DNA from: Flavisolibacter nicotianae
Lineage (GTDB): Bacteria > Bacteroidota > Bacteroidia > Chitinophagales > Chitinophagaceae
Assembly: GCF_003628535.1 (NCBI RefSeq)
Contig: NZ_RBCI01000008.1
Location: forward strand, 1 to 64,000
Direction: 5' to 3'
DNA: 64,000 nucleotides
Part shown: positions 1-64,000 of the stretch, one piece after another
Layout of the letters: every line of letters begins with the position of its first letter
Position numbering within the stretch: the stretch's first letter is position 1
Position numbers and translations under genes: made by a program
Notes under the pieces: generated by a model
What the model was told of the DNA's origin: nothing
The model's input: the letters and a program-made list of their open reading frames with translations, nothing else
Databases searched by the model: none

Positions 1-1
1 G

Positions 2-124
2 GCCGGCTACTCGCACTCCATCGCCAACATCATGACCACCGCCGCCGCCCACACGGGATTGAAGGCCACCTTCGATGAAAAAACACAAGAAGTCATGGTC
101 GGTGGAAAAGTGTTCAAATATTAG
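2..124 (+). CDS. Gfo/Idh/MocA-type oxidoreductase, C-terminal end only
   Basis: Only the last 40 codons are inside the window; the frame enters from the left edge and stops at TAG 122-124. The visible tail contains GYSHSIANIMTTAAAHTGL and ends in a GGKVFKY-like string, which I recognise as the usual end of Bacteroidota Gfo/Idh/MocA oxidoreductases (family knowledge, no search made). The next gene is PmoA-like, and the two types are often paired in this phylum, which supports the call. A heptamer array begins at the base after the stop codon. Substrate cannot be inferred from this fragment. Confidence 0.6.
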   Translation, partial: AGYSHSIANIMTTAAAHTGLKATFDEKTQEVMVGGKVFKY

Positions 125-240
125 TTTGGAGTTTGGAGTTTGGAGTTTGGAGTTTGGAGTTTGGAGTTTGGAGTTTGGAGTTTGGAGTTTGGAGTTTGGA
201 GTTTGGAGTTTGGAGTTTGGAGTTTGGAGTTTGGAGTTTG
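125..240. repeat. Tandem heptamer array, unit TTTGGAG, 16 full copies plus 4 bases
   Basis: Sixteen perfect TTTGGAG copies (125-236) are followed by TTTG (237-240). The array begins directly after the stop codon of the upstream gene. Since 7 is not a multiple of 3 and the unit yields no stop in several frames, it creates long repetitive open frames on both strands that are not genes. It is the longest and purest of the 7-bp-period arrays in this window and has no inverted partner nearby. Confidence 0.97.
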
Positions 241-280
241 AAAAATAACCGTGTAAGATACAAAAGTTGCCCTGATAACA

Positions 281-363
281 GCTCCGAAGGAGCGGTATCA
301 TCAGCCCGGCCTGCAAGGGCCGGGCGCAAAGAAAACGAGTTGAACCAGGAGCCCTGAAAGGGC
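281..363. repeat. Composite element of three GC-rich hairpins
   Basis: Three perfect short palindromes lie in a row: 281-293 (GCTCC, loop GAA, GGAGC), 304-325 (8-bp arms GCCCGGCC and GGCCGGGC, 6-base loop) and 351-363 (GCCCT, loop GAA, AGGGC). Two of the three share a GAA triloop. From memory, similar strings of hairpins recur between genes in Bacteroidota, so this is probably a dispersed repeat. No open frame or transposase is linked to it. It ends about 15 bases before the next start codon, so it would lie in that gene's leader. Confidence 0.7.
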
Positions 364-378
364 GAAATAGCTATGACT

Positions 379-1410
379 ATGAAAAAAGTAGTTTCCACCG
401 TAGCCGCTTTTTGTTTTTCGCTTGCCGTCCTGGCACAAGGCAAAGGCTTTCAGATCATCGAAAGGCCGGAACAAAAACAGGTCGACGTTTTGTACAACAA
501 CAAGCTGCTGACGGCCTATTGCTACTTCGATTCGAGCCGCAAACCCATTCTATTCCCGGTGAACACAGTGGATGGTATAACGGTAACCCGTGGCTATCCC
601 TTCAAGCCGGTTCCCGGCGAACGCACCGACCATCCGCACCACACCGGCATCTGGCTGAACTACGAATCGGTGAATGGTCTCGATTTCTGGAACAATTCAA
701 CCGCGATACCTGTTGAAAAACGGGCACAGTATGGCACCATCCGGCATGTAAGCGTGCTTGATAAAAAAACGGCAGGCAACACTGCTAGCCTCGTCACGGC
801 CAGTGCCTGGGTTGGTCCCAATGAAAAGGTCTTGCTGAACGAGATCACCACCTTTACCTTCTCCGTACAGGGGAAGGATTTTATCATCGATCGCCAGAGT
901 AAACTCACCGCAACCGATACAACCGTTTTGTTCAAAGACGTCAAAGACGGCATGGTGGCCATCCGCGTGGCACGGGAGCTGGAACTGCCTTCCCGGGAAG
1001 CCTCCAGTTTCGTGGATGAAAAAGGAAATGTCACCAAAGTGCCGCCTTCGGGCAGTGGTGTTACCGGGATGTATTATGCCAGCAATGGTTTGAAAGGCGA
1101 TTCCGTCTGGAGCAGCCAGGGACCCTGGGTGATGCTCACCGGCCGGAAAGACGGACATGACATTACGATCGGCATCATCGATCATCCGGCCAATGTCGGT
1201 TATCCCACCTACTGGCATGCCCGCGGCTACGGCCTGTTTGCCGCCAATCCGTTGGGACGGAAAGTGTTCAGCAATGGAAAAGAAGAATTGAATTACGCAT
1301 TAAAACCCGGTGCTTCGGTGGCCTTTCAATACCGTTTTGTTGTGCACGATGGAAAGGCCCTGACAACGGAACAGATGAACCGGCTGGCAGCCGATTTCAG
1401 ACACCGCTAA
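379..1410 (+). CDS. PmoA-like (DUF6807) secreted protein
   Basis: A 343-residue protein with a typical signal peptide (MKK, hydrophobic stretch, cut near LAQG). Family features visible are the block GERTDHPHHTGIWLNY followed by DFWNN, and a later IGIIDHPANVGYPTYWHARGYG block; both match the Bacteroidota family annotated PmoA or DUF6807. The name comes from a historical link to methane oxygenase and does not show that function; the His-rich blocks suggest a sugar- or metal-binding beta-sandwich in the periplasm (inference). I chose ATG 379 because MKK begins a normal signal peptide; ATG 373 in frame adds two residues. It follows a Gfo/Idh/MocA gene, a common pairing in sugar-acid or glycoside catabolic loci. 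Confidence 0.75.
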   Translation: MKKVVSTVAAFCFSLAVLAQGKGFQIIERPEQKQVDVLYNNKLLTAYCYFDSSRKPILFPVNTVDGITVTRGYPFKPVPGERTDHPHHTGIWLNYESVNGLDFWNNSTAIPVEKRAQYGTIRHVSVLDKKTAGNTASLVTASAWVGPNEKVLLNEITTFTFSVQGKDFIIDRQSKLTATDTTVLFKDVKDGMVAIRVARELELPSREASSFVDEKGNVTKVPPSGSGVTGMYYASNGLKGDSVWSSQGPWVMLTGRKDGHDITIGIIDHPANVGYPTYWHARGYGLFAANPLGRKVFSNGKEELNYALKPGASVAFQYRFVVHDGKALTTEQMNRLAADFRHR

Positions 1411-1579
1411 ACCCCACTGTCCACCGCTTCAAACCCGGTCATTGTTCCCCGTGTCGGGACGACTTCTGTTAGCCTGCTGTTTTGTATGAAAACACTTCTC
1501 CGAAAAAGGACAAAGCTTCAACAAATTGCCTCCTTCTCGCTACCTTCGCTACTGAATTTTTGTCCTTCTGACCCTAACC

Positions 1580-3484
1580 ATGATTCCAAACTATCAATTA
1601 CTATTCGAAACGCTCGGCGAAGCCATTCTTACGCTCGACAGGGACGGGTTTATTCTATACGCCAATCCTGCTGCAATCCAACTGACAGGCTATTCGATAG
1701 AGGAACTGGTCAACCTGCCGTTTCGCAAACTCTACCCCGACGACGAGGATATTGTCAAAGCCGAATACGAATTGGACCTTGCACAGAAACACGGCCGGTT
1801 TATAGTAGAAGGCTGGAGGCGCCGCAAAGATGGCAGCCAGTTCTGGTCCGAGCTGACGCTTTCGCCCATTCGTCAGCGAAACGAACTGGCCGGCTTTAGC
1901 TGCCTGCTGCGGAATATTTCTGAAAAAAAGACTCATGAACTGAACCTGCGTAAAAGCGAAGAACGCTTTCGCCTGATGGTGGAGGCCGTTAGGGATTATG
2001 CCATCTTCATGCTCGATCCCACTGGTCATATCATGAGTTGGAATGATGGTGCCCGTCGTCTGAAAGGATACAGGGCGGACGAAGTGATCGGGAAACATTT
2101 TTCTATTTTTTACACAACCGACGACCTCGAAACCGAAAAACCCCGGCGGGAACTGGAGATCGCCGTTGCCACGGGCAAGTACGAGGAGGAGGGCTGGCGC
2201 ATTCGCAAAAACGGCTCGCTTTTTTGGGCCAATATCCTGCTCACGGCTTTATTCAACGAACAAAACCAGTTGATCGGTTTTTCCAAAGTTACCCGCGACC
2301 TCACGGAGCGCAGAGACAACGAAGAGGTGCTCCGGCAAAGCGAGGAGCGATACCGTGCACTGGTAGAACAGTTAAACGATTACGGCATTTTCATGCTCGA
2401 TGAAAAAGGCCGCATCGTAAGCTGGAACGAAGGTGCCCGCCGCATCAATGGCTATACAGCCGAAGAAATCATCGGCAAGTATTTTTCGATTTTCTACCCC
2501 GAAGAAGACCTGATCAGCGGCAAGCCTGCCATGGAATTGAAGGTGGCACGGGCACAGGGAAAATACGAGGAGGAAGGATGGCGGCTGCGCAAAGACGGGA
2601 CCCGCTTTTGGGCCAGCGTCGTCATCACGGCCGTGTACAGTAACAAGGGAAACCACATTGGCTTTTCCAAAGTGACGAGGGATCTGAGCGAACGCAAGGA
2701 AGCCGAACGGGCCCTCAAACTGAGTTTTGAACGCTACCGTCAACTGGCGAGTGAACTGAAGGAAGCCAATACGGAGTTGCAATATGCCAACCAGGAACTG
2801 GAACAGTTTACCTCCATTGTTTCGCACGACCTGCAGGAGCCGATCCGCACCATCAAAAGCTTTTTGCAGTTGATCGAATTGAAACTCAACCAGGGACAGC
2901 ATGATGACCTGAAGACCTACATCAATAAATCCATCAACGCCGCCAACCGCATGCGGGAACTGATCCATAACCTCCTGCATTATTCGCAGTTGAACAAAAA
3001 CGACGTGGTGGTGGAAAAGATCGTGGTCGGGGACCTGGTGAATGAAGTCATGCAGAATTTAAAGACCGCCATCGATGCCAGTCGTGCGGAGGTTCGTATC
3101 GAAAGCGATGTGGAGCAGATCGAAGGCGACCGGGTACAGATCGTTCAGTTGATCCAGAACCTCGTGAGCAATGCGCTGAAGTTTACAAAAGACAACAACC
3201 CGCAGGTCGTTATCCGGTGCAGCCGGGAAAACGGACAGGTGAAGTTTTCGGTTGCCGATAACGGGATCGGCATTGCCAGCGGCGATATGGAAAAGGTGTT
3301 TGAAATATTCAGGCGCCTGCACACCGCCAAAGACTATCCCGGCACCGGCATTGGCCTCGCCATTTGTAAAAAGATCGTGGACCGCCATCGCGGCCGGATC
3401 TGGCCCGAGTCGGAACCGGGCAAGGGAACAACGTTTTATTTTACACTCAACGAAGACGAAACAACAAGCTTGCCCCGCAAATGA
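1580..3484 (+). CDS. Cytoplasmic sensor histidine kinase with three PAS domains
   Basis: 634 residues and no membrane segment, so probably a soluble sensor. Three PAS/PAC units lie near residues 8-115, 125-242 and 253-370; the second and third are close copies, sharing DYxIFMLD, SWNxGARR, HFSIFY/YFSIFY and GWRxRK blocks, which points to internal duplication. A coiled segment (about 372-410) leads to the HisKA box, with the predicted phospho-acceptor His416 in SHDLQEP. The ATPase domain shows an N box (QNLVSNALKF, about 526-535), DNGIGI (560-565) and GTGIGL (588-593). The stop overlaps the response regulator start by 4 bases (ATGA), so the two are translationally coupled and most likely cognate partners. 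The ligand is unknown; PAS repeats could sense redox, light or small molecules. Confidence 0.93.
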   Translation: MIPNYQLLFETLGEAILTLDRDGFILYANPAAIQLTGYSIEELVNLPFRKLYPDDEDIVKAEYELDLAQKHGRFIVEGWRRRKDGSQFWSELTLSPIRQRNELAGFSCLLRNISEKKTHELNLRKSEERFRLMVEAVRDYAIFMLDPTGHIMSWNDGARRLKGYRADEVIGKHFSIFYTTDDLETEKPRRELEIAVATGKYEEEGWRIRKNGSLFWANILLTALFNEQNQLIGFSKVTRDLTERRDNEEVLRQSEERYRALVEQLNDYGIFMLDEKGRIVSWNEGARRINGYTAEEIIGKYFSIFYPEEDLISGKPAMELKVARAQGKYEEEGWRLRKDGTRFWASVVITAVYSNKGNHIGFSKVTRDLSERKEAERALKLSFERYRQLASELKEANTELQYANQELEQFTSIVSHDLQEPIRTIKSFLQLIELKLNQGQHDDLKTYINKSINAANRMRELIHNLLHYSQLNKNDVVVEKIVVGDLVNEVMQNLKTAIDASRAEVRIESDVEQIEGDRVQIVQLIQNLVSNALKFTKDNNPQVVIRCSRENGQVKFSVADNGIGIASGDMEKVFEIFRRLHTAKDYPGTGIGLAICKKIVDRHRGRIWPESEPGKGTTFYFTLNEDETTSLPRK

Positions 3485-3891
3485 AAACATACAAGATCAT
3501 TGTAGTAGAGAACGACGAAGACGAGCAGTTTTTCATGAAAGAAGGTTTTGATTCAACCGGCCTGTTCGAGATCATCACCATGGTAAAGAGTGGCGATGAG
3601 TTGTTTGAATGGCTGGAAGCAAATATGGATAGCCAGCCGGATCTCATCTTATCGGATTTGAACATGCCGGGCAAGAACGGTTACGACATCATTGATGAAA
3701 TGAAAGCAAGCCCGGTTTACGCTGCCATTCCGGTCGTCATCACGTCCACGTCGTCCACGCCAACGATCATCGCCAAATGCCTGACAAGAGGCGCGGCGGA
3801 TTACGTGGTAAAACCCGAAACCTTTATCGAATACGTTCCTTATGTGCAAGGGCTTTACCAGCGGATAACCGATAAGAAACTGGTGAAATAG
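3481..3891 (+). CDS. Receiver-only response regulator
   Basis: 136 residues forming one CheY-like receiver domain without an output domain. The acidic patch is E10/D12, the phospho-acceptor is Asp59 (ILSDLNMPG), the switch hydroxyl is Thr88 or Ser89, and the conserved Lys is Lys111 in VVKPETF. Its ATG shares four bases with the kinase stop codon. Single-domain receivers of this type (the SDLNMP form common in Bacteroidota) act by protein contacts or pass phosphate on; the sequence shows no target. The spacer that follows up to leuC holds a 6-bp-stem hairpin at 3974-3990 with no T-run, which I do not call a terminator. Confidence 0.92.
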   Translation: MKTYKIIVVENDEDEQFFMKEGFDSTGLFEIITMVKSGDELFEWLEANMDSQPDLILSDLNMPGKNGYDIIDEMKASPVYAAIPVVITSTSSTPTIIAKCLTRGAADYVVKPETFIEYVPYVQGLYQRITDKKLVK

Positions 3892-4165
3892 CCGCGTGCT
3901 GCTTTCGGCAGCGAAAGGTTTCCAGTCCCGTTTCGTTCTCTCTTTCCCCGTGCGCCTTTTACTGCAATTTTTTCGCAGACGTCTTCTGCGGTAACGCACC
4001 GGGAACGGCGTTTAAACCTCCTTTCAGCTACTTTTCCTTCCGCAAACCGCCGTTAGCCATCATATCGTTAGCCCTAAAATGTTCTGGCCATTTTCTGTTT
4101 CGGGGATATTTTTAGCTTTTACACCATTCGGCGTAAAACCAAATCTGAATTTTAAACGACCACAT

Positions 4166-5569
4166 ATGTCCAACGCTCCGAAAGCCTTGTTCGATAAAGT
4201 ATGGGATGCCCATGTCGTCCGCAAGATTGAAGACGGTCCCGATGTCCTGTTCATCGACCGCCATTTTATTCACGAGGTTACCAGCCCGGTTGCCTTCTTA
4301 GGCCTTGAAAACCGCGGGCTGAACGTCTTATTCCCTGAGCGCACCTTCGCTACGGCCGATCACAACACGCCAACCATCAACCAGCACCTGCCGGTGCAGG
4401 ACCCGCTTTCGGCCAACCAGCTGAAAGCGCTTGAGCAGAATAGCGCCAAGTGGGGGATTTCGCACTGGGGCCTTGGCCACCAGAAAAACGGGATCGTGCA
4501 CGTGGTTGGCCCTGAAAACGGCATTACCCTTCCCGGCATGACCATCGTATGCGGCGACAGCCATACCTCGACCCACGGAGCTTTTGGCGCCATTGCCTTT
4601 GGCATTGGCACGTCAGAAGTGGAGATGGTGCTTTCCTCGCAGTGCATCATGCAGCCCAAGGCCAAAAAGATGCGCATCAACGTGAATGGCCAGCTGAACA
4701 AAGGCGTCACACCCAAAGACGTGATCCTCTATATCATTTCACAAATCTCTGCCAGCGGTGCCACCGGTTATTTTGTGGAGTATGCCGGCGATGTGTTCCG
4801 CAACATGACCATGGAAGGCCGCATGACGGTTTGCAACATGAGCATCGAGATGGGAGCCCGTGGCGGCATGATCGCCCCGGACGAAACCACCTTCGCTTTC
4901 ATCAAGGGCCGTGAAAAAGCACCCAAAGGTGAGGCCTGGGAAAAGGCGCTGGCCTACTGGAAAACATTGAAAACGGACGAAGGCGTTGTGTTTGACCTGG
5001 AATACAGTTACAACGCAGCCGACATTGAGCCGATGATTACCTATGGTACCAACCCGGGCATGGGCATTGGCATCACGAAAAAAATTCCGACCAGCAGCGA
5101 GGTGAAAGACGGCAAAGCCTCTTACGAAAAATCGCTCAACTACATGGGCTTCCATGAAGGCGAAGAGATGATCGGCAAGAAGGTAGACTATGTTTTCATC
5201 GGCTCGTGCACCAATGGCCGCATTGAAGATTTCAGGGCCTTTGCCTCCATTGTCAAGGGCCGCAAAAAGGCCGATGGCGTTACCGCCTGGATCGTTCCGG
5301 GTTCGCATGTGGTAGAAGCACAGATCAGGGAGGAAGGTATTTACGATATCCTGACCGAGGCCGGCTTTCAGTTGCGTCAGCCCGGCTGTTCGGCTTGCCT
5401 GGCCATGAACGACGATAAAATCCCGGCCGGCAAATACGCCGTCAGCACCAGCAACCGCAACTTCGAAGGCCGTCAGGGGCCCGGCGCCAGAACACTGCTG
5501 GCCAGCCCGTTGGTAGCCGCCGCGGCTGCCGTTACCGGTAAGGTGACCGATCCCAGAGAATTGATTTAA
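4166..5569 (+). CDS. leuC: 3-isopropylmalate dehydratase large subunit
   Basis: 467 residues, the normal length for LeuC. It carries the three cysteines that hold the 4Fe-4S cluster at Cys348 (GSCTN), Cys408 and Cys411 (GCSAC), and typical blocks such as [13 protein letters not shown] and [11 protein letters not shown]. With LeuD it isomerises 2-isopropylmalate to 3-isopropylmalate in leucine synthesis. I chose ATG 4166 ([16 protein letters not shown]) because that is where similarity to the family starts; the frame is open upstream to 4079 but that extension is hydrophobic and unlike LeuC. It is the first of four leucine genes on this strand; an inverted heptad repeat separates it from leuD. 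Confidence 0.97.
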
Positions 5570-5570
5570 G

Positions 5571-5669
5571 AGAAGCCAAAAGCTATCAGCTTCAAGCTAC
5601 AAGCTGGTAGTGATAAAAGATATTGTTTGGACCAAAAATAATGCTTGCGGCTTGTAGCTTGAAGCTTGC
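5571..5669. repeat. Inverted heptad-array element between leuC and leuD
   Basis: The left arm (5571-5605) is five 7-base units, four ending in AGCT: agaagcc, aaaagct, atcagct, tcaagct, acaagct. The right arm (5642-5669) is four units of the complementary form: tgcttgc, ggcttgt, agcttga, agcttgc. The arms can pair; 17 bases are a perfect inverted repeat (5588-5604 against 5650-5666), with 36 bases between the arms. The element begins one base after the leuC stop and ends 14 bases before leuD. It would fold into a long hairpin in the leuCD message and might affect the relative yield of the two subunits (inference). Confidence 0.85.
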
Positions 5670-5683
5670 AGCACACTCACAAC

Positions 5684-6280
5684 ATGGCTTACGATAAATT
5701 CACCGTCCTCCGTTCTTCGGCTGTTCCCATGCCGATTGAAAATGTCGATACCGACCAGATCATCCCTGCCCGCTTTTTAAAAGCAACAAAAAGGGAAGGT
5801 TTTGGCGACAACCTGTTCCGCGACTGGCGCTACAACAGCGACAACACACCCAAGCAGGACTTTGTGTTGAACAACCCGATCTACTCCGGGAAAATCCTGG
5901 TAGCCGGGAAAAACTTTGGCAGTGGCAGCAGCCGCGAACACGCCGCCTGGGCTATTTACGATTACGGATTCCGTTGCGTGGTGTCCAGCTTTTTTGCCGA
6001 CATTTTTAAAAATAACTCCCTGAACATTGGTATCCTACCGGTAACCGTCAGTCCGGAATTCCTGGACAAGATCTATACGGCCATCGAAAAAGATCCAAAG
6101 ACGGAACTGGAAGTGAACCTGCCGGAGCAAACCATCACCATCCTGGCAACCGGTGAACAAGAGAGTTTTGACATCAACGGCTATAAAAAGCACAACATGC
6201 TGAACGGGTTCGATGACATTGATTTCCTGCAGGACATCAAAGACGGTATCAAGACGTTTGCCGACACGAGCCTTTATTAA
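5684..6280 (+). CDS. leuD: 3-isopropylmalate dehydratase small subunit
   Basis: 198 residues, the usual size. It contains the swivel-domain features of LeuD: NVDTDQIIPARFLK near the start and GKNFGSGSSREHAAWAI, whose GSGSSREH segment contacts substrate. It forms the heterodimer with LeuC. The start at ATG 5684 (MAYDKF) is preferred; the frame also contains an in-frame TTG at 5666, but that lies in the right arm of the heptad repeat. A short hairpin follows the stop before the LeuA-family gene. Confidence 0.96.
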   Translation: MAYDKFTVLRSSAVPMPIENVDTDQIIPARFLKATKREGFGDNLFRDWRYNSDNTPKQDFVLNNPIYSGKILVAGKNFGSGSSREHAAWAIYDYGFRCVVSSFFADIFKNNSLNIGILPVTVSPEFLDKIYTAIEKDPKTELEVNLPEQTITILATGEQESFDINGYKKHNMLNGFDDIDFLQDIKDGIKTFADTSLY

Positions 6281-6299
6281 ATAAGATCTTTAAAGAAGG

Positions 6300-6326
6300 C
6301 CCAACAGGTTTGCAAAAACTGTTGGG
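6300..6326 (+). terminator. Hairpin between leuD and the LeuA-family gene
   Basis: CCCAACAG (6300-6307) pairs perfectly with CTGTTGGG (6319-6326) around an 11-base loop, and further T-A pairs can form inside. No T-run follows, so it may be a weak terminator, a processing site or an attenuator rather than a full intrinsic terminator. It lies 20 bases after the leuD stop and 17 bases before the next ATG. Confidence 0.45.
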
Positions 6327-6343
6327 TCTGCCAACACAATCGT

Positions 6344-7921
6344 ATGCAAACAGCAACAAGCCTGATGGAAAGTCCCTCACCGGAAGTGAAGACAGCGACG
6401 CAACTGGCAAAGCGGCACATCGAAATCATGGACACCACACTTCGTGATGGTGAACAGACTAGCGGTGTTTCGTTCTCTGCTTCCGAAAAACTGACCATTG
6501 CGCAATTGTTGTTGACGGAAGTGAAGGTCGACCGCATTGAAATTGCTTCTGCCCGTGTATCGGAAGGCGAATTCAAGGCCGTTAAAAAAATTACGCAGTG
6601 GGCCGCCGCCAACGGCTACCTCGACCGGGTTGAAGTGCTCACCTTTGTTGACGGTACAACCTCCGTTGACTGGATGATCGAGGCCGGTGCAAAGGTGATG
6701 AACCTGCTTACCAAAGGTTCGCTCAATCACCTGACCCACCAACTCAAAAAAACACCAGAAGAACACTTCGCCGATATCGCCGCTGTGATTGCGTATGCAA
6801 AAGAAAAAGGTATTGAGACCAATGTGTACCTGGAAGACTGGAGCAACGGCATGCGCAACTCAAAAGAGTATGTGCTCCAGTACCTCGACTTTCTCCAGCA
6901 TCAGCCCATCAAACGGGTATTGCTCCCCGATACACTGGGAGTCTTGATTCCAACCGAAACCTACAACTATTTGCGTGAGCTGATCCATCGTTATCCGGCT
7001 TTGCATTTTGATTTTCATGCACACAACGACTACGACCTGGGCACCGCCAATGTGCTGGAAGCCGTTAGGGCTGGCGTGCACGGCTTGCACCTTACTATTA
7101 ACGGCATGGGCGAGCGGGCCGGTAATGCACCACTGGCCAGCGCTATTGCCGTGTTGAATGATTATGTCAAAGACGTCCGCACCTCGGTTGTGGAGAAGTC
7201 ATTGTATACCGTGAGCAAGCTGGTGGAAACGTTTTCGGGCTTCCGTATCCCGGCCAACAAACCGGTGGTGGGAGAGAACGTGTTTACCCAAACCGCCGGC
7301 ATCCATGCCGACGGTGATAAAAAGAACAAACTGTATTACAACGAGCTGATGCCAGAGCGTTTTGGTCGGCAACGCAAATACGCCCTGGGCAAAACCAGCG
7401 GCAAGGCCAACATCGAGAACAATCTTCACCAGCTGGGCATTCAGCTTTCGGAGGAGGACCTGAAGAAGGTGACGCAGCGCATCATCGAGTTGGGCGATAA
7501 AAAAGAAGTGGTCACGCAATCCGATCTGCCCTACATCATTTCCGATGTGTTGGACAGCGATGCTATCAAAGAAAAAGTGCAGGTGGAGAATTATGTGCTG
7601 ACGCATTCAAAAGACCTGCGTCCTTCTGCCACCATCCAGGTGACCATCGAAGGCGAAAGTTTTGAAGAGCATGCGCAGGGCGACGGCCAGTATGATGCGT
7701 TTATGAATGCACTGAAAAAGGTGTATGTGCAGAAAGGAGTTGTGTTGCCGCAGCTGACCGATTATGCGGTTCGCATTCCGCCCGGTGGTAAAACCGATGC
7801 GCTCTGCGAAACGATCATCACATGGTGTGTTAATGATCGAGAGTTCAAGACCCGTGGTCTCGACAGCGATCAGACAGTGTCTGCGATCAAGGCCACACAA
7901 AAAATGCTGAACCTGATTTGA
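6344..7921 (+). CDS. LeuA/CimA-family acyl transferase (2-isopropylmalate synthase-like)
   Basis: 525 residues. A catalytic TIM barrel begins with the DTTLRDGEQ motif (Asp30, Arg34, Asp35) and includes the metal-binding HAHNDYDLGTAN block and NGMGERAGN. The last roughly 110 residues form the LeuA dimer/regulatory domain with a PPGGKTDALCE segment, so end-product inhibition is plausible. The motif DGEQTSGVSFSASEKL differs from the common DGEQxPG form of LeuA, so condensation of pyruvate (citramalate synthase) is a real alternative to 2-oxoisovalerate; sequence alone does not decide it. Position between leuD and leuB favours a leucine or citramalate-route role. Start ATG 6344 gives a 20-residue leader before the barrel; Met8 is an alternative. 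Confidence 0.85.
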   Translation: MQTATSLMESPSPEVKTATQLAKRHIEIMDTTLRDGEQTSGVSFSASEKLTIAQLLLTEVKVDRIEIASARVSEGEFKAVKKITQWAAANGYLDRVEVLTFVDGTTSVDWMIEAGAKVMNLLTKGSLNHLTHQLKKTPEEHFADIAAVIAYAKEKGIETNVYLEDWSNGMRNSKEYVLQYLDFLQHQPIKRVLLPDTLGVLIPTETYNYLRELIHRYPALHFDFHAHNDYDLGTANVLEAVRAGVHGLHLTINGMGERAGNAPLASAIAVLNDYVKDVRTSVVEKSLYTVSKLVETFSGFRIPANKPVVGENVFTQTAGIHADGDKKNKLYYNELMPERFGRQRKYALGKTSGKANIENNLHQLGIQLSEEDLKKVTQRIIELGDKKEVVTQSDLPYIISDVLDSDAIKEKVQVENYVLTHSKDLRPSATIQVTIEGESFEEHAQGDGQYDAFMNALKKVYVQKGVVLPQLTDYAVRIPPGGKTDALCETIITWCVNDREFKTRGLDSDQTVSAIKATQKMLNLI

Positions 7922-7950
7922 TGCAGTTATTACCATAGAAATATTCGTAG

Positions 7951-7977
7951 GGACACGCCATGGCGTGTCCTTTTCTT
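7951..7977 (+). terminator. Perfect 20-bp palindrome with T-rich tail upstream of leuB
   Basis: Bases 7951-7970 read ggacacgccatggcgtgtcc, identical to their own reverse complement, followed by TTTTCTT (7971-7977). This has the form of an intrinsic terminator, yet it stands inside the leucine operon 22 bases before the leuB ATG. From memory, close relatives of this palindrome (GTAGGGACACG-type) are dispersed repeats in many bacterial genomes, so it may be a repeat that now works as a partial terminator. The ATG in its centre is in frame with leuB but should not be taken as the start. Confidence 0.65.
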
Positions 7978-7998
7978 AAAAAATACAAACCAACAGCA

Positions 7999-9072
7999 AT
8001 GGCAAAAAAGCACATTTTAATTGTACCCGGTGACGGAATCGGACAGGAAGTAACAGCCGTGGGTAAAAAAGTTCTGGACAAGATCGCAGAGAAGTTTGGG
8101 CACGAGTTTACCTATGATGAAGCCCAGATTGGCCACGTGGCCATTGAAGCAACCGGTAATCCTTTGCCGGATGAATCACTACAAAAAATGAAAGCTTCCG
8201 ATGCCGTTTTGTTTGGCGCTGTGGGGCATCCGAAGTACGACAACGATCCTTCTGCCAAAGTTCGTCCCGAACAAGGCTTGCTGAAGATGCGAAAGGAGCT
8301 GGGCCTTTATGCCAACCTTCGCCCCATCAAATTATTTGACGAATTGCTGGATGCGTCGAGCATTAAGCCCGAGATACTCCGCGGTGCCGATATCCTGTTT
8401 TTCCGCGAACTGACCGGCGATATTTATTTCGGTGAAAAAGGCCGCAAGAACAATGGTGACACCGCTTATGATGTCGCCGAGTACAGCCGCTACGAAGTGG
8501 AGCGCATTGCCCGCAAAGCCTTTGAAGCGGCCCGTACACGCCGAAAGAAATTGTGCTCTGTTGACAAGGCCAACGTGATTGAAACAAGCCGCTTGTGGCG
8601 TGAGGTGATCCAGAAGGTGGCACAGGAGTATCCTGATGTGGAAGTGGAACATCAGTTTGTAGATGCCACCGCCATGTTGCTCATTAAGGATCCGCGCCGT
8701 TTTGACGTGGTCGTGACGGCCAACCTGTTTGGTGATATTCTCACGGATGAGGCCTCGCAAATTGCGGGCTCCATGGGCATGCTGGCTTCGGCTTCCATTG
8801 GTGATGGTACCGGTGTGTACGAACCCATTCACGGTTCTGCACACGACATTACCGGGAAAGGTGTCGCCAACCCGCTGGCGTCCATTCTTTCTGCGGCTTT
8901 GTTGCTCGATATTTCCTTTGGGATGAAAGCCGAATCGGAAGCGGTGATCAACGCGGTTGATGCTGTCCTGAAACAGGGCTTCCGCACCCGTGATATCGCC
9001 GATGCACAAACGCCGGCAGAAAAGGTCCTGGGCACTGAAGCGATTGGTGAAGAAGTGCTGAAAGCATTGTAA
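7999..9072 (+). CDS. leuB: 3-isopropylmalate dehydrogenase
   Basis: 357 residues, typical length. It starts with the nucleotide-binding fold and PGDGIGQEV, has a dehydrogenase-family substrate segment (FFRELTGDIYFGEKG), the metal-binding region TNLFGDILTDEASQIAGSMG, and the NAD-selecting PIHGSAHDITGKGVANP segment. It oxidises 3-isopropylmalate and decarboxylates the product with NAD+. ATG 7999 (MAKKHILIVPGDG) is chosen because an upstream in-frame ATG at 7960 lies within a palindromic hairpin and would add 13 unrelated residues. It is the last gene of the leucine cluster; a hairpin follows at 9104. Confidence 0.97.
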   Translation: MAKKHILIVPGDGIGQEVTAVGKKVLDKIAEKFGHEFTYDEAQIGHVAIEATGNPLPDESLQKMKASDAVLFGAVGHPKYDNDPSAKVRPEQGLLKMRKELGLYANLRPIKLFDELLDASSIKPEILRGADILFFRELTGDIYFGEKGRKNNGDTAYDVAEYSRYEVERIARKAFEAARTRRKKLCSVDKANVIETSRLWREVIQKVAQEYPDVEVEHQFVDATAMLLIKDPRRFDVVVTANLFGDILTDEASQIAGSMGMLASASIGDGTGVYEPIHGSAHDITGKGVANPLASILSAALLLDISFGMKAESEAVINAVDAVLKQGFRTRDIADAQTPAEKVLGTEAIGEEVLKAL

Positions 9073-9103
9073 TCGGTTTCCTGATCGGGTAAGATTTTTT
9101 GGT

Positions 9104-9133
9104 AAGGGCTTACACGTCACAGTGTGAGCCCTT
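9104..9133 (+). terminator. Hairpin after leuB
   Basis: AAGGGCTTACAC (9104-9115) pairs with GTGTGAGCCCTT (9122-9133) with one G-T wobble and a 6-base loop. It lies 31 bases after the leuB stop. The following bases (GTTGTACC) are not a strong T-run, so it is a probable but not ideal terminator for the leucine operon. Confidence 0.6.
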
Positions 9134-9555
9134 GTTGTACCAGCAACAGGCCGCTGTTAGCGGAAGGGCAAAAAAAAGTCCACTGTAGAAACAGCGGACG
9201 CTAACGATTGCTTGCTATACGAAAAAGTTGAAAATTTCTTTTGTCGGGTCAGTCGCTTTGACTGATGAAACAAAAATAAAATACCAAAACCGCCGCTGCA
9301 CACCAATGTCAATTCTGTTTTACGATGCTCAACCCTGATTTCGATCGTTAAAATCCTTTCTGGTGGCTGGTTTCGGCGAATAGTAAGTTCGTGTTCAACG
9401 TGTTTTCCCACGATGGATTTTTCTTTTTTGTATGCGTTCTGCTAAAAAAATACGGGCCTGTCTGCACGATTGCCGGAAAAGCAGCCACGGCTGACACGTC
9501 CATCACTAATCCTTGTTGAATACTTTTATTTTGACCATTCTTCTCAGTTGATCCC
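9134..9555. other. Convergent intergenic region, no gene recognised
   Basis: This stretch lies between the ends of leuB (plus strand) and the GH10 xylanase (minus strand), so no promoter is needed here. A minus-strand frame of 84 codons exists at 9157-9411, but its composition is arbitrary and it has no recognisable motif. I see no repeat, RNA gene or further clear hairpin. Confidence 0.6.
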
Positions 9556-10659
9556 TTACCATTTCACCACCTCCCAGTAGGCTTTTTTGGGCTTGAGGTC
9601 TTTGTCGAATAAAAGCGGGTAGTCCTTCCGGTTTTTCACCGGGAAATTATCCAGCCAGCTGTACCGCTCGGAGATGTTCCAGAACGTAACGCCGGAAATT
9701 ACTTTTTTGTATTTGCGGAAAAGTTCAAAGGCCATTTTGTATTTCTCCAATTGCTGCTGTTCACGTTCAGCAGTGAAAGCGGTATTGGCATCTTCGGGTC
9801 TGCGTTCCCGTGCGTCGTGCTCTTTGGGATAAACGGAGATATCCAGTTCGGTGATCTGCAACTTCAGCCCCAGGCCGGCAAAGCGCTGAAGTGTACTTTC
9901 CAGTTGTTCTCTTGATGGTTCGTTCACCGCCCAATGACCCTGCAATCCTATACCGTGAATGGGCACGCCGGCGTCTTTCAGGCTCTTCACCAGGCGGTAA
10001 ATCTTTTCGCGTTTGACAGGACTGATCTCGTTGTAATCATTGTAAAAAAGAACGGCGTTCGGGTCGGCTTCGTGTGCCCATTGAAAGGCTTTGGCAATGT
10101 ATTCTTCACCGCAAATTTTTAACCACTGCGAAGGACGCAGGTATTCATCCGGTTTGTCGGAGATGGCTTCGTTCACCACGTCCCAGGCATACACGCTGCC
10201 CTTGTAGCGGTTGACCACGGTGAAGATGTGGTCTTTCAATCGCTGCAGCAACACCTCTTTGCTCACAGTGTTTCCTTTGTCATCCACAAACAGCCACGAA
10301 GGTGTCTGGTTGTGCCAGCAGAGGGTATGCCCACGGACCTTTAATTTGTTTCGCTGCGCAAACTGCACAATACTGTCGGCGCCTGCCCAGTTGTACTCGG
10401 TCTCCTTTGGATGGATAGGGCCCATCTTCATGGCGTTCTCCGGCGTCAGGCTGTTGAACTGCTGCAGCACCAGGGCTGCTTCATCGGTTTTCAGGGCCCG
10501 CGGTGAAACAGCTACACCCATCGTAAAGTAGTCGGCGTAATAATCTTTCAGTCCTTTTTCGGAAGAGGCCGTGTTGCCGGACGTCGATTGCAGCTGCCTG
10601 CTTTGGCTGCAGGAGAGAAGCAGCAGGAGGCCCGCTGCGCTGAAAAGTTTTTTGATCAT
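9556..10659 (-). CDS. GH10 endo-1,4-beta-xylanase, lipoprotein
   Basis: 367 residues. The N-terminus is a lipoprotein signal with lipobox LLSC (Cys17), then a short Ser-rich linker and a GH10 barrel. The acid/base is Glu164 in DVVNEA and the nucleophile Glu271 in ITELDIS; substrate-binding blocks LTPENAMKMG and GHTLCWHNQTPSW are intact. It cuts internal beta-1,4-xylosyl links. It is the most downstream gene of the minus-strand xylan group but is separated from the CE15 gene by 285 bases holding a large inverted repeat, so it may have its own promoter. Attachment to the outer membrane is inferred from the lipobox. Confidence 0.95.
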   Translation of the reverse strand: MIKKLFSAAGLLLLLSCSQSRQLQSTSGNTASSEKGLKDYYADYFTMGVAVSPRALKTDEAALVLQQFNSLTPENAMKMGPIHPKETEYNWAGADSIVQFAQRNKLKVRGHTLCWHNQTPSWLFVDDKGNTVSKEVLLQRLKDHIFTVVNRYKGSVYAWDVVNEAISDKPDEYLRPSQWLKICGEEYIAKAFQWAHEADPNAVLFYNDYNEISPVKREKIYRLVKSLKDAGVPIHGIGLQGHWAVNEPSREQLESTLQRFAGLGLKLQITELDISVYPKEHDARERRPEDANTAFTAEREQQQLEKYKMAFELFRKYKKVISGVTFWNISERYSWLDNFPVKNRKDYPLLFDKDLKPKKAYWEVVKW

Positions 10660-10753
10660 GGTTGTTTCAGGTTTTATTTTTTGTCACCGGCTTTTGTTCC
10701 TCGATGGAGCTTCCGTTGCGACGCTCCGTTCATCGTTCCATTCGCTAAGGAAC

Positions 10754-10842
10754 TTTTTAAAACCACAGTGACACGGTGGACACAGAGAACCACAGAGCTC
10801 TCTGTGCACCTTCGTGTCTTTGTGTCTCCGTGGTTCAAAAAA
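10754..10842. repeat. CCACGGAG-type imperfect inverted repeat
   Basis: The element between GH10 and CE15 starts with a T-run and aaaaccacagtg and ends with ctccgtggttc plus an A-run; the ends are inverted copies. Read from the right end on the minus strand it shows a roughly 8-base rhythm (CACGGAGA, CACAAAGA, CACGAAGG). A related element with nearly the same ends lies at 27438-27531. No gene is linked to it. It could fold into a long hairpin and terminate or stabilise transcripts in the minus-strand xylan group (inference). Confidence 0.75.
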
Positions 10843-10944
10843 CACAGTAGTGTTCAGAACCCTGAAGTGTGCGACGCAAGAGAAGCTAAATAGAATTTCT
10901 GCTGCCGGTTACATCATTCTCATTTATGTAAAAGAGCTGCGCAA

Positions 10945-12300
10945 TTATCTTTTCCAATACCGCTCTGCAAACTGCAGAAAGGTGGGCCAGTTGGGACCCG
11001 TGGTATGGCCGCCGCTGTGCTGTCGCCAGGCAATGTCGCCGTTGAGCAAAGCAACTTCCTGCGGCGGCATTTCGGTGACGCCCAGGTCTTTTTTACCCAG
11101 CAGGCGGTACACCGGTCCTGCGTGCACGCCGGCGATGAACATGCCCTTTGCATCGATCCACTGGCCTTCCACGGTTGGCGAACCCACGCTGATGAACACG
11201 GGTCGCGGCGCACATAGCGCAATCAGTTCGTGGGCATCAACAGGTAAATCATTCGGTGTCAGCGGGCCTGCGTACTTGATAAAGTTGCCGGCAAACCAAT
11301 GGTATTCGCCGGAAGAGGCCAGGTTCTCCACCTGTTCGCCAAACACACGGCGCAGGATCTTGGCGCCACCGGCTCCCGACGATCCAATAAAGCCAATGGC
11401 AAAACGCGGCTCGTATGCCATGGCCACCAGTGCAGCCTTGCCGTAGCGGGAGAGGCCTTCAATGCCCACCCGTTTGGCGTCAACCGCTTTGTCAGTTTCA
11501 AAATAATCCAGCGCACGGCTGGCGCCCCAGGCCCAGGCTTTCAACGTGCCCCAGTCATCGGGTTTGCGGGGCTGGCCCCTGTTCACCAGGCCAATGATGC
11601 CCTGCGTAAGCCCTGCACCGTTATCGGCCTGGTAACTCGTTGGAACAAGAATGGCATAGCCCCAGCCTTTTGCCAGCACCTGTTCCTGCCAGGTAGGTCC
11701 CGGCGTTTGCATGCTGGCCGGCAGGCGAAAACCGGCCGGGAACTGGAAGCCGAATTCCATCATCACCGGCACCGGGCCCCGGGCTTCGGCCGGCGTGGTG
11801 AGGGTGAGTTGAATGTCGACTTTGATCGCCGGGTGAGATGAATTATCCACGTGACCGATCAATCGTTTGGTCACCGCTTTTATGCTGCCAACAGTGTCAT
11901 TGGAAACCGAGGCCATTTCCCATTTTACGCCGGGAACATTGGCCGGCACCCGGCCGTAAATTTCCCGGTCAAACTCTTCCACGATCTCGGGCCTACGCTT
12001 TTCCCACCAGGATTTTGCATTGGCTACTTTCTGTCCGTTCTTCAACGTTAGCGGATCGGGCAGGGTAGTGTAGGGAGTAGCCTTTGTTTCATCGCTGTTG
12101 GCTGCGTTGGGCGCCTGCGGATTACCGGAGGGACCGGGCCTTGTGGCAGTGATGCCCAACTGCTGCAACATGTTTTTGTAATCCTGTTGCGTGAGCTTGT
12201 TGATGCTGTCCATGCGCAGGCTGTCGGCGCGGCTCAAACGAAATTGCGCCTGCCCCTGCAAGGCGGCCAAACAGAAAAAAGTGATCGCCAGTTTTTTCAT
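10945..12300 (-). CDS. CE15-type 4-O-methyl-glucuronoyl methylesterase, secreted
   Basis: 451 residues with an Sec signal peptide (cut near QGQAQ) and an alpha/beta-hydrolase fold. The CE15 nucleophile motif is GLSRYGK with Ser284, and the catalytic His is likely His432 in GGHTTGPNWPTF. Such enzymes split the ester between glucuronic acid side chains of xylan and lignin alcohols. The start codon overlaps the stop of the CE4 gene by four bases, so the two are translationally coupled. Together with GH115 (removes glucuronic acid) and GH10 this forms a glucuronoxylan debranching set. The N-terminal 70 residues are rich in Gln, Asn and Pro and look like a linker. Confidence 0.9.
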   Translation of the reverse strand: MKKLAITFFCLAALQGQAQFRLSRADSLRMDSINKLTQQDYKNMLQQLGITATRPGPSGNPQAPNAANSDETKATPYTTLPDPLTLKNGQKVANAKSWWEKRRPEIVEEFDREIYGRVPANVPGVKWEMASVSNDTVGSIKAVTKRLIGHVDNSSHPAIKVDIQLTLTTPAEARGPVPVMMEFGFQFPAGFRLPASMQTPGPTWQEQVLAKGWGYAILVPTSYQADNGAGLTQGIIGLVNRGQPRKPDDWGTLKAWAWGASRALDYFETDKAVDAKRVGIEGLSRYGKAALVAMAYEPRFAIGFIGSSGAGGAKILRRVFGEQVENLASSGEYHWFAGNFIKYAGPLTPNDLPVDAHELIALCAPRPVFISVGSPTVEGQWIDAKGMFIAGVHAGPVYRLLGKKDLGVTEMPPQEVALLNGDIAWRQHSGGHTTGPNWPTFLQFAERYWKR

Positions 12301-13100
12301 GATGATTTTTTTGACTGGTGGGTTTTGATGTATTCGGCTACGTCAAGCATGGGGGCCACCCAGATTTGCTTTTGGTTTGCTTTCAAAAATTGCAGCAACT
12401 GGCGGTGTGCCGGCAGCGAAACATTGAGCCCGTGCTCGCCACCCACACCGTGGAAAAGAAAAACCAGCAGGGTATGGGTTTGCATGGCCTGTTTCACCAG
12501 GGTAATCATTTCCGCGCCGGACTGGCCGTTGATCATGTAGCAGGGCAGATCGTAGAGGTTTGCCTTATCGATAGTCGGCATGTCGCCGTGAACACCTCTC
12601 GCCGCAACAAAATCGTCTTTCAGGCCTTCGATGTAAACAGTATCGTGAATTTTGGTGTCGCCACAGGGAAACGCAAAGGTTCGTTTGTCTTTGCCGTCAA
12701 TGGCTTTGAGAATGTTGTTCATTCCTCTTGCTTCATCGGTGGCCCTTCGAACAGTGTAGTACCGCAGGTCATAATCGCCTTTCACAAACTCCCGTCCGGG
12801 GCGGCCGCCTTCACAGGCATGCCAGATGGTGTGATTGGCGAGTTCGTGTCCTTTGGCAGCCGCTTTGCGCCAGCCGGCAATTTGCTTGTTTAGCTGGTTG
12901 GCATAATCGGAGATGTAAAACGTGCCTTTCAGGCCAGCCGAATCAAGTGCGGGAATGGCATTGGTTAAATCAACGTTCAACCCGTCGTCATAGGTCAGCA
13001 CAACCGCACAACTTTTTCCATTCCAGGTAGTAGCTGTTTGTGCGTTGACTTTTCCCTGAACAAGTGCAAAGAGAGAAAGCGCCAGAATTGTTTTTTTCAT
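12297..13100 (-). CDS. CE4-like polysaccharide deacetylase, secreted
   Basis: 267 residues from ATG 13100, which begins a clear signal peptide (MKKTILALSLFALVQGKVNAQ); an upstream in-frame extension to 13139 lacks signal character. NodB-homology motifs are TYDDG (Asp38 base, Asp39 metal) and H90-T-I-W-H94, the metal-binding His pair. These enzymes remove acetyl groups; acetylxylan is the natural guess here because the neighbours act on xylan, but chitin-oligomer or peptidoglycan targets cannot be excluded. It overlaps CE15 by four bases and follows the acetylesterase gene by 16 bases, so the three form one transcription unit. Confidence 0.85.
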   Translation of the reverse strand: MKKTILALSLFALVQGKVNAQTATTWNGKSCAVVLTYDDGLNVDLTNAIPALDSAGLKGTFYISDYANQLNKQIAGWRKAAAKGHELANHTIWHACEGGRPGREFVKGDYDLRYYTVRRATDEARGMNNILKAIDGKDKRTFAFPCGDTKIHDTVYIEGLKDDFVAARGVHGDMPTIDKANLYDLPCYMINGQSGAEMITLVKQAMQTHTLLVFLFHGVGGEHGLNVSLPAHRQLLQFLKANQKQIWVAPMLDVAEYIKTHQSKKSS

Positions 13101-13116
13101 GTGTGCAAATTGTTTT

Positions 13117-15045
13117 TTAGGGATTGACAGTGGCCCCAAACGGCGATGCCGGCAGGCCTTCCTTGTTGTACAAATTGGGGTTCACTGGGTTGTCGGCCCA
13201 GGCATAGCGGACGTGCACGGGGTTTTGCACCTCGTCGTTCCACACGATGATCTTGTCGCCTTCGATTTTGGCTTTGGCCCACACAAATTTTTTGTCGGCA
13301 CCGGCTATGGCAAATTCACTCAGTTCTTCGCCGTCGTTGGTGATGAGGCCACTGCCTACATTGGTAAAGGAAAGTATGATCCTGGCCCCATCTTTTTGTG
13401 CCGATTGATACAGCGGACCGCCAGCAACCAACGCCTTTTCACCGTACGCCACTTTCATGGCCTGCAGCGCCAGGCGTTCGCCCACTTCTTTTTTCCGGTC
13501 GGGATGAATGTCATTCCATTCACCCAGGTCAATGGCCACGGCCATGCCGGTGTTGGGAAGCGAAAGGGATTTCGTTTGTGCTTCCCTGAAAGCTGCCCAA
13601 CTACTTTCGGTGGGCAGATAACTCATCTCCATGAATCCGGGCAACTGTACAAAGAAGAAAGGAGCAGTGGGAGCATTCCATTTCTGCAGCCAGTCCTGGA
13701 TCATGGCGGGTTGCAGCCTGGCGTATTCCTCCGGCCGGCCGGCATTGGATTCGCCCTGGTACCAGTTGAAGCCTTTGACGGTGTAGCTGGTGAGTGGTGC
13801 AACCATCGCATTGTACAAAGACGCCGGTTGATTTTGCAAAGCAATGCCGGGGACAAAACTGCGTTGTGGTGTGAAGACCTGTCCCACTTTGTAATGCCAT
13901 TCGCCTTTCAGATCAACCGTGTCATTGCCGGCAAATAATTGGTAAGGCTTGTCGGGTACAAAACCGCCCTTTCCTCCGTTGTTGGTGACACGGACGACGA
14001 ACAGATTTTTTCCCGGCTTCAGTAGTCCCGCAGGAACTGTGTAGCGGCGCTGGGGATACATGTAACCGGTGTTGCCCACCTGCTTGCCGTTGATGTACAA
14101 GGCATCGGCATCGACGATTCTTCCCAGGAAAACTTTTGCTTGTGTATTCGTCATTGATGCCGGAACATCAATTTCCCTGCGGTACCAAACAACGCCATCC
14201 AAATCCTTGATGCCCTGGTCTTCCCAGTAACCCGGAATGTTAATCGGTCGCCAGCCTTTGGGTTCATAGGTTGGATCGTGCCAGGGTTTAGCGCTGGTCA
14301 TGCCTTTGTCTTCTCCACGGGGCGGACGGGCTGCCAGAGCAGTTTTCCGGTTGGTGCCGTTGACATAGGCCGTGTCTTTGTTTTTTTCGACGGTGCTTAA
14401 AATGTTCGGGAATTCTTTGAGGCTTGCTTCGCTCATCATGGCCTCGATAGGCACGCCGCCCCAGCTGGCGTTGATGATGCCTATGGGCACACCGTATTTT
14501 TCGTAAAGCGATTTGGCAAAGAAGTAGGCCACGGCTGAAAAGTCCAGCACATCCTTCGGGTTGGCGGCTTTCCAGCTTCCGCTTGGCAAATCTTCCTGCG
14601 GGCCTTGCAAGGCCGTGATGTTGGGCACCCAAAACTGCCGGATCTGCGGGTAGTTTGCTTTTGCAATTTCATCGGCGTAGCGTACGCTGTGCAAACTCAT
14701 TTGGTGCACCATGTTCGACTGGCCGGCGCAGACCCACACATCACCAGCCAGCACGTCTTTTAACGTGATGTGATTACTCCCATCAATGTTCAGGGTATAC
14801 GGCCCGCCGGCTTTGGTGGGCTGTATAAACAAAGACCATTTTCCATCAGCAGCCGTTGTGGTTTTGTACGTTTTTTTGTTGAAGGTGACCTGCACTTTTT
14901 CTCCCGGTGCAGCCCAGCCCCAGACTTTCACTTTTGTGTCACGTTGCAACACCATGCTGTCCCGTAGTAATCGCGGAAGGCGCACCTGTGCATCGGCGGT
15001 GGAGAGTACGCAAAGGGAGAGGACACTGAAAAAGAAACGCATCAT
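13117..15045 (-). CDS. Sialate O-acetylesterase-type SGNH esterase with inserted jelly-roll domain
   Basis: 642 residues with a signal peptide. The SGNH nucleophile is Ser110 in GDVWVCAGQSNM; the C-terminal half has WYQGESN and the DxxH region NDIHPDRKKEVGERL. Residues about 260-400 form an insertion like the sugar-binding jelly-roll of GH2 enzymes (WYRREIDVP, LGRIVDADALYINGKQVG), absent from the shorter paralogue at 27624. In a xylan locus it most likely removes acetyl esters from xylan, in spite of the family name (inference). Two start codons are possible (15045 or 15042). A 33-base hairpin separates it from GH43 upstream. Confidence 0.88.
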   Translation of the reverse strand: MMRFFFSVLSLCVLSTADAQVRLPRLLRDSMVLQRDTKVKVWGWAAPGEKVQVTFNKKTYKTTTAADGKWSLFIQPTKAGGPYTLNIDGSNHITLKDVLAGDVWVCAGQSNMVHQMSLHSVRYADEIAKANYPQIRQFWVPNITALQGPQEDLPSGSWKAANPKDVLDFSAVAYFFAKSLYEKYGVPIGIINASWGGVPIEAMMSEASLKEFPNILSTVEKNKDTAYVNGTNRKTALAARPPRGEDKGMTSAKPWHDPTYEPKGWRPINIPGYWEDQGIKDLDGVVWYRREIDVPASMTNTQAKVFLGRIVDADALYINGKQVGNTGYMYPQRRYTVPAGLLKPGKNLFVVRVTNNGGKGGFVPDKPYQLFAGNDTVDLKGEWHYKVGQVFTPQRSFVPGIALQNQPASLYNAMVAPLTSYTVKGFNWYQGESNAGRPEEYARLQPAMIQDWLQKWNAPTAPFFFVQLPGFMEMSYLPTESSWAAFREAQTKSLSLPNTGMAVAIDLGEWNDIHPDRKKEVGERLALQAMKVAYGEKALVAGGPLYQSAQKDGARIILSFTNVGSGLITNDGEELSEFAIAGADKKFVWAKAKIEGDKIIVWNDEVQNPVHVRYAWADNPVNPNLYNKEGLPASPFGATVNP

Positions 15046-15099
15046 GGAAAGGAGTCTTGAAAAATTTTCGGTTGATCGTTTTGGCTAGGTTGGTGTTTT

Positions 15100-15132
15100 A
15101 GACACCGGAGGTTTTTAAAACCTCCGGTGTCT
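15100..15132. repeat. Perfect 16-bp-arm hairpin between GH43 and acetylesterase genes
   Basis: AGACACCGGAGGTTTT (15100-15115), one T, then the exact inverse (15117-15132). It lies 12 bases after the GH43 stop and 54 bases before the next start on the minus strand. The A/T-rich centre and GC-rich arms differ from a normal terminator, and no long T-run follows on the minus strand. From memory, GACACC-GGAGGTTT-type palindromes recur in Bacteroidota, so this may be a dispersed repeat. Confidence 0.8.
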
Positions 15133-15143
15133 TTGGTTGCCTG

Positions 15144-16241
15144 TTATTTCACAGGCGTGATCGTTTGGATGGTGCCATCCGGGTTGAATTTCAGTTCGGT
15201 CACTTTTACATTGCGCAGGTGCGTTTTTCCGCTCAGTTGCGTGTCGTGGTAAAACAGCCACCACTTGCCGTCTTTTTCAATGATGGAATGGTGCGTGGTC
15301 CAGCCTTCAACAGGATTCAGGATCACACCCTGGTAGGTGAATGGGCCATACGGCGACGTGCCGGTGGCATACACCAGGTTGTGTGTGTCGCCTGTGGAAT
15401 ATGTGAAGTAGTATTTGCCGTCTTTTTTAAACATCCAGGGCCCTTCAAAATAACGTTTGTCGTTGTCCTTCTCGTAAAACGGCTTGCCGTCTTTGCCCAG
15501 GATCTGCACTTCCTTGACGGGTTCGGCAAAGCTCTTCATGTCTGCACCCAGCTTGGCCACGCGGGGCAGGATGGCGGCTTCATCGGGCTTGCGGTTGCCT
15601 TTTGTGGAGTCGTACCGGTTGTTGTTCCAGCGCTGCAGTTGACCACCCCAGATCCCGCCGAAATACATGTAATGTGATCCGTTGTCATCCTTGAAAACGC
15701 AAGGGTCGATGCTGTAGCTGCCCTGGATAGGTTGCGCTTCGGGTTTAAACGGTCCTTCGGGTTTGCTGCTGGTGGCCACGCCAATGCGGAAAACATCCTG
15801 CTTGTCTTTCACGGGGAAATACAGGTAGTAGGTGCCGTTGGCAAAAGCGGCGTCCGGTGCCCACAGTTGGCGGCCGGCCCAGGGAATGTCTTTGATGTCG
15901 AGTGCCACGCCGTGATCGGTAACGGGTCCGCCAACGCTGTCCATGGAAAGAATGTGGTAATCCCGCATATCGAAATGGCTGCCCAGGTCATCTTCCTTTG
16001 TGCCGGTGGCGGTGTCATGTGAAGGATAGATGTAGATGCGGCCGTTGAAGACATGCGCCGAGGGATCGGCGGTGTAGATGTGCGTTACCAGCGGTTGCGA
16101 CAGGTAGTGCTTGCCGCTGGTGTCGGCTTTAGCTGTTTGTTTTTCTTCCGTGCTGTTTGCATTTTGTGAATTGCTGCAGCCCAGGAGCGCTGTGGCGAAT
16201 AAGCCTGCTGCAAAAAAGAGTGGTGATTTGAAAGGTGTCAT
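15144..16241 (-). CDS. GH43-family arabinofuranosidase/xylosidase, lipoprotein
   Basis: 365 residues. Lipobox LLGC (Cys22), a Ser/Thr/Lys-rich linker, then one five-bladed propeller. The GH43 catalytic triad can be seen: Asp59 (TADPSAHVF) as base, Asp179 (SIDPCVF) as pKa modulator and Glu266 (YFEGPWMF) as acid. There is no C-terminal beta-sandwich, so it is a compact GH43. Substrates of such forms are terminal xylose or arabinose of xylan oligomers; sequence does not separate the two. It stands 43 bases after GH115 and is in the minus-strand xylan operon. Confidence 0.92.
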   Translation of the reverse strand: MTPFKSPLFFAAGLFATALLGCSNSQNANSTEEKQTAKADTSGKHYLSQPLVTHIYTADPSAHVFNGRIYIYPSHDTATGTKEDDLGSHFDMRDYHILSMDSVGGPVTDHGVALDIKDIPWAGRQLWAPDAAFANGTYYLYFPVKDKQDVFRIGVATSSKPEGPFKPEAQPIQGSYSIDPCVFKDDNGSHYMYFGGIWGGQLQRWNNNRYDSTKGNRKPDEAAILPRVAKLGADMKSFAEPVKEVQILGKDGKPFYEKDNDKRYFEGPWMFKKDGKYYFTYSTGDTHNLVYATGTSPYGPFTYQGVILNPVEGWTTHHSIIEKDGKWWLFYHDTQLSGKTHLRNVKVTELKFNPDGTIQTITPVK

Positions 16242-16284
16242 AAGAAGTGATCGTTTGAAAAGTGTATGCGTTTAAAGTTTCTGC

Positions 16285-18840
16285 TTACCGTTTGGTTTCC
16301 GGTGGTCCGAGATAAGATGGTGTTGCCCCTCCCAGATCCACCACGAGTTTTTGCAACACCACCGCCGGCGAGATCATCCAGTATTTGAGCGTGTGCTTAC
16401 CGGCTTTGGACAGCGAATGCGCTGAGTTTTTGCTGATACTGTTGTTGGCGACCCAGCTTTCCCAGGCCCGCACATTGTTGTCGTCCTTGTTCAGCGAAAA
16501 GACCTGTGGCTTTTCGTCATCGATGGACACGGCGTATTGCAATCCTTCGTTGTTGTGGAAATTCAGCGTAGGAGAGAAGTACAAATCCAGTTTCACCGCG
16601 CCGCTTCTAAGGGTATAAAAATCGTACTCCACATGCGGGCTCGTTGTACTTAGCGAAGTTGACGCCGTCACTGGAAACGTAGTGATGCCGGAGCCGGTTC
16701 GTCCGATGTCCGGGATCACTTTCCATTTGACATTGTTGGTGTTGACTGTCCTTGTCCAGTGTTCTGCTTCTAGGGAAACATAGCCGTCTTGCTCATAAAA
16801 AAGATTGCCCTTGCTGTTTTTGGGAATCAGGCTTTTGGCAGAGGGAATTTTATATCCTGGGTTCATTGCAGTATCTGTCAGCTTACCATCTGAAACATAC
16901 GTCACAGCGGGCAGGACGTTCACATTGGGCTGTTGCCAGTAGGTATAACCAATGTGTGTTTGTGCCATCATGTGGTTCCACTTACCATTAGCCAGTTGAT
17001 GGTATTGTAAGGTAATCAACGAGTCTTTTTGGTAGAGTTGCTTTGCTACATCTGCATAGGCGTTTGCACTCAGGTTGCTGTCTTTTGCATTGGCCCTGTT
17101 CAGCGCGACGGCAAAGTACAACTGGTACAGGTTGGCAAACGCTTTCACCGGGTGGAGCACCAGCTGAAAAAAAGCCCCTTTGTTGATTGCAGGTAACTGC
17201 TTGTTGATTTTTTCCGCGTCTGCCTCTAAATCTTCCCATTGCTTTTCCACTTCAAACCATTCATTGTAACTGGTCAGATCATACGTATTTGCATCGAGCA
17301 GTTCCGGTTTGCGCCTGGCGCTGTATTGCGAATAGCGGCGCAGGATGTCGCCAATTTCTTTGGCTTGCTTTTCGCCAAATTGCTGTGCCGCCCAAGAGGT
17401 GTAATACGAACGAATGTTGTCTTCGTTCCACCGGTCAGGATTCCAGGCGTAATCCAGGAAAAAGGACGTGGGCAGTTCCATGGGTTTGATGTCGCCAACG
17501 TTCACGATCCAGATATTCTTTACGCCGTATTCGTAGGCCAGGTGCATTTGCTCCCACACCCGTGCCAGGTTGTTGGTGTTGATCCATTTGTAATTTCTTG
17601 GACCACCGACATAATCAAAATGGTAGTAAATGCCATAACCACCGCTGCGGGGTTTGTCTGTCAGCTTCGGCAGCTTGCGGATGTTGCCCCAGTTGTCGTC
17701 GCAAAGCAAAAGTGTCACATCGTCCGGCACCCGCATGCCTTTGTCGTAGTAGTCCTGCACTTCTTTGTACAGGGCCCAGAGCTGTGGTGTATGGGAAGCG
17801 GGTTTGCCGGTCACCTCTTCAATGATCTTCCGCTGGTCTTTCACAATGCGTTCCAGCAACGCCGTTGCAGTTTCGCGGCTCATGGGTTCGTCGCCATCTC
17901 CGCGCATGCCGATGGTGACGACCTTTTCATTGGTGGCCCGCTGCACACCTTCCCGCCAGAATTGTTGCAGCCGTACGTCGTTGCTATCGTAATTCCATTT
18001 GCCTTTGCCGTAGCGACGCCATTCGTCGTGGGCCCGCATCAGCGGTTCGTGATGTGAGGTGCCAATGACAATTCCATAGGTATCGGCGGTTTGCCGGTTC
18101 TGTGGATCATCATCGTAAAAGGCATTGCCCCACATGGCGGGCCAGAGGTAGTTGCCTTTCAGGCGAAGAATGAGTTCAAAAACTTTTTCGTAAAACAGGT
18201 GATTGAAGCCGCCAAACTTTTCCTTGCTCCAGTTGCTCAATGCCGGCGCTTCGTCGTTGATGAAAATGCCGCGATATTTGACCTTGGGTGCATCGGAGAG
18301 AAATGCATTTTGCTTCACGTAAATCGCAGCCTTCTTTTTCACCGGCACATCGGCCCACCACCACCAGGGCGATACCCCAATTTGTTTCGACAATTCAAAG
18401 ACGCCATAGGCCGTGCCCCTGCGGTCACTGCCAGTAATGACCAGTGCCTGTTCAATTCCTTTGAAAGGATTCTTTACCACCTTTATCTGGTAGGCTTCCC
18501 ATTTGTTTTGCAGCGAATCAAGGACCAACTTTTTTGCCGCAACGAGTTGTTGGATGAACCGGGACTTGCCCATGCTGCCAACCAGGATAATGTTCTTTGT
18601 GGCGGCAGTGGAGGTGGTTTGCAGTTTTTTGCCGCTCACCATTTCGATGTCATTGGCCAGCAACTGCGCTGCTTTCTGCACCAGCGTGTCATCGGCTTCA
18701 TCAAAAACAATGGTTGCTTTTTGCGCGGCCGAAACGATCGGGAAAGCGCCTGCTTCCGCTTTGTCTGAAATAATGTTTTGAGCATGTGGTACAGACTGGA
18801 GAACAGCAACCGACAACAGCAGGCCAATCAGTTTTTTCAT
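16285..18840 (-). CDS. GH115 xylan alpha-1,2-glucuronidase, secreted
   Basis: 851 residues with a signal peptide (MKKLIGLLLSVAVLQSVPHAQ). The family is recognised by the block YRGIFINDEAPALSNW, then LKGNYLWPAMWGNAFYDDDP, IGTSHHEPLMRAHDEW and LCDDNWGNIRKLP; the C-terminal part has a beta-sandwich with a YVSLEAEHW segment. GH115 removes (4-O-methyl-)glucuronic acid from inner and terminal xylose residues of xylan. ATG 18840 is chosen; the frame opens six bases earlier with TTG. The released glucuronate would feed the carrier and catabolic enzymes at 61-64 kb and uxuA. It is 28 bases downstream of the SDR gene. Confidence 0.95.
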   Translation of the reverse strand: MKKLIGLLLSVAVLQSVPHAQNIISDKAEAGAFPIVSAAQKATIVFDEADDTLVQKAAQLLANDIEMVSGKKLQTTSTAATKNIILVGSMGKSRFIQQLVAAKKLVLDSLQNKWEAYQIKVVKNPFKGIEQALVITGSDRRGTAYGVFELSKQIGVSPWWWWADVPVKKKAAIYVKQNAFLSDAPKVKYRGIFINDEAPALSNWSKEKFGGFNHLFYEKVFELILRLKGNYLWPAMWGNAFYDDDPQNRQTADTYGIVIGTSHHEPLMRAHDEWRRYGKGKWNYDSNDVRLQQFWREGVQRATNEKVVTIGMRGDGDEPMSRETATALLERIVKDQRKIIEEVTGKPASHTPQLWALYKEVQDYYDKGMRVPDDVTLLLCDDNWGNIRKLPKLTDKPRSGGYGIYYHFDYVGGPRNYKWINTNNLARVWEQMHLAYEYGVKNIWIVNVGDIKPMELPTSFFLDYAWNPDRWNEDNIRSYYTSWAAQQFGEKQAKEIGDILRRYSQYSARRKPELLDANTYDLTSYNEWFEVEKQWEDLEADAEKINKQLPAINKGAFFQLVLHPVKAFANLYQLYFAVALNRANAKDSNLSANAYADVAKQLYQKDSLITLQYHQLANGKWNHMMAQTHIGYTYWQQPNVNVLPAVTYVSDGKLTDTAMNPGYKIPSAKSLIPKNSKGNLFYEQDGYVSLEAEHWTRTVNTNNVKWKVIPDIGRTGSGITTFPVTASTSLSTTSPHVEYDFYTLRSGAVKLDLYFSPTLNFHNNEGLQYAVSIDDEKPQVFSLNKDDNNVRAWESWVANNSISKNSAHSLSKAGKHTLKYWMISPAVVLQKLVVDLGGATPSYLGPPETKR

Positions 18841-18868
18841 CAGCAAGTTTTTCGTAGCGTTTTATGTA

Positions 18869-19615
18869 TTAAAAGCCAATCGAGTTTCCGCCATCCACCG
18901 GCAGCACCACGCCGGTAATGTATTTGGCTGCGTCTGAGGCAAGGAACAACGCTGCATCACCAATGTCGGCAGGATCGCCCAGGTAGCCCATCGGCGTTCG
19001 CCCCAACGCCTTGGCCTTGCGTTCGGGATCGTTGTTGAGGGCTTTGGCCGACATGTCGGTTGCAATAAATCCCGGGGCAATGCAGTTGATGCGAATGCCT
19101 TTGGGTGACAGCTCGGTGGCCATGGCTTTGGTCATGCCTTCGATGGCCGCTTTGGACGCTGTATACGCAATCACTTTGGGTATGCCGTATTGCGAGGCCA
19201 TAGAACTAATGTTGATGATGCTTCCCTTGATCCCTTTTTCCAGCATGCACTTCACCACTTCTCTCGACAGCGCAAAGACAGCCGTGAGGTTGGTTTGCAG
19301 GATGCGTTGAAAATCTTCATCGGTTACGTCGGTGAATTCTTTTTTCAGATTGATGCCTGCGTTGTTCACCAGAATATCAATGTGACCGTGTTTTTGCACC
19401 AGCTCATTAACCAGTGCGGGAATGGTAGCGAGGTTGCTCAGGTCGCAGGAGCTGGTTTCGCACAGCGTACCGAATTTTTCTTTTGCAGCTTTCAGTTTTT
19501 GCTCGTCCCGGCCAACAACGATGGTGCGGATACCTGTGGCGATAAATTTTTCAACGATGGCCAGCCCGATGCCGGAGCCGCCACCCGTTACAATTGCGAT
19601 TTTTTCTTTCGTCAC
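18869..19615 (-). CDS. SDR-family oxidoreductase, candidate fructuronate/mannonate reductase
   Basis: 248 residues, classical short-chain dehydrogenase. Cofactor motif TGGGSGIG, NNAG, active-site Asn109, Ser138, Tyr151 and Lys155, and PGFIATDM. It starts with GTG (19615); I find no ATG nearby. Its closest look-alikes are gluconate 5-dehydrogenase/KduD-type enzymes. Since the region has uxuA, a KDPG aldolase and a hexuronate carrier but no UxuB, it is a good candidate for the D-fructuronate to D-mannonate step (inference). It is second in the minus-strand unit, 63 bases after the lacI-type gene, so it is likely controlled with the xylan enzymes. Confidence 0.8.
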   Translation of the reverse strand: MTKEKIAIVTGGGSGIGLAIVEKFIATGIRTIVVGRDEQKLKAAKEKFGTLCETSSCDLSNLATIPALVNELVQKHGHIDILVNNAGINLKKEFTDVTDEDFQRILQTNLTAVFALSREVVKCMLEKGIKGSIINISSMASQYGIPKVIAYTASKAAIEGMTKAMATELSPKGIRINCIAPGFIATDMSAKALNNDPERKAKALGRTPMGYLGDPADIGDAALFLASDAAKYITGVVLPVDGGNSIGF

Positions 19616-19678
19616 GTAGTTGTGTCTGTTGTAAATGAAGAAAGGCTCTTGCTGTTGCCTGAGCCGTTCGAAACTTTT

Positions 19679-20710
19679 TTATTTTTTCTTTCGCACTGAT
19701 GAATTCCGGATAATCAGCTCGGAGCGAACGATAACCGTATTGGTTTGCTGCAGGTTGCTGATGCCTTTCAGGTGATTGATCAGGTTGCGGGCAGCAATCT
19801 CACCCATGTCAATACCCGGGTAATTGATGGTGGTCAGCGTTGGCTCGATCAGGTGTCCAATGGCGTCGTTGTTGAAGCCGACAACAGCAATGTCTTCCGG
19901 AATGCGGATCCCTTTTTCTTTCAGGGTGCGCATGCACACGGCGGCCACAAAGTCATTGGTGCAAAAAATGCCGTCGGGCCGCGGCTTCATCTTCATGATC
20001 TGGTTGGCGGCGTCGATCCCTGCCTGTTCGCTCAGGTCGCCAACGAGTAAAAGCTTTTCGTCAAACGGAAGACCCTTGTCATACAACGCATCGCGGTAGC
20101 CTTTGTAGCGCTGCGCATACACATTCCGGTTAAGGCTCGACGTGACATGGGCAATGCGCTTGCATTCCTGTGAAAGCAGGTGTTCTGTTGCCATATAGCC
20201 GCACTTGGCGTTGTCGATCACCACGACGGTGCGGTTACCATCCTGCTCCACGCGGTCAAAGAAAACCACCGGCACATCCTTGTTCAGAAAGGGTTGAAAA
20301 TGGTCCAGGTCCGTGGTATCAAATGACAACGAAGCGATCAGGCCGTCCACCCGCTTTTGAAACAGGTTGCGGGCATTGGCGGCTTCTTTTTTAGCGCTTT
20401 CCGACGAGTGCGCAATGATGAGATCATAGCCGGCCTCGGTGGTGACCTTTTCAATGCCGGCCAGCACTGAAGTAATAAAATTGCTGTTCAACTCGTGCAC
20501 CATGACGCCGATCGTATGCGTTTGTTTCTGGCGGAGGTTGCGGGCAAAATGGTTGGAGCGGTAGCCCATTTCCTCCACGGTGTCAATGATTTTTTTCTTT
20601 GTTTTTTTGCTGATGCCGGGGTGCCCCGCCAGTCCCCGGCTGACGGTGGCAGGGGAGATGTTCAGCTTTTTGGCGATGTCGTAAATAGTGACTTCTTTGG
20701 CTTCCCGCAT
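19679..20710 (-). CDS. LacI/PurR-family transcription regulator
   Basis: 343 residues. The N-terminal helix-turn-helix (VTIYDIAKKLNISPATVSRGL, residues about 7-28) and hinge helix (NHFARNLRQKQT) are typical, followed by a periplasmic-binding-like sugar domain. It is the first gene of the minus-strand xylan unit and is divergent from the xylB side, so it is the likely local regulator of both. Two near-palindromic CG-centred sites overlap or precede its start (20709-20724 and 20767-20782), fitting autoregulation. A third similar site lies beside susC at 33185. The effector is unknown; a xylose- or glucuronate-derived sugar is plausible. Confidence 0.93.
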   Translation of the reverse strand: MREAKEVTIYDIAKKLNISPATVSRGLAGHPGISKKTKKKIIDTVEEMGYRSNHFARNLRQKQTHTIGVMVHELNSNFITSVLAGIEKVTTEAGYDLIIAHSSESAKKEAANARNLFQKRVDGLIASLSFDTTDLDHFQPFLNKDVPVVFFDRVEQDGNRTVVVIDNAKCGYMATEHLLSQECKRIAHVTSSLNRNVYAQRYKGYRDALYDKGLPFDEKLLLVGDLSEQAGIDAANQIMKMKPRPDGIFCTNDFVAAVCMRTLKEKGIRIPEDIAVVGFNNDAIGHLIEPTLTTINYPGIDMGEIAARNLINHLKGISNLQQTNTVIVRSELIIRNSSVRKKK

Positions 20711-20724
20711 ACAATCGTTTACAT
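20709..20724 (-). promoter_or_regulatory. LacI-type operator candidate O1, overlapping the lacI-type start codon
   Basis: On the minus strand the 16 bases read ATGTAAACGATTGTAT, a CG-centred imperfect palindrome of the LacI-family type. Thirteen of 16 bases agree with O2 on the plus strand. The first or last bases coincide with the start codon of the regulator, a position that would block its own expression. Confidence 0.55.
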
Positions 20725-20766
20725 ATTTAATTACTTAGCTAAAGTAAATTTTTTTTGAAAAGATTT

Positions 20767-20782
20767 ATGTAATCGGTTGCAT
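20767..20782 (+). promoter_or_regulatory. LacI-type operator candidate O2
   Basis: ATGTAATCGGTTGCAT is nearly palindromic around the central CG (six of eight pairs match). It shares ATGTAA-CG-TTG-AT with O1 and the sequence aatcggttgcat with the site at 33185-33200. It lies about 57 bases upstream of the regulator's start and could act with O1 through a loop. Confidence 0.6.
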
Positions 20783-21039
20783 GAATTTTTTTTCTTCCTA
20801 CATTAGTCCCTGAAATCGCATTGTTTTCGTGCTTGCTGAAGGGATCTTTCGCATTTGTAGGCTGCCGGGTTTTCACTCTTTTTTCCGTCTTGCCACAAGG
20901 CTGGTTTCAGGAACGGCAAGCTGCTGACAATCGAAAAACGGGTGTCGACATGAATTTGAATAGGCGATCACGAATGCCGTCATGCCGTTTACGGGACTCC
21001 ATGCAGCAATGGGCCTGTTGAGAAAAAACCAATCGCCAA

Positions 21040-21295
21040 ATGCTTGTGCAAAAACTAACCATCGTCTTCCGGCTTTTCCTGGCTTTGCGGGTTCTGGCAG
21101 TTTTTGCCTGTAAGAAAACAGATGGTACAGGAGGCTGTCCTTTCGTCGAAATCACCCGTCGTGGAGAATTCTTTACCGCTGAAGGCTGCAGGGATGACGG
21201 TCTGGGGAGCAACAGGTTACGCGCTGCTGTACGACAAGAACTAAAACCAGAAGCCGGTCTATGCCGGGTGTCTGTCGGCGTTGCGGGAGCCGTGA
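21040..21295 (+). pseudogene. Probable relic of a secreted GH10 xylanase
   Basis: The first 30 codons from ATG 21040 encode a lipoprotein-like signal (VLAVFACKKTDGTG). The frame then loses sense, but in the +1 frame from about 21120 one reads LKAAGMTVWGATGYALLYDKN, a TAA (21242-21244), and then NQKPVYAGCLSALREP and a stop at 21295. The last part resembles the C-terminus of GH10 enzymes (TVWG...ALLYDKNY-KPAY...L-AL). The catalytic barrel is missing. I read this as a xylanase gene destroyed by a large deletion, a frameshift and a nonsense change (inference). The 257 bases before it (20783-21039) hold no gene that I can recognise. Confidence 0.5.
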
Positions 21296-21408
21296 CGCTT
21301 TTAACAGAAGCAATTGTTTTTGTTATTAGATAAATAAATAGCAATGATTACGGAGGGGTGATTCCTCATCCTTCCTCTTTTTTTCACTGGCGGTTGCCTG
21401 GAAATCGG

Positions 21409-21433
21409 CCTGTATTTTTCCCGGAAATACAGG
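21409..21433 (+). promoter_or_regulatory. Hairpin in the xylB leader
   Basis: CCTGTATTT (21409-21417) pairs perfectly with AAATACAGG (21425-21433) around TTCCCGG. It lies 29 bases upstream of the xylB ATG and has no T-run, so it is more likely a leader structure or operator than a terminator. Confidence 0.4.
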
Positions 21434-21462
21434 GGCAATTCGTAGTTTAGAACTTTTCAACT

Positions 21463-22974
21463 ATGTTGTTACTTGGAATCGACATTGGTACATCGTCCAT
21501 AAAGGTTTCGGTGGTAGACGCCGGAATAGGAACCTCCCTGGCCTCGGCACAATTTCCCGAGACGGAAGCCGACATCCTTGCGCCCCAGCCCGGCTGGGCT
21601 GAGCAAAGCCCCGATCTGTGGTGGGAACACACGGTGCAGGCCATTTTAAAATGCAACAGCACCGGCGCTTACAATCCAAAAGACATCCGGGCCATCGGCA
21701 TTGCTTACCAGATGCACGGGCTGGTGCTCGTGGACAAAGAGCAGGCCGTGCTGCGCAATTCCATCATCTGGTGCGATGGCCGTGCCGTATCAATTGGCGA
21801 AGCGGCCTTTGATGCCATCGGTGAGGATCGTTGCCTATCGCACCTGCTCAATTCACCGGGAAATTTTACGGCCGCCAAACTGGCCTGGGTAAAAGAAAAC
21901 GAGCCGCAGGTGTACAGCCGCATCGACAAAATTTTGCTGCCCGGCGATTTTATCGCCATGCGGCTTACCGGCGAAACCACCACGACCACATCAGCGCTGT
22001 CGGAAGGCATTTTTTGGGACTTTCAGGAAAATGCTGTTTCAAAAGATGTGATGCGCTATTTTGGTTTTGACGAGTCACTGATCCCTTCGCTACAGCCGCT
22101 TTTTGCACCGCACGGTGGCGTGAAAGAAGACGTGGCAACGCGGTTGTCGCTTACACAGGGAATACCGGTTACATACAAAGCCGGCGATCAGCCGAACAAT
22201 GCATTTTCATTAAACGTTTTAAACCCCGGCGAAGTGGCCGCAACAGCCGGAACTTCCGGTGTTATTTATGGCGTGAGTGATAACCTGGGTTATGACCTGC
22301 AGTCTCGCATCAATTCATTTGCACATGTCAACTATGAAGTGGCGCAACCCCGCATCGGTATTTTGCTTTGCATCAACGGCACAGGCATATTCAACCGGTG
22401 GGTCCGCAACATGGTGGGGGCACAGCACAGCTATGAAAGCCTGAATACCGAAGCTGCAAGGATCGCAGCAGGAGCCGACGGGCTGATGGCGCTTCCGTTT
22501 GGCAATGGTGCCGAGCGAATGCTGAACAACCGGATCGTCGGTGCCCATTTTCACCACATCGATTTCAACCTGCATACGGCGGCACACCTGGTTCGTGCGG
22601 CGCAGGAAGGTATTGCCTTTTCGTTCCGCTACGGGCTGGACATCATGCGGGAAAACGGCATGGAGCCAGGCATCATCCGTGCCGGACGGGCCAATATGTT
22701 CCTGAGCGATGTGTTTACCCAATCATTTGTGAACGCCACCGGTGTGCCGGTGGAACTTTACCAAACCGATGGCAGCGTGGGTGCAGCCCTGGGTGCTGGC
22801 GTGGGAGCAAAGATCTTCGGCAACCCGCAGGAGGCCTTTGCCGGACGAAAGCCTCTGCGACTGGTGGAGCCCTCGCAAACGGCCACTTACGATTCCTTGT
22901 ACGGGGAATGGAAAGCCTTGCTGGAAGCACAATTGCAAAAGACAACCGATTTGACACAAATCGTTAATCGATAA
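21463..22974 (+). CDS. xylB: Xylulokinase
   Basis: 503 residues of the FGGY kinase family. The N-terminal phosphate-binding DIGTSSIK, substrate-side [12 protein letters not shown] and [12 protein letters not shown], catalytic Asp242 in KAGDQPNNA, and ATP-binding [10 protein letters not shown] are present. It phosphorylates D-xylulose to xylulose 5-phosphate for the pentose phosphate pathway. xylA follows after 20 bases, so both are in one operon. The upstream region has no clear TAnnTTTG promoter box; a weak TAGTTTAG is at 21442-21449. Confidence 0.94.
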
Positions 22975-22994
22975 CAAAGCTTAAAACAATCACA

Positions 22995-24320
22995 ATGGAA
23001 GCAGTAGCAACAAAAACATTCTTCAAGAATATCCCGCAAATCAAATTTGAGGGGCCGGAGAGCGACAACCCGTTTGCATATCGCTGGTACGATGAGAACA
23101 AAGTCGTGGCCGGAAAAACCATGAAAGAGCACTTCAAATTCGCCTGTGCCTACTGGCACTCTTTCACCGGAACAGGCAGCGATCCCTTTGGTGGGGCAAC
23201 GCACATTTTCCCCTGGGATGAAAGCGGCGATGCATTGGAAAGAGCCCGTGCAAAGGCTGATGCAGCGTTTGAATTCATCTCCAAACTGGGCCTGCCGTAT
23301 TATTGTTTTCACGACGTGGACGTGGTGGAATACACGGACGATGTGCTGGAAAACGACCGTCGCCTGCAGGCCATGACCGAGTACCTGAAACAAAAGCAAA
23401 GTGAAACCGGCATTAAACTGCTGTGGGGCACGGCCAACCTGTTTTCGCACAAGCGCTACATGAACGGTGCGGCCACCAATCCGGATTTTCATGTGCTTAC
23501 TCACGGTGCCGCACAGGTGAAAGCAGCCCTTGACGCCACTATTGCACTGGGAGGTGAAAACTACGTGTTCTGGGGCGGACGTGAAGGTTACATGTCGCTG
23601 CTCAACACCGACATGAAGCGGGAGAAAGAGCACATGGCCCGTTTCCTGCACGCTGCAAAAGACTATGCCCGCAAGCAAGGCTTCAAGGGCACTTTCTTTA
23701 TCGAGCCAAAGCCGGCCGAGCCTTCCAAGCATCAATACGATTATGATGTGGAAACCGTCGTAGGCTTTTTGCGCCAGTTTGATCTGCTGAATGATTTCAA
23801 AATCAATATCGAGGTAAACCACGCCACCTTGGCGGGCCACACCTTCACGCATGAATTGCAGGCGGCTGCCGACAGCGGCGTGTTGGGTTCCATCGATGCC
23901 AACCGCGGTGACTACCAGAACGGCTGGGATACCGACCAGTTCCCGAACAACATCAACGAGCTGGCAGAGGCCATGCTGGTGATCCTGGAGGCCGGTGGCC
24001 TGCAGGGCGGCGGCGTGAACTTCGATGCGAAGATCCGTCGCAACTCCACCGACCCCGAAGACCTGTTCTATGCGCACATTGGTGGCATTGACACCTTTGC
24101 CAGGGCACTGATTGTTGCCGACAAGGTGCTGAACAAATCCGAGTATAAAAAGTTCCGCCAGGAGCGTTATGCTTCTTTCGACAGTGGCGAAGGCAAGGCC
24201 TTTGAACAAGGAAAGCTGACCCTGGAAGACCTGCGCCAGTATGCCATCGAGCACGGCGAGCCCCAGGTGCGTAGCGGAAAGCAGGAGTGGTTGGAGAACA
24301 TCATCAACCGTTATATCTAA
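22995..24320 (+). CDS. xylA: Xylose isomerase
   Basis: 441 residues, class II length. Active-site His106 and Asp109 (FHDVD), metal ligand Glu237 in [15 protein letters not shown], and the conserved N-terminal [19 protein letters not shown] plus [17 protein letters not shown] are all intact. It turns D-xylose into D-xylulose in the cytoplasm. It follows xylB closely; directly after the stop an inverted heptad-array element begins, then the sodium symporter gene. Confidence 0.98.
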
Positions 24321-24323
24321 TAT

Positions 24324-24431
24324 CGTGGATGGTCAGTGGTCAATCGTGAATAGAGGCAGTCTGCTTTTGCCTGCAGCCGTGCGTTAGAAAACAGCGTCAT
24401 AAAATTCACCATTGACCATTGACCATTCCCT
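24324..24431. repeat. Inverted heptad-array element between xylA and the symporter gene
   Basis: The left arm (24324-24351) is four heptads: cgtggat, ggtcagt, ggtcaat, cgtgaat. The right arm (24404-24431) is four in the inverse direction: attcacc, attgacc, attgacc, attccct. The arms are largely complementary, with 52 bases between. The element begins three bases after the xylA stop and ends 45 bases before the symporter start. Same design as the elements at 5571, 44820 and 57410 but with another heptad. Confidence 0.85.
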
Positions 24432-24476
24432 ATTACATTTACACCAAACCTGCTTGTTCATTCCTAAAGAAAATTT

Positions 24477-26180
24477 ATGTCCCGATTGCACCTGAACGAC
24501 TACCTCGTTTTTATCGTTTATTTTATCGTGGTAGCCGGTTATGGATATTATGTGTACCAGAAAAAGAAAAAAGCGTCAGTCTCTGCCTCGCACGATTATT
24601 TCCTGGCCGAAGGTTCGCTCACGTGGTGGGCCATCGGTGCCTCGCTGATCGCCTCCAACATTTCTGCCGAGCAAATGATCGGGATGAGCGGAAACGGTTT
24701 CAAGATGGGATTGGCCATCTCCACCTACGAATGGATGGCAGCGGCTACCCTGATGATCGTGGCCATTTTTTTTATCCCCATCTACCTGCGCAACAAGATC
24801 TACACCATGCCGCAGTTCCTGAGTGAACGCTACAACGGCACGGTAGCCATGATCATGGCGGTGTTCTGGTTGTTGCTTTACGTGGTGGTGAACCTGACAT
24901 CGATTCTTTTCCTGGGTGCGCTGGCCATCAGCAGTATTTCCGGTATTAGCTTAACGGCCTGCATGTTGTTCCTCGCCGTTTTTGCCATCATCATCACACT
25001 AGGTGGAATGAAGGTGATTGGTTATACCGACGTGATCCAGGTGTTCTTCCTGATCCTTGGCGGGTTGGTGACAACCTACCTGGCGCTGGATCTTGTGGCC
25101 AAGCACTACGGCGGTAGCGGCATGCTGGAAGGCTACAAGCAACTGACCAAAAATGCCGGCGAACATTTTCACATGATCTTCAAAAAAGACAATCCCAACT
25201 ACATTTCGCTGCCGGGCCTTTCGGTCCTGATCGGGGGCATGTGGATCGTGAACCTGAACTACTGGGGCTGTAACCAGTACATCACGCAGCGGGCCCTGGG
25301 CGCCGATCTGAAAACAGCCCGTGGCGGCATCCTCTTTGCTGCTTTTCTGAAACTCCTGATGCCGGTGATCGTGGTGTTGCCGGGTATTGCGGCTTACCTG
25401 CTGCACAAGGAAAACGTATCGGTTGGCGATGTCAACATGCAATCGGCCATTGGCATCGGCAATGAACTGGTGCAGGACAAGGCCTATCCTATCCTGCTAA
25501 ACTTGCTGCCCCCGGGACTGAAAGGACTTGCCTTCGCGGCCCTCACAGCGGCGATCGTGGCTTCACTGGCCGGCAAGTGCAACAGTATTGCTACCATTTT
25601 TACCCTCGATATTTACAAGAAAAAGATCAACCCCGAAGCGACTGAAAACAAGATGGTCTCCATCGGTCGCGTAGCGGTTATTGCTGCCATGCTGGTTGCC
25701 GTGCTGATCGCACCGTTTTTGGGCATTGATAAAAAAGGGGGCTTTGAATTTATCCAGGAATACACCGGCTTTGTCAGTCCCGGCATTTTTGCCATGTTCA
25801 TCCTTGGCTTTTTCTGGAAAAAGACCACGTCGAACGCGGCCATTTTCGCCACCGTCGGCGGTTTTATCCTGTCAGTCATCTTTAAGTTTTTACCGCTGAT
25901 AATGAACCTGCAGTTTCTGAATCCACTGGGCTTCTCCGTGCCGGTAACGCAGGCAAATGGCAATACCGTTTACGAGATCCCGTTCATCGACCGGATGGGT
26001 TTTGTGTTCGTGATTGCAGTGATCGGCATGATCATCATTAGCAATATCGAGAACCGCAAAGGCGTCACGCCGCACGGCATGATCGTCGACCGCAAGATGT
26101 TCCGCTTGTCGCCCAGTTTTGCAGTGGGTGCGTTGCTTGTGTGCGGAATCCTTCTTGCCCTGTACAGTGTTTACTGGTAA
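24477..26180 (+). CDS. Sodium:solute (SSS family) symporter, probable xylose or xyloside importer
   Basis: 567 residues with about 14 hydrophobic segments. Family signs: a short N-terminal periplasmic segment, then ASLIASNISAEQMIGMSGNGF, the sodium-site region in TM1, and GLKGLAFAALTAAIVASLAGKCNSIATIFTLDIYKK in TM8. It is co-directional with xylB and xylA and followed by an excellent terminator, so it is the last gene of that unit. The xylose guess comes from the neighbours; SSS members also carry galactose, inositol and sialic acid, and sequence alone does not fix the substrate. Confidence 0.9.
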   Translation: MSRLHLNDYLVFIVYFIVVAGYGYYVYQKKKKASVSASHDYFLAEGSLTWWAIGASLIASNISAEQMIGMSGNGFKMGLAISTYEWMAAATLMIVAIFFIPIYLRNKIYTMPQFLSERYNGTVAMIMAVFWLLLYVVVNLTSILFLGALAISSISGISLTACMLFLAVFAIIITLGGMKVIGYTDVIQVFFLILGGLVTTYLALDLVAKHYGGSGMLEGYKQLTKNAGEHFHMIFKKDNPNYISLPGLSVLIGGMWIVNLNYWGCNQYITQRALGADLKTARGGILFAAFLKLLMPVIVVLPGIAAYLLHKENVSVGDVNMQSAIGIGNELVQDKAYPILLNLLPPGLKGLAFAALTAAIVASLAGKCNSIATIFTLDIYKKKINPEATENKMVSIGRVAVIAAMLVAVLIAPFLGIDKKGGFEFIQEYTGFVSPGIFAMFILGFFWKKTTSNAAIFATVGGFILSVIFKFLPLIMNLQFLNPLGFSVPVTQANGNTVYEIPFIDRMGFVFVIAVIGMIIISNIENRKGVTPHGMIVDRKMFRLSPSFAVGALLVCGILLALYSVYW

Positions 26181-26212
26181 TCGATGAAGTCAACAGAACG
26201 ATCATATCATCA

Positions 26213-26241
26213 AAACCTGTCCTTCTGGGACAGGTTTTTTT
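26213..26241 (+). terminator. Strong intrinsic terminator after the symporter gene
   Basis: AAACCTGTCC (26213-26222) pairs perfectly with GGACAGGTTT (26228-26237) around TTCTG, followed by a T-run to 26241. It lies 32 bases after the symporter stop and only 14 bases before the uxuA ATG, which leaves no room for a promoter between. Confidence 0.9.
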
Positions 26242-26255
26242 AAAATCAGTCAATT

Positions 26256-27437
26256 ATGCAAATGGAACAAACAATGCGCTGGTACGGGCCGAACGACCCG
26301 GTGAGTTTATGGGATATCCGACAGGCCGGCTGCACCGGTGTGGTCACGGCGCTGCACCATGTACCGGTAGGGGAGGTGTGGACGATCGAAGAGATCCGCA
26401 AACGCAAAGCGCAGGTGGAAGAAGCGGGCATGACGTGGACCGTGATTGAAAGCCTGCCGGTGAGCGAAGACATTAAAAAACAAACGGGCAGCTACCGGCA
26501 GCACATCGAAAACTATAAGCAAAGCCTGCGCAATGTGGCCGCCTGCGGCCTGAAAGTGGTGACGTATAACTTCATGCCCATCCTCGACTGGATGCGCACA
26601 GATGTAAATTATGTAATGGCCGACGGAAGCAAGGCGTTGTACTTCGAAAAAGCCGCTTTTGTTGCCTTTGACCTTTTCCTGCTGAAGCGTCCTGGCGCTG
26701 ACAACGATTATACGGAAGAGCAAATTCAAAAAGCAAAAGATCGCTTTGCCACCATGACCGCCGAAGAAAAGGAAACACTTTACCGCAATGCCTTACTGGG
26801 GTTGCCCGGCAGCGAGGAACGCTTTACCGAAGAACAGATATTAACGGCCCTGAAAACCTACGAAGGGATTGATGCGGCCAAACTGAAACAACACCTGTTT
26901 TATTTTTTACAGCAGGTGGTGCCGGTGGCAGAAGAGACAGGATTGCAGATGGCGATCCATCCCGACGATCCGCCTTATCCCATCCTGGGCCTGCCGCGGA
27001 TTGTAAGCACGGAGCAGGATGCAGCGGACTTGCTGGCCGCGGCTCCATCGCCGGCCAACGGGCTTTGCTTTTGTACCGGCTCTTACGGCGCACGGGAAGA
27101 CAATGACCTGGTAGGCATGGTACGGCGCTTTGGCGACCATATTTATTTTCTTCACCTGCGCAACACCAAGCGGGATGGCGACGGCAATTTTTACGAGGCC
27201 GACCACCTGGCCGGCGATACCGACATGTATGCCGTTGTGAAAGAGATCGTGCAGGTAATGCAGCGGCGGGCCGTTTCCATTCCCATGCGTCCCGATCATG
27301 GCCACCAGATGCTGGACGACCTGAAAAAGAAAACCTACCCGGGTTACAGTGCGATTGGTCGTTTGAGAGGACTGGCTGAACTGCGGGGACTGGAGCTGGG
27401 TATCCGGAGAGGTTTGGAGGAGACATCAACTGAATAA
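26256..27437 (+). CDS. uxuA: D-mannonate dehydratase
   Basis: 393 residues. Characteristic of UxuA are [29 protein letters not shown] at the start, [39 protein letters not shown] and [11 protein letters not shown], which carry the metal-binding residues. It dehydrates D-mannonate to 2-keto-3-deoxygluconate in the hexuronate pathway. Three close in-frame ATGs exist (26256, 26262, 26274); the first is given. Its start follows a strong terminator by 14 bases, so it is probably expressed by readthrough or from a promoter within the symporter gene. A long inverted repeat begins at the base after its stop codon. Confidence 0.95.
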
Positions 27438-27531
27438 TTTTTTTGAACCACGGAGGCACAGGGGTACAGTGTTACACGAAGCGCTTCTCTGTGTTCTTCC
27501 GTGTTCACCCTGTCTCCGTGGTTCAAAAAAA
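27438..27531. repeat. CCACGGAG-type inverted repeat after uxuA
   Basis: The 18-bp arms (27438-27455, seven T then GAACCACGGAG; and 27514-27531, its exact inverse) enclose about 58 bases with a loose 8-base rhythm (CACGGAGG, CACAGGGG, TACAGTGT). The element starts directly after the uxuA stop. It shares its ends with the element at 10754-10842. With A- and T-runs on the outer sides it could terminate transcription in either direction. Confidence 0.85.
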
Positions 27532-27623
27532 AGTGGATTAAAATCATACAAGCATTCGTTAAACAAGCGTCAGTGCAAACAAGCTGCGCTGGCTAACTTT
27601 CACTTCACATAAACAGGACACTT

Positions 27624-29033
27624 ATGCTGCAAAAAATCTTTACCGCCGTTTTTGTTTTCCTGGGTTTTACTGCCTTTGCGGATGTACGCCTGCCGGCTAT
27701 CCTGGGCAGTCACATGGTCTTGCAACAAAACAGCACCGTTACCTTCTGGGGCTGGTGCGAACCGGGAGAAACGGTAACAGTCAGGCCGGGCTGGGACACG
27801 GCAACCTACACGACGAAGGGCACGTCTGCCGCTACCTGGCAACTACACATTCAAACACCGAAAGCCGGCGGGCCCTATGCCATCGTTGTAAAAGGCACGA
27901 ATACCATTCAACTGGATGATGTGCTCATTGGTGAAGTGTGGCTGTGCAGCGGCCAAAGCAACATGGAGATGAACGTCGGCTGGGGCCTTCCCTACGAAAA
28001 AGACGTTGCGGAAGCCACCAATCAAAAGATCCGTTTCTTTTACATTCCCCGCACTACGTCGCTCTACCCGCAGGATGATGTAAAGGCAAGATGGATGGTT
28101 TGCACACCGGACGAAATGAAAAAGTTCAGTGCCGTCGGTTATTTTTTCGGCAAGGAGGTAACCGGGAAGCTGAACGTTCCTGTGGGCCTGATCAATGCAA
28201 ACTGGGGTGGTACACCGGCAGAAGCATGGACACCGGATTCGGTAGTGCAGGCCAACGCGGAACTGCGGCAGGCAGCCGGCAAACTGACGCCTTCGAATGG
28301 CTGGCCCATCCGGCCCGCGGCCACGTTTAATGCCATGATCTATCCCTTGCAGAACTTCGCTATCGCCGGCAGCCTTTGGTACCAGGGCGAAAGCAATACG
28401 GGAACCGCCAGCACTTATTATCCGCTGCTCACCAGCATGATTCAAGCCTGGCGCAAGGGCTGGAACAAAGACTTCCCGTTTTACTTTGTGCAGATTGCAC
28501 CGTTTGCCGATTATGGTAACCAGAACGTCGCCGCGTTGTTGCGGGAACAGCAGACAAAAATTGCGGGCTATCCCAATACCGGCATGGTGGTCATTCACGA
28601 CCTGGTGGATAACGTCCACGACATTCATCCCAAAATGAAAAAAGAAGTGGGAGAGCGGCTGGCCAACCTTGCCCTGAGCCGCACGTATGGTTTGAGCGGT
28701 TTGCCCATTCACTACCCGCAGTATGAAAGCATGCAGGTGGAAGGCGACAAGATCCGCATTCGCTTTGCCAACGCCGGTGCAGGACTGGTGACAAAAGGTG
28801 GTGAGCCCACGGAGTTCTATGTTGCCGGTGAGGACAAGGTGTTTCACCCGGCAAAAGCAAAGATCAGCAGCAATTCGGTGGTCGTTTCAAGCAAAGAGGT
28901 AAAGAAGCCGGTGGCCGTTCGCTTTGGTTTCAGCAATGCGGCCATGCCCAACCTGTTCAGCAAGGAAGGACTGCCGGTTAATATTTTCCGCACCGATAAC
29001 TGGGAGGTCGACACCAGCGCGGTGAAGAAATAG
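27624..29033 (+). CDS. Sialate O-acetylesterase-type SGNH esterase, secreted
   Basis: 469 residues with a signal peptide (cut near FTAFAD). The nucleophile is Ser112 in GEVWLCSGQSNM, followed by WYQGESNTG and the catalytic NVHDIHPKMKKEVGERL. It lacks the jelly-roll insertion of the 642-residue paralogue at 13117 but is otherwise similar throughout, including ADVRLPAILGSHMVLQ. It probably deacetylates hemicellulose oligomers; acetylated xylan and mannan are both possible at this site between the two gene sets. A weak TAACTTTC promoter-like box lies about 30 bases upstream. Confidence 0.88.
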   Translation: MLQKIFTAVFVFLGFTAFADVRLPAILGSHMVLQQNSTVTFWGWCEPGETVTVRPGWDTATYTTKGTSAATWQLHIQTPKAGGPYAIVVKGTNTIQLDDVLIGEVWLCSGQSNMEMNVGWGLPYEKDVAEATNQKIRFFYIPRTTSLYPQDDVKARWMVCTPDEMKKFSAVGYFFGKEVTGKLNVPVGLINANWGGTPAEAWTPDSVVQANAELRQAAGKLTPSNGWPIRPAATFNAMIYPLQNFAIAGSLWYQGESNTGTASTYYPLLTSMIQAWRKGWNKDFPFYFVQIAPFADYGNQNVAALLREQQTKIAGYPNTGMVVIHDLVDNVHDIHPKMKKEVGERLANLALSRTYGLSGLPIHYPQYESMQVEGDKIRIRFANAGAGLVTKGGEPTEFYVAGEDKVFHPAKAKISSNSVVVSSKEVKKPVAVRFGFSNAAMPNLFSKEGLPVNIFRTDNWEVDTSAVKK

Positions 29034-29055
29034 AACTGCGCGGCTGTGTTCAAAA

Positions 29056-29071
29056 TGGATAAGAAAGTATC
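29056..29071 (+). promoter_or_regulatory. Distal copy of the TGGWTAARAAAGTATC box
   Basis: TGGATAAGAAAGTATC lies exactly 100 bases upstream of the second copy (29156-29171) and just before a terminator hairpin. No TAnnTTTG box stands 22 bases downstream, so it is either an auxiliary regulator site or a remnant of a duplication. Confidence 0.5.
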
Positions 29072-29078
29072 AGCTTGG

Positions 29079-29121
29079 CAAAAGAGGCGGGATGACGATC
29101 CTGCCTCTTTTGTTTTCTTTT
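29079..29121 (+). terminator. Intrinsic terminator after the acetylesterase gene
   Basis: CAAAAGAGGC plus GGGAT-type pairs (29079-29093) match the inverse at 29098-29112 with one wobble around GACG, and the tail TTTTCTTTTT follows. It lies 45 bases after the esterase stop. The symmetrical A-run on the left side suggests it may also work for the other strand. Confidence 0.85.
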
Positions 29122-29155
29122 TGTTCGGAGAAAACAACAGAAAAACAGCATGGAA

Positions 29156-29201
29156 TGGTTAAGAAAGTATCCAATTGTTGTAGGCATTCGGGATAGCTTT
29201 G
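29156..29201 (+). promoter_or_regulatory. Candidate regulated promoter of the GH26 lipoprotein gene
   Basis: The box TGGTTAAGAAAGTATC (29156-29171) is followed after exactly 22 bases by TAGCTTTG (29194-29201), a perfect match to the Bacteroidota -7 element TAnnTTTG. The same box-22-TAGCTTTG arrangement is found before susC (33293-33338). The box would end near position -37 to -40, where an activator can contact RNA polymerase. The GH26 ATG is 96 bases downstream. Confidence 0.65.
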
Positions 29202-29297
29202 CCCGCTGCTGGCTGTAGGAGAGGGTTTGCGTGTTTGTAAAGTGACCGCGCTGTAAAAGGCGGTGCCGGCTATTCATCACCGATAAAATTGCTATCC

Positions 29298-30356
29298 ATG
29301 TTCCGTGCGTCACTCAAAGCTTTGTTTTGCCTGTTTGCAGTCCTCTTCATTTTCAGTTGTAAAAAAGGTGAAGGACAGATCACGCCACCACCACCACCGG
29401 CACCGGCCCCACCCGAAGCGCCACGGTTTGCCATCAATGCAGGTCTTGTAACACCCGGTGCGACGAAAGAGGCGACAGCGCTGTACCAGTTTTTGAAAGA
29501 CAACTACGGCAAGAAAATTCTTTCGGGTGTGATGACGCTGAACAGTTTTGACGAAACATCCTGGCTGAAGACCAATACTGGCAAAGAGCCGGCCATCGTT
29601 GGGCTGGACTTCATGCATTGCAACCGGAATTATACCTGGTACGATAACGAGCAGCCCATCAAAGACGCCAAAACGTACTGGGACCGCAACGGTATTCCGG
29701 TCCTCTGTTGGCACTGGCGTGACCCATCCCGGAAAACCGAGGAGTTTTATACAAGCAAAACCAGTTTTGACGTGTCAAAGATCAACGACCCGGCTTCCGA
29801 TGAATACAAGGCTATGATCAGTGACATTGATTTTGTGGCCGGCCTGCTGAAAAAGCTGCAGGAGCAAAACGTGCCGGTTATCTGGCGTCCCCTGCACGAA
29901 GCCGCCGGCGGCTGGTTTTGGTGGGGGGCCAAAGGGGCGGCGCCTTGCAAAAAGCTTTACCAGGTGATGTACGACCGCATGGTGAATTTTCACGGGCTGA
30001 AAAATCTGGTCTGGGTATGGACGAGGGAACCCAACGACAACGACTGGTATCCCGGTGATGCTTACGTTGACATTGTGGGAAGGGATATTTACAAGCAGGG
30101 CGACCACAGCTCGCAGATCAACGAATTCAATACGCTCAATGCGCTGTACGGGACCAAGAAAATGATCACGCTTTCCGAATGCGGCTCCATTCCCGACGTG
30201 GACAACCTGGTGGCTGATGGCGCGGCCTGGTCCTGGTTCATGCCCTGGTACGGCGACTATACCCGCAAGGATATCCACAATTCGCTCGACCTGTGGAAGA
30301 AACTATTTGCCAGCAGTTATGTGCTTACGCTGGATGAAATGCCGTCGCTGAAGTAA
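29298..30356 (+). CDS. GH26 beta-mannanase-type lipoprotein
   Basis: 352 residues from ATG 29298 (the frame opens with TTG 29289). Lipobox FIFSC (Cys21), then a Pro-rich spacer (about residues 29-43) and a GH26 barrel. The acid/base is Glu201 in WRPLHEAAGGWFWWG and the nucleophile Glu294 in TLSECGS. The trailing WFMPWYGDYT is typical of mannan-active GH26. The Pro linker and CKKGEG start suggest display on the cell surface (inference). It has a putative own promoter sharing its regulator box with susC, linking it to the mannan locus although it is separated from that locus by two unrelated genes. Confidence 0.92.
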   Translation: MFRASLKALFCLFAVLFIFSCKKGEGQITPPPPPAPAPPEAPRFAINAGLVTPGATKEATALYQFLKDNYGKKILSGVMTLNSFDETSWLKTNTGKEPAIVGLDFMHCNRNYTWYDNEQPIKDAKTYWDRNGIPVLCWHWRDPSRKTEEFYTSKTSFDVSKINDPASDEYKAMISDIDFVAGLLKKLQEQNVPVIWRPLHEAAGGWFWWGAKGAAPCKKLYQVMYDRMVNFHGLKNLVWVWTREPNDNDWYPGDAYVDIVGRDIYKQGDHSSQINEFNTLNALYGTKKMITLSECGSIPDVDNLVADGAAWSWFMPWYGDYTRKDIHNSLDLWKKLFASSYVLTLDEMPSLK

Positions 30357-30514
30357 GCCAAAATACCGAGGAGAAAACTGGCAGTGGAGGGTGGAACTGG
30401 CAAGAGTTGGCATTGTGAACGTGCATTCCGCCAAACCTGCTGTTGCCATGCTGCTGGTGCGTATTCGTTTACCGGCACAAGAAATGGAACGTTCATTGAA
30501 ATAGCAGAAATGGC

Positions 30515-31039
30515 TTATTGATACCTTACCGGCAGCATGTTCATTTTGAGCAGGAATAACAATAAAATCAGTAAAAACGTTCCTGCTGCTGCAAGTTTGT
30601 TAATGAATTTTTGTGCCTTTACACTGCTATTGAATGCTTTTTCAATTGATTTAGCGATTATGAATCCAATAACTCCGCCTGAAGTATTGGTTATCATATC
30701 TGTAACATCAAAAGCCCCAAGACGAAAAATATATTGAAGTCCTTCAACCAGTAAACTAAGGAAGAAAAAGAGGAAAAGTTTTTTACCGAACGACCATCTT
30801 TCAAATAAAATTCCTGCATATACACCAAGCGGAATAAAAATCACAACGTTCAAAATATTTTCACTGGTTAAAATGACGTGTTCATTGAACGGGATGAAGT
30901 TTGCCTGCCTGTTTCGCATATAGGAAAAATGTACACCGAGCTTTAATAGTAAAATCCAGTAGATGGCACACAAATAAATGATAAATAATAGAGTGGTCAA
31001 CCTGTTTGTTGCGTGATCAACGCCTGATTGTTCTTTCAT
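30515..31039 (-). CDS. VanZ-like membrane protein
   Basis: 174 residues with four to five membrane segments and the VanZ-family pattern ILNVVIFIPLGVYAGIL followed by LLVEGLQYIFRLGAFDVTDMITNTSGGVIGF. Function of most VanZ-like proteins is unknown; the founding member affects teicoplanin resistance. The gene is clearly poorer in GC than its neighbours and has no link to sugar use, so it is probably a later insertion between the xylan and mannan sets. No operon partner. Confidence 0.85.
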   Translation of the reverse strand: MKEQSGVDHATNRLTTLLFIIYLCAIYWILLLKLGVHFSYMRNRQANFIPFNEHVILTSENILNVVIFIPLGVYAGILFERWSFGKKLFLFFFLSLLVEGLQYIFRLGAFDVTDMITNTSGGVIGFIIAKSIEKAFNSSVKAQKFINKLAAAGTFLLILLLFLLKMNMLPVRYQ

Positions 31040-31387
31040 TTTTTTGCCAATTGATGCGATGGATGATTGTGTATAAATAACTGCCGGTTGCTATTGAATA
31101 TTGTGTTTGAACAGAAACGCTGCGTTGTAACTTGGTTGTTCAGGATAGACGCCCAACAAACAGGTCCCGGAGCAGTGGCTATTTTAAGTACCGGCGTTGG
31201 ATAGAAGCGCTGCTGTCCGGTTCTACAAGCAAATTTCATAGAAACACTTCCCTGCTCTTCGCGGCAAGATTATATTACCGGCATTGCTCTACGCAGTTCA
31301 TGAAATTGCGACGTCACAGGTTCGAATTAATCTGTTCCCGAAGCGATGAATCACTCCGATTTCCGTGGTGTAAAGTCAACTGATTTC
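31040..31387. other. Intergenic region, nothing recognised
   Basis: This stretch separates two minus-strand membrane protein genes. Frames on both strands are short, lack motifs and overlap each other. A tRNA T-loop-like GGTTCGAATT occurs near 31319 but no tRNA fold can be built. I see no hairpin with a T-run. Confidence 0.55.
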
Positions 31388-31876
31388 TTAACTGCCCCTT
31401 TTGGCGGGTTGATCGTTTTCAGGTTTTATATTCCTGCCATTTCGCAAATTCCTTTCAACTACAGTGGCGGCAACAGCGATGACGATTGAGCCCAAAGTGA
31501 TGAGGATGCCCATGAAAAACCCGCCTGAACGGTCATCACTATCGCTCAGCATGATAAAGATTTCTCCGATCGCAACAAACCCAATGAGGGTGATTGCGCA
31601 ATACTTTATCATCCGCAAAGCTTTCATGGCCTTCGGGGAAAACGCCTTGTTTTGGCCGGCATATCCCACCACCCTGAATGCCTGGTAGAGCGCCACGAAA
31701 AATGGAATGGACCCAATATAGGCATACGCCAGAAAGGGGTCTTTGAAATAGATTTCAAATAGCGTAGCGTGAGCATTCCTGCCTTCAAGGTGAGGCTCCC
31801 AGAGCAGGAATGCAAGCGCACCTATGCCAACGAGCACAATGACAGCCTGTAGAAATATTTTTGAGCGCTGTTTCAT
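31388..31876 (-). CDS. DUF2975-like small membrane protein
   Basis: 162 residues from ATG 31876, where a normal MKQRSKIFLQAVIVLVGIGALAFLLW membrane start begins; the open frame extends to 32020 but that part is hydrophilic and unlike the family. Four membrane segments are visible, near residues 10-28, 50-70, 95-115 and 125-148, with a Lys/Asn-rich cytoplasmic tail. The pattern fits DUF2975, a family often found with a small Cro-like regulator; no such regulator gene is seen here. Function unknown. Confidence 0.65.
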   Translation of the reverse strand: MKQRSKIFLQAVIVLVGIGALAFLLWEPHLEGRNAHATLFEIYFKDPFLAYAYIGSIPFFVALYQAFRVVGYAGQNKAFSPKAMKALRMIKYCAITLIGFVAIGEIFIMLSDSDDRSGGFFMGILITLGSIVIAVAATVVERNLRNGRNIKPENDQPAKRGS

Positions 31877-32249
31877 AAAACAGGATTGATAAGTTTTAGC
31901 GACGCTGGATAGTAATAGTGGCGCCAGGTGGTTGCTCCATACATTCATCACATTAAACTTTGAAGTCGTACTGTGACTAATTAACATATTCGTGTCAGCA
32001 TTCTTCCGCTTTAAGGCCAATCTGTTTTGTGCCTATCCCAAAAGACAACAATAGCTCGACAAAAAAATTCGTAACCTTGGTTTCATAAAATTAGGCCTAA
32101 CAGTAGTATTCCTGCTAATACATACGCGACATTACCAGCCGTATTTATTTTTCTACCCCTCCCCAGCAAGCCGGAAAAATAAACGCGAATAGCGCCCCCT
32201 TGCGTAAATCCAATCTGCGGCAAGGTGGGGAACAAGGGAAATGGTTTTC
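31877..32249. other. Intergenic region, no gene recognised
   Basis: Lies between the start of the DUF2975-like gene and the end of the AraC-type gene, both on the minus strand. It must hold the promoter of the former, but I see no perfect box. It contains no long frame, repeat or strong terminator hairpin. Confidence 0.5.
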
Positions 32250-33134
32250 TTACACAAAAAGCCGCACGCCGGACGTGGTGTATTCTTCGCGGAACTCTTT
32301 GGGTGTGCACTGTTTTTTCTTTTTAAAGATCCGGTTGAAGTTGGACATGTTGTTGAACCCGCAGCGGTAGGCAATTTCGCTGACGCTTTGGGTGGTGTCG
32401 ATCAGCAGGCGGGAGGCGTGCCCAAGACGAATCTCGTTCAGTGTATCCACAAAGGTTTTCCCGGTTCGCATCTTAAAAAACCGGCTAAAGGCCACTTCCG
32501 ACATGGCAACCAGTTTTGCCACTTCCGACAGGGAGATCTCCCGTTCAAAATTTTTATTGAGGTGAGCCATAACGGCCTCGATGCGGCGGCTGTTGTAATT
32601 GACGGTGTCGGCTGCCTGGAAGGAGATGTCGGATAAAATACGCATGTCCTTCGACGTGGAAAGGGCGTGCAGGATGGAGAGGAGCTCGAGCACCGATTCG
32701 AAGCCTGTTTTCTGGTGAAGCGTGTCCAGGCGCGGTGCCATTGCTGCCGCCGTCTCCCTGGTAAATAAAATGCCCCGCAGCGACTGCTGGAACATGTTGC
32801 GGATAAAGCTTGCCTGGTTGCGCTGCAAAAACTTCTCGTCCAGCAGGTCGCGGTGAAACTGGATGGTCACTTCGTGAATCTCCCGGCTCCTGCACTGGTG
32901 GGTAAACCACCCGTGGCGCAGGTTGGGCCCAACGAGTACCAGCTCAACGTCGCCGATCACTTCAATGTGTCCGCCAATGACCCGCTTGGCGCCCCTGGCG
33001 TTTTGGATGAAGTTGAGTTCAAATTCTTCGTGTTGGTGCAGGGGAAAGTCAAATTCGTTTTTCACCCGCGAAAAGACGGTGAAGCAATCACTTTGAGTCA
33101 GCGGCGTGATTTCCCGGAGAAGTTTGTCCTTCAT
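32250..33134 (-). CDS. AraC-family transcription regulator with cupin sensor domain
   Basis: 294 residues from ATG 33134 (the frame opens two codons earlier with TTG). N-terminal cupin-like domain with FPLHQHEEFELNFI and a short helical linker; the C-terminal 100 residues carry two helix-turn-helix motifs (EISLSEVAKLVAMSEVAFSRFFK and QSVSEIAYRCGFNNMSNFNRIFKKK, then TPKEFR). It is divergent from susC, 224 bases apart, so it is the likely activator of the mannan locus. The shared box upstream of susC and the GH26 gene at 29298 is a candidate binding site (inference). The sugar ligand would bind the cupin. Confidence 0.92.
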   Translation of the reverse strand: MKDKLLREITPLTQSDCFTVFSRVKNEFDFPLHQHEEFELNFIQNARGAKRVIGGHIEVIGDVELVLVGPNLRHGWFTHQCRSREIHEVTIQFHRDLLDEKFLQRNQASFIRNMFQQSLRGILFTRETAAAMAPRLDTLHQKTGFESVLELLSILHALSTSKDMRILSDISFQAADTVNYNSRRIEAVMAHLNKNFEREISLSEVAKLVAMSEVAFSRFFKMRTGKTFVDTLNEIRLGHASRLLIDTTQSVSEIAYRCGFNNMSNFNRIFKKKKQCTPKEFREEYTTSGVRLFV

Positions 33135-33184
33135 AAGCAAGTCGGGTTGTCGGCAAATTCTGCCTGGATGAAGTTAAGATAATA

Positions 33185-33200
33185 CCACAATCGGTTGCAT
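33185..33200 (+). promoter_or_regulatory. LacI-type operator-like site between the AraC-type gene and susC
   Basis: CCACAATCGGTTGCAT shares 12 consecutive bases (aatcggttgcat) with operator candidate O2 at 20767-20782, and both are followed by an A/T run (aaatttttt). It is 51 bases from the AraC-type start and about 158 from susC. If the LacI-type protein binds here, the xylan regulator would also affect the mannan locus. Confidence 0.5.
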
Positions 33201-33292
33201 AAATTTTTTCCCCGGCTGAATCCCGGTTTTTGTTCATTTTCAATACCTGTTTTTTACCGTTTATCCATAACTGTTGAAAAAAATACACCCCT

Positions 33293-33338
33293 TGGATAAA
33301 AAAGTATCTCTTTTTTAGACTGCGACAAAATAGCTTTG
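33293..33338 (+). promoter_or_regulatory. Candidate regulated promoter of susC
   Basis: TGGATAAAAAAGTATC (33293-33308), a 22-base gap, then TAGCTTTG (33331-33338), an exact TAnnTTTG -7 element. The susC ATG follows 20 bases later. The layout equals that at 29156-29201 in box, gap length and -7 sequence. Confidence 0.7.
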
Positions 33339-33358
33339 GAACAAATTATGTAAGCTAT

Positions 33359-36300
33359 ATGAGAAAATGCCTACGCTTGCGGGTGCATTTATTACTGCTT
33401 TTTGCACTCGTTTCCACTCTCGCTTTTGCTCAACGAAGAATTACCGGAACGGTTACCGACGATAAACAGGCACCGCTGACAGGCGCCACGGTTGCTGTGC
33501 AGGGAACCAAAACAGCAACGACTACAGATGCCGCCGGGAAGTTCTCGCTGACGGTACCGCCCAACGGAAAAACCCTGGTGGTGTCGTTCGTAGGCATGCA
33601 GCCGCGAACAGTTTCGATTGGAACCGGCGATGTCGTGAATGTTTCGCTGACTGCCACCACGGGTGCCATGGCCGATGTGGTAGTGGTGGGATACGGCCGT
33701 GCACGAAGGGCCAACCTTACCACGGCGCAAACATCGGTATCGGCCAAAGAAATTGAAAAGACCGTCAACACCACTGTAGAGCAAGCCCTCCAGGGCCGCG
33801 CTGCCGGTGTGTATGTGACGCAAAACTCTGGGCAGCCCGGTGGCGGTATCTCCGTGACCATTCGCGGGGTAAGCTCGCTCAACCGGACGCAACCTCTTTA
33901 CGTGATTGATGGTGTGCAGATTCAGCAGGATCAGGATGTGTCGTTTGGTTCGTCCAGCACGTCCAACCCCCTGGCTGGCCTCAACCCGGCCGATATCGAA
34001 GACATGCAGATCCTGCAGGGACCATCGGCCACAGCAATTTACGGCGCCCGTGGTACCAACGGTGTTGTGCTGGTTACAACGAAGCGTGGCCGGGCAGGTG
34101 ATTTCAAGATCAACTATGCCTATCAATACAACCTGCAAACGCCGCCAACCAGCCTGCACGTCATGAACCTGCGTGAGTATGCGCAGATGGTGAAGGAGTA
34201 CCATGCCATTGCCGGCGGTACCACTCCCGGTGAGTTCCTAGATCCTTCGCTCCTGGGTGTGGGAACCGACTGGCAGCGGGAGTTGTTCAACAACGCTGCC
34301 ATGAACAAGCACCAGTTGAGCCTGAGTGGTGGCAGCAACAACACGACGTATTATATGTCGGGAGAATACCTGAACCAGGATGGCGTGGCTGTTGGATCCG
34401 GTTTCAACCGCTATAGTTTCCGTCTGAACCTTGATAACAAACCAAGGGAATGGTTTACGATCGGTGCCAATTTGAGCTTCAACCAAACGAATGAAAACCT
34501 TACCGCTACCAACTATGGCGACGCACAAAGCCCGCTGATCGCAAATGCCCTGCGGTTGACACCGCAGATCCCGGTGCGGAACCTGAACGGATCCTGGGGC
34601 GGCAGCGACCCGGTGAACGGTGCCAACCAGTATGCACCCATTAACCCGGTGGCCCTGGCCAACCTCATTACAAACAAAAACATGAAGCGCCAGTTCCTGG
34701 GCGGATTGAACATCGGGGTGAATTTGACCAAAGAACTTGTTTTCCGCAGTTCCTTTAATGGCAACATCGGCAACGGCATTTCGACTTACTATACACCGAC
34801 TTACCAGATCGACCAGTGGCACTACAACACGACATCGTCGCTGCAAACAGGAACGTATTCGAGCTGGTACTGGAACTGGAACCAACTGCTTGAATACACG
34901 AAACAAATCGGCAAGCACAATATTACGGTCATGGGTAGCCATGAAGCCCAGGAGTCGGAGTGGCAGGCGCTTTCCGCCGGCAGAACAGGTTTCCTGACCA
35001 ACGACATTTTTGATGTAAATGCCGGTAACCCCATCTCGGCTACAAACGGTGGTGGCACCTACCCCTGGTCGATGGAATCCTACCTCGGCCGTATCAACTA
35101 CAACTACGACAACCGCTACCTGCTGACCGGTACGTTCCGGCGGGATGGCTCGCCTTATTTCGGTTCCGAAAACAGGTGGGGTAATTTCCCTTCGGTGTCG
35201 GCTGCATGGCGGGTAAGCCGTGAGAAGTTTTTCCAGGTCCCGTTTATCAGCGAACTGAAATTGCGTTTTGAAACTGGTTTGACCGGTAACCAGGGAACAG
35301 GTTCCGGTATCTATGCACCGCTGGCTACCGGCGCAACGCCGTGGGGTACGGGTCTTCGCCCGTCCACGTTCACCAACGCCAAACTGAAATGGGAAGAAAC
35401 AAAGACCAATAACCTTGGTTTGAACCTGGGTGTGCTGAACAACCGGTTCACCGTGGAAGCCGATTACTATGTGAAAAATACCAACAACCTGATTATGGCC
35501 GCCAGCCTGCCCTGGTACATGGGTACAAACGGAAGCCCCGGCTCAGTTGGTGCACCGCTGGTGAACACCGGTTCGCTGCAAACGAAGGGATGGAACCTCA
35601 CGTTCAATACGACCAACATCAACAAAAAAGATTTCCGCTGGGAGACAAACCTGAACCTGTCGCATTTCAAAACAGAGATCACCTCTCTGAACTCGGAAAA
35701 TGCGTTCATCGACCGAACATCCTGGTGGATGAACAACTGGACACAGCGTGCGGCCATTGGCTATCAGCCCTGGCTGTTCAGGGGATATGTCGAAGAAGGT
35801 ATCTTTCAGTCAGTCGACGAAATCAACAAAAGCGCCGTACCGGTCGATAACAGCGGCAACCGCCGGCCGACCGATGCAAGCACCGGTATTTGGGTGGGTG
35901 ATGTGAAATACAAAGACATCAACGGCGACGGGAAGATCACGGTTGCCGACATGACCAACATTGGCAACCCCTGGCCCAAACTGACTGGTGGCATGACCAA
36001 TAGTTTTTCGTACAAGGGCATTGACCTGAGCATCCTGATCACCGGTACGTACGGTAATGATATCTACAACTACATCGCGGCCGAAGCCAGCAATCCAAAC
36101 AACATCAACTTAAGCCGCAACCTCCTGATCGAGGCAACGCACTATGCGAAGGTGACCACCGATGGCAACGGAAAACCCGTTCTGGCCAACGCCGGCACCC
36201 GGATTCCCCGCATGTCAAACAACCAGATCGCCAACGACAACAACTACGGACGCATCACCAGCCGCTTTGTAGAAGACGGTTCTTTCCTCCGCTTGAAGAA

Positions 36301-36541
36301 CGTGTCGCTCTCGTATAACCTGCCAGCGAAATACCTGGGCTATACCAAAGTGATCAAAGGCCTAAAAGCAACTGTTGGCGCACAAAACCTGTACACGCTG
36401 ACGCACTATAAAGGATACGATCCGGAAGTAGGAGCCTATGTCGGCCAGGGTGCCAGTGCGCAAAACCAGGCCATCGGTATTGACTTTGGTCGCTACCCGT
36501 TAACGCCAATGTATACCGCAACGATTAGTGTGAATTTTTAA
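33359..36541 (+). CDS. SusC-type TonB-dependent outer-membrane transporter
   Basis: 1060 residues. Signal peptide (cut after LAFAQ), an N-terminal carboxypeptidase-regulatory-like domain (ITGTVTDDKQAPLTGATVAVQGT, about 28-105), plug domain with ALQGRAAGVYVTQNSGQPGGGISVTIRGVSS and YVIDGVQ, and a 22-strand barrel ending in aromatic-rich ATISVNF. It imports oligosaccharides with energy from TonB. Paired with SusD nine bases downstream; the neighbouring mannanases suggest manno-oligosaccharides as cargo (inference). It has a near-perfect promoter with regulator box upstream. Confidence 0.97.
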   Translation: MRKCLRLRVHLLLLFALVSTLAFAQRRITGTVTDDKQAPLTGATVAVQGTKTATTTDAAGKFSLTVPPNGKTLVVSFVGMQPRTVSIGTGDVVNVSLTATTGAMADVVVVGYGRARRANLTTAQTSVSAKEIEKTVNTTVEQALQGRAAGVYVTQNSGQPGGGISVTIRGVSSLNRTQPLYVIDGVQIQQDQDVSFGSSSTSNPLAGLNPADIEDMQILQGPSATAIYGARGTNGVVLVTTKRGRAGDFKINYAYQYNLQTPPTSLHVMNLREYAQMVKEYHAIAGGTTPGEFLDPSLLGVGTDWQRELFNNAAMNKHQLSLSGGSNNTTYYMSGEYLNQDGVAVGSGFNRYSFRLNLDNKPREWFTIGANLSFNQTNENLTATNYGDAQSPLIANALRLTPQIPVRNLNGSWGGSDPVNGANQYAPINPVALANLITNKNMKRQFLGGLNIGVNLTKELVFRSSFNGNIGNGISTYYTPTYQIDQWHYNTTSSLQTGTYSSWYWNWNQLLEYTKQIGKHNITVMGSHEAQESEWQALSAGRTGFLTNDIFDVNAGNPISATNGGGTYPWSMESYLGRINYNYDNRYLLTGTFRRDGSPYFGSENRWGNFPSVSAAWRVSREKFFQVPFISELKLRFETGLTGNQGTGSGIYAPLATGATPWGTGLRPSTFTNAKLKWEETKTNNLGLNLGVLNNRFTVEADYYVKNTNNLIMAASLPWYMGTNGSPGSVGAPLVNTGSLQTKGWNLTFNTTNINKKDFRWETNLNLSHFKTEITSLNSENAFIDRTSWWMNNWTQRAAIGYQPWLFRGYVEEGIFQSVDEINKSAVPVDNSGNRRPTDASTGIWVGDVKYKDINGDGKITVADMTNIGNPWPKLTGGMTNSFSYKGIDLSILITGTYGNDIYNYIAAEASNPNNINLSRNLLIEATHYAKVTTDGNGKPVLANAGTRIPRMSNNQIANDNNYGRITSRFVEDGSFLRLKNVSLSYNLPAKYLGYTKVIKGLKATVGAQNLYTLTHYKGYDPEVGAYVGQGASAQNQAIGIDFGRYPLTPMYTATISVNF

Positions 36542-36550
36542 ACTATTTAT

Positions 36551-38242
36551 ATGAAGACGATGAACTGCATAAAATCTCTCATGGGTGCATTGCTTGCCTT
36601 TGCAGCGCTGACAAGCTGTAAAAAAAGCTTTTTGGAAAAACCACCATTAAGTTCCGTGGTGGATGCCAACTTTTACAAAACCGACGACCAGGTGATGTCT
36701 GCCACGGCGTTGCTCTACAGCGAAGTGTGGTTCGACTACAACGACAAAGCCATGTACAACCTCGGCGACTTCCGTGGCGGTACGGCTTTCTCCGCCTGGA
36801 ACGACCGTGGCAACGTGATGTTCAATACGACCGGCGATAACGGCGAGAACGGTGCCTCCTGGCGTGCTTTCTTCAATGTGGTAGGCCAGTCGAACCTCTT
36901 TCTCTACAACATGAAAAAATACGGTGGCCCGGCCGTGTCAGAAGGCGTGCGCAGAACGGCCATTGCCGAAGCCCGTTTTATGCGTGCCCTGGCGTACCGC
37001 TTCCTGGTGATGAACTGGGGACCCGTACCGGTAATCGAAAACAATTTTGATCACCTTTTCGATTCGTCCATCACCCGCAATACAGTGCCCAGCGTATGGC
37101 GCTTTATCACCCGTGAGATGCGCGCCGCGGCAGCCGATTTGCCGGAAGTTGCTTCGCAGGAAGGACGCTTGACCAAATGGTCGGCCGAAGGGATGCTGGC
37201 ACGTTTTTACCTTACCAGGGCCGGCGTGGAGGCAAGCGGGGGCACCCGCAAGCAGGAGTTCCTTGACAGTGCAAAATACTATGCGCAACGGGTGATCCAG
37301 AACAGCGGCAAAAAGCTGTTAAGCAACTACGAGAACCTGTTTAAATTTCCTTACGACAACAACACCGAATCGCTGTTTGAATTACAGTGGGTGTTCTCTG
37401 GGCCCAATGTATGGGGCACACAAAACAGCATGCCCGAATACCTGGCCTACAACCCCGATATTTCCTTTGGAGGCTGGGGAGGCGACAAAGGGGCTACCTG
37501 GTGGATGATCAAGCAATACGAAGGTTTTGCCGAACAACCGGATGGCTCCTTAAAAGGCCGCACGCTGGACCAGCGCCTGCACGCCACCTTTATGCTGCCC
37601 GGTTTCTACTATCCCGAGATCACCAAAGTTTCGGATAAACAAAAACTGGTCTTCCCGGCACCGGCAGCCAGTGCTGATCAAAACTTTCTCAGCATCAAAA
37701 AATATGTGATCGGTTCGCCCATTGACCTGGCTGGCCAGGCATCACAGCAACACTACCCGAACAACACCTACATGATGCGTTTGGCCGAGATGTACCTGAT
37801 CTACGCCGAAGCAGCGATCGGCAACAACACGTCCACCACCGATGCGGCGGCGGTGAATTATTTCAACGCCGTCCGTACAAGAGCAGGACTGGCGCCGTGG
37901 ACGGTTTCGGGGGCCAATGCCAACGGGCCGCTGACGCTGGACGTGGTGCAATCGGAGCGCTTCAAGGAGTTTGCAATGGAAGGCATGGCCTGGTACGACC
38001 TGGTGAGCCTGCACTACTGGAATCCCTCGAAAGCCTTCTCGATTCTCAATTCGCAGGACAGGGGTTTGTTTGTGACAAAACCAGACCAGATGCCGAACCC
38101 GACCCAGTGGACGTTTACAAAAACATCCTGGTTCAGCGAACGGACCATCAGCGCCAGCGACGGCAACTTCCTGCTGCCGATACCGAACGTAGAATTAGCA
38201 CAGGCGCCGAACCTGCAAAAAGCTCCGGTTGACTATCCATAA
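36551..38242 (+). CDS. SusD-type surface glycan-binding lipoprotein
   Basis: 563 residues. Lipobox ALTSC (Cys23) followed by KKSFLEKPPLSS, the usual SusD beginning. Helical tetratricopeptide-like folds are represented by ARFMRALAYRFLVMNWGPVPVIE, and the C-terminal RAGL and ERFKEFAMEGMAWYDL segments are typical of RagB/SusD proteins. It forms a lid on the SusC pore and binds the glycan. Gap to susC is 9 bases, to the next lipoprotein 43 bases; these four genes form one unit ending at the terminator 41090. Confidence 0.96.
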   Translation: MKTMNCIKSLMGALLAFAALTSCKKSFLEKPPLSSVVDANFYKTDDQVMSATALLYSEVWFDYNDKAMYNLGDFRGGTAFSAWNDRGNVMFNTTGDNGENGASWRAFFNVVGQSNLFLYNMKKYGGPAVSEGVRRTAIAEARFMRALAYRFLVMNWGPVPVIENNFDHLFDSSITRNTVPSVWRFITREMRAAAADLPEVASQEGRLTKWSAEGMLARFYLTRAGVEASGGTRKQEFLDSAKYYAQRVIQNSGKKLLSNYENLFKFPYDNNTESLFELQWVFSGPNVWGTQNSMPEYLAYNPDISFGGWGGDKGATWWMIKQYEGFAEQPDGSLKGRTLDQRLHATFMLPGFYYPEITKVSDKQKLVFPAPAASADQNFLSIKKYVIGSPIDLAGQASQQHYPNNTYMMRLAEMYLIYAEAAIGNNTSTTDAAAVNYFNAVRTRAGLAPWTVSGANANGPLTLDVVQSERFKEFAMEGMAWYDLVSLHYWNPSKAFSILNSQDRGLFVTKPDQMPNPTQWTFTKTSWFSERTISASDGNFLLPIPNVELAQAPNLQKAPVDYP

Positions 38243-38285
38243 ACAAAGCGCAATCAAAATTTTCTCAAAAGAAATTGAAACACAA

Positions 38286-39428
38286 ATGAAATTCCTCCAT
38301 AAAATCATCCTGGTCGTACTGCTGGCTGCGGGTGCGGTAAGCTTGCTGGCTTCCTGCAAAAAAGAAGAATCGACCGGTGCCCCCCGCATCGATTATGTAC
38401 GGGTCACAAGACCGGAAGCTTCCGATTCCCTGCTGGTCGGTGCAGGCCAGGGTCAGCTCATTGCCATCATGGGCGATAACCTGCAGGATGCCGTTGAAGT
38501 CTGGTTCAACGACCAGCCGGCACGGTTGACGCCTACGTATATTACCAAAACAACACTCTTGGTTTCCGTGCCCAGCCAAATTCCAAAAACGGTTTCTAAC
38601 CAGATTAAACTTGTCTTCAAAAACGGCAATACCCTTTTGTACAATTTTACCGTTCAAATCGGAAAACCAGTGATGAGCGGAATGGTGTCGGAATATGTCA
38701 ATGCAGGTGATGTGGCCACCATCCGGGGCGATTTTTTTTACGAACCGCTTACAGTAACCTTCACCGGTGGCGTAGCCGGAGAACTGGTGTCCGTGAAAGA
38801 CCAGGAGATCCAGGTGAAGGTGCCAAACGGCGCACTGCCCGGACCCATTACGGTGAAGACCAATTTCGGCGAAACCAAATCCGACTTCTGGTTCCGCGAC
38901 AACCGGAACCTGCTGATCACCAGCGATCCCTGGTCGGGCTGGTGGGGACAGGACATGGTGGTTTCCGGCAACGATCCGCTGGCCATCAGCGGCAACTTCC
39001 TGCGCATTACAAAAAACATCGGTTCCTGGGCCTGGACGGAGTTTGCCGGCGGCAAGGAAGATGCACTGGCATCGAGTCATAACCTGCCCGATGATGCGGT
39101 GATTAATCCTTCCAAGTACAACCTGAAGTTTGAGATCAACACGCTGAAGCCCTATAATGGGAATCGTATCAAAATCATGATCGGCCAGATCAATGGCCCG
39201 GATCCCGACTGGAACACGGAGCCGTATTTCTGGGAGCCGCCGTTCGATACAAAAGGCAAATGGCAAACCGTTACCGTTCCCTTCAATGAAGTGGTGGCGC
39301 ATTACACGACCAATTGGGGCCTGCGTCCGCAAGGCTATGGCGTGAAGGTGTGGTTCCATGGCCCGGGCTCGCTGGATGCAGACATTGCTTTCGACAACCT
39401 CCGGGTCGTTCCAAAAGTTGACAAATAA
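38286..39428 (+). CDS. Surface glycan-binding lipoprotein with IPT/TIG domains
   Basis: 380 residues from ATG 38286; the frame is open upstream into susD, but the lipoprotein signal MKFLHKIILVVLLAAG with lipobox LLASC (Cys24) sets the start. After KKEESTG, an acidic export-type start, there are two Ig-like IPT/TIG domains (about 30-200) and a C-terminal beta-sandwich (about 215-380) with LLITSDPWSGWWGQDM and FDNLRVVPK, as in SGBP-B proteins of Bacteroidota. It binds polysaccharide at the cell surface next to SusCD. Ligand by context: mannan or glucomannan. Confidence 0.85.
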   Translation: MKFLHKIILVVLLAAGAVSLLASCKKEESTGAPRIDYVRVTRPEASDSLLVGAGQGQLIAIMGDNLQDAVEVWFNDQPARLTPTYITKTTLLVSVPSQIPKTVSNQIKLVFKNGNTLLYNFTVQIGKPVMSGMVSEYVNAGDVATIRGDFFYEPLTVTFTGGVAGELVSVKDQEIQVKVPNGALPGPITVKTNFGETKSDFWFRDNRNLLITSDPWSGWWGQDMVVSGNDPLAISGNFLRITKNIGSWAWTEFAGGKEDALASSHNLPDDAVINPSKYNLKFEINTLKPYNGNRIKIMIGQINGPDPDWNTEPYFWEPPFDTKGKWQTVTVPFNEVVAHYTTNWGLRPQGYGVKVWFHGPGSLDADIAFDNLRVVPKVDK

Positions 39429-39456
39429 ACTATCCTTTAAGACATAACTGATTCTA

Positions 39457-41019
39457 ATGATCCAGCTAACGAATTCCAGACTGCTTACCATGCTTTGCCT
39501 TCTCCTGACGATAGGGGTGCTGGCATCCTGCAAAAAAGAGAATGACAACGAAAACGACGGCACTGTGAAATTGCTCAGCTTTGGGCCTACAGGTGCCCGC
39601 CACGGTGATACCCTGCGTTTCTTCGGCCAGAATTTAGACAAGGTCACAGAAGTGGATTTCACCGGCACCAATGCCGCGGTAAAACAAGTGGCATTTAAGC
39701 AACAATCATCCGAACTGATCTTGCTGCTGGTGCCGCAGGGCGCCGAAAAAGGCTACGTGACCCTGAAAACAGCGCAGGGCGATGTGGTTTCCAAAACGCA
39801 ATTCAACCTGAACGTCAAGACAAGTGTCACCGTGGCCTCCATGACGCCGCAGGCACGTCCCGGCGAAAACATTACCCTGACTGGTAATTACCTCAACTGG
39901 GTGAAAAGCATCACGTTTTCCCGGAACAAAACGGTCACCAGTTTTGTGAGCAAGTCGCTCAACCAACTGGTGGTGGCGGTTCCGGCCGATGCACAAACAG
40001 GACCGCTGGTGATTGCCTACACCGGCACGGATTCGGCCGAATTTCAAACAGCCGATACACTGAAAGTAACTTTACCCATGGCAACGGGCCTTTCTCCAAC
40101 ACCAGTGAAAAATTCCGAAAATCTGACTATCACCGGTACCAACCTGGATCTGGCCCAGCAGGTATTGTTCAACGGCGTTACAGCACCGGTTACTGATTTT
40201 GTCAGCAAGTCCGCGACGCAGCTCGTGGTAAAAGTTCCAGCCGGGGCAAAAAGCGGGAAGGTCAGCCTGGTGGCGGCATCCGGTGTACAAACGCAGTCGT
40301 CTTCCGACCTGGTCGTTTTGCTGCCGACCATCACGGCATTTTCGCCCAGTCCAGTTGATCCGGGTACCAACGTCACCATCACCGGTACCGACCTTGACCT
40401 CGTTGACTCAGTGATGTTTGCCAATGCGCCGGCCGTGAAAACGTTTGTCAGCCAATCAAAGACGCAATTAGTGGTCACCGTTCCGATGGGTGTGCTGAGA
40501 GGGAAAATCGTTTTGGGTGTGCACAATTCCACACTGACCGTTCAATCGGCCGATGCGCTGGAAATTACCGGCGATGCGCCACCACCAACGATTGCGTTGC
40601 CCCTTTATAAAGACGCTGTAACAGCCAATTGGAATGGCTGGGTCGGCGACGGTTGGGGCGGCACCAAAGACTATAACAACACCGCCCCGGTACGGGAAGG
40701 CGCCAAGTCGATCAAGATTAACTATGTCGGCGGCTGGGGCTCTCCCTTTCAACTGGGCGGTGCCAACGTAAATACCGGTGCTTATACCACCTTCAAGCTT
40801 TCCATTTTCGGCGCAGCTGGCAGCGGTGGTAAAAAAGTGAACCTGGGCATCAATGGTGCCGACAAATACACGATTACCGTGGTAGAAGGCAAGTGGACCG
40901 ACTATGAAATTCCCCTTTCCAGTTTGACAACTACGGGGAATATCACGGATGTCATCCTGAAAGAGTGGAACGGAACCGGTGGATTTACCGTTTTTGTTGA
41001 CGCCGTTGGCTTGAATTAA
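39457..41019 (+). CDS. Surface glycan-binding lipoprotein with four IPT/TIG repeats
   Basis: 520 residues. Lipobox VLASC (Cys25), acidic tail KKENDNEND typical of surface export, then four Ig-like IPT/TIG repeats of about 85 residues each. Repeats two to four share ITLTGNYL or ITGTNLDL, then TSFVSKS or DFVSKSATQLVVKVP. The last 140 residues form a Trp/Gly-rich beta-sandwich (NWNGWVGDGWGGTKDYNN, INYVGGWGSPFQLGG) likely to be the sugar-binding module. The repeats act as a spacer from the membrane. Last gene of the susCD unit; a strong terminator follows. Confidence 0.85.
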   Translation: MIQLTNSRLLTMLCLLLTIGVLASCKKENDNENDGTVKLLSFGPTGARHGDTLRFFGQNLDKVTEVDFTGTNAAVKQVAFKQQSSELILLLVPQGAEKGYVTLKTAQGDVVSKTQFNLNVKTSVTVASMTPQARPGENITLTGNYLNWVKSITFSRNKTVTSFVSKSLNQLVVAVPADAQTGPLVIAYTGTDSAEFQTADTLKVTLPMATGLSPTPVKNSENLTITGTNLDLAQQVLFNGVTAPVTDFVSKSATQLVVKVPAGAKSGKVSLVAASGVQTQSSSDLVVLLPTITAFSPSPVDPGTNVTITGTDLDLVDSVMFANAPAVKTFVSQSKTQLVVTVPMGVLRGKIVLGVHNSTLTVQSADALEITGDAPPPTIALPLYKDAVTANWNGWVGDGWGGTKDYNNTAPVREGAKSIKINYVGGWGSPFQLGGANVNTGAYTTFKLSIFGAAGSGGKKVNLGINGADKYTITVVEGKWTDYEIPLSSLTTTGNITDVILKEWNGTGGFTVFVDAVGLN

Positions 41020-41089
41020 AAAAGTCACAAACGGGAGGCAGATCAGCAACGACAGCGTTTTGTTTACTCATCTGCTCTTCCGCAACGGA

Positions 41090-41130
41090 AACTGGTTCAT
41101 TTCACCCGCTGAAATGAACCAGTTCTTTTT
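41090..41130 (+). terminator. Strong intrinsic terminator after the glycan-binding protein genes
   Basis: AACTGGTTCATTTCA (41090-41104) pairs perfectly with its inverse at 41110-41124 around CCCGC, and CTTTTT follows. The stem of 15 base pairs is the longest perfect one of this type in the window. The GH5-GH26 gene begins 38 bases later. Confidence 0.92.
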
Positions 41131-41168
41131 ACCTTGTTCCTTTCCTTACAACAAACCCAGTTTAATCA

Positions 41169-43550
41169 ATGACCGGTTCAGCGAGATACCTGGCTACACT
41201 TTTGATCCTTTGCAGCTCGCTGCTGGCAAACAGCCTGGCGGCGCAACAGGGCTTTGTAAAAACTGAAAGTTCGCATTTCGTGTACAAGGGTAAGCCGTAC
41301 TATTACATCGGTACAAACTATTGGTACGGTGGTTTGCTCGGGCTGGAAAAAGATCCGCAACGGGGAAAGCTGCGCCTGCAAAAAGAACTGGACTTTCTGA
41401 AACGCAAAGGCGTGGAAAACCTCCGCGTGGTGGTGGGTGCGGAAGGCAGCGGGTTGATCAACGGCGTGGAACGCATTGGACCGCCCCTTCAACCCGAACA
41501 AGGCAGGTTTAACGAACAGGTGTTGAAAGGCCTTGATCTTTTGCTGGCCGAAATGGGCCGGCGCAACATGAAAGCCGTTTTGTTTCTCAGCAACAACTGG
41601 GAGTGGAGCGGTGGCTTTCAACAATACCTGATCTGGAACAACCAGGTACCCGGCGATCAGAAAACACGAAAACTGACATGGGACGAACAGCGTGACATCG
41701 TCGCTAAGTTTTACACCTGCGAACCGTGCAAGGAAGCCTACAACAAGCAGGTGACCCTTCTCCTGGATCGGACAAATTCGCTCACCAAAAAGAAATACAG
41801 CAGCGATCCCGCCATCATGGCCTGGGAACTGGCCAACGAGCCGCGACCCATGCGTCCGTCTGCCAATGAAGACTATCAAAAATGGATCAGCAGCGTGGCG
41901 GCGATGATTAAAGCAAAGGACAAGAACCACCTTGTTACCATCGGTCACGAAGGCTATATGGGCACCGAGAACATGGACCTTTTTAAAACGGTTCATGCCG
42001 ACAAAAACGTTGACTACCTCACCATTCACATCTGGCCCAAGAACTGGAGCTGGTTTCGTGACACGGCTATTGCCAAAGGCTTCGGCAACGTGATCGAAAA
42101 AACAAAAGACTATATCGAACAACACGCTGCCGTTGCGCAAAACCTGCAAAAGCCGATGGTGCTCGAGGAATTTGGCCTGCCGCGTGACGGACATTCGTTT
42201 GATCCTTCTACGGCCACAACCTACCGCGACCGTTTTTACGATACGATTTTTTCTTACCTGCAAAAAAGCGCGGCTACAAGTGGTGCGATCGGGGGTGCCG
42301 GATTCTGGGCCTTCGGCGGTTCGGCACGGCCGCACAAAGGGCAAATTTTCTGGAAGAAAGGCGATGACTACATGGGCGATCCGCCGATGGAAGAACAGGG
42401 GTTGAACACGGTATTTGATAGCGATTCGTCTACCTGGAAGGTGATCACGTCGTATGCCAATCGAATCGGTGCAAGATCATCTTCCTCCAATTTGCCGATC
42501 GATCAAAAAGCAACCAATGAAACGGTTGCGCTCTATAAAAATCTAAAACGCCTGTTGGCAAAAGGCATCCTGTTCGGTCACCAGGACGACCTGGCTTATG
42601 GCGTGGGCTGGAAGTATGAACCTGGCCGCAGCGATGTAAAAGACGTCACCGGCGATTACCCGGCCGTGTATGGTTTTGAGCTGGGGCGCCTGGAAGTGGA
42701 TCATCCCGTGAATTTGGACAGCGTGCCCTTTGACAAGATGCGTGGCTTTATCCAAAGTGCCTACGATCGCGGTGGTGTCGTCACGCTGAGCTGGCACCTG
42801 AACAACCCACTGACCGGCAAGACCGCCTGGGATCCTGCTCCCGGCACAGTTGCCGCTGTTCTTCCCGGCGGTGAAAAGCACGCCCTGTACCAAACATGGC
42901 TTGACAAAATCGCCACCTTTTTGCAAAGCCTCAAAGGCAAAAAGGGCGAAGCCATTCCCATTATCTTCCGGCCCTTTCACGAGCTAAACGGGAACTGGTT
43001 TTGGTGGGGGAAAGCACATTGTACACCGGGCGAACTGAAACAGCTTTATCAATTCACCGTTGGCTATCTCCGCGACACGAAAAACATTCACCACCTGCTC
43101 TATGCATTCAACACCGATCGCTTTGCTTCAAGGGAAGAATACCTGGAACGTTACCCCGGCGATGAGTGGGTGGATGTGATCGGCTTTGACATCTACCAGC
43201 GGGAAAACGGAGAGAAGGCCAACGCAAATTTTGTCAAAGACATCGACGCCATGCTGACCAGCCTCGAAAGCATCGCGGCTGAAAAAAATAAGCTCCCGGC
43301 ACTGACCGAGTTTGGCTACGGCACCATCCCCGACAGCACCTGGTGGACAGGCGTGCTCTGGAAGAGTTTGCAAAACCATCGCATCTCCTTTGCACTGGCT
43401 TGGCGAAATGCCGGTTTCAAACCTAACGGAAGGGCCGAGTTTTACGTGCCGTACAAAGGCGAAAAAAGCGCACCGGATTTTCAAGCGTTTTTTGCCGAAC
43501 CTAAAACCTTGTTTCAAAATGAAGTGACGAACGAGAACATGTATAAATGA
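41169..43550 (+). CDS. Two-domain beta-mannanase, GH5 (subfamily 7-like) fused to GH26
   Basis: 793 residues with a signal peptide (cut near SLAAQQ). The GH5 module (about 28-430) has the acid/base Glu224 in WELANEPRP and the nucleophile Glu334 in LEEFGLPRD. After a short Ser-rich link (about 436-446) the GH26 module (about 447-793) has the acid/base Glu605 in RPFHELNGNWFWWG and the nucleophile Glu714 in LTEFGYG. Both modules are complete, so it is a true bifunctional fusion. GH5_7 and GH26 both cut beta-1,4-mannan but usually differ in endo/exo preference. No lipobox, so periplasmic or released. First gene after the susCD terminator. Confidence 0.95.
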   Translation: MTGSARYLATLLILCSSLLANSLAAQQGFVKTESSHFVYKGKPYYYIGTNYWYGGLLGLEKDPQRGKLRLQKELDFLKRKGVENLRVVVGAEGSGLINGVERIGPPLQPEQGRFNEQVLKGLDLLLAEMGRRNMKAVLFLSNNWEWSGGFQQYLIWNNQVPGDQKTRKLTWDEQRDIVAKFYTCEPCKEAYNKQVTLLLDRTNSLTKKKYSSDPAIMAWELANEPRPMRPSANEDYQKWISSVAAMIKAKDKNHLVTIGHEGYMGTENMDLFKTVHADKNVDYLTIHIWPKNWSWFRDTAIAKGFGNVIEKTKDYIEQHAAVAQNLQKPMVLEEFGLPRDGHSFDPSTATTYRDRFYDTIFSYLQKSAATSGAIGGAGFWAFGGSARPHKGQIFWKKGDDYMGDPPMEEQGLNTVFDSDSSTWKVITSYANRIGARSSSSNLPIDQKATNETVALYKNLKRLLAKGILFGHQDDLAYGVGWKYEPGRSDVKDVTGDYPAVYGFELGRLEVDHPVNLDSVPFDKMRGFIQSAYDRGGVVTLSWHLNNPLTGKTAWDPAPGTVAAVLPGGEKHALYQTWLDKIATFLQSLKGKKGEAIPIIFRPFHELNGNWFWWGKAHCTPGELKQLYQFTVGYLRDTKNIHHLLYAFNTDRFASREEYLERYPGDEWVDVIGFDIYQRENGEKANANFVKDIDAMLTSLESIAAEKNKLPALTEFGYGTIPDSTWWTGVLWKSLQNHRISFALAWRNAGFKPNGRAEFYVPYKGEKSAPDFQAFFAEPKTLFQNEVTNENMYK

Positions 43551-43620
43551 TATTCGCGCAAAGCAAAGGAGCAATAAGGAGTAATGAAGAATCCCTCTGT
43601 TGGCTCTCTGCAAAATAATT

Positions 43621-43639
43621 TGTTGACCGGTCGTCAACA
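43621..43639 (+). promoter_or_regulatory. Palindromic operator-like site upstream of GH26
   Basis: TGTTGAC, five bases CGGTC, then GTCAACA form a perfect 7-bp inverted repeat, 28 bases before the GH26 ATG. A TAATTTG sequence, one base short of the -7 consensus, lies just before it. The position fits a repressor site, but the regulator is unknown. Confidence 0.4.
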
Positions 43640-43667
43640 GCCATAATAAAAATAACTATTGAAAACC

Positions 43668-44837
43668 ATGCGCTTTCCTATTTCGCTTTTTGTTTTAATC
43701 GGTTCGATAGCCCTTGGATGCAATCACAAATTGGCGGTTACAGGTTCTTCGTCAGGGACGAGTGCAGAAAGTCTTGTTGATGAAAAAGCAACACCCGAAA
43801 CAAGGGCCCTGTTTCAAAACCTGCTGGCGCTATCCAAAGAACATACCCTTTTCGGCCACCAGCATGCCACCGAGTACGGGCATGGATGGGCAGGAGAAGA
43901 AAATCGTTCGGATGTAAAGTCGGTGACCGGCTCGCACCCCGCCGTGATTGGCGTGGACCTGAGTGGCTTTTCCGGCCAGCCGGCGGCGACTGTGCAAAAG
44001 GAAAAAGAACGGGTCCGCAAAACCGTAGAAGAAACCTACAACCGCGGTGGCGTGACAACGGTTGCCTGGCATTTCAACAACCCCGTTTCTCCGGGCGGGT
44101 TTTACTGGAAAGATTCCGTTTCGCTGCCGGCCGTGAAATACATCATTCCCGGCGGACAGGCCAACAACACCTATAAAGAAATCTTACGCGGCATTGGCGA
44201 CTGGGCCAAGAGCACAATAGGAAAGGACGGAAAGCTGGTGCCGATGGTCTTTCGTCCCTTTCATGAATTTGATGGTGGCTGGTTTTGGTGGGGCGCACCG
44301 CATTGCACCAAAGAAGAATTTGTCTCGCTGTGGCGCTTTACCGTTTCGTATTTACGAGACAGTGTTGGCGTGCACAATTTTATCTACGCGTTTTCCCCCG
44401 ACAACCGTTTCAACAGCGAGGAGGAATACCTGCAACGCTATCCCGGCGACGCGTGGGTGGATATGGTGGGCATCGACAACTACGGCGACATGGGCCGCGA
44501 CGGAAAGTACAACCTCGATGCCGCGATCCGGAAGTTGAAAATCGTTTCGGACTATGCGGTGAAGAAAGGCAAGCTCGCGGCGTTTACCGAAACAGGACTG
44601 GAGTCTCTGCCCAATTCGAATTGGTGGAATGATGTGTTGCTGAAAGTGATGAAGTCGGAAGGTATGCGTCTTTCGTATGTGTTGGTTTGGCGCAACGATC
44701 AGCACAGCCCGACACACTACTATGCACCCTTTCCTGGTCACAGCAGCGTGCCGGATTTTTTAAAATTTTACAATGATCCGTACACGTTGTTCGAAAACGA
44801 TTTGAAGAATATTTATGAAGTCAAAAGGCAAAACTAA
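43668..44837 (+). CDS. GH26 beta-mannanase-type lipoprotein
   Basis: 389 residues from ATG 43668 (frame opens with TTG 43659). Lipobox IALGC (Cys18), Ser/Thr-rich linker, then a GH26 barrel with acid/base Glu200 in FRPFHEFDGGWFWWG and nucleophile Glu308 in FTETGLE. It is more similar to the GH26 half of the preceding fusion (shared HTLFGHQHATEYG-like and SDVK-VTG-HPAV blocks) than to the GH26 at 29298. Such enzymes often release mannobiose, the substrate needed by the epimerase and phosphorylase downstream. Its stop codon lies inside the left arm of an inverted heptad array. Confidence 0.93.
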   Translation: MRFPISLFVLIGSIALGCNHKLAVTGSSSGTSAESLVDEKATPETRALFQNLLALSKEHTLFGHQHATEYGHGWAGEENRSDVKSVTGSHPAVIGVDLSGFSGQPAATVQKEKERVRKTVEETYNRGGVTTVAWHFNNPVSPGGFYWKDSVSLPAVKYIIPGGQANNTYKEILRGIGDWAKSTIGKDGKLVPMVFRPFHEFDGGWFWWGAPHCTKEEFVSLWRFTVSYLRDSVGVHNFIYAFSPDNRFNSEEEYLQRYPGDAWVDMVGIDNYGDMGRDGKYNLDAAIRKLKIVSDYAVKKGKLAAFTETGLESLPNSNWWNDVLLKVMKSEGMRLSYVLVWRNDQHSPTHYYAPFPGHSSVPDFLKFYNDPYTLFENDLKNIYEVKRQN

Positions 44838-44896
44838 AAAGTGAAAATCTGGCTGATTTGCTGCGGCGTTTTATCTTTTGCCTTTTGAATTTTTAC
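44820..44896. repeat. Inverted heptad-array element between GH26 and symporter genes
   Basis: Left arm 44820-44847: gtcaaaa, ggcaaaa, ctaaaaa, gtgaaaa. Right arm 44869-44896: ttttatc, ttttgcc, ttttgaa, tttttac. Each arm has exactly four heptads; the arms are inverse to each other, with a 21-base spacer. The left arm contains the GH26 stop codon (TAA 44835-44837) and the right arm ends eight bases before the symporter ATG. This is the most regular of the four inverted elements. Confidence 0.88.
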
Positions 44897-44904
44897 TCAA
44901 GAAA

Positions 44905-46794
44905 ATGCGATTACAATTCATAGACATTGCCTGCATCGTTGTTTACCTCTTGATGATGGTAATGATCGGGTGGTACTACCGCAAGAAGGCAAGGCAGAAC
45001 AAGGAAAGCTACCTGTTGGGCGGCAAGCGACTGCCCTGGTACCTGCTGGGGCTCAGCGATGCGTCCGACATGTTCGACATCAGCGGCACGATGTGGATGG
45101 TGGCGCTGTGCTTTGTCTACGGTTTCAAGAGCATCTGGATACCCTGGCTCTGGCCTGTGTTCAACCAGGTGTTCAACATGATGTACCTCTCCAAATGGCT
45201 GCGCCGCTCCAATGCAGATACGGGTGCCGAATGGCTGGCCACCCGCTTTGGCCTGAAGGGAAAAGGTGTCAAAGCGTCGCACAATGTGGTGGTGGCCTTT
45301 GCCCTCATCGGCTGCCTCGGCTTCCTGGCTTACGGCTTTGTAGGACTGGGAAAATTCATCGAGATCTTTGTTCCGTGGAGTGTTGTTTCGCCTTATGTTC
45401 CTTTTCACGTGGCACCGCAGTACGTGGCCCATTTCTACGGGATCGTGTTTACGCTTTTCGCCATGTTTTATTCCATCCTTGGTGGGATGCACAGCATCGT
45501 GATCGGTGATTTTATCAAATACCTGATCATGACCGTTGGCTGCCTGGCCATCGGCTTCATTGCCTGGTCGCATCTGCAAGGGCAAACCTTGCATACACCG
45601 CACCACTGGTCCGATCCCTTCTTTGGCTGGCAGCTCAACCTGGATTGGTCAAACATCATTGCCGATGTCAACCAAAAGATCACGGAAGATGGTTTCAGTC
45701 CCTTTGGCTTTTTCTTTATGATGATGTTGTTTAAAGGTGCGCTGGCAAGCCTGGCCGGCCCGGCACCCAATTACGACATGCAGAAAATTTTGTCGACCCG
45801 GTCGCCGAAAGAGGCGTCGAAGATGACGGGTTTTGTGTCTATCATCCTGCTGCCGATCCGGTATTCCATGATCATTGGGTTGACCGTGCTGGCCCTGTTG
45901 TATTACAACCAGCTTGATCTTTCTAATGGTGCCGGCGGCACCGATTTCGAACGCATTCTTCCCGGCGCCATCAATAACTTTTTGCCGGCGGGTATATTAG
46001 GTCTTGTGCTTACCGGTTTGCTTGGTGCCTTCATGGGCACGTTTTCCGGTACACTCAATGCAGCGCAGGCTTATATCGTCAACGATATCTATCTCAAATA
46101 TGTGAATCCGAACGCTTCCAACAAACGGATCATCTCCATGAATTATCTCGTGGGGATCGTGGTGGTGGCCGTGGGGGTGGTGCTGGGCTTTTTTGCCCGG
46201 GATGTCAACAGCATTTTGCAATGGATTGTCGGCGCCCTGTACGGCGGTTACATTGCAGCAAACATGCTCAAGTGGTACTGGTGGCGCTTCAACGCCAACG
46301 GATTTTTCTGGGGCATGATGGCCGGTATCCTGGCGGCACTTGTATTTCCCTTTGTGTTTACAGGACTACCGCTGTACAACTGGCCCCTGCTGTTCCTGAT
46401 CTCGCTGGTTGGCTGCATTGCGGGCACATACTCCGCCCCACCCACTGACCGGGACGTGTTGAAGAAATTTTACAGTACCGTCCGTCCCTGGGGTTTCTGG
46501 AAGCCGGTGCATAACGACGTGGTAAAGGACGATCCTTCCTTTCAACCCAACAAACGCTTCCGGCTTGATCTGTTCAACGTGGTGCTGGGCATCGTTGCGC
46601 AGTGCTGCCTCACCATCCTGCCCATGTACGTGGTGCTGTGGATGAAACTTCCGTTACTCATCACGATTGCTATACTGACGGTCATTATCCTCGTTCTGAA
46701 AAAGACCTGGTGGAACAAACTGGACGAGGATGAAGACATGCTAACCAACCAGCCGCAAGGCAACAAAAAAAAGGAACATGAATACAGCATTTGA
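44905..46794 (+). CDS. Sodium:solute (SSS family) symporter, probable manno-oligosaccharide importer
   Basis: 629 residues from ATG 44905, where the first membrane segment begins ([16 protein letters not shown]). About 14 to 15 membrane segments, sodium-site block [22 protein letters not shown], and TM8-like [37 protein letters not shown]. It is longer than the xylose-side symporter and only distantly similar. The GH130 gene starts 17 bases before its stop, so the two are translationally coupled. With GH26 before and GH130/epimerase after, mannobiose is the best guess for its cargo (inference). Confidence 0.9.
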
Positions 46795-47998
46795 AAAACG
46801 GCTGACCGAATTGCAGACGGCCTATGAACAACTGGTCACCCGGCAAAACGGAAAGGAGATGCCCGGCAACGGTGTGTATGACCGCTACCGGCATCCTGTT
46901 TTAACCGCCCAGCATGCGCCGGTTTTCTGGCGATACGATATCGATAAAAAAACGAATCCGTACCTGATGGAGCGCTTTGGCATCAACGCTGCCTTCAATG
47001 CCGGCGCGATAAAGTTGAACGGTAAATATTACCTCGTGGCAAGGGTGGAAGGCGCCGACCGCAAATCGTTTTTTGCCGTGGCCGAGAGTCCCAACGGCAT
47101 CGACAACTTCCGCTTTTGGGATTATCCCGTACAACTGCCGCAAACCGGCGAACCCGATACCAACGTGTACGACATGCGCCTGGTGCAGCACGAAGACGGC
47201 TGGATCTACGGCCTGTTCTGCACCGAACGAAAAGATCCCGATGCACCGGCGGGAGACGAGTCTGCGGCGATAGCGCAGTGCGGCATCGTCCGCACCAAAG
47301 ACCTGGTGCAATGGGAGCGCCTGGCGGATCTGAAAACAAAATCACCGCAGCAACGCAACGTGGTGCTGCACCCGGAATTTGTGAGCGGCAAGTATGCGTT
47401 TTACACCCGGCCACAGGATGGCTTTATCAATACCGGCAAAGGCGGTGGCATTGGTTTCGGCCTGAGTGCCTGCATCGAGTGCGCCGTGGTGGAAGAGGAA
47501 GTGGTGATCGATCCCAAGGCGTATCACACTATTTACGAAGCCAAGAACGGCCTGGGTCCTGCGCCCATCAAGACCGGAAAAGGCTGGCTGCACCTGGCGC
47601 ACGGCGTTCGCAACACGGCGGCCGGTCTGCGCTATACGTTATACCTGTTCATGACCGATCTGCACGACCTGACAAAAGTGATCTGCAAGCCGGCCGGTTA
47701 TTTCATGGCGCCGGAAGGAGAGGAGCGGGTCGGCGATGTTTCCAATGTGCTTTTCAGCAACGGCTGGATCCTGGATGATGACGGCACGGTGTTCATTTAC
47801 TATGCTTCGTCCGACACACGCATGCATGTGGCCACGTCCACCATTGATCGTTTGCTGGATTACTGCCTGAACACGGCCGCCGATGGGATGACATCAGCAA
47901 CATCAGTTGACGCACTGATTTCCATCATCCGAAAAAACAAGGAAAAAGAAAACCTTGCCCTCCGGGAAGGAGCAAAAAATACTCATGTGAGCGCATAG
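46778..47998 (+). CDS. GH130 4-O-beta-D-mannosyl-D-glucose phosphorylase
   Basis: 406 residues. It matches the GH130 subfamily 1 pattern throughout: [62 protein letters not shown], the proposed catalytic Asp132 in TNVYDMRLV, and VVLHPEF and HLAHGVRN for phosphate and sugar binding. It phosphorolyses mannosyl-glucose to mannose 1-phosphate and glucose in the cytoplasm, saving ATP. The start overlaps the symporter by 17 bases and an epimerase gene follows, exactly the gene pair of the mannobiose route known from Bacteroides fragilis (family knowledge). Confidence 0.95.
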
Positions 47999-48014
47999 CA
48001 GTTTCTCACAAAAC

Positions 48015-48049
48015 GGGGTGGCTGATCGCAGCCGCCCCTCTTTTTTTTT
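48015..48049 (+). terminator. Intrinsic terminator directly in front of the epimerase start codon
   Basis: GGGGTGGCT (48015-48023) pairs with AGCCGCCCC (48030-48038) with one wobble around GATCGC, and TC plus nine T follow (to 48049). The epimerase ATG is at 48054. So the T-run itself forms the leader just before the start codon. It would lower expression of the downstream genes unless there is readthrough. Confidence 0.85.
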
Positions 48050-48053
48050 ACGT

Positions 48054-49310
48054 ATGAAAACAGAACTGGAACGATACAAAAGCGAAACGGAAAGGGAGCT
48101 GGAAAACATCCTCGCGTACTGGATGAAGTACGCGGTGGACGATGTGCAGGGCGGCTTTGTCGGCCGGATCGATCATGACGAAACGGTTCATACGAAAGCA
48201 CCCAAAGGATCGGTACTCAACAGCCGCATCCTGTGGAGCTTTTCCGCTGCCTACAACCTTACAAATAAAAAAAAATACCGGTCGGTAGCAGAAAGAGCGT
48301 TTCATTACATCACTGAATTTTTTATCGATAAAACATACGGCGGTGTGTACTGGACGGTTGACCACGAAGGCCGGCCGCTCGACACCAAAAAACAGATCTA
48401 TGCGCTTTCATTTGCCATCTACGGGCTGAGTGAATACTACTTGGCCACGGGAGACGAAAATGCGAAGGGGGTTGCCATCCAGTTGTATCAGGACATTGTT
48501 GCGCACAGCTATGACAAGCAACATGGCGGCTACATCGAGGCGCTGACAAGAGACTGGAAAGAGAGCAGCGATTTGCGCCTGAGCGCCAGGGATGCCAACG
48601 AACGCAAGTCCATGAACACGCATTTGCACGTGCTGGAAGGCTTTGCCAACCTGTACCGCGCCTGGCCCGATGAAGGCTTGAAAGAAAAAATTAGGGAACT
48701 GGTTGAACTTTTTCTGCAACACATTATCTCTGCTGAAACGGCTCACCTGATTTTATTCTTTGATGATGAATGGAATGGTAAATCCAGCATCGTTTCCTAT
48801 GGCCACGACATTGAAGCGGCCTGGCTGATTCAGGAAGCAGCGGAACGTATTCATGATGATGCACTGCTGGATAGTGTAAAAAGGCGTTCGACACTGATAG
48901 CAGATGCTGCAGCGAAAGGCCAGGATGAAGACGGCGGATTATGGTATGAGTATGACACGGATGAACAACACCTGTTCAGGGAAAAGCACTGGTGGCCGCA
49001 GGCCGAAGCGATGGTCGGCTTTTTCAACACCTGGCAGATCACCGGGGAGAAAAATTGGTTGGAAAGATCGCTTCGCAGTTGGTATTTTGTAAAAGCATAC
49101 ATAAAGGACAACACGAATGGCGAGTGGGTGTGGGGCGTGAAGGAAGATTATTCGCCAATGGCCGGAGAAGACAAAGTCGGTTTGTGGAAATGTCCCTATC
49201 ACAACAGCCGCGCCTGTATGGAGATCATTCGCCGCATTTCGGCCCTGCCCGATTTTTCGTTGGCAGCAGGGGAAAGCGGAACAACAGCCAACAACAAAAG
49301 CGCTATATGA
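48054..49310 (+). CDS. Cellobiose/mannobiose 2-epimerase (AGE superfamily)
   Basis: 418 residues, an alpha6/alpha6 barrel with no signal peptide, so cytoplasmic. Active-site residues are His190 and His192 (NTHLHVLEG), His251 (SYGHDIEAAWL) and His383 (CPYHNSRACMEI); KHWWPQAEAMVG is another family block. It converts beta-1,4-mannobiose into mannosyl-glucose for the GH130 enzyme. ATG 48054 is set by the family start (MKTELERYKSETERELENIL) and follows a terminator T-run by four bases. It overlaps the next gene by four bases (ATGA). Confidence 0.93.
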   Translation: MKTELERYKSETERELENILAYWMKYAVDDVQGGFVGRIDHDETVHTKAPKGSVLNSRILWSFSAAYNLTNKKKYRSVAERAFHYITEFFIDKTYGGVYWTVDHEGRPLDTKKQIYALSFAIYGLSEYYLATGDENAKGVAIQLYQDIVAHSYDKQHGGYIEALTRDWKESSDLRLSARDANERKSMNTHLHVLEGFANLYRAWPDEGLKEKIRELVELFLQHIISAETAHLILFFDDEWNGKSSIVSYGHDIEAAWLIQEAAERIHDDALLDSVKRRSTLIADAAAKGQDEDGGLWYEYDTDEQHLFREKHWWPQAEAMVGFFNTWQITGEKNWLERSLRSWYFVKAYIKDNTNGEWVWGVKEDYSPMAGEDKVGLWKCPYHNSRACMEIIRRISALPDFSLAAGESGTTANNKSAI

Positions 49311-50821
49311 AAGCAAACATTCCTTCGGTCATTGCTGCTTTTCTCTGTCTTGGTTTCCTCGGCACAAAAGCAAGCGCACAGGACACCGGCATTTTTGAAT
49401 CGCACAACGATATCGGGCCTGTGCTGCACAAAGGAACGGTCGCGTATGACGCCAACGGCGGAACCTATGTGATCACCGGTTCTGGTGCCAACATCTGGGG
49501 CGCTAGCGATGAATTCCATTTTGCCTGGCGCAAACTCAAAGGCAATTTCATTTTACAGGCAAGAGCAAAGCTGATGGACAAAGGCGTGGATCCGCACCGT
49601 AAACTGGGGTGGATGGTCCGGAAATCACTCGACACAAGTTCTTCTTCTGTCAATGCGACGGTGCATGGCGATGGCTTAACCTCGCTGCAATACCGGAAAG
49701 TGGCCGGTGGCACTATGGAAGAAAAAAAGTTTGACACCAAGGCTCCCGATGTGATCCAGCTCGAACGCAGGGGCAATCGCTTTATCATGTCGGTGGCGCA
49801 TTCCGGCGAACTGTTCGTCTCGCAGGACATTTCCGACATTGACCTGGGTGATGACGTATATGTGGGTTTGTTTGTTTGTGCCCACAACAAAGACGTAGTG
49901 GAAAAAGGCAGCTTTGACAATGTACGGATCACCGTTCCAGCAAAAGAAACCCTGGTACCTTACCGTGAATACATTGGCAGCAACATGGAGTTGTTTGACA
50001 TAGCAAGCGGCAAGCGGAAAATCATTTACAGCGAACCCGGATCGTTGCAGGCGCCCAACTGGATGAAAGACGGCAAGTCGCTTCTTTACAACAAAGACGG
50101 CCTGATTTACCAGTTCTACCTGAAGCAAAAGAGCGTTTCGCAACTCAATACCGGCGAGGTCCGCAACAACAACAACGATCACGTGATCTCCTTCGACGGG
50201 AAAATGCTGGGACTGAGTTCGACCAGCCCGGATAAAAAATATGGTTCGGTCGTGTACACCGTGCCCATTACCGGTGGTACGCCCAAACAGATCACCCCCA
50301 TCGGTCTTTCCTATTTGCACGGTTGGTCGCCGGACGGCAAATGGCTCACATTTACCGGCCAGCGCGACAATGAATTTGATATCTATAAAATCCCCTCCGC
50401 CGGTGGCGATGAAGTGCGCCTGACCACCGCAAAAGGTCTGGACGACGGTCCGGAGTACAGCCCCGACGGCAGGTACATTTATTTCAACTCCACCCGCAGC
50501 GGCAAAATGCAGATCTGGCGCATGAAGCCCGATGGCAGCGAGCAAACGCAGCTCACCAACGATACGTTGAACAACTGGTTCCCGCACATTTCGCCGGATG
50601 GTAAAACAATGGTCTTCTTAAGCTTTGGAAACGATGTCAAACCCGACGATCACCCGTTCTACAAACATGTGTACATCCGCAACATGCCGGTGGGTGGCGG
50701 TGAGCCCAGGGTGCTGGTGTATTTGTACGGCGGACAGGGCACCATCAACACGCCGTCGTGGTCGCCGAACAGCAAGCAGTTTGCCTTCGTATCCAATTCT
50801 GACTTACTCTTCGAAAAATAA
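49307..50821 (+). CDS. Secreted protein with DUF1349-like domain and TolB-type propeller
   Basis: 504 residues from ATG 49307, which starts a signal peptide (MKANIPSVIAAFLCLGFLGTKASAQ); a longer frame exists upstream within the epimerase gene but is its shadow. The N-terminal part (about 25-205) is concanavalin-like (FESHNDIGPVLHKGTVAYDANGG, KLGWMVRKSLD) as in DUF1349. The C-terminal 290 residues contain at least five PD40/TolB blades (SPDGKWLTFTGQRDNEFDIYKI, YSPDGRYIYFNSTRSGKMQIWRM). It starts four bases inside the epimerase gene, so it is coupled to the mannan set. Role unknown: a glycan sensor, scaffold or lyase-like enzyme are possible; no catalytic residues are evident. Confidence 0.8.
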   Translation: MKANIPSVIAAFLCLGFLGTKASAQDTGIFESHNDIGPVLHKGTVAYDANGGTYVITGSGANIWGASDEFHFAWRKLKGNFILQARAKLMDKGVDPHRKLGWMVRKSLDTSSSSVNATVHGDGLTSLQYRKVAGGTMEEKKFDTKAPDVIQLERRGNRFIMSVAHSGELFVSQDISDIDLGDDVYVGLFVCAHNKDVVEKGSFDNVRITVPAKETLVPYREYIGSNMELFDIASGKRKIIYSEPGSLQAPNWMKDGKSLLYNKDGLIYQFYLKQKSVSQLNTGEVRNNNNDHVISFDGKMLGLSSTSPDKKYGSVVYTVPITGGTPKQITPIGLSYLHGWSPDGKWLTFTGQRDNEFDIYKIPSAGGDEVRLTTAKGLDDGPEYSPDGRYIYFNSTRSGKMQIWRMKPDGSEQTQLTNDTLNNWFPHISPDGKTMVFLSFGNDVKPDDHPFYKHVYIRNMPVGGGEPRVLVYLYGGQGTINTPSWSPNSKQFAFVSNSDLLFEK

Positions 50822-50828
50822 AGTTCAC

Positions 50829-53693
50829 ATGAAATGTATCCATCCTTCGTTGGTAAAAGCGGGGTGTGCGGCTGTTGGCTTCCTGCTGTTTTCATTTTCT
50901 GTTTTTGCAGGTGATTTTACCAGGACAAGTGACGGCCTTATTGTGCATCCCGATGCGCCGTTTAGCGGCGGGGCTACAGACGTGCAGTTGAAAGTGATAG
51001 CTGACAATATCATCCGGGTGATCGCTGTTGCCGATAAAAAAATGCAGCCTGATACAAGTCTTGTTGTGCTGAAGCAAACACCAGCGGCAAAGTGGACGGT
51101 AACCAACACAAAAGCAACGGTGAGCCTGAAAACCGCAAGACTGACGGCCGTCGTCAGCCTGCAAACCGGCGCCGTGCAGTTCTTTGATGCAGCGGGAAAA
51201 AAGATCCTGGCAGAAAAAGAAGTGGGCCGCCAATTGCAGCCGCAGGTTTTTGAAGGAAAACGTTTGTACAGTGTGCGGCAGGATTTCGCAACGTCGTCTG
51301 ATGATGCCCTGTATGGCCTGGGCCAGCACCAGGATGCCGTGATGAACTACAAGGGGAGCCAGGTATTGTTGTGGCAGAACAACACCGAAGTGGCTGTGCC
51401 CTTCCTGCTCTCTAAAAAGAACTACGGCATTTTGTGGGACAATGCTTCCGTCACGCAGTTTGGCGATGTGCGTCCCTACCAGCAATTGAATGCGCTGAAA
51501 CTTTATTCAAAAGACGGGGACCAGGGCTGGCTCACCGCCACCTACAGCAACGACAAAAGCAAGCCCGCCGACGCCGTTTTGCAAAAAGCCGAATCCGGCA
51601 TCAACATGGAATTCCTGGGTGATTCCAAACTCATTTTACCCGCAGCCTTCAAGCCGGAAAACGGCGTGGTGACCTGGGAAGGAAGCATCGCTTCCGAGTG
51701 GAACGGTGTGCACAAATTCCGGTTTACCTACGGTGGGTATGCAAAGCTTTGGATCGACGGCAAGCTGCTGTTCGACCGCTGGCGGCAATCCTGGAACCCC
51801 GGTTCCGTCGTAACGGAAGTGGCGCTGGCAAAAGGAGAGAAGCACAGTTTTAAACTGGAATGGATTCCCAGTGGCGGGGAGTCTTACCTCACCGCGAAAT
51901 TCCTGCCGCCGCAAACCGAAGAGGAGCGGAACAGCTACAGCTTTGCTTCCGAAGCCGGCAAGGCACTCGATTACTATTTTATTTACGGCCAAAACATGGA
52001 TGACGTGATCGCCGGTTACCGCAAACTAACGGGCAAGGCAACACTGTTACCCAAATGGACCTTTGGCTTCTGGCAGAGCCGCGAACGGTACAAAACGCAA
52101 AAGGAAATCATGGATGTGGTGGAAGAGTTCCGCAAGCGCAGAATTCCCCTCGACAACATCGTGGAAGACTGGAGCTACTGGAAACAGGCCGAGTGGGGGA
52201 GTCAGGAATTTGACGAAGAGCGTTTCCCCAACGCGGAGAGCATGATCCAGGCCCTGCACAACCAGTACCACGCACATTTCATGATTTCGGTGTGGCCCAA
52301 GTTTTACGAGGGCATCCCCAATTATACAGACTTCAACAACAAGGGCTGGTTGTACAAGCGCAACATCGCCGACAGGCAGCGCGACTGGATCGCACAAGGC
52401 TATATTTCCACGTTTTATGATCCGTTCAACCCCGCCGCGCAAAAAGGCTTTTGGGACCTGCTCAACAAAAAGCTGTACACCAAAGGCGTGGATGCGTGGT
52501 GGATGGATGCCAGCGAGCCGGATATTCTTTCCAACGTGTCGCCGCAAAAGCGCAAGGAGCAAATGGTGGGACTGTACAACGGTCCGGCTGCGGCTTACCT
52601 CAATGCCTACCCGATGCAAAATGCCAAAGGCATTTACGAAGGACAAAGGGGGACCAATCCGAACACCCGTGTGTTCATCCTCACCCGTTCGGCCTTTGCA
52701 GGGCAGCAGCGCTACGCAGCTGCCACGTGGAGCGGCGACATCGCTTCCCGCTGGCACGACATGAAAGACCAGATCGCTGCCGGCACCAACTTTTCCATGT
52801 CGGGGAGTCCCTACTGGACGATGGACATCGGTGGTTTTGCCGTGGAAAGAAGATATGAAAGACCCAACGAAGAAGACCTCGAAGAATGGCGGGAACTGAA
52901 CACCCGCTGGTTCCAGTTTGGCACCTTTGTACCGCTTTTCCGTGCACACGGCCAGTTTCCCTACCGCGAAATTTTTAACATCGCTCCCGAAACACACCCG
53001 GCTTATCAAAGCATGTTGTACTACAACAAGCTTCGTTACCGCCTGCTGCCCTACATCTATTCGCTGGCCGGTGCCGCTTATCACAACGACGGCACCCTCA
53101 TGCGGGGACTGGTGATGGATTTCCCCAAAGACACAGCGGTGAACAACATCAACGATCAATACCTGTTTGGTCCTTCGCTGTTGATCAATCCGGTGATCAA
53201 TTATAAGCAACTGAGTCGCGAGGTGTACCTGCCAAAAGGCGCCGGGTGGTTTGATCTCTACAACGGAACCTTTGTAAGCGGCGGCAACCGCATCAACGCC
53301 GATGCGACCTACGAACGCATGCCGGTGTATGTAAAAGCCGGCTCCATCCTGCCGTTCGGCCCGGAGCTGCAATACACGTCGGAAAAGCCGGCTGAGGAAA
53401 TCACGCTGTACGTGTACTCCGGTGCAGATGGCTCGTTCAATCTTTATGAAGACGAAGGCACGAATTACAATTACGAGAAAGGTGCCTTTGCCGTCATCCC
53501 GATGAAATACAACGAGGCTGGCAAAACATTGACGATCGGTGAACGCAAAGGTTCGTTCAACGGCATGCTGCAGCAACGCCGGTTCAACATTGTGTGGGTT
53601 ACCAAAGACAACAAGGCGGGCATAGATGTGCCGCACGGTGCCGTTGATTCCGTTACATATAGCGGAAAGACATTGACGATAAAAATGAAATAA
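50829..53693 (+). CDS. GH31 alpha-xylosidase-like enzyme with PA14 insertion
   Basis: 954 residues with a signal peptide (cut near FSVFAGD). N-terminal beta-sandwich, a PA14-like insertion (about 230-360, KFRFTYGGYAKLWIDGKLLFDRW), a TIM barrel with nucleophile Asp560 in WWMDASEPD and acid/base Asp637 in TWSGDIASRW, then C-terminal beta domains. PA14-bearing GH31 enzymes are known alpha-xylosidases acting on xyloglucan oligosaccharides, so the locus may also touch xyloglucan; alpha-glucosidase is the other option. It lies seven bases after the TolB-like gene and nine before the next lipoprotein gene, one transcription unit. Confidence 0.9.
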   Translation: MKCIHPSLVKAGCAAVGFLLFSFSVFAGDFTRTSDGLIVHPDAPFSGGATDVQLKVIADNIIRVIAVADKKMQPDTSLVVLKQTPAAKWTVTNTKATVSLKTARLTAVVSLQTGAVQFFDAAGKKILAEKEVGRQLQPQVFEGKRLYSVRQDFATSSDDALYGLGQHQDAVMNYKGSQVLLWQNNTEVAVPFLLSKKNYGILWDNASVTQFGDVRPYQQLNALKLYSKDGDQGWLTATYSNDKSKPADAVLQKAESGINMEFLGDSKLILPAAFKPENGVVTWEGSIASEWNGVHKFRFTYGGYAKLWIDGKLLFDRWRQSWNPGSVVTEVALAKGEKHSFKLEWIPSGGESYLTAKFLPPQTEEERNSYSFASEAGKALDYYFIYGQNMDDVIAGYRKLTGKATLLPKWTFGFWQSRERYKTQKEIMDVVEEFRKRRIPLDNIVEDWSYWKQAEWGSQEFDEERFPNAESMIQALHNQYHAHFMISVWPKFYEGIPNYTDFNNKGWLYKRNIADRQRDWIAQGYISTFYDPFNPAAQKGFWDLLNKKLYTKGVDAWWMDASEPDILSNVSPQKRKEQMVGLYNGPAAAYLNAYPMQNAKGIYEGQRGTNPNTRVFILTRSAFAGQQRYAAATWSGDIASRWHDMKDQIAAGTNFSMSGSPYWTMDIGGFAVERRYERPNEEDLEEWRELNTRWFQFGTFVPLFRAHGQFPYREIFNIAPETHPAYQSMLYYNKLRYRLLPYIYSLAGAAYHNDGTLMRGLVMDFPKDTAVNNINDQYLFGPSLLINPVINYKQLSREVYLPKGAGWFDLYNGTFVSGGNRINADATYERMPVYVKAGSILPFGPELQYTSEKPAEEITLYVYSGADGSFNLYEDEGTNYNYEKGAFAVIPMKYNEAGKTLTIGERKGSFNGMLQQRRFNIVWVTKDNKAGIDVPHGAVDSVTYSGKTLTIKMK

Positions 53694-53702
53694 TCCAACC
53701 GA

Positions 53703-55445
53703 ATGAAAAAGCTGCATTTTTTGAGCGTATTGCTGGTTCTTGTCTTTTCATTTTCATGTAAAAAAACCAGCAACAGTGGCAGCGGCAACGCGAACGGCGG
53801 CAACACAGGCGGCGGCGCTGTGGTGACGCCGACGGAGCCTGCTGTTGAAAACACCATCGGTTTTTTTCTTGATACATGGACGCCCAAAAACTTCACCGTG
53901 CCTACCGCTTACACCGAGGCAGCAGTTCCGACGGAATCCCCGGCCGCATTGGTGACAATCGATGCGTCGAAAATCATCACGAAAGTGTCTTCGTTCACCT
54001 TTGGCCAAAATACCAATACCTGGATGACACAGATTGTTACGGAGCCTGCGCTGTCTAACCACCTCAGCACGCTGAAGCCAACCGTTCTTCGCTTTCCGGG
54101 CGGAAGCATCAGTGATGTGTTCTTCTGGAATGCGGAAAACAACAAACTGCCGGCAGATGTGCCGGCATCCCTGCTGGATGCCGAGGGGAAACCGTTTACG
54201 CCGTATTACTGGTATGGAAAAAACACGGACCCGTGGACGTTTTCTGTCGATAATTATTATCGCTTGCGGCAGCAAACCGGTAGCGAAGGACTGATCACTG
54301 TTAATTACGGTTATGCCCGTTATGGTACCGGTCCTAACCCGGTTGCGCAGGCGGCGCACCTGGCGGCAGATTGGGTGCGCTACGACAATGGCCGCACCAA
54401 ATACTGGGAGATCGGCAATGAGAGCAACGGTACCTGGGAAGCCGGGTACCGCATCAATACTGTTGCAAACAGGGACGGGCAACCGGAAATGGTAACCGGC
54501 GCTTTGTATGGACAGCACGTCGGCGTGTTTATCGACTCGATGCGCAAAGCCGCGCAGGAGATTGGCAAAACCATCTACATCGGCGCTTACATTTTAGAGA
54601 AGCAGCCCGAAAACTGGCAAACGTCCGCCGACAAAGGCTGGAACAGCGGAGTCTTTGGAGCTGTTGCCAACAAGCCGGATTACTATGTCATTCACAGTTA
54701 CTATACGCCGTACAAAACCAATGCGTCGGCCGACGCGATCCTGGCAACGGCAAGCGATAACACCACGGCCATGATGACGTATGTAAAGCAAAACATGACA
54801 GCGGCGGGAGTAACGATAAAACCGGTTGCGTTGGATGAATGGAATATTACGTCGGAAGGTTCGCTGCAACAGGTGTCTTTCATCAACGGCATGCATGCAA
54901 CGATCCTATTGGGCGAAGCTATCAAAAACAAATACGGCATGACAAGCCGCTGGGACCTGGCCAACGGATGGGCCAACGGAAATGATCACGGCCTGTTCAA
55001 CATCGGCGATGAACCCGGTGTAAGCAAATGGAATCCACGGCCGGCCTTTTATTACATGTATTATTTTCAAAAAATGATGGGCGACCGGATGCTTTCCTCC
55101 AGTTTTCTGTATGGCGGTACCGGCCTTTTGGCTTATGCGTCGTCGTTTACTTCGGGTGAAAAAGGCGTGATCCTGGTAAACAAAGACAAGACTGCAAAAC
55201 TTGTGCAGGTAGGATTGGACAACGCTAAGCCGGGCAGCCGGTTTTACTGGTACACCCTGGCCGGCGGCACCGACAATGGCGAGTTTTCGCGAAAGGTTTA
55301 TGTGAACAATATGGGTCCCAGTGAACCATCGGGCGGTCCTGCAACGGAATACACGACCATCAAACCCTATTCCGCATCAACCAGCGGCGGTATCAAAGTT
55401 GCCCTTCCCGCCCGTTCGGTCGTGTACATGGTCATTGACAAATAA
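53703..55445 (+). CDS. Clan GH-A glycoside hydrolase lipoprotein, related to GH51/GH44-type enzymes
   Basis: 580 residues. Lipobox SFSC (Cys19) followed by a Ser/Asn/Gly-rich linker (20-45). The barrel has a RFPGGSISDVFFWN segment, the probable acid/base Glu240 in YWEIGNESNGTWE and the probable nucleophile Glu379 in VALDEWNI; a C-terminal beta domain ends in LPARSVVYMVIDK. The order and spacing fit a retaining clan GH-A enzyme like GH51 arabinofuranosidase or GH44, but I cannot place it in one family. Candidate activities are arabinofuranosidase, endoglucanase or xyloglucanase. Confidence 0.7.
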   Translation: MKKLHFLSVLLVLVFSFSCKKTSNSGSGNANGGNTGGGAVVTPTEPAVENTIGFFLDTWTPKNFTVPTAYTEAAVPTESPAALVTIDASKIITKVSSFTFGQNTNTWMTQIVTEPALSNHLSTLKPTVLRFPGGSISDVFFWNAENNKLPADVPASLLDAEGKPFTPYYWYGKNTDPWTFSVDNYYRLRQQTGSEGLITVNYGYARYGTGPNPVAQAAHLAADWVRYDNGRTKYWEIGNESNGTWEAGYRINTVANRDGQPEMVTGALYGQHVGVFIDSMRKAAQEIGKTIYIGAYILEKQPENWQTSADKGWNSGVFGAVANKPDYYVIHSYYTPYKTNASADAILATASDNTTAMMTYVKQNMTAAGVTIKPVALDEWNITSEGSLQQVSFINGMHATILLGEAIKNKYGMTSRWDLANGWANGNDHGLFNIGDEPGVSKWNPRPAFYYMYYFQKMMGDRMLSSSFLYGGTGLLAYASSFTSGEKGVILVNKDKTAKLVQVGLDNAKPGSRFYWYTLAGGTDNGEFSRKVYVNNMGPSEPSGGPATEYTTIKPYSASTSGGIKVALPARSVVYMVIDK

Positions 55446-55499
55446 TTCGAATATACAGTGACGTCTAAAACCAATCATCTTTTCAATTATCAGATACAA

Positions 55500-57365
55500 A
55501 TGGACAGAAAAATATTTCTTGGGAATGTAAGATGGCTGGCAACAGGTAACGGTATGCTTCCGTTGTCAGGCAGATTAGCAGATAATACATGCCGGTTAAA
55601 AGAAAAAAAGGGAAAGCGATTGTCTAAAAACGTTCTGTCCCTTTGCGCATGGCTTGTTTCAGTGACAGGACATGCACAGACCGTACAAGAGCGTATTCAA
55701 TTAAACCAGGTGGGATTTTATCCTGCAGCGCCGAAGATTGCGGTTGTGACCGGAAAAACAGATGCGAAGACCTTTTTCATAACCTCGCCTGATGGCCGGG
55801 TGAAATTGTTTACCGGTAAGCTTTCAGACGAGAAACCATCGCGGTATTCGTCCACCATCACACGGACTGCAGACTTCAGTGCGTTCACCAAAAAAGGCCG
55901 ATACGTGGTTTCGGTACCGGGAGTGGCAACATCCTATGCATTTACCATCGGCGACAACGTTCACGACAATGCGGCAAAGACCGTGTTGAAAGCATTTTAC
56001 TTTATCCGTTCCGACATGCCGCTCGAGAAGAAATTTGCGGGCAAATGGAACCGTCCTGCCGGCCATCCCGATACCGCTGTTTTGGTGCATCCGTCGGCGG
56101 CCACTGAACAGCGTCCCGCCGGTACGGTGCTTTCTTCTCCCGGTGGTTGGTACGATGCCGGGGATTACAACAAGTACATCGTCAACTCGGGTATCACGAT
56201 GGGTACGTTGCTTTCGGCTTACGAAGATTTTCCGCAGTACTTCAGCAAGCTGAATGTGGTTATCCCGGAAGGCGGTAATGACGTCCCCGATATTTTAAAT
56301 GAAGCGCTTTATAACCTTCGCTGGATGCTCACCATGCAGGACCCGGCTGATGGTGGTGTGTATCACAAACTGACAAATGCCGCCTTTGATGGTATGGTGA
56401 TGCCGGGAGTGACCAAACTGCCCCGCTACGTGGTGCAAAAAGGCACGGCGGCCACGCTTGACTTTGCGGCCGTGACCGCACAAGCCGCACGGATCTTGCA
56501 GAAATTTTCAAAACAGTTTCCGGGACTGGCCGACAGTTGCCGCGCCGCAGCCGTGAAGGCCTGGCAGTGGGCGGAGAAGAATCCTGCGGTAATCTACAGC
56601 CAGCGGGAGATCAATCCGAAATACGATCCCGACATCACCACCGGTGAATACGGCGACAGAAATTTTAAGGACGAATGGCTGTGGGCGGCTGCCGAATTGT
56701 TTGCCACCACAAAAGAGACAATCTACCTGTCGGTTGTGCAGGAACGAATGAAAGACCCGGCGCAGTTGCCTTCCTGGGGCAACGTGGCCATGCTGGGTTA
56801 TTACACAATGATCCGCATGGAAAATAACCTTCCGGCAGCAAAAGCAACGATTGCAGCAATGAAAGACACGGTGCTCAAAATAGCTACCACGTACCTGTCG
56901 AATGTTGGCGCCAATGCCTTTGCCACCGTGATGGGACAAAACGTAAAAGATTTTAGCTGGGGCGGAAACTCCGTGGCGGCCAACCAGGGCATTCTCTTGC
57001 TCCGGGCTTACCTGCTCACCAAAAACAAAAACTACCTGGATGGCGCACTGACTAATCTGGATTACATCCTGGGAAGAAACGCAACGGGCTATTCGTTCGT
57101 TACCGGCATTGGCAGCAAGCGGGTGATGCACCCGCACCACCGTCCGTCGGAAGCGGATGGCATCGATGATCCCGTTCCGGGCCTGCTGTCCGGCGGGCCC
57201 AACCCGGGCATGCAGGACAAGTGTCAATATCCTTCTGCCGAACCGGAGCTGGCTTATGTGGACAGTGTTTGTTCCTATGCTTCCAACGAAATTGCTATCA
57301 ACTGGCAGGCGCCAATGGTTTATCTCGCCTGCGCCATCGAAGCGCTGCAAAAAGAATTGAAGTAA
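55500..57365 (+). CDS. GH9 endoglucanase, secreted
   Basis: 621 residues from ATG 55500. N-terminal Ig-like CelD domain (IQLNQVGFYPAAPKIAVV), then the GH9 alpha6/alpha6 barrel with GGWYDAGDYNKYIVNSG (nucleophilic water base), HHRPSEADG and the acid Glu597 in YASNEIAINWQAP. The start is unclear: the clear signal peptide (SKNVLSLCAWLVSVTGHAQ) begins about 40 residues after ATG 55500, and an in-frame TTG at 55620 would give a normal signal peptide of about 20 residues. A purine-rich stretch precedes that TTG. Substrate: beta-1,4-glucan or glucomannan. Last gene of the plus-strand polysaccharide block. Confidence 0.9.
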   Translation: MDRKIFLGNVRWLATGNGMLPLSGRLADNTCRLKEKKGKRLSKNVLSLCAWLVSVTGHAQTVQERIQLNQVGFYPAAPKIAVVTGKTDAKTFFITSPDGRVKLFTGKLSDEKPSRYSSTITRTADFSAFTKKGRYVVSVPGVATSYAFTIGDNVHDNAAKTVLKAFYFIRSDMPLEKKFAGKWNRPAGHPDTAVLVHPSAATEQRPAGTVLSSPGGWYDAGDYNKYIVNSGITMGTLLSAYEDFPQYFSKLNVVIPEGGNDVPDILNEALYNLRWMLTMQDPADGGVYHKLTNAAFDGMVMPGVTKLPRYVVQKGTAATLDFAAVTAQAARILQKFSKQFPGLADSCRAAAVKAWQWAEKNPAVIYSQREINPKYDPDITTGEYGDRNFKDEWLWAAAELFATTKETIYLSVVQERMKDPAQLPSWGNVAMLGYYTMIRMENNLPAAKATIAAMKDTVLKIATTYLSNVGANAFATVMGQNVKDFSWGGNSVAANQGILLLRAYLLTKNKNYLDGALTNLDYILGRNATGYSFVTGIGSKRVMHPHHRPSEADGIDDPVPGLLSGGPNPGMQDKCQYPSAEPELAYVDSVCSYASNEIAINWQAPMVYLACAIEALQKELK

Positions 57366-57409
57366 AATAGGTTGCCGTTTTAAACTGGATGGGCCGGTTG
57401 AGAACGAGG

Positions 57410-57468
57410 AGGCAGTCGGCAATCAGCCATCCGTGAATGTCCTAATCGACGCCAATTGCTGACTGCCG
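57410..57468. repeat. Inverted heptad-array element between GH9 and ClC genes
   Basis: Left arm 57410-57437: aggcagt, cggcaat, cagccat, ccgtgaa. Right arm 57441-57468: cctaatc, gacgcca, attgctg, actgccg. The outer two heptads of each arm pair well (12 of 13 bases in the core), the inner ones poorly, with only 3 bases between arms. It lies 44 bases after the GH9 stop and 30 before the ClC stop, so here between convergent genes. Confidence 0.7.
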
Positions 57469-57498
57469 ACACATTATCTATTCATTAGTAAAATAGCC

Positions 57499-59391
57499 TT
57501 ATTGTTCCTCAACTGTTTTCAGCATGGTCAGGCGCCGTTTGCCGTGTAAAAGAATCTTGAGTGTTCTTCTGCGCAGCGAAATATGCGTGCTGGCTTCGTG
57601 TTCGGCAAACTGGTGTTTGTACGCCTGCAGAATATCCTTGTACGATAAAAGCCCCACCACTTTTTGGGTGGCCGGATCCGTTACGGGCAACACATCGATG
57701 TTTTCGTTTGCCATCATTTCAACGGCCGCCTTCAGCGGTTCGTTTTGGGTAACAGTAAAGGCTTTTCGTTTGATCAATTCACCGGTCAGGCGGTCGGTAG
57801 GATGGTGCATGCTGAACAGGTTGGACCCACTGACGACGCCCCGGAACGTACCGTCGGATGTTGCCACGATGTAAAAATTGCGCTGGGCCTTTTTGTTTGC
57901 CGTGAGCCAGGCCCGCACTTCTTCCAGCGTGCTGTCGGCACTCAAGACAAATTCTTCTGCGGTCATGACCTGCTGCACGGTCAGGCGGTCTAGAATATCG
58001 GGCTCGTAAATGTGTGGTGTTTGCACGCCGCGGCGGGCAATCTTTTCCGTCATGATGGTGTTCTCCATCAGGAAGTACGAGATAAGATACGAAGCGATAC
58101 AGGCCGCCAGCAGCGGCAGCAAAGCGTTGGCCTGGCCGGTAGTTTCCACTGCAAATACGATGGAGGTAAGCAGCGCCCTGGAGGCGCCGGCAAACATGGC
58201 CGACATGCCGATCATAGCCGCAACAGGCAGCACTACGCCAGCGCCGGGAAAAAGAGAGGTAGCCGCCATGCCCAGCAGGATGCCCGTGGCGCCACCGATT
58301 GTCAGCAGCGGTGCCAGTGTTCCTCCCGATGTGCCGCTGCCAAGCGCAATGGCCCAGGAAAGAAATTTCAGCACGCAAAGCGATGCCACTACCTGCAAGG
58401 CCAGCTTGCCGGAAAGAAGTAACGTGATGTTGTCATAACCCACACCCAGCGTGCGGGGAGCAAAATAGCCGATGATGCCCACGGCCAGTCCGCCGATGGC
58501 CGGCCACCACATCCAGTGTATGGGAAGTTTTTCAAACGCATCTTCGACCCAGTAAAGAATGCGTGTGACGAGTGCGGAAAGCAGGCCAATAACGATCCCG
58601 ATCACACTGTAAACAGCCAGCGCCTCGTTGCCGGGAACAGAAACGGCCGGCATGGGAAAAACGTAACCATCTTCGAATAAAAGATGGTGACCCGCCGCAC
58701 CGGTAATGCAGGCCAGTGCTACCGGAATAATGGAGCGTGGTGAGAATTCGAACAACAACAATTCAATGGCCAGGAAAATCGCCGCGATGGGTGTTCCGAA
58801 AATCGCCGACATACCGGCCGTGGCACCTGCTGCCAGCAGGATCTTCCGCTCGTAATGCGAGATGCGCAGGATTTGCCCGATGGTGGAACCAAAGGCGCCA
58901 CCGGTTGCGATGATCGGTCCTTCGGCACCAAACGGTCCGCCGGTGCCAATGGAGATGGCAGCTGAAACAGGCTTTAAAAATGTAATGGCCGGTTTGATCT
59001 TGCTTTTGTTGGTCAGGATCTGTTCCATGGCCTCGGGTATGCCGTGTCCGCGAATGGCTTTCGATCCGTACAGCGCCATCAGGCCGATCAACAGGCCGCC
59101 GACAACGGGAATGACAATAACCCACAGGCCATAGGTGTTTGTCGCAGGACTTGCAGCTTCGATCGACAGGCGGTGATGAAAAGAAAGGTTGGTAAAAAAG
59201 TTGATCAGGTAAACCAGCAGTTTGGCAACGACGGCAATTACACCACCAATACCAACGGCCAAAAGGGAGATGTACAGGAGCCGGCTTTTATCTGATGTCG
59301 TTTTGGTGCTGCTTCCGGATTGGATTAGGGTATCTTCAAGGGAAAGCGAAATGGGAATGCCGCCGGGAGCGGTGTGGTCTTTCTTCAGCAT
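57499..59391 (-). CDS. ClC-type chloride channel/antiporter with C-terminal CBS pair
   Basis: 630 residues. About 10 to 12 membrane helices carry the ClC filter motifs GTGGPFGAEGPI (with the gating Glu) and GSGTSGGTLAPLLTIGG, plus GMSAMFAGASRALLTSIVFAVETTG. Two CBS domains follow (about 465-600: VMTAEEFVLSADSTLEEV and AFTVTQNEPLKAAVEMMANENIDVLPVTD), often binding adenine nucleotides and gating the transporter. It moves chloride or acts as a proton-chloride exchanger; sequence does not decide which. Unrelated to the sugar genes; convergent with GH9. Confidence 0.95.
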   Translation of the reverse strand: MLKKDHTAPGGIPISLSLEDTLIQSGSSTKTTSDKSRLLYISLLAVGIGGVIAVVAKLLVYLINFFTNLSFHHRLSIEAASPATNTYGLWVIVIPVVGGLLIGLMALYGSKAIRGHGIPEAMEQILTNKSKIKPAITFLKPVSAAISIGTGGPFGAEGPIIATGGAFGSTIGQILRISHYERKILLAAGATAGMSAIFGTPIAAIFLAIELLLFEFSPRSIIPVALACITGAAGHHLLFEDGYVFPMPAVSVPGNEALAVYSVIGIVIGLLSALVTRILYWVEDAFEKLPIHWMWWPAIGGLAVGIIGYFAPRTLGVGYDNITLLLSGKLALQVVASLCVLKFLSWAIALGSGTSGGTLAPLLTIGGATGILLGMAATSLFPGAGVVLPVAAMIGMSAMFAGASRALLTSIVFAVETTGQANALLPLLAACIASYLISYFLMENTIMTEKIARRGVQTPHIYEPDILDRLTVQQVMTAEEFVLSADSTLEEVRAWLTANKKAQRNFYIVATSDGTFRGVVSGSNLFSMHHPTDRLTGELIKRKAFTVTQNEPLKAAVEMMANENIDVLPVTDPATQKVVGLLSYKDILQAYKHQFAEHEASTHISLRRRTLKILLHGKRRLTMLKTVEEQ

Positions 59392-59732
59392 GCTAAGTGT
59401 TTCGTTGATGAGTGAATGGCCGCAAAGGTAGGCAAGGATTGCGTTTTGGTCGGGGTTACGGCCGTCAGCGTCTCTGTCAAATGGTACTTTTGCTCACTGT
59501 GGCGTTTCGCCAACGTGCCGGTTCAAGGTTCTTTGCGCCGATGAAAAAAAGCCGTTGGCGGGAAGCCATCAACAGCCTTTCCCGCTCTCTTTTTACCCAA
59601 ACGAATCCTGCCCGATTTGACCTGCATCCTCGCCTATGTCCGCCAAAAATTTGCGCTCTATGGGTTTTCTTAAAATTGCTGATAGCCCTTGGCGATCGGC
59701 TTCGTTGTTTATCTTTAGCGCAAATTCTTTTT
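59392..59732. other. Divergent promoter region between ClC and rhodanese genes
   Basis: No gene recognised. An open frame continues upstream from the rhodanese gene to 59412, but the signal peptide at 59733 sets the real start. TATCTTTA, one base from the TAnnTTTG consensus, lies at 59710-59717, 16 bases before the rhodanese start. No repeat seen. Confidence 0.5.
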
Positions 59733-60161
59733 ATGAAAAAAGCCCTTGCTCTTTTCGCTTTGTTGTTTTTGCTCGTTTGCCAGTCCAATGCACAGAATCC
59801 TGTGAACTGGACAAAGGAGCAATTGATGGAACCGGCCGACCTGGCGAAAACACTGGCAGCAGGAAACGAGTTGCCTCTCATTCTTTCTGTTGGTCCCGGA
59901 GCGTCCATTCCGCATTCCACCGCCATCGGCATGACCAATGACAAAGAAAACGTGGACAAGCTCAAAAAGCAATTGAGCGGCGTTGCCAAAGATGCCTCCA
60001 TTGTGGTGTATTGCGGCTGTTGCCCCTTTGAGCATTGTCCCAATGTGCGTCCCGCCATTGCCACGTTGAAAGACCTTGGCTATTCCAATTACAAACTGCT
60101 CAACCTTTCGCATAATCTCAAAACCGACTGGATCGACAAAGGGTTTCCGACGGTGAAATAA
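59733..60161 (+). CDS. Secreted rhodanese-like protein
   Basis: 142 residues with a signal peptide (MKKALALFALLFLLVCQSNAQ). The rest is one rhodanese-like domain; the loop YCGCCPFEHCPN has four Cys (94, 96, 97, 102), more than the single active-site Cys of normal rhodaneses. It also has DLGYSNYKLLNLSHNLKTDWIDKGFPTV, a usual C-terminal part. Export to an oxidising compartment plus four Cys suggests a thiol/disulfide or metal role (inference). Independent of the neighbours. Confidence 0.82.
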   Translation: MKKALALFALLFLLVCQSNAQNPVNWTKEQLMEPADLAKTLAAGNELPLILSVGPGASIPHSTAIGMTNDKENVDKLKKQLSGVAKDASIVVYCGCCPFEHCPNVRPAIATLKDLGYSNYKLLNLSHNLKTDWIDKGFPTVK

Positions 60162-60200
60162 ACGCACAGGAAAACCAGCACGATCGCCAAACCATTTACC

Positions 60201-61244
60201 ATGCAACCCATCAAAACCGCTGTTCTTTCGTTCGGCATGTCCGGCAGTGTTTTTCATGCGCCTTTTCTGAACGTGCACGAAGGCTTCGACTTTTATGCCG
60301 TTTGGGAACGCACAAAGAACGAAGCGCAAAAGCATTACCCGGATGTAAAAACGTATCGCACCCTCGACGAATTGCTGGCCGATGAGTCGGTGGAACTGGT
60401 GATCGTCAACACTCCCAACAGCACCCATTTCGACTATGCAAAAAAGGCGCTGGAAGCCGGCAAGAACGTGGTGATGGAAAAGCCCTTCGTGGTGAACGCA
60501 AGCGAGGGAGAAGAACTCATTTCACTGGCACAGCAAAAAGGCAAGCTGCTGTCGGTTTTTCAAAACCGGCGCTGGGACAGTGATTTTAAAACCGTAAAAA
60601 AAATCGTGGCCGAGCAATGGCTGGGTGAGATCGTGGAGGCCGAATTTCATTTCGACCGCTACAAAGAAGAACTCAGTTCGAAACAGCACAAGGAAATCCC
60701 GATGCCCGGTACCGGCGCACTCTACGACCTGGGCTCTCACCTGGTCGACCAGGCCCTTCACCTGTTTGGCCTGCCGCAAGCCGTGTTTGCCGACATCCGC
60801 ATCCTTCGTCCCATCAGCAAGGTGGATGATTATTTTGAACTCCTTTTGTATTACCCGGCGCTGCGGGTTCGCCTGCACGGCAGTTACCTGGTGCGGGAGC
60901 CCCTGCCTTCGTTTATCCTCCATGGTTCAAAAGGTTCGTTCATCAAGTGGCGGGCCGATGTGCAGGAGGCGGCCCTGCAAAACGGTAAAACACCCGGCAC
61001 TCCCGACTGGGGCATCGAACTGGTGACCGAAAGAGGACTGCTGCATACCGAAGTGAATGGCGAAGTGATTCGCGAAACGGTGCCCACGCTGCAGGGCAAT
61101 TACATGGACTATTTTGAAGGCATCTACGAAGCCATCCGCAATGGTGCGCCGGCGCCGGTGGCGGCGCAGGACGGTGTCAATACCGTGCGGGTGATCGAAG
61201 CGGCCTTCCGCAGCAGCACAGAAAAATGTGTTGTTTCGTTCTGA
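60201..61244 (+). CDS. Gfo/Idh/MocA-family NAD(P)-dependent oxidoreductase
   Basis: 347 residues. N-terminal Rossmann fold (AVLSFGMSGSVFHAPFL), catalytic region with Lys94 in the EKPF motif, and a C-terminal GFO-like alpha/beta domain with GTGALYDLGSHLVDQALHLFG. The pattern with RWDSDFKTVKKIV and HFDRYKEE resembles the YdgJ or scyllo-inositol dehydrogenase group. A sugar or cyclitol substrate is likely but cannot be named. Follows the rhodanese gene by 39 bases. The 256 bases after it contain a 60-codon frame (61303-61485) without motifs, which I do not annotate. Confidence 0.88.
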   Translation: MQPIKTAVLSFGMSGSVFHAPFLNVHEGFDFYAVWERTKNEAQKHYPDVKTYRTLDELLADESVELVIVNTPNSTHFDYAKKALEAGKNVVMEKPFVVNASEGEELISLAQQKGKLLSVFQNRRWDSDFKTVKKIVAEQWLGEIVEAEFHFDRYKEELSSKQHKEIPMPGTGALYDLGSHLVDQALHLFGLPQAVFADIRILRPISKVDDYFELLLYYPALRVRLHGSYLVREPLPSFILHGSKGSFIKWRADVQEAALQNGKTPGTPDWGIELVTERGLLHTEVNGEVIRETVPTLQGNYMDYFEGIYEAIRNGAPAPVAAQDGVNTVRVIEAAFRSSTEKCVVSF

Positions 61245-61500
61245 GGCTTAAGGGCCGGTTTGCCTGGTTGAAAGACTGCACCATTGGATCCGGCAACACC
61301 ATGTGCGGGTCTTTGTTGGCGGTGCAGTGTTGATTGTCGATCAAGTGGACAGTGGCGATAGGCTCATAGCAGGGGCGATCTTTGGAAGCAGGCAGGAATT
61401 TTCTCCGCAGGAGACTATTGATTTTGCTGGACGGCGGCTTTCTCCAAACACTTTATCAAAGGCGATGCGACCGCGGCGACCGTAGACCAGATTCACAAAA

Positions 61501-62172
61501 ATGCACGACATCATGGATAAAAAACAACAAGCGCTGGACCTTCTTTTTTCGCAAAAAATATTGCCGCTTTACTACCACGACAGTGCGGAGGTGAGCACAA
61601 AAATTCTCGAAGCGCTGTACGACGCAGGCATCAGGGCCGTGGAATACACCAACCGGGGAGAGGCCGCACTCGACAATTTTCAACAGCTGCGAAAGGCGGT
61701 GGATGAACGGATGCCCGGATTGTTGCTGGGTGTGGGTACTATCAAAACAAAAAAAGCCGCCGGTGATTTTGTCGATGCCGGCGCCGATTTCGTGATCTGT
61801 CCTTCGCTCAATACCAAGGTGGGCAAACTGGTTTCAAAAGCAGGCCTGCTCTGGGTGCCGGGCTGCATGACAGCCACCGAGATCGCCAGGGCCGAAAACG
61901 CCGGCGCCACGCTGGTGAAAATCTTTCCCGGCAACATCCTGGGACCTTCTTACATCACTGCTATCAAAGATATTTTTCCCGGACTGCGTTTTGTGGTGAC
62001 AGGCGGCGTGGAAGCCGAAGAGATGAATCTCCGTAGCTGGTTCAGTGTAGGCGTGGCAGGCGTTGGGCTGGGCAGCAAACTGATCTCGAAAGAACTGATC
62101 GAGCGGCAGGATTACGAAGGCCTCAAAGAGGCCACACAGAGAGCTTTGGCGCTAGTAAAGGACATTGCATAG
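61501..62172 (+). CDS. eda: 2-keto-3-deoxy-6-phosphogluconate aldolase
   Basis: 223 residues, a class I aldolase barrel. The catalytic Glu48 (RAVEYTNRG) and the Schiff-base Lys140 (GATLVKIFPGNILG) are present, as are the phosphate-binding FVVTGGVEAEE and GVGLGSKLIS. It cleaves KDPG to pyruvate and glyceraldehyde 3-phosphate, ending the hexuronate route. ATG 61501 is given; Met5 (61513) is an alternative. It precedes the MFS carrier by 112 bases, so both may be one hexuronate unit with uxuA elsewhere in the window. Confidence 0.92.
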   Translation: MHDIMDKKQQALDLLFSQKILPLYYHDSAEVSTKILEALYDAGIRAVEYTNRGEAALDNFQQLRKAVDERMPGLLLGVGTIKTKKAAGDFVDAGADFVICPSLNTKVGKLVSKAGLLWVPGCMTATEIARAENAGATLVKIFPGNILGPSYITAIKDIFPGLRFVVTGGVEAEEMNLRSWFSVGVAGVGLGSKLISKELIERQDYEGLKEATQRALALVKDIA

Positions 62173-62284
62173 TTTCGCTCTCTTTTTTCCGCAGGAGGCT
62201 GAGTGAATGCTTTGTTCGGACTGCCGCAACACAATTTGCCTTATCTTCCTTGCGGATCGATTGCTAACGCTTTAACTCCCTTTC

Positions 62285-63715
62285 ATGATCATCAAAGAAG
62301 TAGAACCAAGACACGTTACCACCAACCTGCCCGCGGAAGCGAAACCTGCCGGGAACTATCGCTGGACCATCTGTGCGCTGCTTTTCTTTGCCACGACGGT
62401 CAATTATCTCGACCGGCAGGTATTGAGCCTGCTGCAGCCTACGCTGGCTGAAAAATACCACTGGACCAATAACGACTACGCCAACATCACATCGGTTTTC
62501 CAGTTTGCCTATGCCATCTCCATGCTTTTTGCGGGCCGCATTATCGACCGCATGGGAACAAAGCGTGGCTTTACCTGGGCCATTATCATCTGGTCGGTCG
62601 GTGCCTTGCTGCACGCCCTTGCAATTCCCTTCGGCACGGCGGTGGTGACCGCCCTGGGCTGGGTGGGCATTACGGCATTTACGGTTTCGGTTGCTGGTTT
62701 TATGGTGGGACGGCTTGTACTGGCGATAGGGGAGGCGGGAAATTTTCCGGCCGCCATCAAAGCCACGGCGGATTATTTTCCCAAAAAAGAACGTTCGTTT
62801 GCCACCGGCATTTTCAACTCGGGCACCAATGTGGGTGCTATCCTGGCACCGCTGACCGTTCCCTGGATCGAAATGAAATGGGGCTGGCAGGCCGCTTTTA
62901 TCCTCGTTGGCGTGATTGGTTTTTTATGGCTTTTGTTCTGGCACCGGTATTATGATAAACCGGAAAAACAAAAGCGCCTGTCGGCAGAAGAATGGGCCTA
63001 TATCAACAGCGACCGTGATGATACATCGGCCAGTGGCGTTCCATCAGCAACCACGACACCACAACCGCAAAGCATTTCCTGGCTGCGGCTGCTGGGCTAC
63101 CGCCAAACCTGGTCGTTTGCCATCGGCAAATTCCTGACCGACGGCGTGTGGTGGTTTTTTCTTTTCTGGCTGCCGGCTTACCTGAAGGCGCAATACGGGA
63201 TGGAAAAAATGCAGATCATGCTACCGCTGGCCGTGTTGTACAGCCTCACCATGTTTGGCAGCATTGGCGGCGGATGGTTTCCCGTGCATTTCATGAAGAA
63301 AGGACTGGCGCCTTACGATGCCCGAATGAAAGCCATGCTGGTGATCGCTCTTTTCCCGCTGGTGGTGCTGGCGGCGCAACCCCTGGGAGGAATCAGTTAC
63401 TGGCTTCCGGTATTGCTTATCGGGATCGGGGCCTCGGCTCACCAGGCCTGGAGCGCCAATATCTTCACGACGGTTTCGGATATGTTTCCCAAAAAGGCGG
63501 TGGGCTCCGTTGTGGGCATTGGCGGTATGGCCGGCGGCCTGGGTGGTGTAGTCATCTCTAAGGTCGGCGGGGCTTTGTTCGATCATTACAAAGCGCTGGG
63601 CCACGTGCAAACCGGTTACACGATCATGTTCACGGTATGTGCCGTGGCTTATGTTATTGCCTGGGTCATCATGAAATCGCTGGTGCCGCGCTACAGCCCG
63701 ATCACGACGCTCTGA
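62285..63715 (+). CDS. MFS transporter, hexuronate (ExuT) type
   Basis: 476 residues with 12 membrane segments. Recognisable ExuT/anion:cation symporter features are NYLDRQVLSLLQPTLAEKYHWTNNDYANITSVFQFAYAIS, GRLVLAIGEAGNFPAAIKATADYFPKKERSFATGIFNSGTNVGAI and SDMFPKKAVGSVVGIGGMAGGLGG. Such carriers import glucuronate or galacturonate with protons. In this region glucuronate from GH115 action on xylan is the obvious cargo (inference). Follows the KDPG aldolase gene. Confidence 0.92.
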   Translation: MIIKEVEPRHVTTNLPAEAKPAGNYRWTICALLFFATTVNYLDRQVLSLLQPTLAEKYHWTNNDYANITSVFQFAYAISMLFAGRIIDRMGTKRGFTWAIIIWSVGALLHALAIPFGTAVVTALGWVGITAFTVSVAGFMVGRLVLAIGEAGNFPAAIKATADYFPKKERSFATGIFNSGTNVGAILAPLTVPWIEMKWGWQAAFILVGVIGFLWLLFWHRYYDKPEKQKRLSAEEWAYINSDRDDTSASGVPSATTTPQPQSISWLRLLGYRQTWSFAIGKFLTDGVWWFFLFWLPAYLKAQYGMEKMQIMLPLAVLYSLTMFGSIGGGWFPVHFMKKGLAPYDARMKAMLVIALFPLVVLAAQPLGGISYWLPVLLIGIGASAHQAWSANIFTTVSDMFPKKAVGSVVGIGGMAGGLGGVVISKVGGALFDHYKALGHVQTGYTIMFTVCAVAYVIAWVIMKSLVPRYSPITTL

Positions 63716-63801
63716 GAACGGGTTCGCGATCTTTTTATCCAAATTCGCTTTGATGCTTTTCCAACAACGGAAGGCTGTGTATTTCTTTTTAATTTGCCCT
63801 G

Positions 63802-64000
63802 GTGAAAATCAGAATCAGGGAAGGAACGCTGGTGGCACGCCTGGCCGCCCGTAAGCTGAACGCAAAATCTGTGGCGATCGTTGTCGGGCAGACGATCCAT
63901 CTCTGGAATGTGCGCCGCGACGATTTTTTGCAGTGCCCTTCATGGGTGCGGCACGAAGTGGAGCATGTGCGCCAGTTTCGTCGCTACGGTTTTTTGCGGT
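63802..64000 (+). CDS. DUF4157-like protein with HExxH motif, N-terminal part
   Basis: The gene runs off the right edge; 66 codons are visible from GTG 63802 (no ATG in frame nearby). KIRIREGTLVARLAARKLN at the start, then IHLWNVRRDDFLQ and WVRHEVEHVRQFRRYGFLR, which contains H-E-V-E-H as a zinc-protease-like HExxH. I recall this as the pattern of small DUF4157-type proteins in Bacteroidota. Activity not shown; the gene is incomplete. Confidence 0.6.
   Translation, partial: MKIRIREGTLVARLAARKLNAKSVAIVVGQTIHLWNVRRDDFLQCPSWVRHEVEHVRQFRRYGFLR

Follow-up and report, generated by a model that had tools for sequence, protein, structure and literature searches.

Period-7 and period-8 tandem arrays and their inverted pairs in gene gaps of Flavisolibacter nicotianae and related genomes

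The window, a stretch of 64,000 nucleotides from Flavisolibacter nicotianae (contig NZ_RBCI01000008.1), contains gene gaps in which two short tandem arrays of 7-base units face each other, each gap with a different unit. Are these loci members of one class, and why would the layout recur when the words differ? A sequence-only reading had listed four facing-array spacers and one direct array, and had taken the 7-base rhythm and the inversion, not a motif, as the conserved property.

Arrays and predicted hairpins in the window

The arrays and arms of the five loci are as follows.
123..240, + strand: direct array (AGTTTGG)16.9, perfect copies, found by TRF; first base within the stop codon 122-124
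5581..5608, + strand: 5' arm of AAGCTNN units between leuC-like and leuD-like genes, ~11 nt past the stop
5643..5672, + strand: 3' arm of GCTTGNN units, the inverse of the AAGCTNN 5' arm
24329..24351, + strand: 5' arm of GGTCAAT units, 8 nt past the stop of a xylose-isomerase-like TIM-barrel gene
24404..24427, + strand: 3' arm of ATTGACC units, with an SSF symporter gene downstream
44818..44847, + strand: 5' arm of AAAA-NNN units, running across the stop codon of a GH26 gene
44869..44893, + strand: 3' arm of TTTT-NNN units, from the hairpin scan and the array scan
57411..57423, + strand: 5' arm of GGCAGTC/GGCAATC units, 45 nt past the GH9 stop; the weakest locus
57455..57467, + strand: 3' arm of the 57411..57423 stem, from the RNA fold

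The direct heptad array, originally placed at 125-240, was recovered at 123-240; the reading frame of the stop codon 122-124 was judged by eye. In two sister genomes, G014 and G006, the orthologous gaps contain short arrays of GTTTGTR, a related word. Three of the four facing-array spacers were confirmed by automated scan, but the period 7 at 57410-57468 was flagged by neither TRF, the hairpin scan nor the array scan, and this locus rests on the reading. The description of exactly four heptads per arm at three loci holds approximately, not exactly. An Rfam search of the window gave 0 matches above the gathering score.

The locus at 5571-5669 contains a perfectly complementary core of 17 nt (5588-5604/5650-5666), and its RNA is predicted to fold at -40.1 kcal/mol (z -4.8). 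A terminator scan placed one - strand site, 5606-5587, within its 5' arm. At 24324-24431 the hairpin scan gave a stem of 24329-24351/24404-24426, with a predicted fold z of -6.1. The pair at 44820-44896 is real, yet A-rich and weaker (44815-44904, weak predicted fold, z -1.64), while the stem at 57410-57468 has 13 pairs, one of them G-U, in a spacer with a predicted fold z of -2.8. The loops at the three scanned loci are 45, 52, and 42 nt (hairpin scan).

Frequency, pairing and gene context across the genome

In the window's genome (G000), 858 kb were scanned, with array counts for 77 kb of intergenic and 785 kb of coding sequence. Gene gaps hold 33 period-7 arrays vs 0.2 in shuffles, which bears out the expectation that period 7 exceeds shuffled sequence in spacers, and the coding sequence holds 10. 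Since period-8 arrays also exceed the shuffles (13 vs 0.2), the rhythm can be either 7 or 8 and is not restricted to 7; every other period within 5-12 gave at most 1 array. Intergenic hairpins scoring at least 12 numbered 54 in 464 kb vs 2 in one dinucleotide shuffle. Among 36 long-loop hairpins in the 858 kb, the best period (z >2.5) was 7 in 14, 8 in 8, and 6 and 12 in one each; when the scan was repeated over other periods, the counts were 15 with period 7, 8 with period 8, and one each with 5, 6, and 12. Words drift along one array while the register stays constant. Overdispersion between columns inside words is mild only (mean z 0.56 and 0.74), and a division into fixed and free columns is not claimed. 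Every genome reuses some of its words more than chance predicts; in G000 the figure is 39% vs 8% by chance. AAACCCC, for example, is the word of 3/36 arrays, and TTTGGGG arrays are present in G014 and G006.

Pairing was counted on arrays picked regardless of it, with a partner defined as the same word within 200 nt. An inverted partner was observed for 20/36 period-7 arrays and a direct partner for 2/36; the corresponding counts for period 8 were 10/14 and 1/14. Paired arrays also exist in related genomes, as anticipated, with inverted partners for 17/32 arrays in G006, 11/52 in G014, and 5/23 in G002. In G015 there were 10/72 inverted and 15/72 direct partners, and 25/360 in shuffled-word trials. 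Inverted partners are thus well above shuffled words in 4/5 species, the exception being G015. These samples are non-random: the G002 and G015 stretches and contig C13 of G000 were selected for GGTCAAT-type matches, and the G014 and G006 contigs via leuC and the 22995 gene. G002 is rich in GGTCAAT arrays. The proposed rhythm with inversion therefore stands in that it recurs with different words near stops in this genome and its relatives, and needs amendment for the 8-base class, the reused words and the weak pairing in G015.

Divergent gaps hold 3/38 pairs vs 172/754 background gaps (p 0.028). Gene calls were greedy ORF calls, and at least one gap was given a wrong orientation by them: one of the three divergent pairs (24329) is such an error, both neighbours lying on +. 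Convergent gaps hold 10/38 pairs vs 134/754 (p 0.20). The purine-rich arm is the 5' arm on the coding strand in 19/22 informative tandem pairs (p 0.0009). The nearness of arms to stop codons, evident in the distances listed above, is only a mild excess genome-wide: 17/25 tandem pairs start at most 20 nt from a stop vs 12.4 expected from gap size.

Words in other phyla and turnover at orthologous gaps

The inverted-pair layout with AAGCTNN was also observed in Pseudomonas, Desulfobacterales, Phycisphaerae, Omnitrophota, and other Bacteroidota. A strict AAGCT pair occurred in 0/395 genomes of the phylum searched, including the window's own (the reversed control word gave 1 genome), and AAGCT as a privileged word was rejected for this reason; the matches across phyla therefore show a common design rather than one universal word. 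AAGCT array matches outnumbered those of the reversed control in 18/19 AAGCT-pair genomes (80 vs 0, 178 vs 1, and 247 vs 42, for example), a comparison that is biased because the genomes were selected for holding an AAGCT pair, that draws on 20 listed of 116 loci, and in which each long array contributes many matches. In the remaining genome, G431, neither word gave an array match. Words from other phyla matched the genus vocabulary at 7/7 positions in 30% vs 14% of shuffled words and at 6/7 in 91% vs 95% (n=23 only).

Among 232 AAGCT arms, 68 have 4 units, 64 have 5, and 40 have 3, a mild mode at four for a pattern whose minimum is 3 units. The idea that arms change number in step is supported mildly: over 116 AAGCT pairs from many genomes the unit numbers of the two arms correlate (rho 0.36), but they are equal in only 39/116. 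Agreement of the free letters in the same pairs was identical in register (0.37, 0.70) and out of register (0.37, 0.70), so complementarity of the AAGCT arms is not maintained at each position, and unit-by-unit inverted copying was rejected for these pairs.

Presence or absence and word swapping were seen directly at orthologous gaps. In the leuC-leuD gap, three different words form inverted pairs in G000, in G001 and in the sisters G014/G006, with predicted fold z values of -6.4 in G001, -4.6 in G006 and a weak -1.28 in G014; the same gap of G005 has no inverted pair. Among 78 orthologous gaps of G014 and G006, period-7 arrays occur in 20 and 14, respectively, with 9 common to both, and there are examples of a word swap at the same gap. 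There is much turnover: 33 orthologous gaps have an array or pair on at least one side, and 11 of these have one on both. A GAGCT pair is common to G014 and G006, its 3' arm little altered (by eye). The gap that holds the GGTCAAT pair in G000 has terminator-like hairpins in at least 5/11 relatives (by eye).

Possible origin and role, and known repeats

We tentatively assign the window loci to a genome-wide class of degenerate 7- or 8-base tandem arrays in gene gaps, made of stepwise-duplicated, dispersed words, which we infer to serve as intercistronic or 3'-end RNA hairpins. Arrays may grow through stepwise duplication (slippage) of 7- or 8-base units, and the inverted same-word copy could arise by strand or template switching within the gap or be copied in from another genomic site. 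The transcribed pair would form an imperfect 3'-end or intercistronic hairpin, not a canonical terminator, that might limit decay from the 3' side or separate neighbouring genes. Any word that pairs with its own inverse would suffice, and therefore the layout could persist through drift or replacement of its words. In E. coli operons, protective RNA structures set unequal decay (Dar and Sorek, 2018, PMC5927463, accessible part); the proposed effect here is the same, whereas those structures generally lie inside coding regions and the arrays lie in gaps.

It is also quite possible that the arrays are a functionless mutational by-product of 7-/8-base slippage and fold-back template switching, tolerated mostly between genes. 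The high turnover, the lack of complementarity between free letters and the mostly unpaired arrays of G015 agree with this, as does the slippage account already in print for the heptanucleotide excess among long simple sequence repeats (Mrazek, 2007, as cited in the accessible parts of PMC4679880 and PMC4692102). Local slippage alone, however, fails to explain the same word at distant loci, and the strand asymmetry of the arms, the shortage in divergent gaps, the tenfold preponderance of inverted over direct partners in G000 and the retained GAGCT pair with its little-altered 3' arm (by eye) also argue against a by-product. A trans-acting process that copies species-specific 7-/8-base words through the genome, overwrites orthologous gaps and tends to leave inverted pairs, a layout present in several phyla partly with shared words, is unlikely. 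REP, BIME and REPIN elements are intercistronic palindromes whose loci have 20-40 nt of sequence in common. They resemble the arrays as many dispersed hairpins after stops, also within operons, but the arrays share just 7-8 nt words. A dispersed mobile or copied element of REP/REPIN or MITE type, inserted behind stop codons, would account for one word at many loci per genome and for the G005 leuC-leuD gap without an element; it is improbable because the loops are mutually unlike, with only words common to loci (by eye), and no 20-40 nt palindrome recurs, the arms differing beyond the words (by eye). PF01797 (RAYT-type) was found in 14/18 genus members, with 3 matches in G000, but not in G005, nor in G004, G008, and G010 (these just 62-84% complete), and only weakly in the array-rich G015. 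The AAGCT pair occurs in only 4 stretches of a viral contig collection, and phage was rejected as a main carrier.

Ordinary intrinsic terminators with repetitive stems would fit the hairpins of several relatives in the gap that follows the 24320 gene (by eye) and the count in convergent gaps. They are a poor prospect given the long loops and the lack of a + strand terminator-like site at the four loci, in a scan that covers loops of 3-8 nt and performs near chance (30 vs 30.2 shuffled); moreover, leuC and leuD encode two subunits of one enzyme, which an efficient terminator in their gap would separate. A telomerase-like reverse transcriptase might write arrays from a short RNA template in the manner of DRT10, which adds tandem repeats from an ncRNA template, 9 nt in one studied system (PMC12632851, accessible part). 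The fixed unit length and variable sequence would suit such an enzyme, but many words per genome would not; entry of the product into the chromosome is not stated for DRT10 in the accessible part of PMC12632851, and PF00078, a profile that may miss divergent reverse transcriptases, was unmatched in G000 (completeness 100) and G002 (90). This origin is very improbable. G-quadruplex elements, the proposal made for GGGAATC repeats, have next to no chance of being the answer: the positions and unit number are like those of the Xanthomonas repeats and some words contain GGGG (AAACCCC, TTTGGGG), but AAGCTNN, GGTCAAT, AAAA-NNN, and GGCARTC, and most other listed words, have no three-G run. Quadruplexes are excluded by the word sequences as a general explanation.

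Mazel is said to have described STRR heptanucleotide repeats in 1990. Like LSSR and STRR repeats, the arrays have 7-nt tandem units more often than chance predicts and lie mainly between genes, but they are not limited to 7, and the paired form is absent from the accessible descriptions of LSSR/STRR. The closest relatives appear in the accessible part of Rehm et al. (2015, PMC4692102): GGGAATC/GGGGAYT repeats of Xanthomonas and Nostoc have 7-nt units in which some positions are fixed and others free, most often four units to an array, and lie between genes, sense just past stops or antisense just ahead of starts. Few are in divergent gaps, and 83% retain their gene context between sister species. 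Xanthomonas has 70 and 75 inverted pairs and Nostoc few, and the belief that the paired form was undescribed must therefore be withdrawn. Likenesses are the inverted same-word pairs, the position after stops, the four-unit mode and the shortage in divergent gaps; in contrast to that single G-rich word, discussed as a quadruplex, many words, mostly without G-runs, occur here, with 8-nt units and with one word replacing another at a given gap. TAACTGA heptamers of Beggiatoaceae, cyanobacteria, and some Bacteroidetes show 7-nt indels between strains (MacGregor, 2015, PMC4679880, accessible part); they too are intergenic 7-nt tandem arrays in scattered phyla, but of one word, in direct arrays that mostly precede starts, with a single indirect case in the main genome. 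What looks new is the many-word, 7-or-8, word-swapping form, which unites the separately described single-word repeats (GGGAATC, TAACTGA) as one many-word design and adds an 8-base class to the heptad repeats. Related species make it possible to trace how intercistronic hairpins are born, drift and are replaced, and the preference for 7 and 8, hardly 6, 9 or 10, bears on polymerase stepping or RNA stems.

Tandem arrays in the window and their period

Five intergenic loci built of tandem heptads, as claimed in the sequence-only reading, were found at their given positions (N, free letter of the word; z, RNA folding score):

123-240, direct array, 17 perfect AGTTTGG copies
5571-5669, inverted pair, AAGCTNN, z −4.8
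24324-24431, inverted pair, GGTCAAT, z −6.1
44820-44896, inverted pair, AAAA-NNN, z −1.64
57410-57468, inverted pair, GGCARTC, z −2.8

An independent hairpin scan recovered three of the four inverted loci, while 57410-57468 was observed by reading and RNA folding only. A terminator scan gave no plus-strand terminator-like site on any of the four. The window, bases 1-64000 of contig C64 of a 6.09 Mb genome, also contains SusC/SusD-like genes, which point to Bacteroidota. Since the first gap (123-240) holds short arrays of a related GTTTGTR word in the two sister species (G014 and G006), the long array is likely a recent expansion, and its copy number perhaps varies between strains.

The periods were counted in 858 kb of the window's genome, G000 (C13:1-600000 and the whole window contig), where gaps of at least 30 nt sum to 76,952 nt. 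Period-7 arrays number 33 in these gaps and period-8 arrays 13, with 0, 1, 1, 0, 0 and 0 for periods 5, 6, 9, 10, 11 and 12, respectively. Ten sets of dinucleotide shuffles gave a mean of 0.2 for both periods 7 and 8. Coding sequence of 10 times the gap length contained 10, 4 and 16 arrays of periods 7, 8 and 6, respectively. The excess of period 7 in gene gaps is thus confirmed, while its proposed status as the sole rhythm is not: the rhythm is 7 or 8. Two relatives gave 71, 8, 7 and 5 arrays of periods 7, 8, 11 and 9 (G015, 400 kb) and 23 and 2 of periods 7 and 8 (G002, 390 kb); these densities are not genome averages because the G015, G002 and C13 stretches were picked for GGTCAAT-type matches. 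The seven period-11 arrays lie between genes in G015 stretches L052-L071; the G000 sample has none and the G002 sample one.

Inverted pairing of same-word arms

In the 858 kb of G000, 36 hairpins with a loop longer than 12 nt (longest 142) scored at least 12, and their best period at z >2.5 was 7 in 14, 8 in 8, 6 in 1 and 12 in 1. Because this count already presupposes hairpins, a partner test was run from arrays selected blind to pairing, and a same-word partner was sought within 200 nt. The array set was slightly wider than that of the period count, giving 36 rather than 33 arrays in G000.

Table. Arrays with a same-word partner (genome; period 7: inverted, direct, shuffled word; period 8: inverted, shuffled word).
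G000; 20/36, 2, 2/180; 10/14, 3/70
G006; 17/32, 1, 1/160; 6/10, 2/50
G014; 11/52, 4, 8/260; 4/11, 0/55
G002; 5/23, 2, 1/115; 0/2, 0/10
G015; 10/72, 15, 25/360; 1/9, 2/45

The inversion, regarded earlier as a conserved property, was strong in G000, G006, G014 and G002 and weak in G015. Paired arrays are present in related genomes, both in this test and in the leuC–leuD gap described below.

An identical word was found elsewhere in the same genome (more than 1.5 kb off or in a different sampled stretch) for 34–78% of period-7 arrays, compared with 7–14% for letter-shuffled words. GGTCAAT accounts for 16 of the 23 arrays in G002, whose stretches were picked for this word. Along single arrays the word can drift gradually with the register constant.

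Divergent gaps are depleted of pairs (3/38 vs a background of 172/754, p 0.028) and of single arrays (23/160, p 0.019). The arm following the stop codon was purine-rich in 19 of 25 tandem pairs, pyrimidine-rich in 3 and tied in 3 (p 0.0009). Seventeen of these 25 pairs began no more than 20 nt from the stop; gap size predicts 12.4.

Orthologous gaps and other taxa

The 5571-5669 pair lies between leuC- and leuD-like genes (names inferred; aconitase-family large and small parts). The gap carries an inverted pair of AAGCTNN in G000, of TTTGGAG in G001 and of TTCAATG in G014 and G006, with folding z of −4.8 (G000), −6.4 (G001), −4.6 (G006) and −1.28 (G014). No pair occurs in the 40-nt gap of G005 or in the short gaps of G012, G004, G013, G015 and G017, and none was seen by eye in the longer gaps of G003 and G007. 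The LeuC-like protein (gene region 4079-6280) of G000 shares 89–90% identity with its G001 and G005 counterparts but only 64–67% with the proteins of nine further members of the genus, so that this subgroup may have acquired a replacement leuCD, judging from sequence identity. In the gap after 24320, which holds the GGTCAAT pair in G000, terminator-like hairpins were seen by eye in at least 5 of 11 relatives, the downstream gene differing in some.

In a comparison of 78 gaps orthologous between G014 and G006, with pairs counted at a looser score of 10, period-7 arrays occupied 20 and 14 gaps (9 in common), period-8 arrays 5 and 4 (1 in common) and period-6 arrays 1 and 1; no other period between 5 and 12 was found in them. 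An array or pair was present on at least one side in 33 gaps and on both in 11. At one gap, G014 carries a TTTGGGG array where G006 carries an inverted 8-base pair; another retains a GAGCT pair in both (by eye).

The paired AAGCTNN form was found in at least 116 stretches of a species-genome collection. The 80 matches listed belong, by record titles, to Pseudomonas and other Gammaproteobacteria, Bacteroidota, Desulfobacterales and other Deltaproteobacteria, Phycisphaerae, Omnitrophota and Verrucomicrobia. Excluding the match itself, gap arrays of at least four units at these 80 loci numbered 18, 2 and 1 for periods 7, 8 and 6, with none of the remaining periods between 5 and 12; some of the 18 are AAGCT-like again. 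A strict AAGCT pair was found in none of 395 genomes of the window's phylum, among them that of the window itself (reversed control word, one genome). The layout is therefore common to these taxa, while the AAGCT word is not universal. Both arms share the word in 116/116 pairs examined. Four units per arm are commonest (68/232 arms; five in 64), and the unit numbers of the two arms are mildly correlated (rho 0.36). Unit-by-unit correspondence between arms was rejected, the free letters agreeing equally in and out of register.

Nature of the array class

Gap-filling 7- and 8-base arrays, often in inverted pairs, are a real and dynamic class, broader than the published single-word repeats. The paired form had been thought undescribed; this does not hold, as Rehm et al. 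(2015, PMC4692102) report inverted GGGAATC pairs in Xanthomonas with a four-unit preference, discussed as quadruplexes and in the same positions as the arrays here. MacGregor (2015, PMC4679880) places TAACTGA arrays in several phyla and relates Mrazek's heptanucleotide excess and slippage idea. No other description of inverted many-word heptad pairs, 8-base pairs or word replacement appeared in titles and abstract openings among the matches listed, which cover mostly open-access literature; others may exist.

The best reading is that the arrays would arise by stepwise duplication plus inverted copying, the pairs serving as putative 3′-end or intercistronic RNA hairpins. Nearly as likely, the arrays are purely mutational in origin and have no function.

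In G015, a species with weak pairing, some gaps (L067 8900-10100, L068 1600-2300 and L069 7300-8000) are built as mosaics, combining several distinct heptad arrays, and share longer modules in the order GTTGACAGG.., GAACAAGGAACAAGG.. and AATGTTCAATGCTC... The hairpin scan also detected a perfect inverted repeat in the window, TTTTTTTGAACCACGGAG (27438-27455 and 27514-27531, 58-nt loop), with neither period 7 nor 8. Because a G015 gap (L068:1600) contains a similar string, AGGAACCACGGAGGCACAGG, this repeat may represent another dispersed hairpin class.
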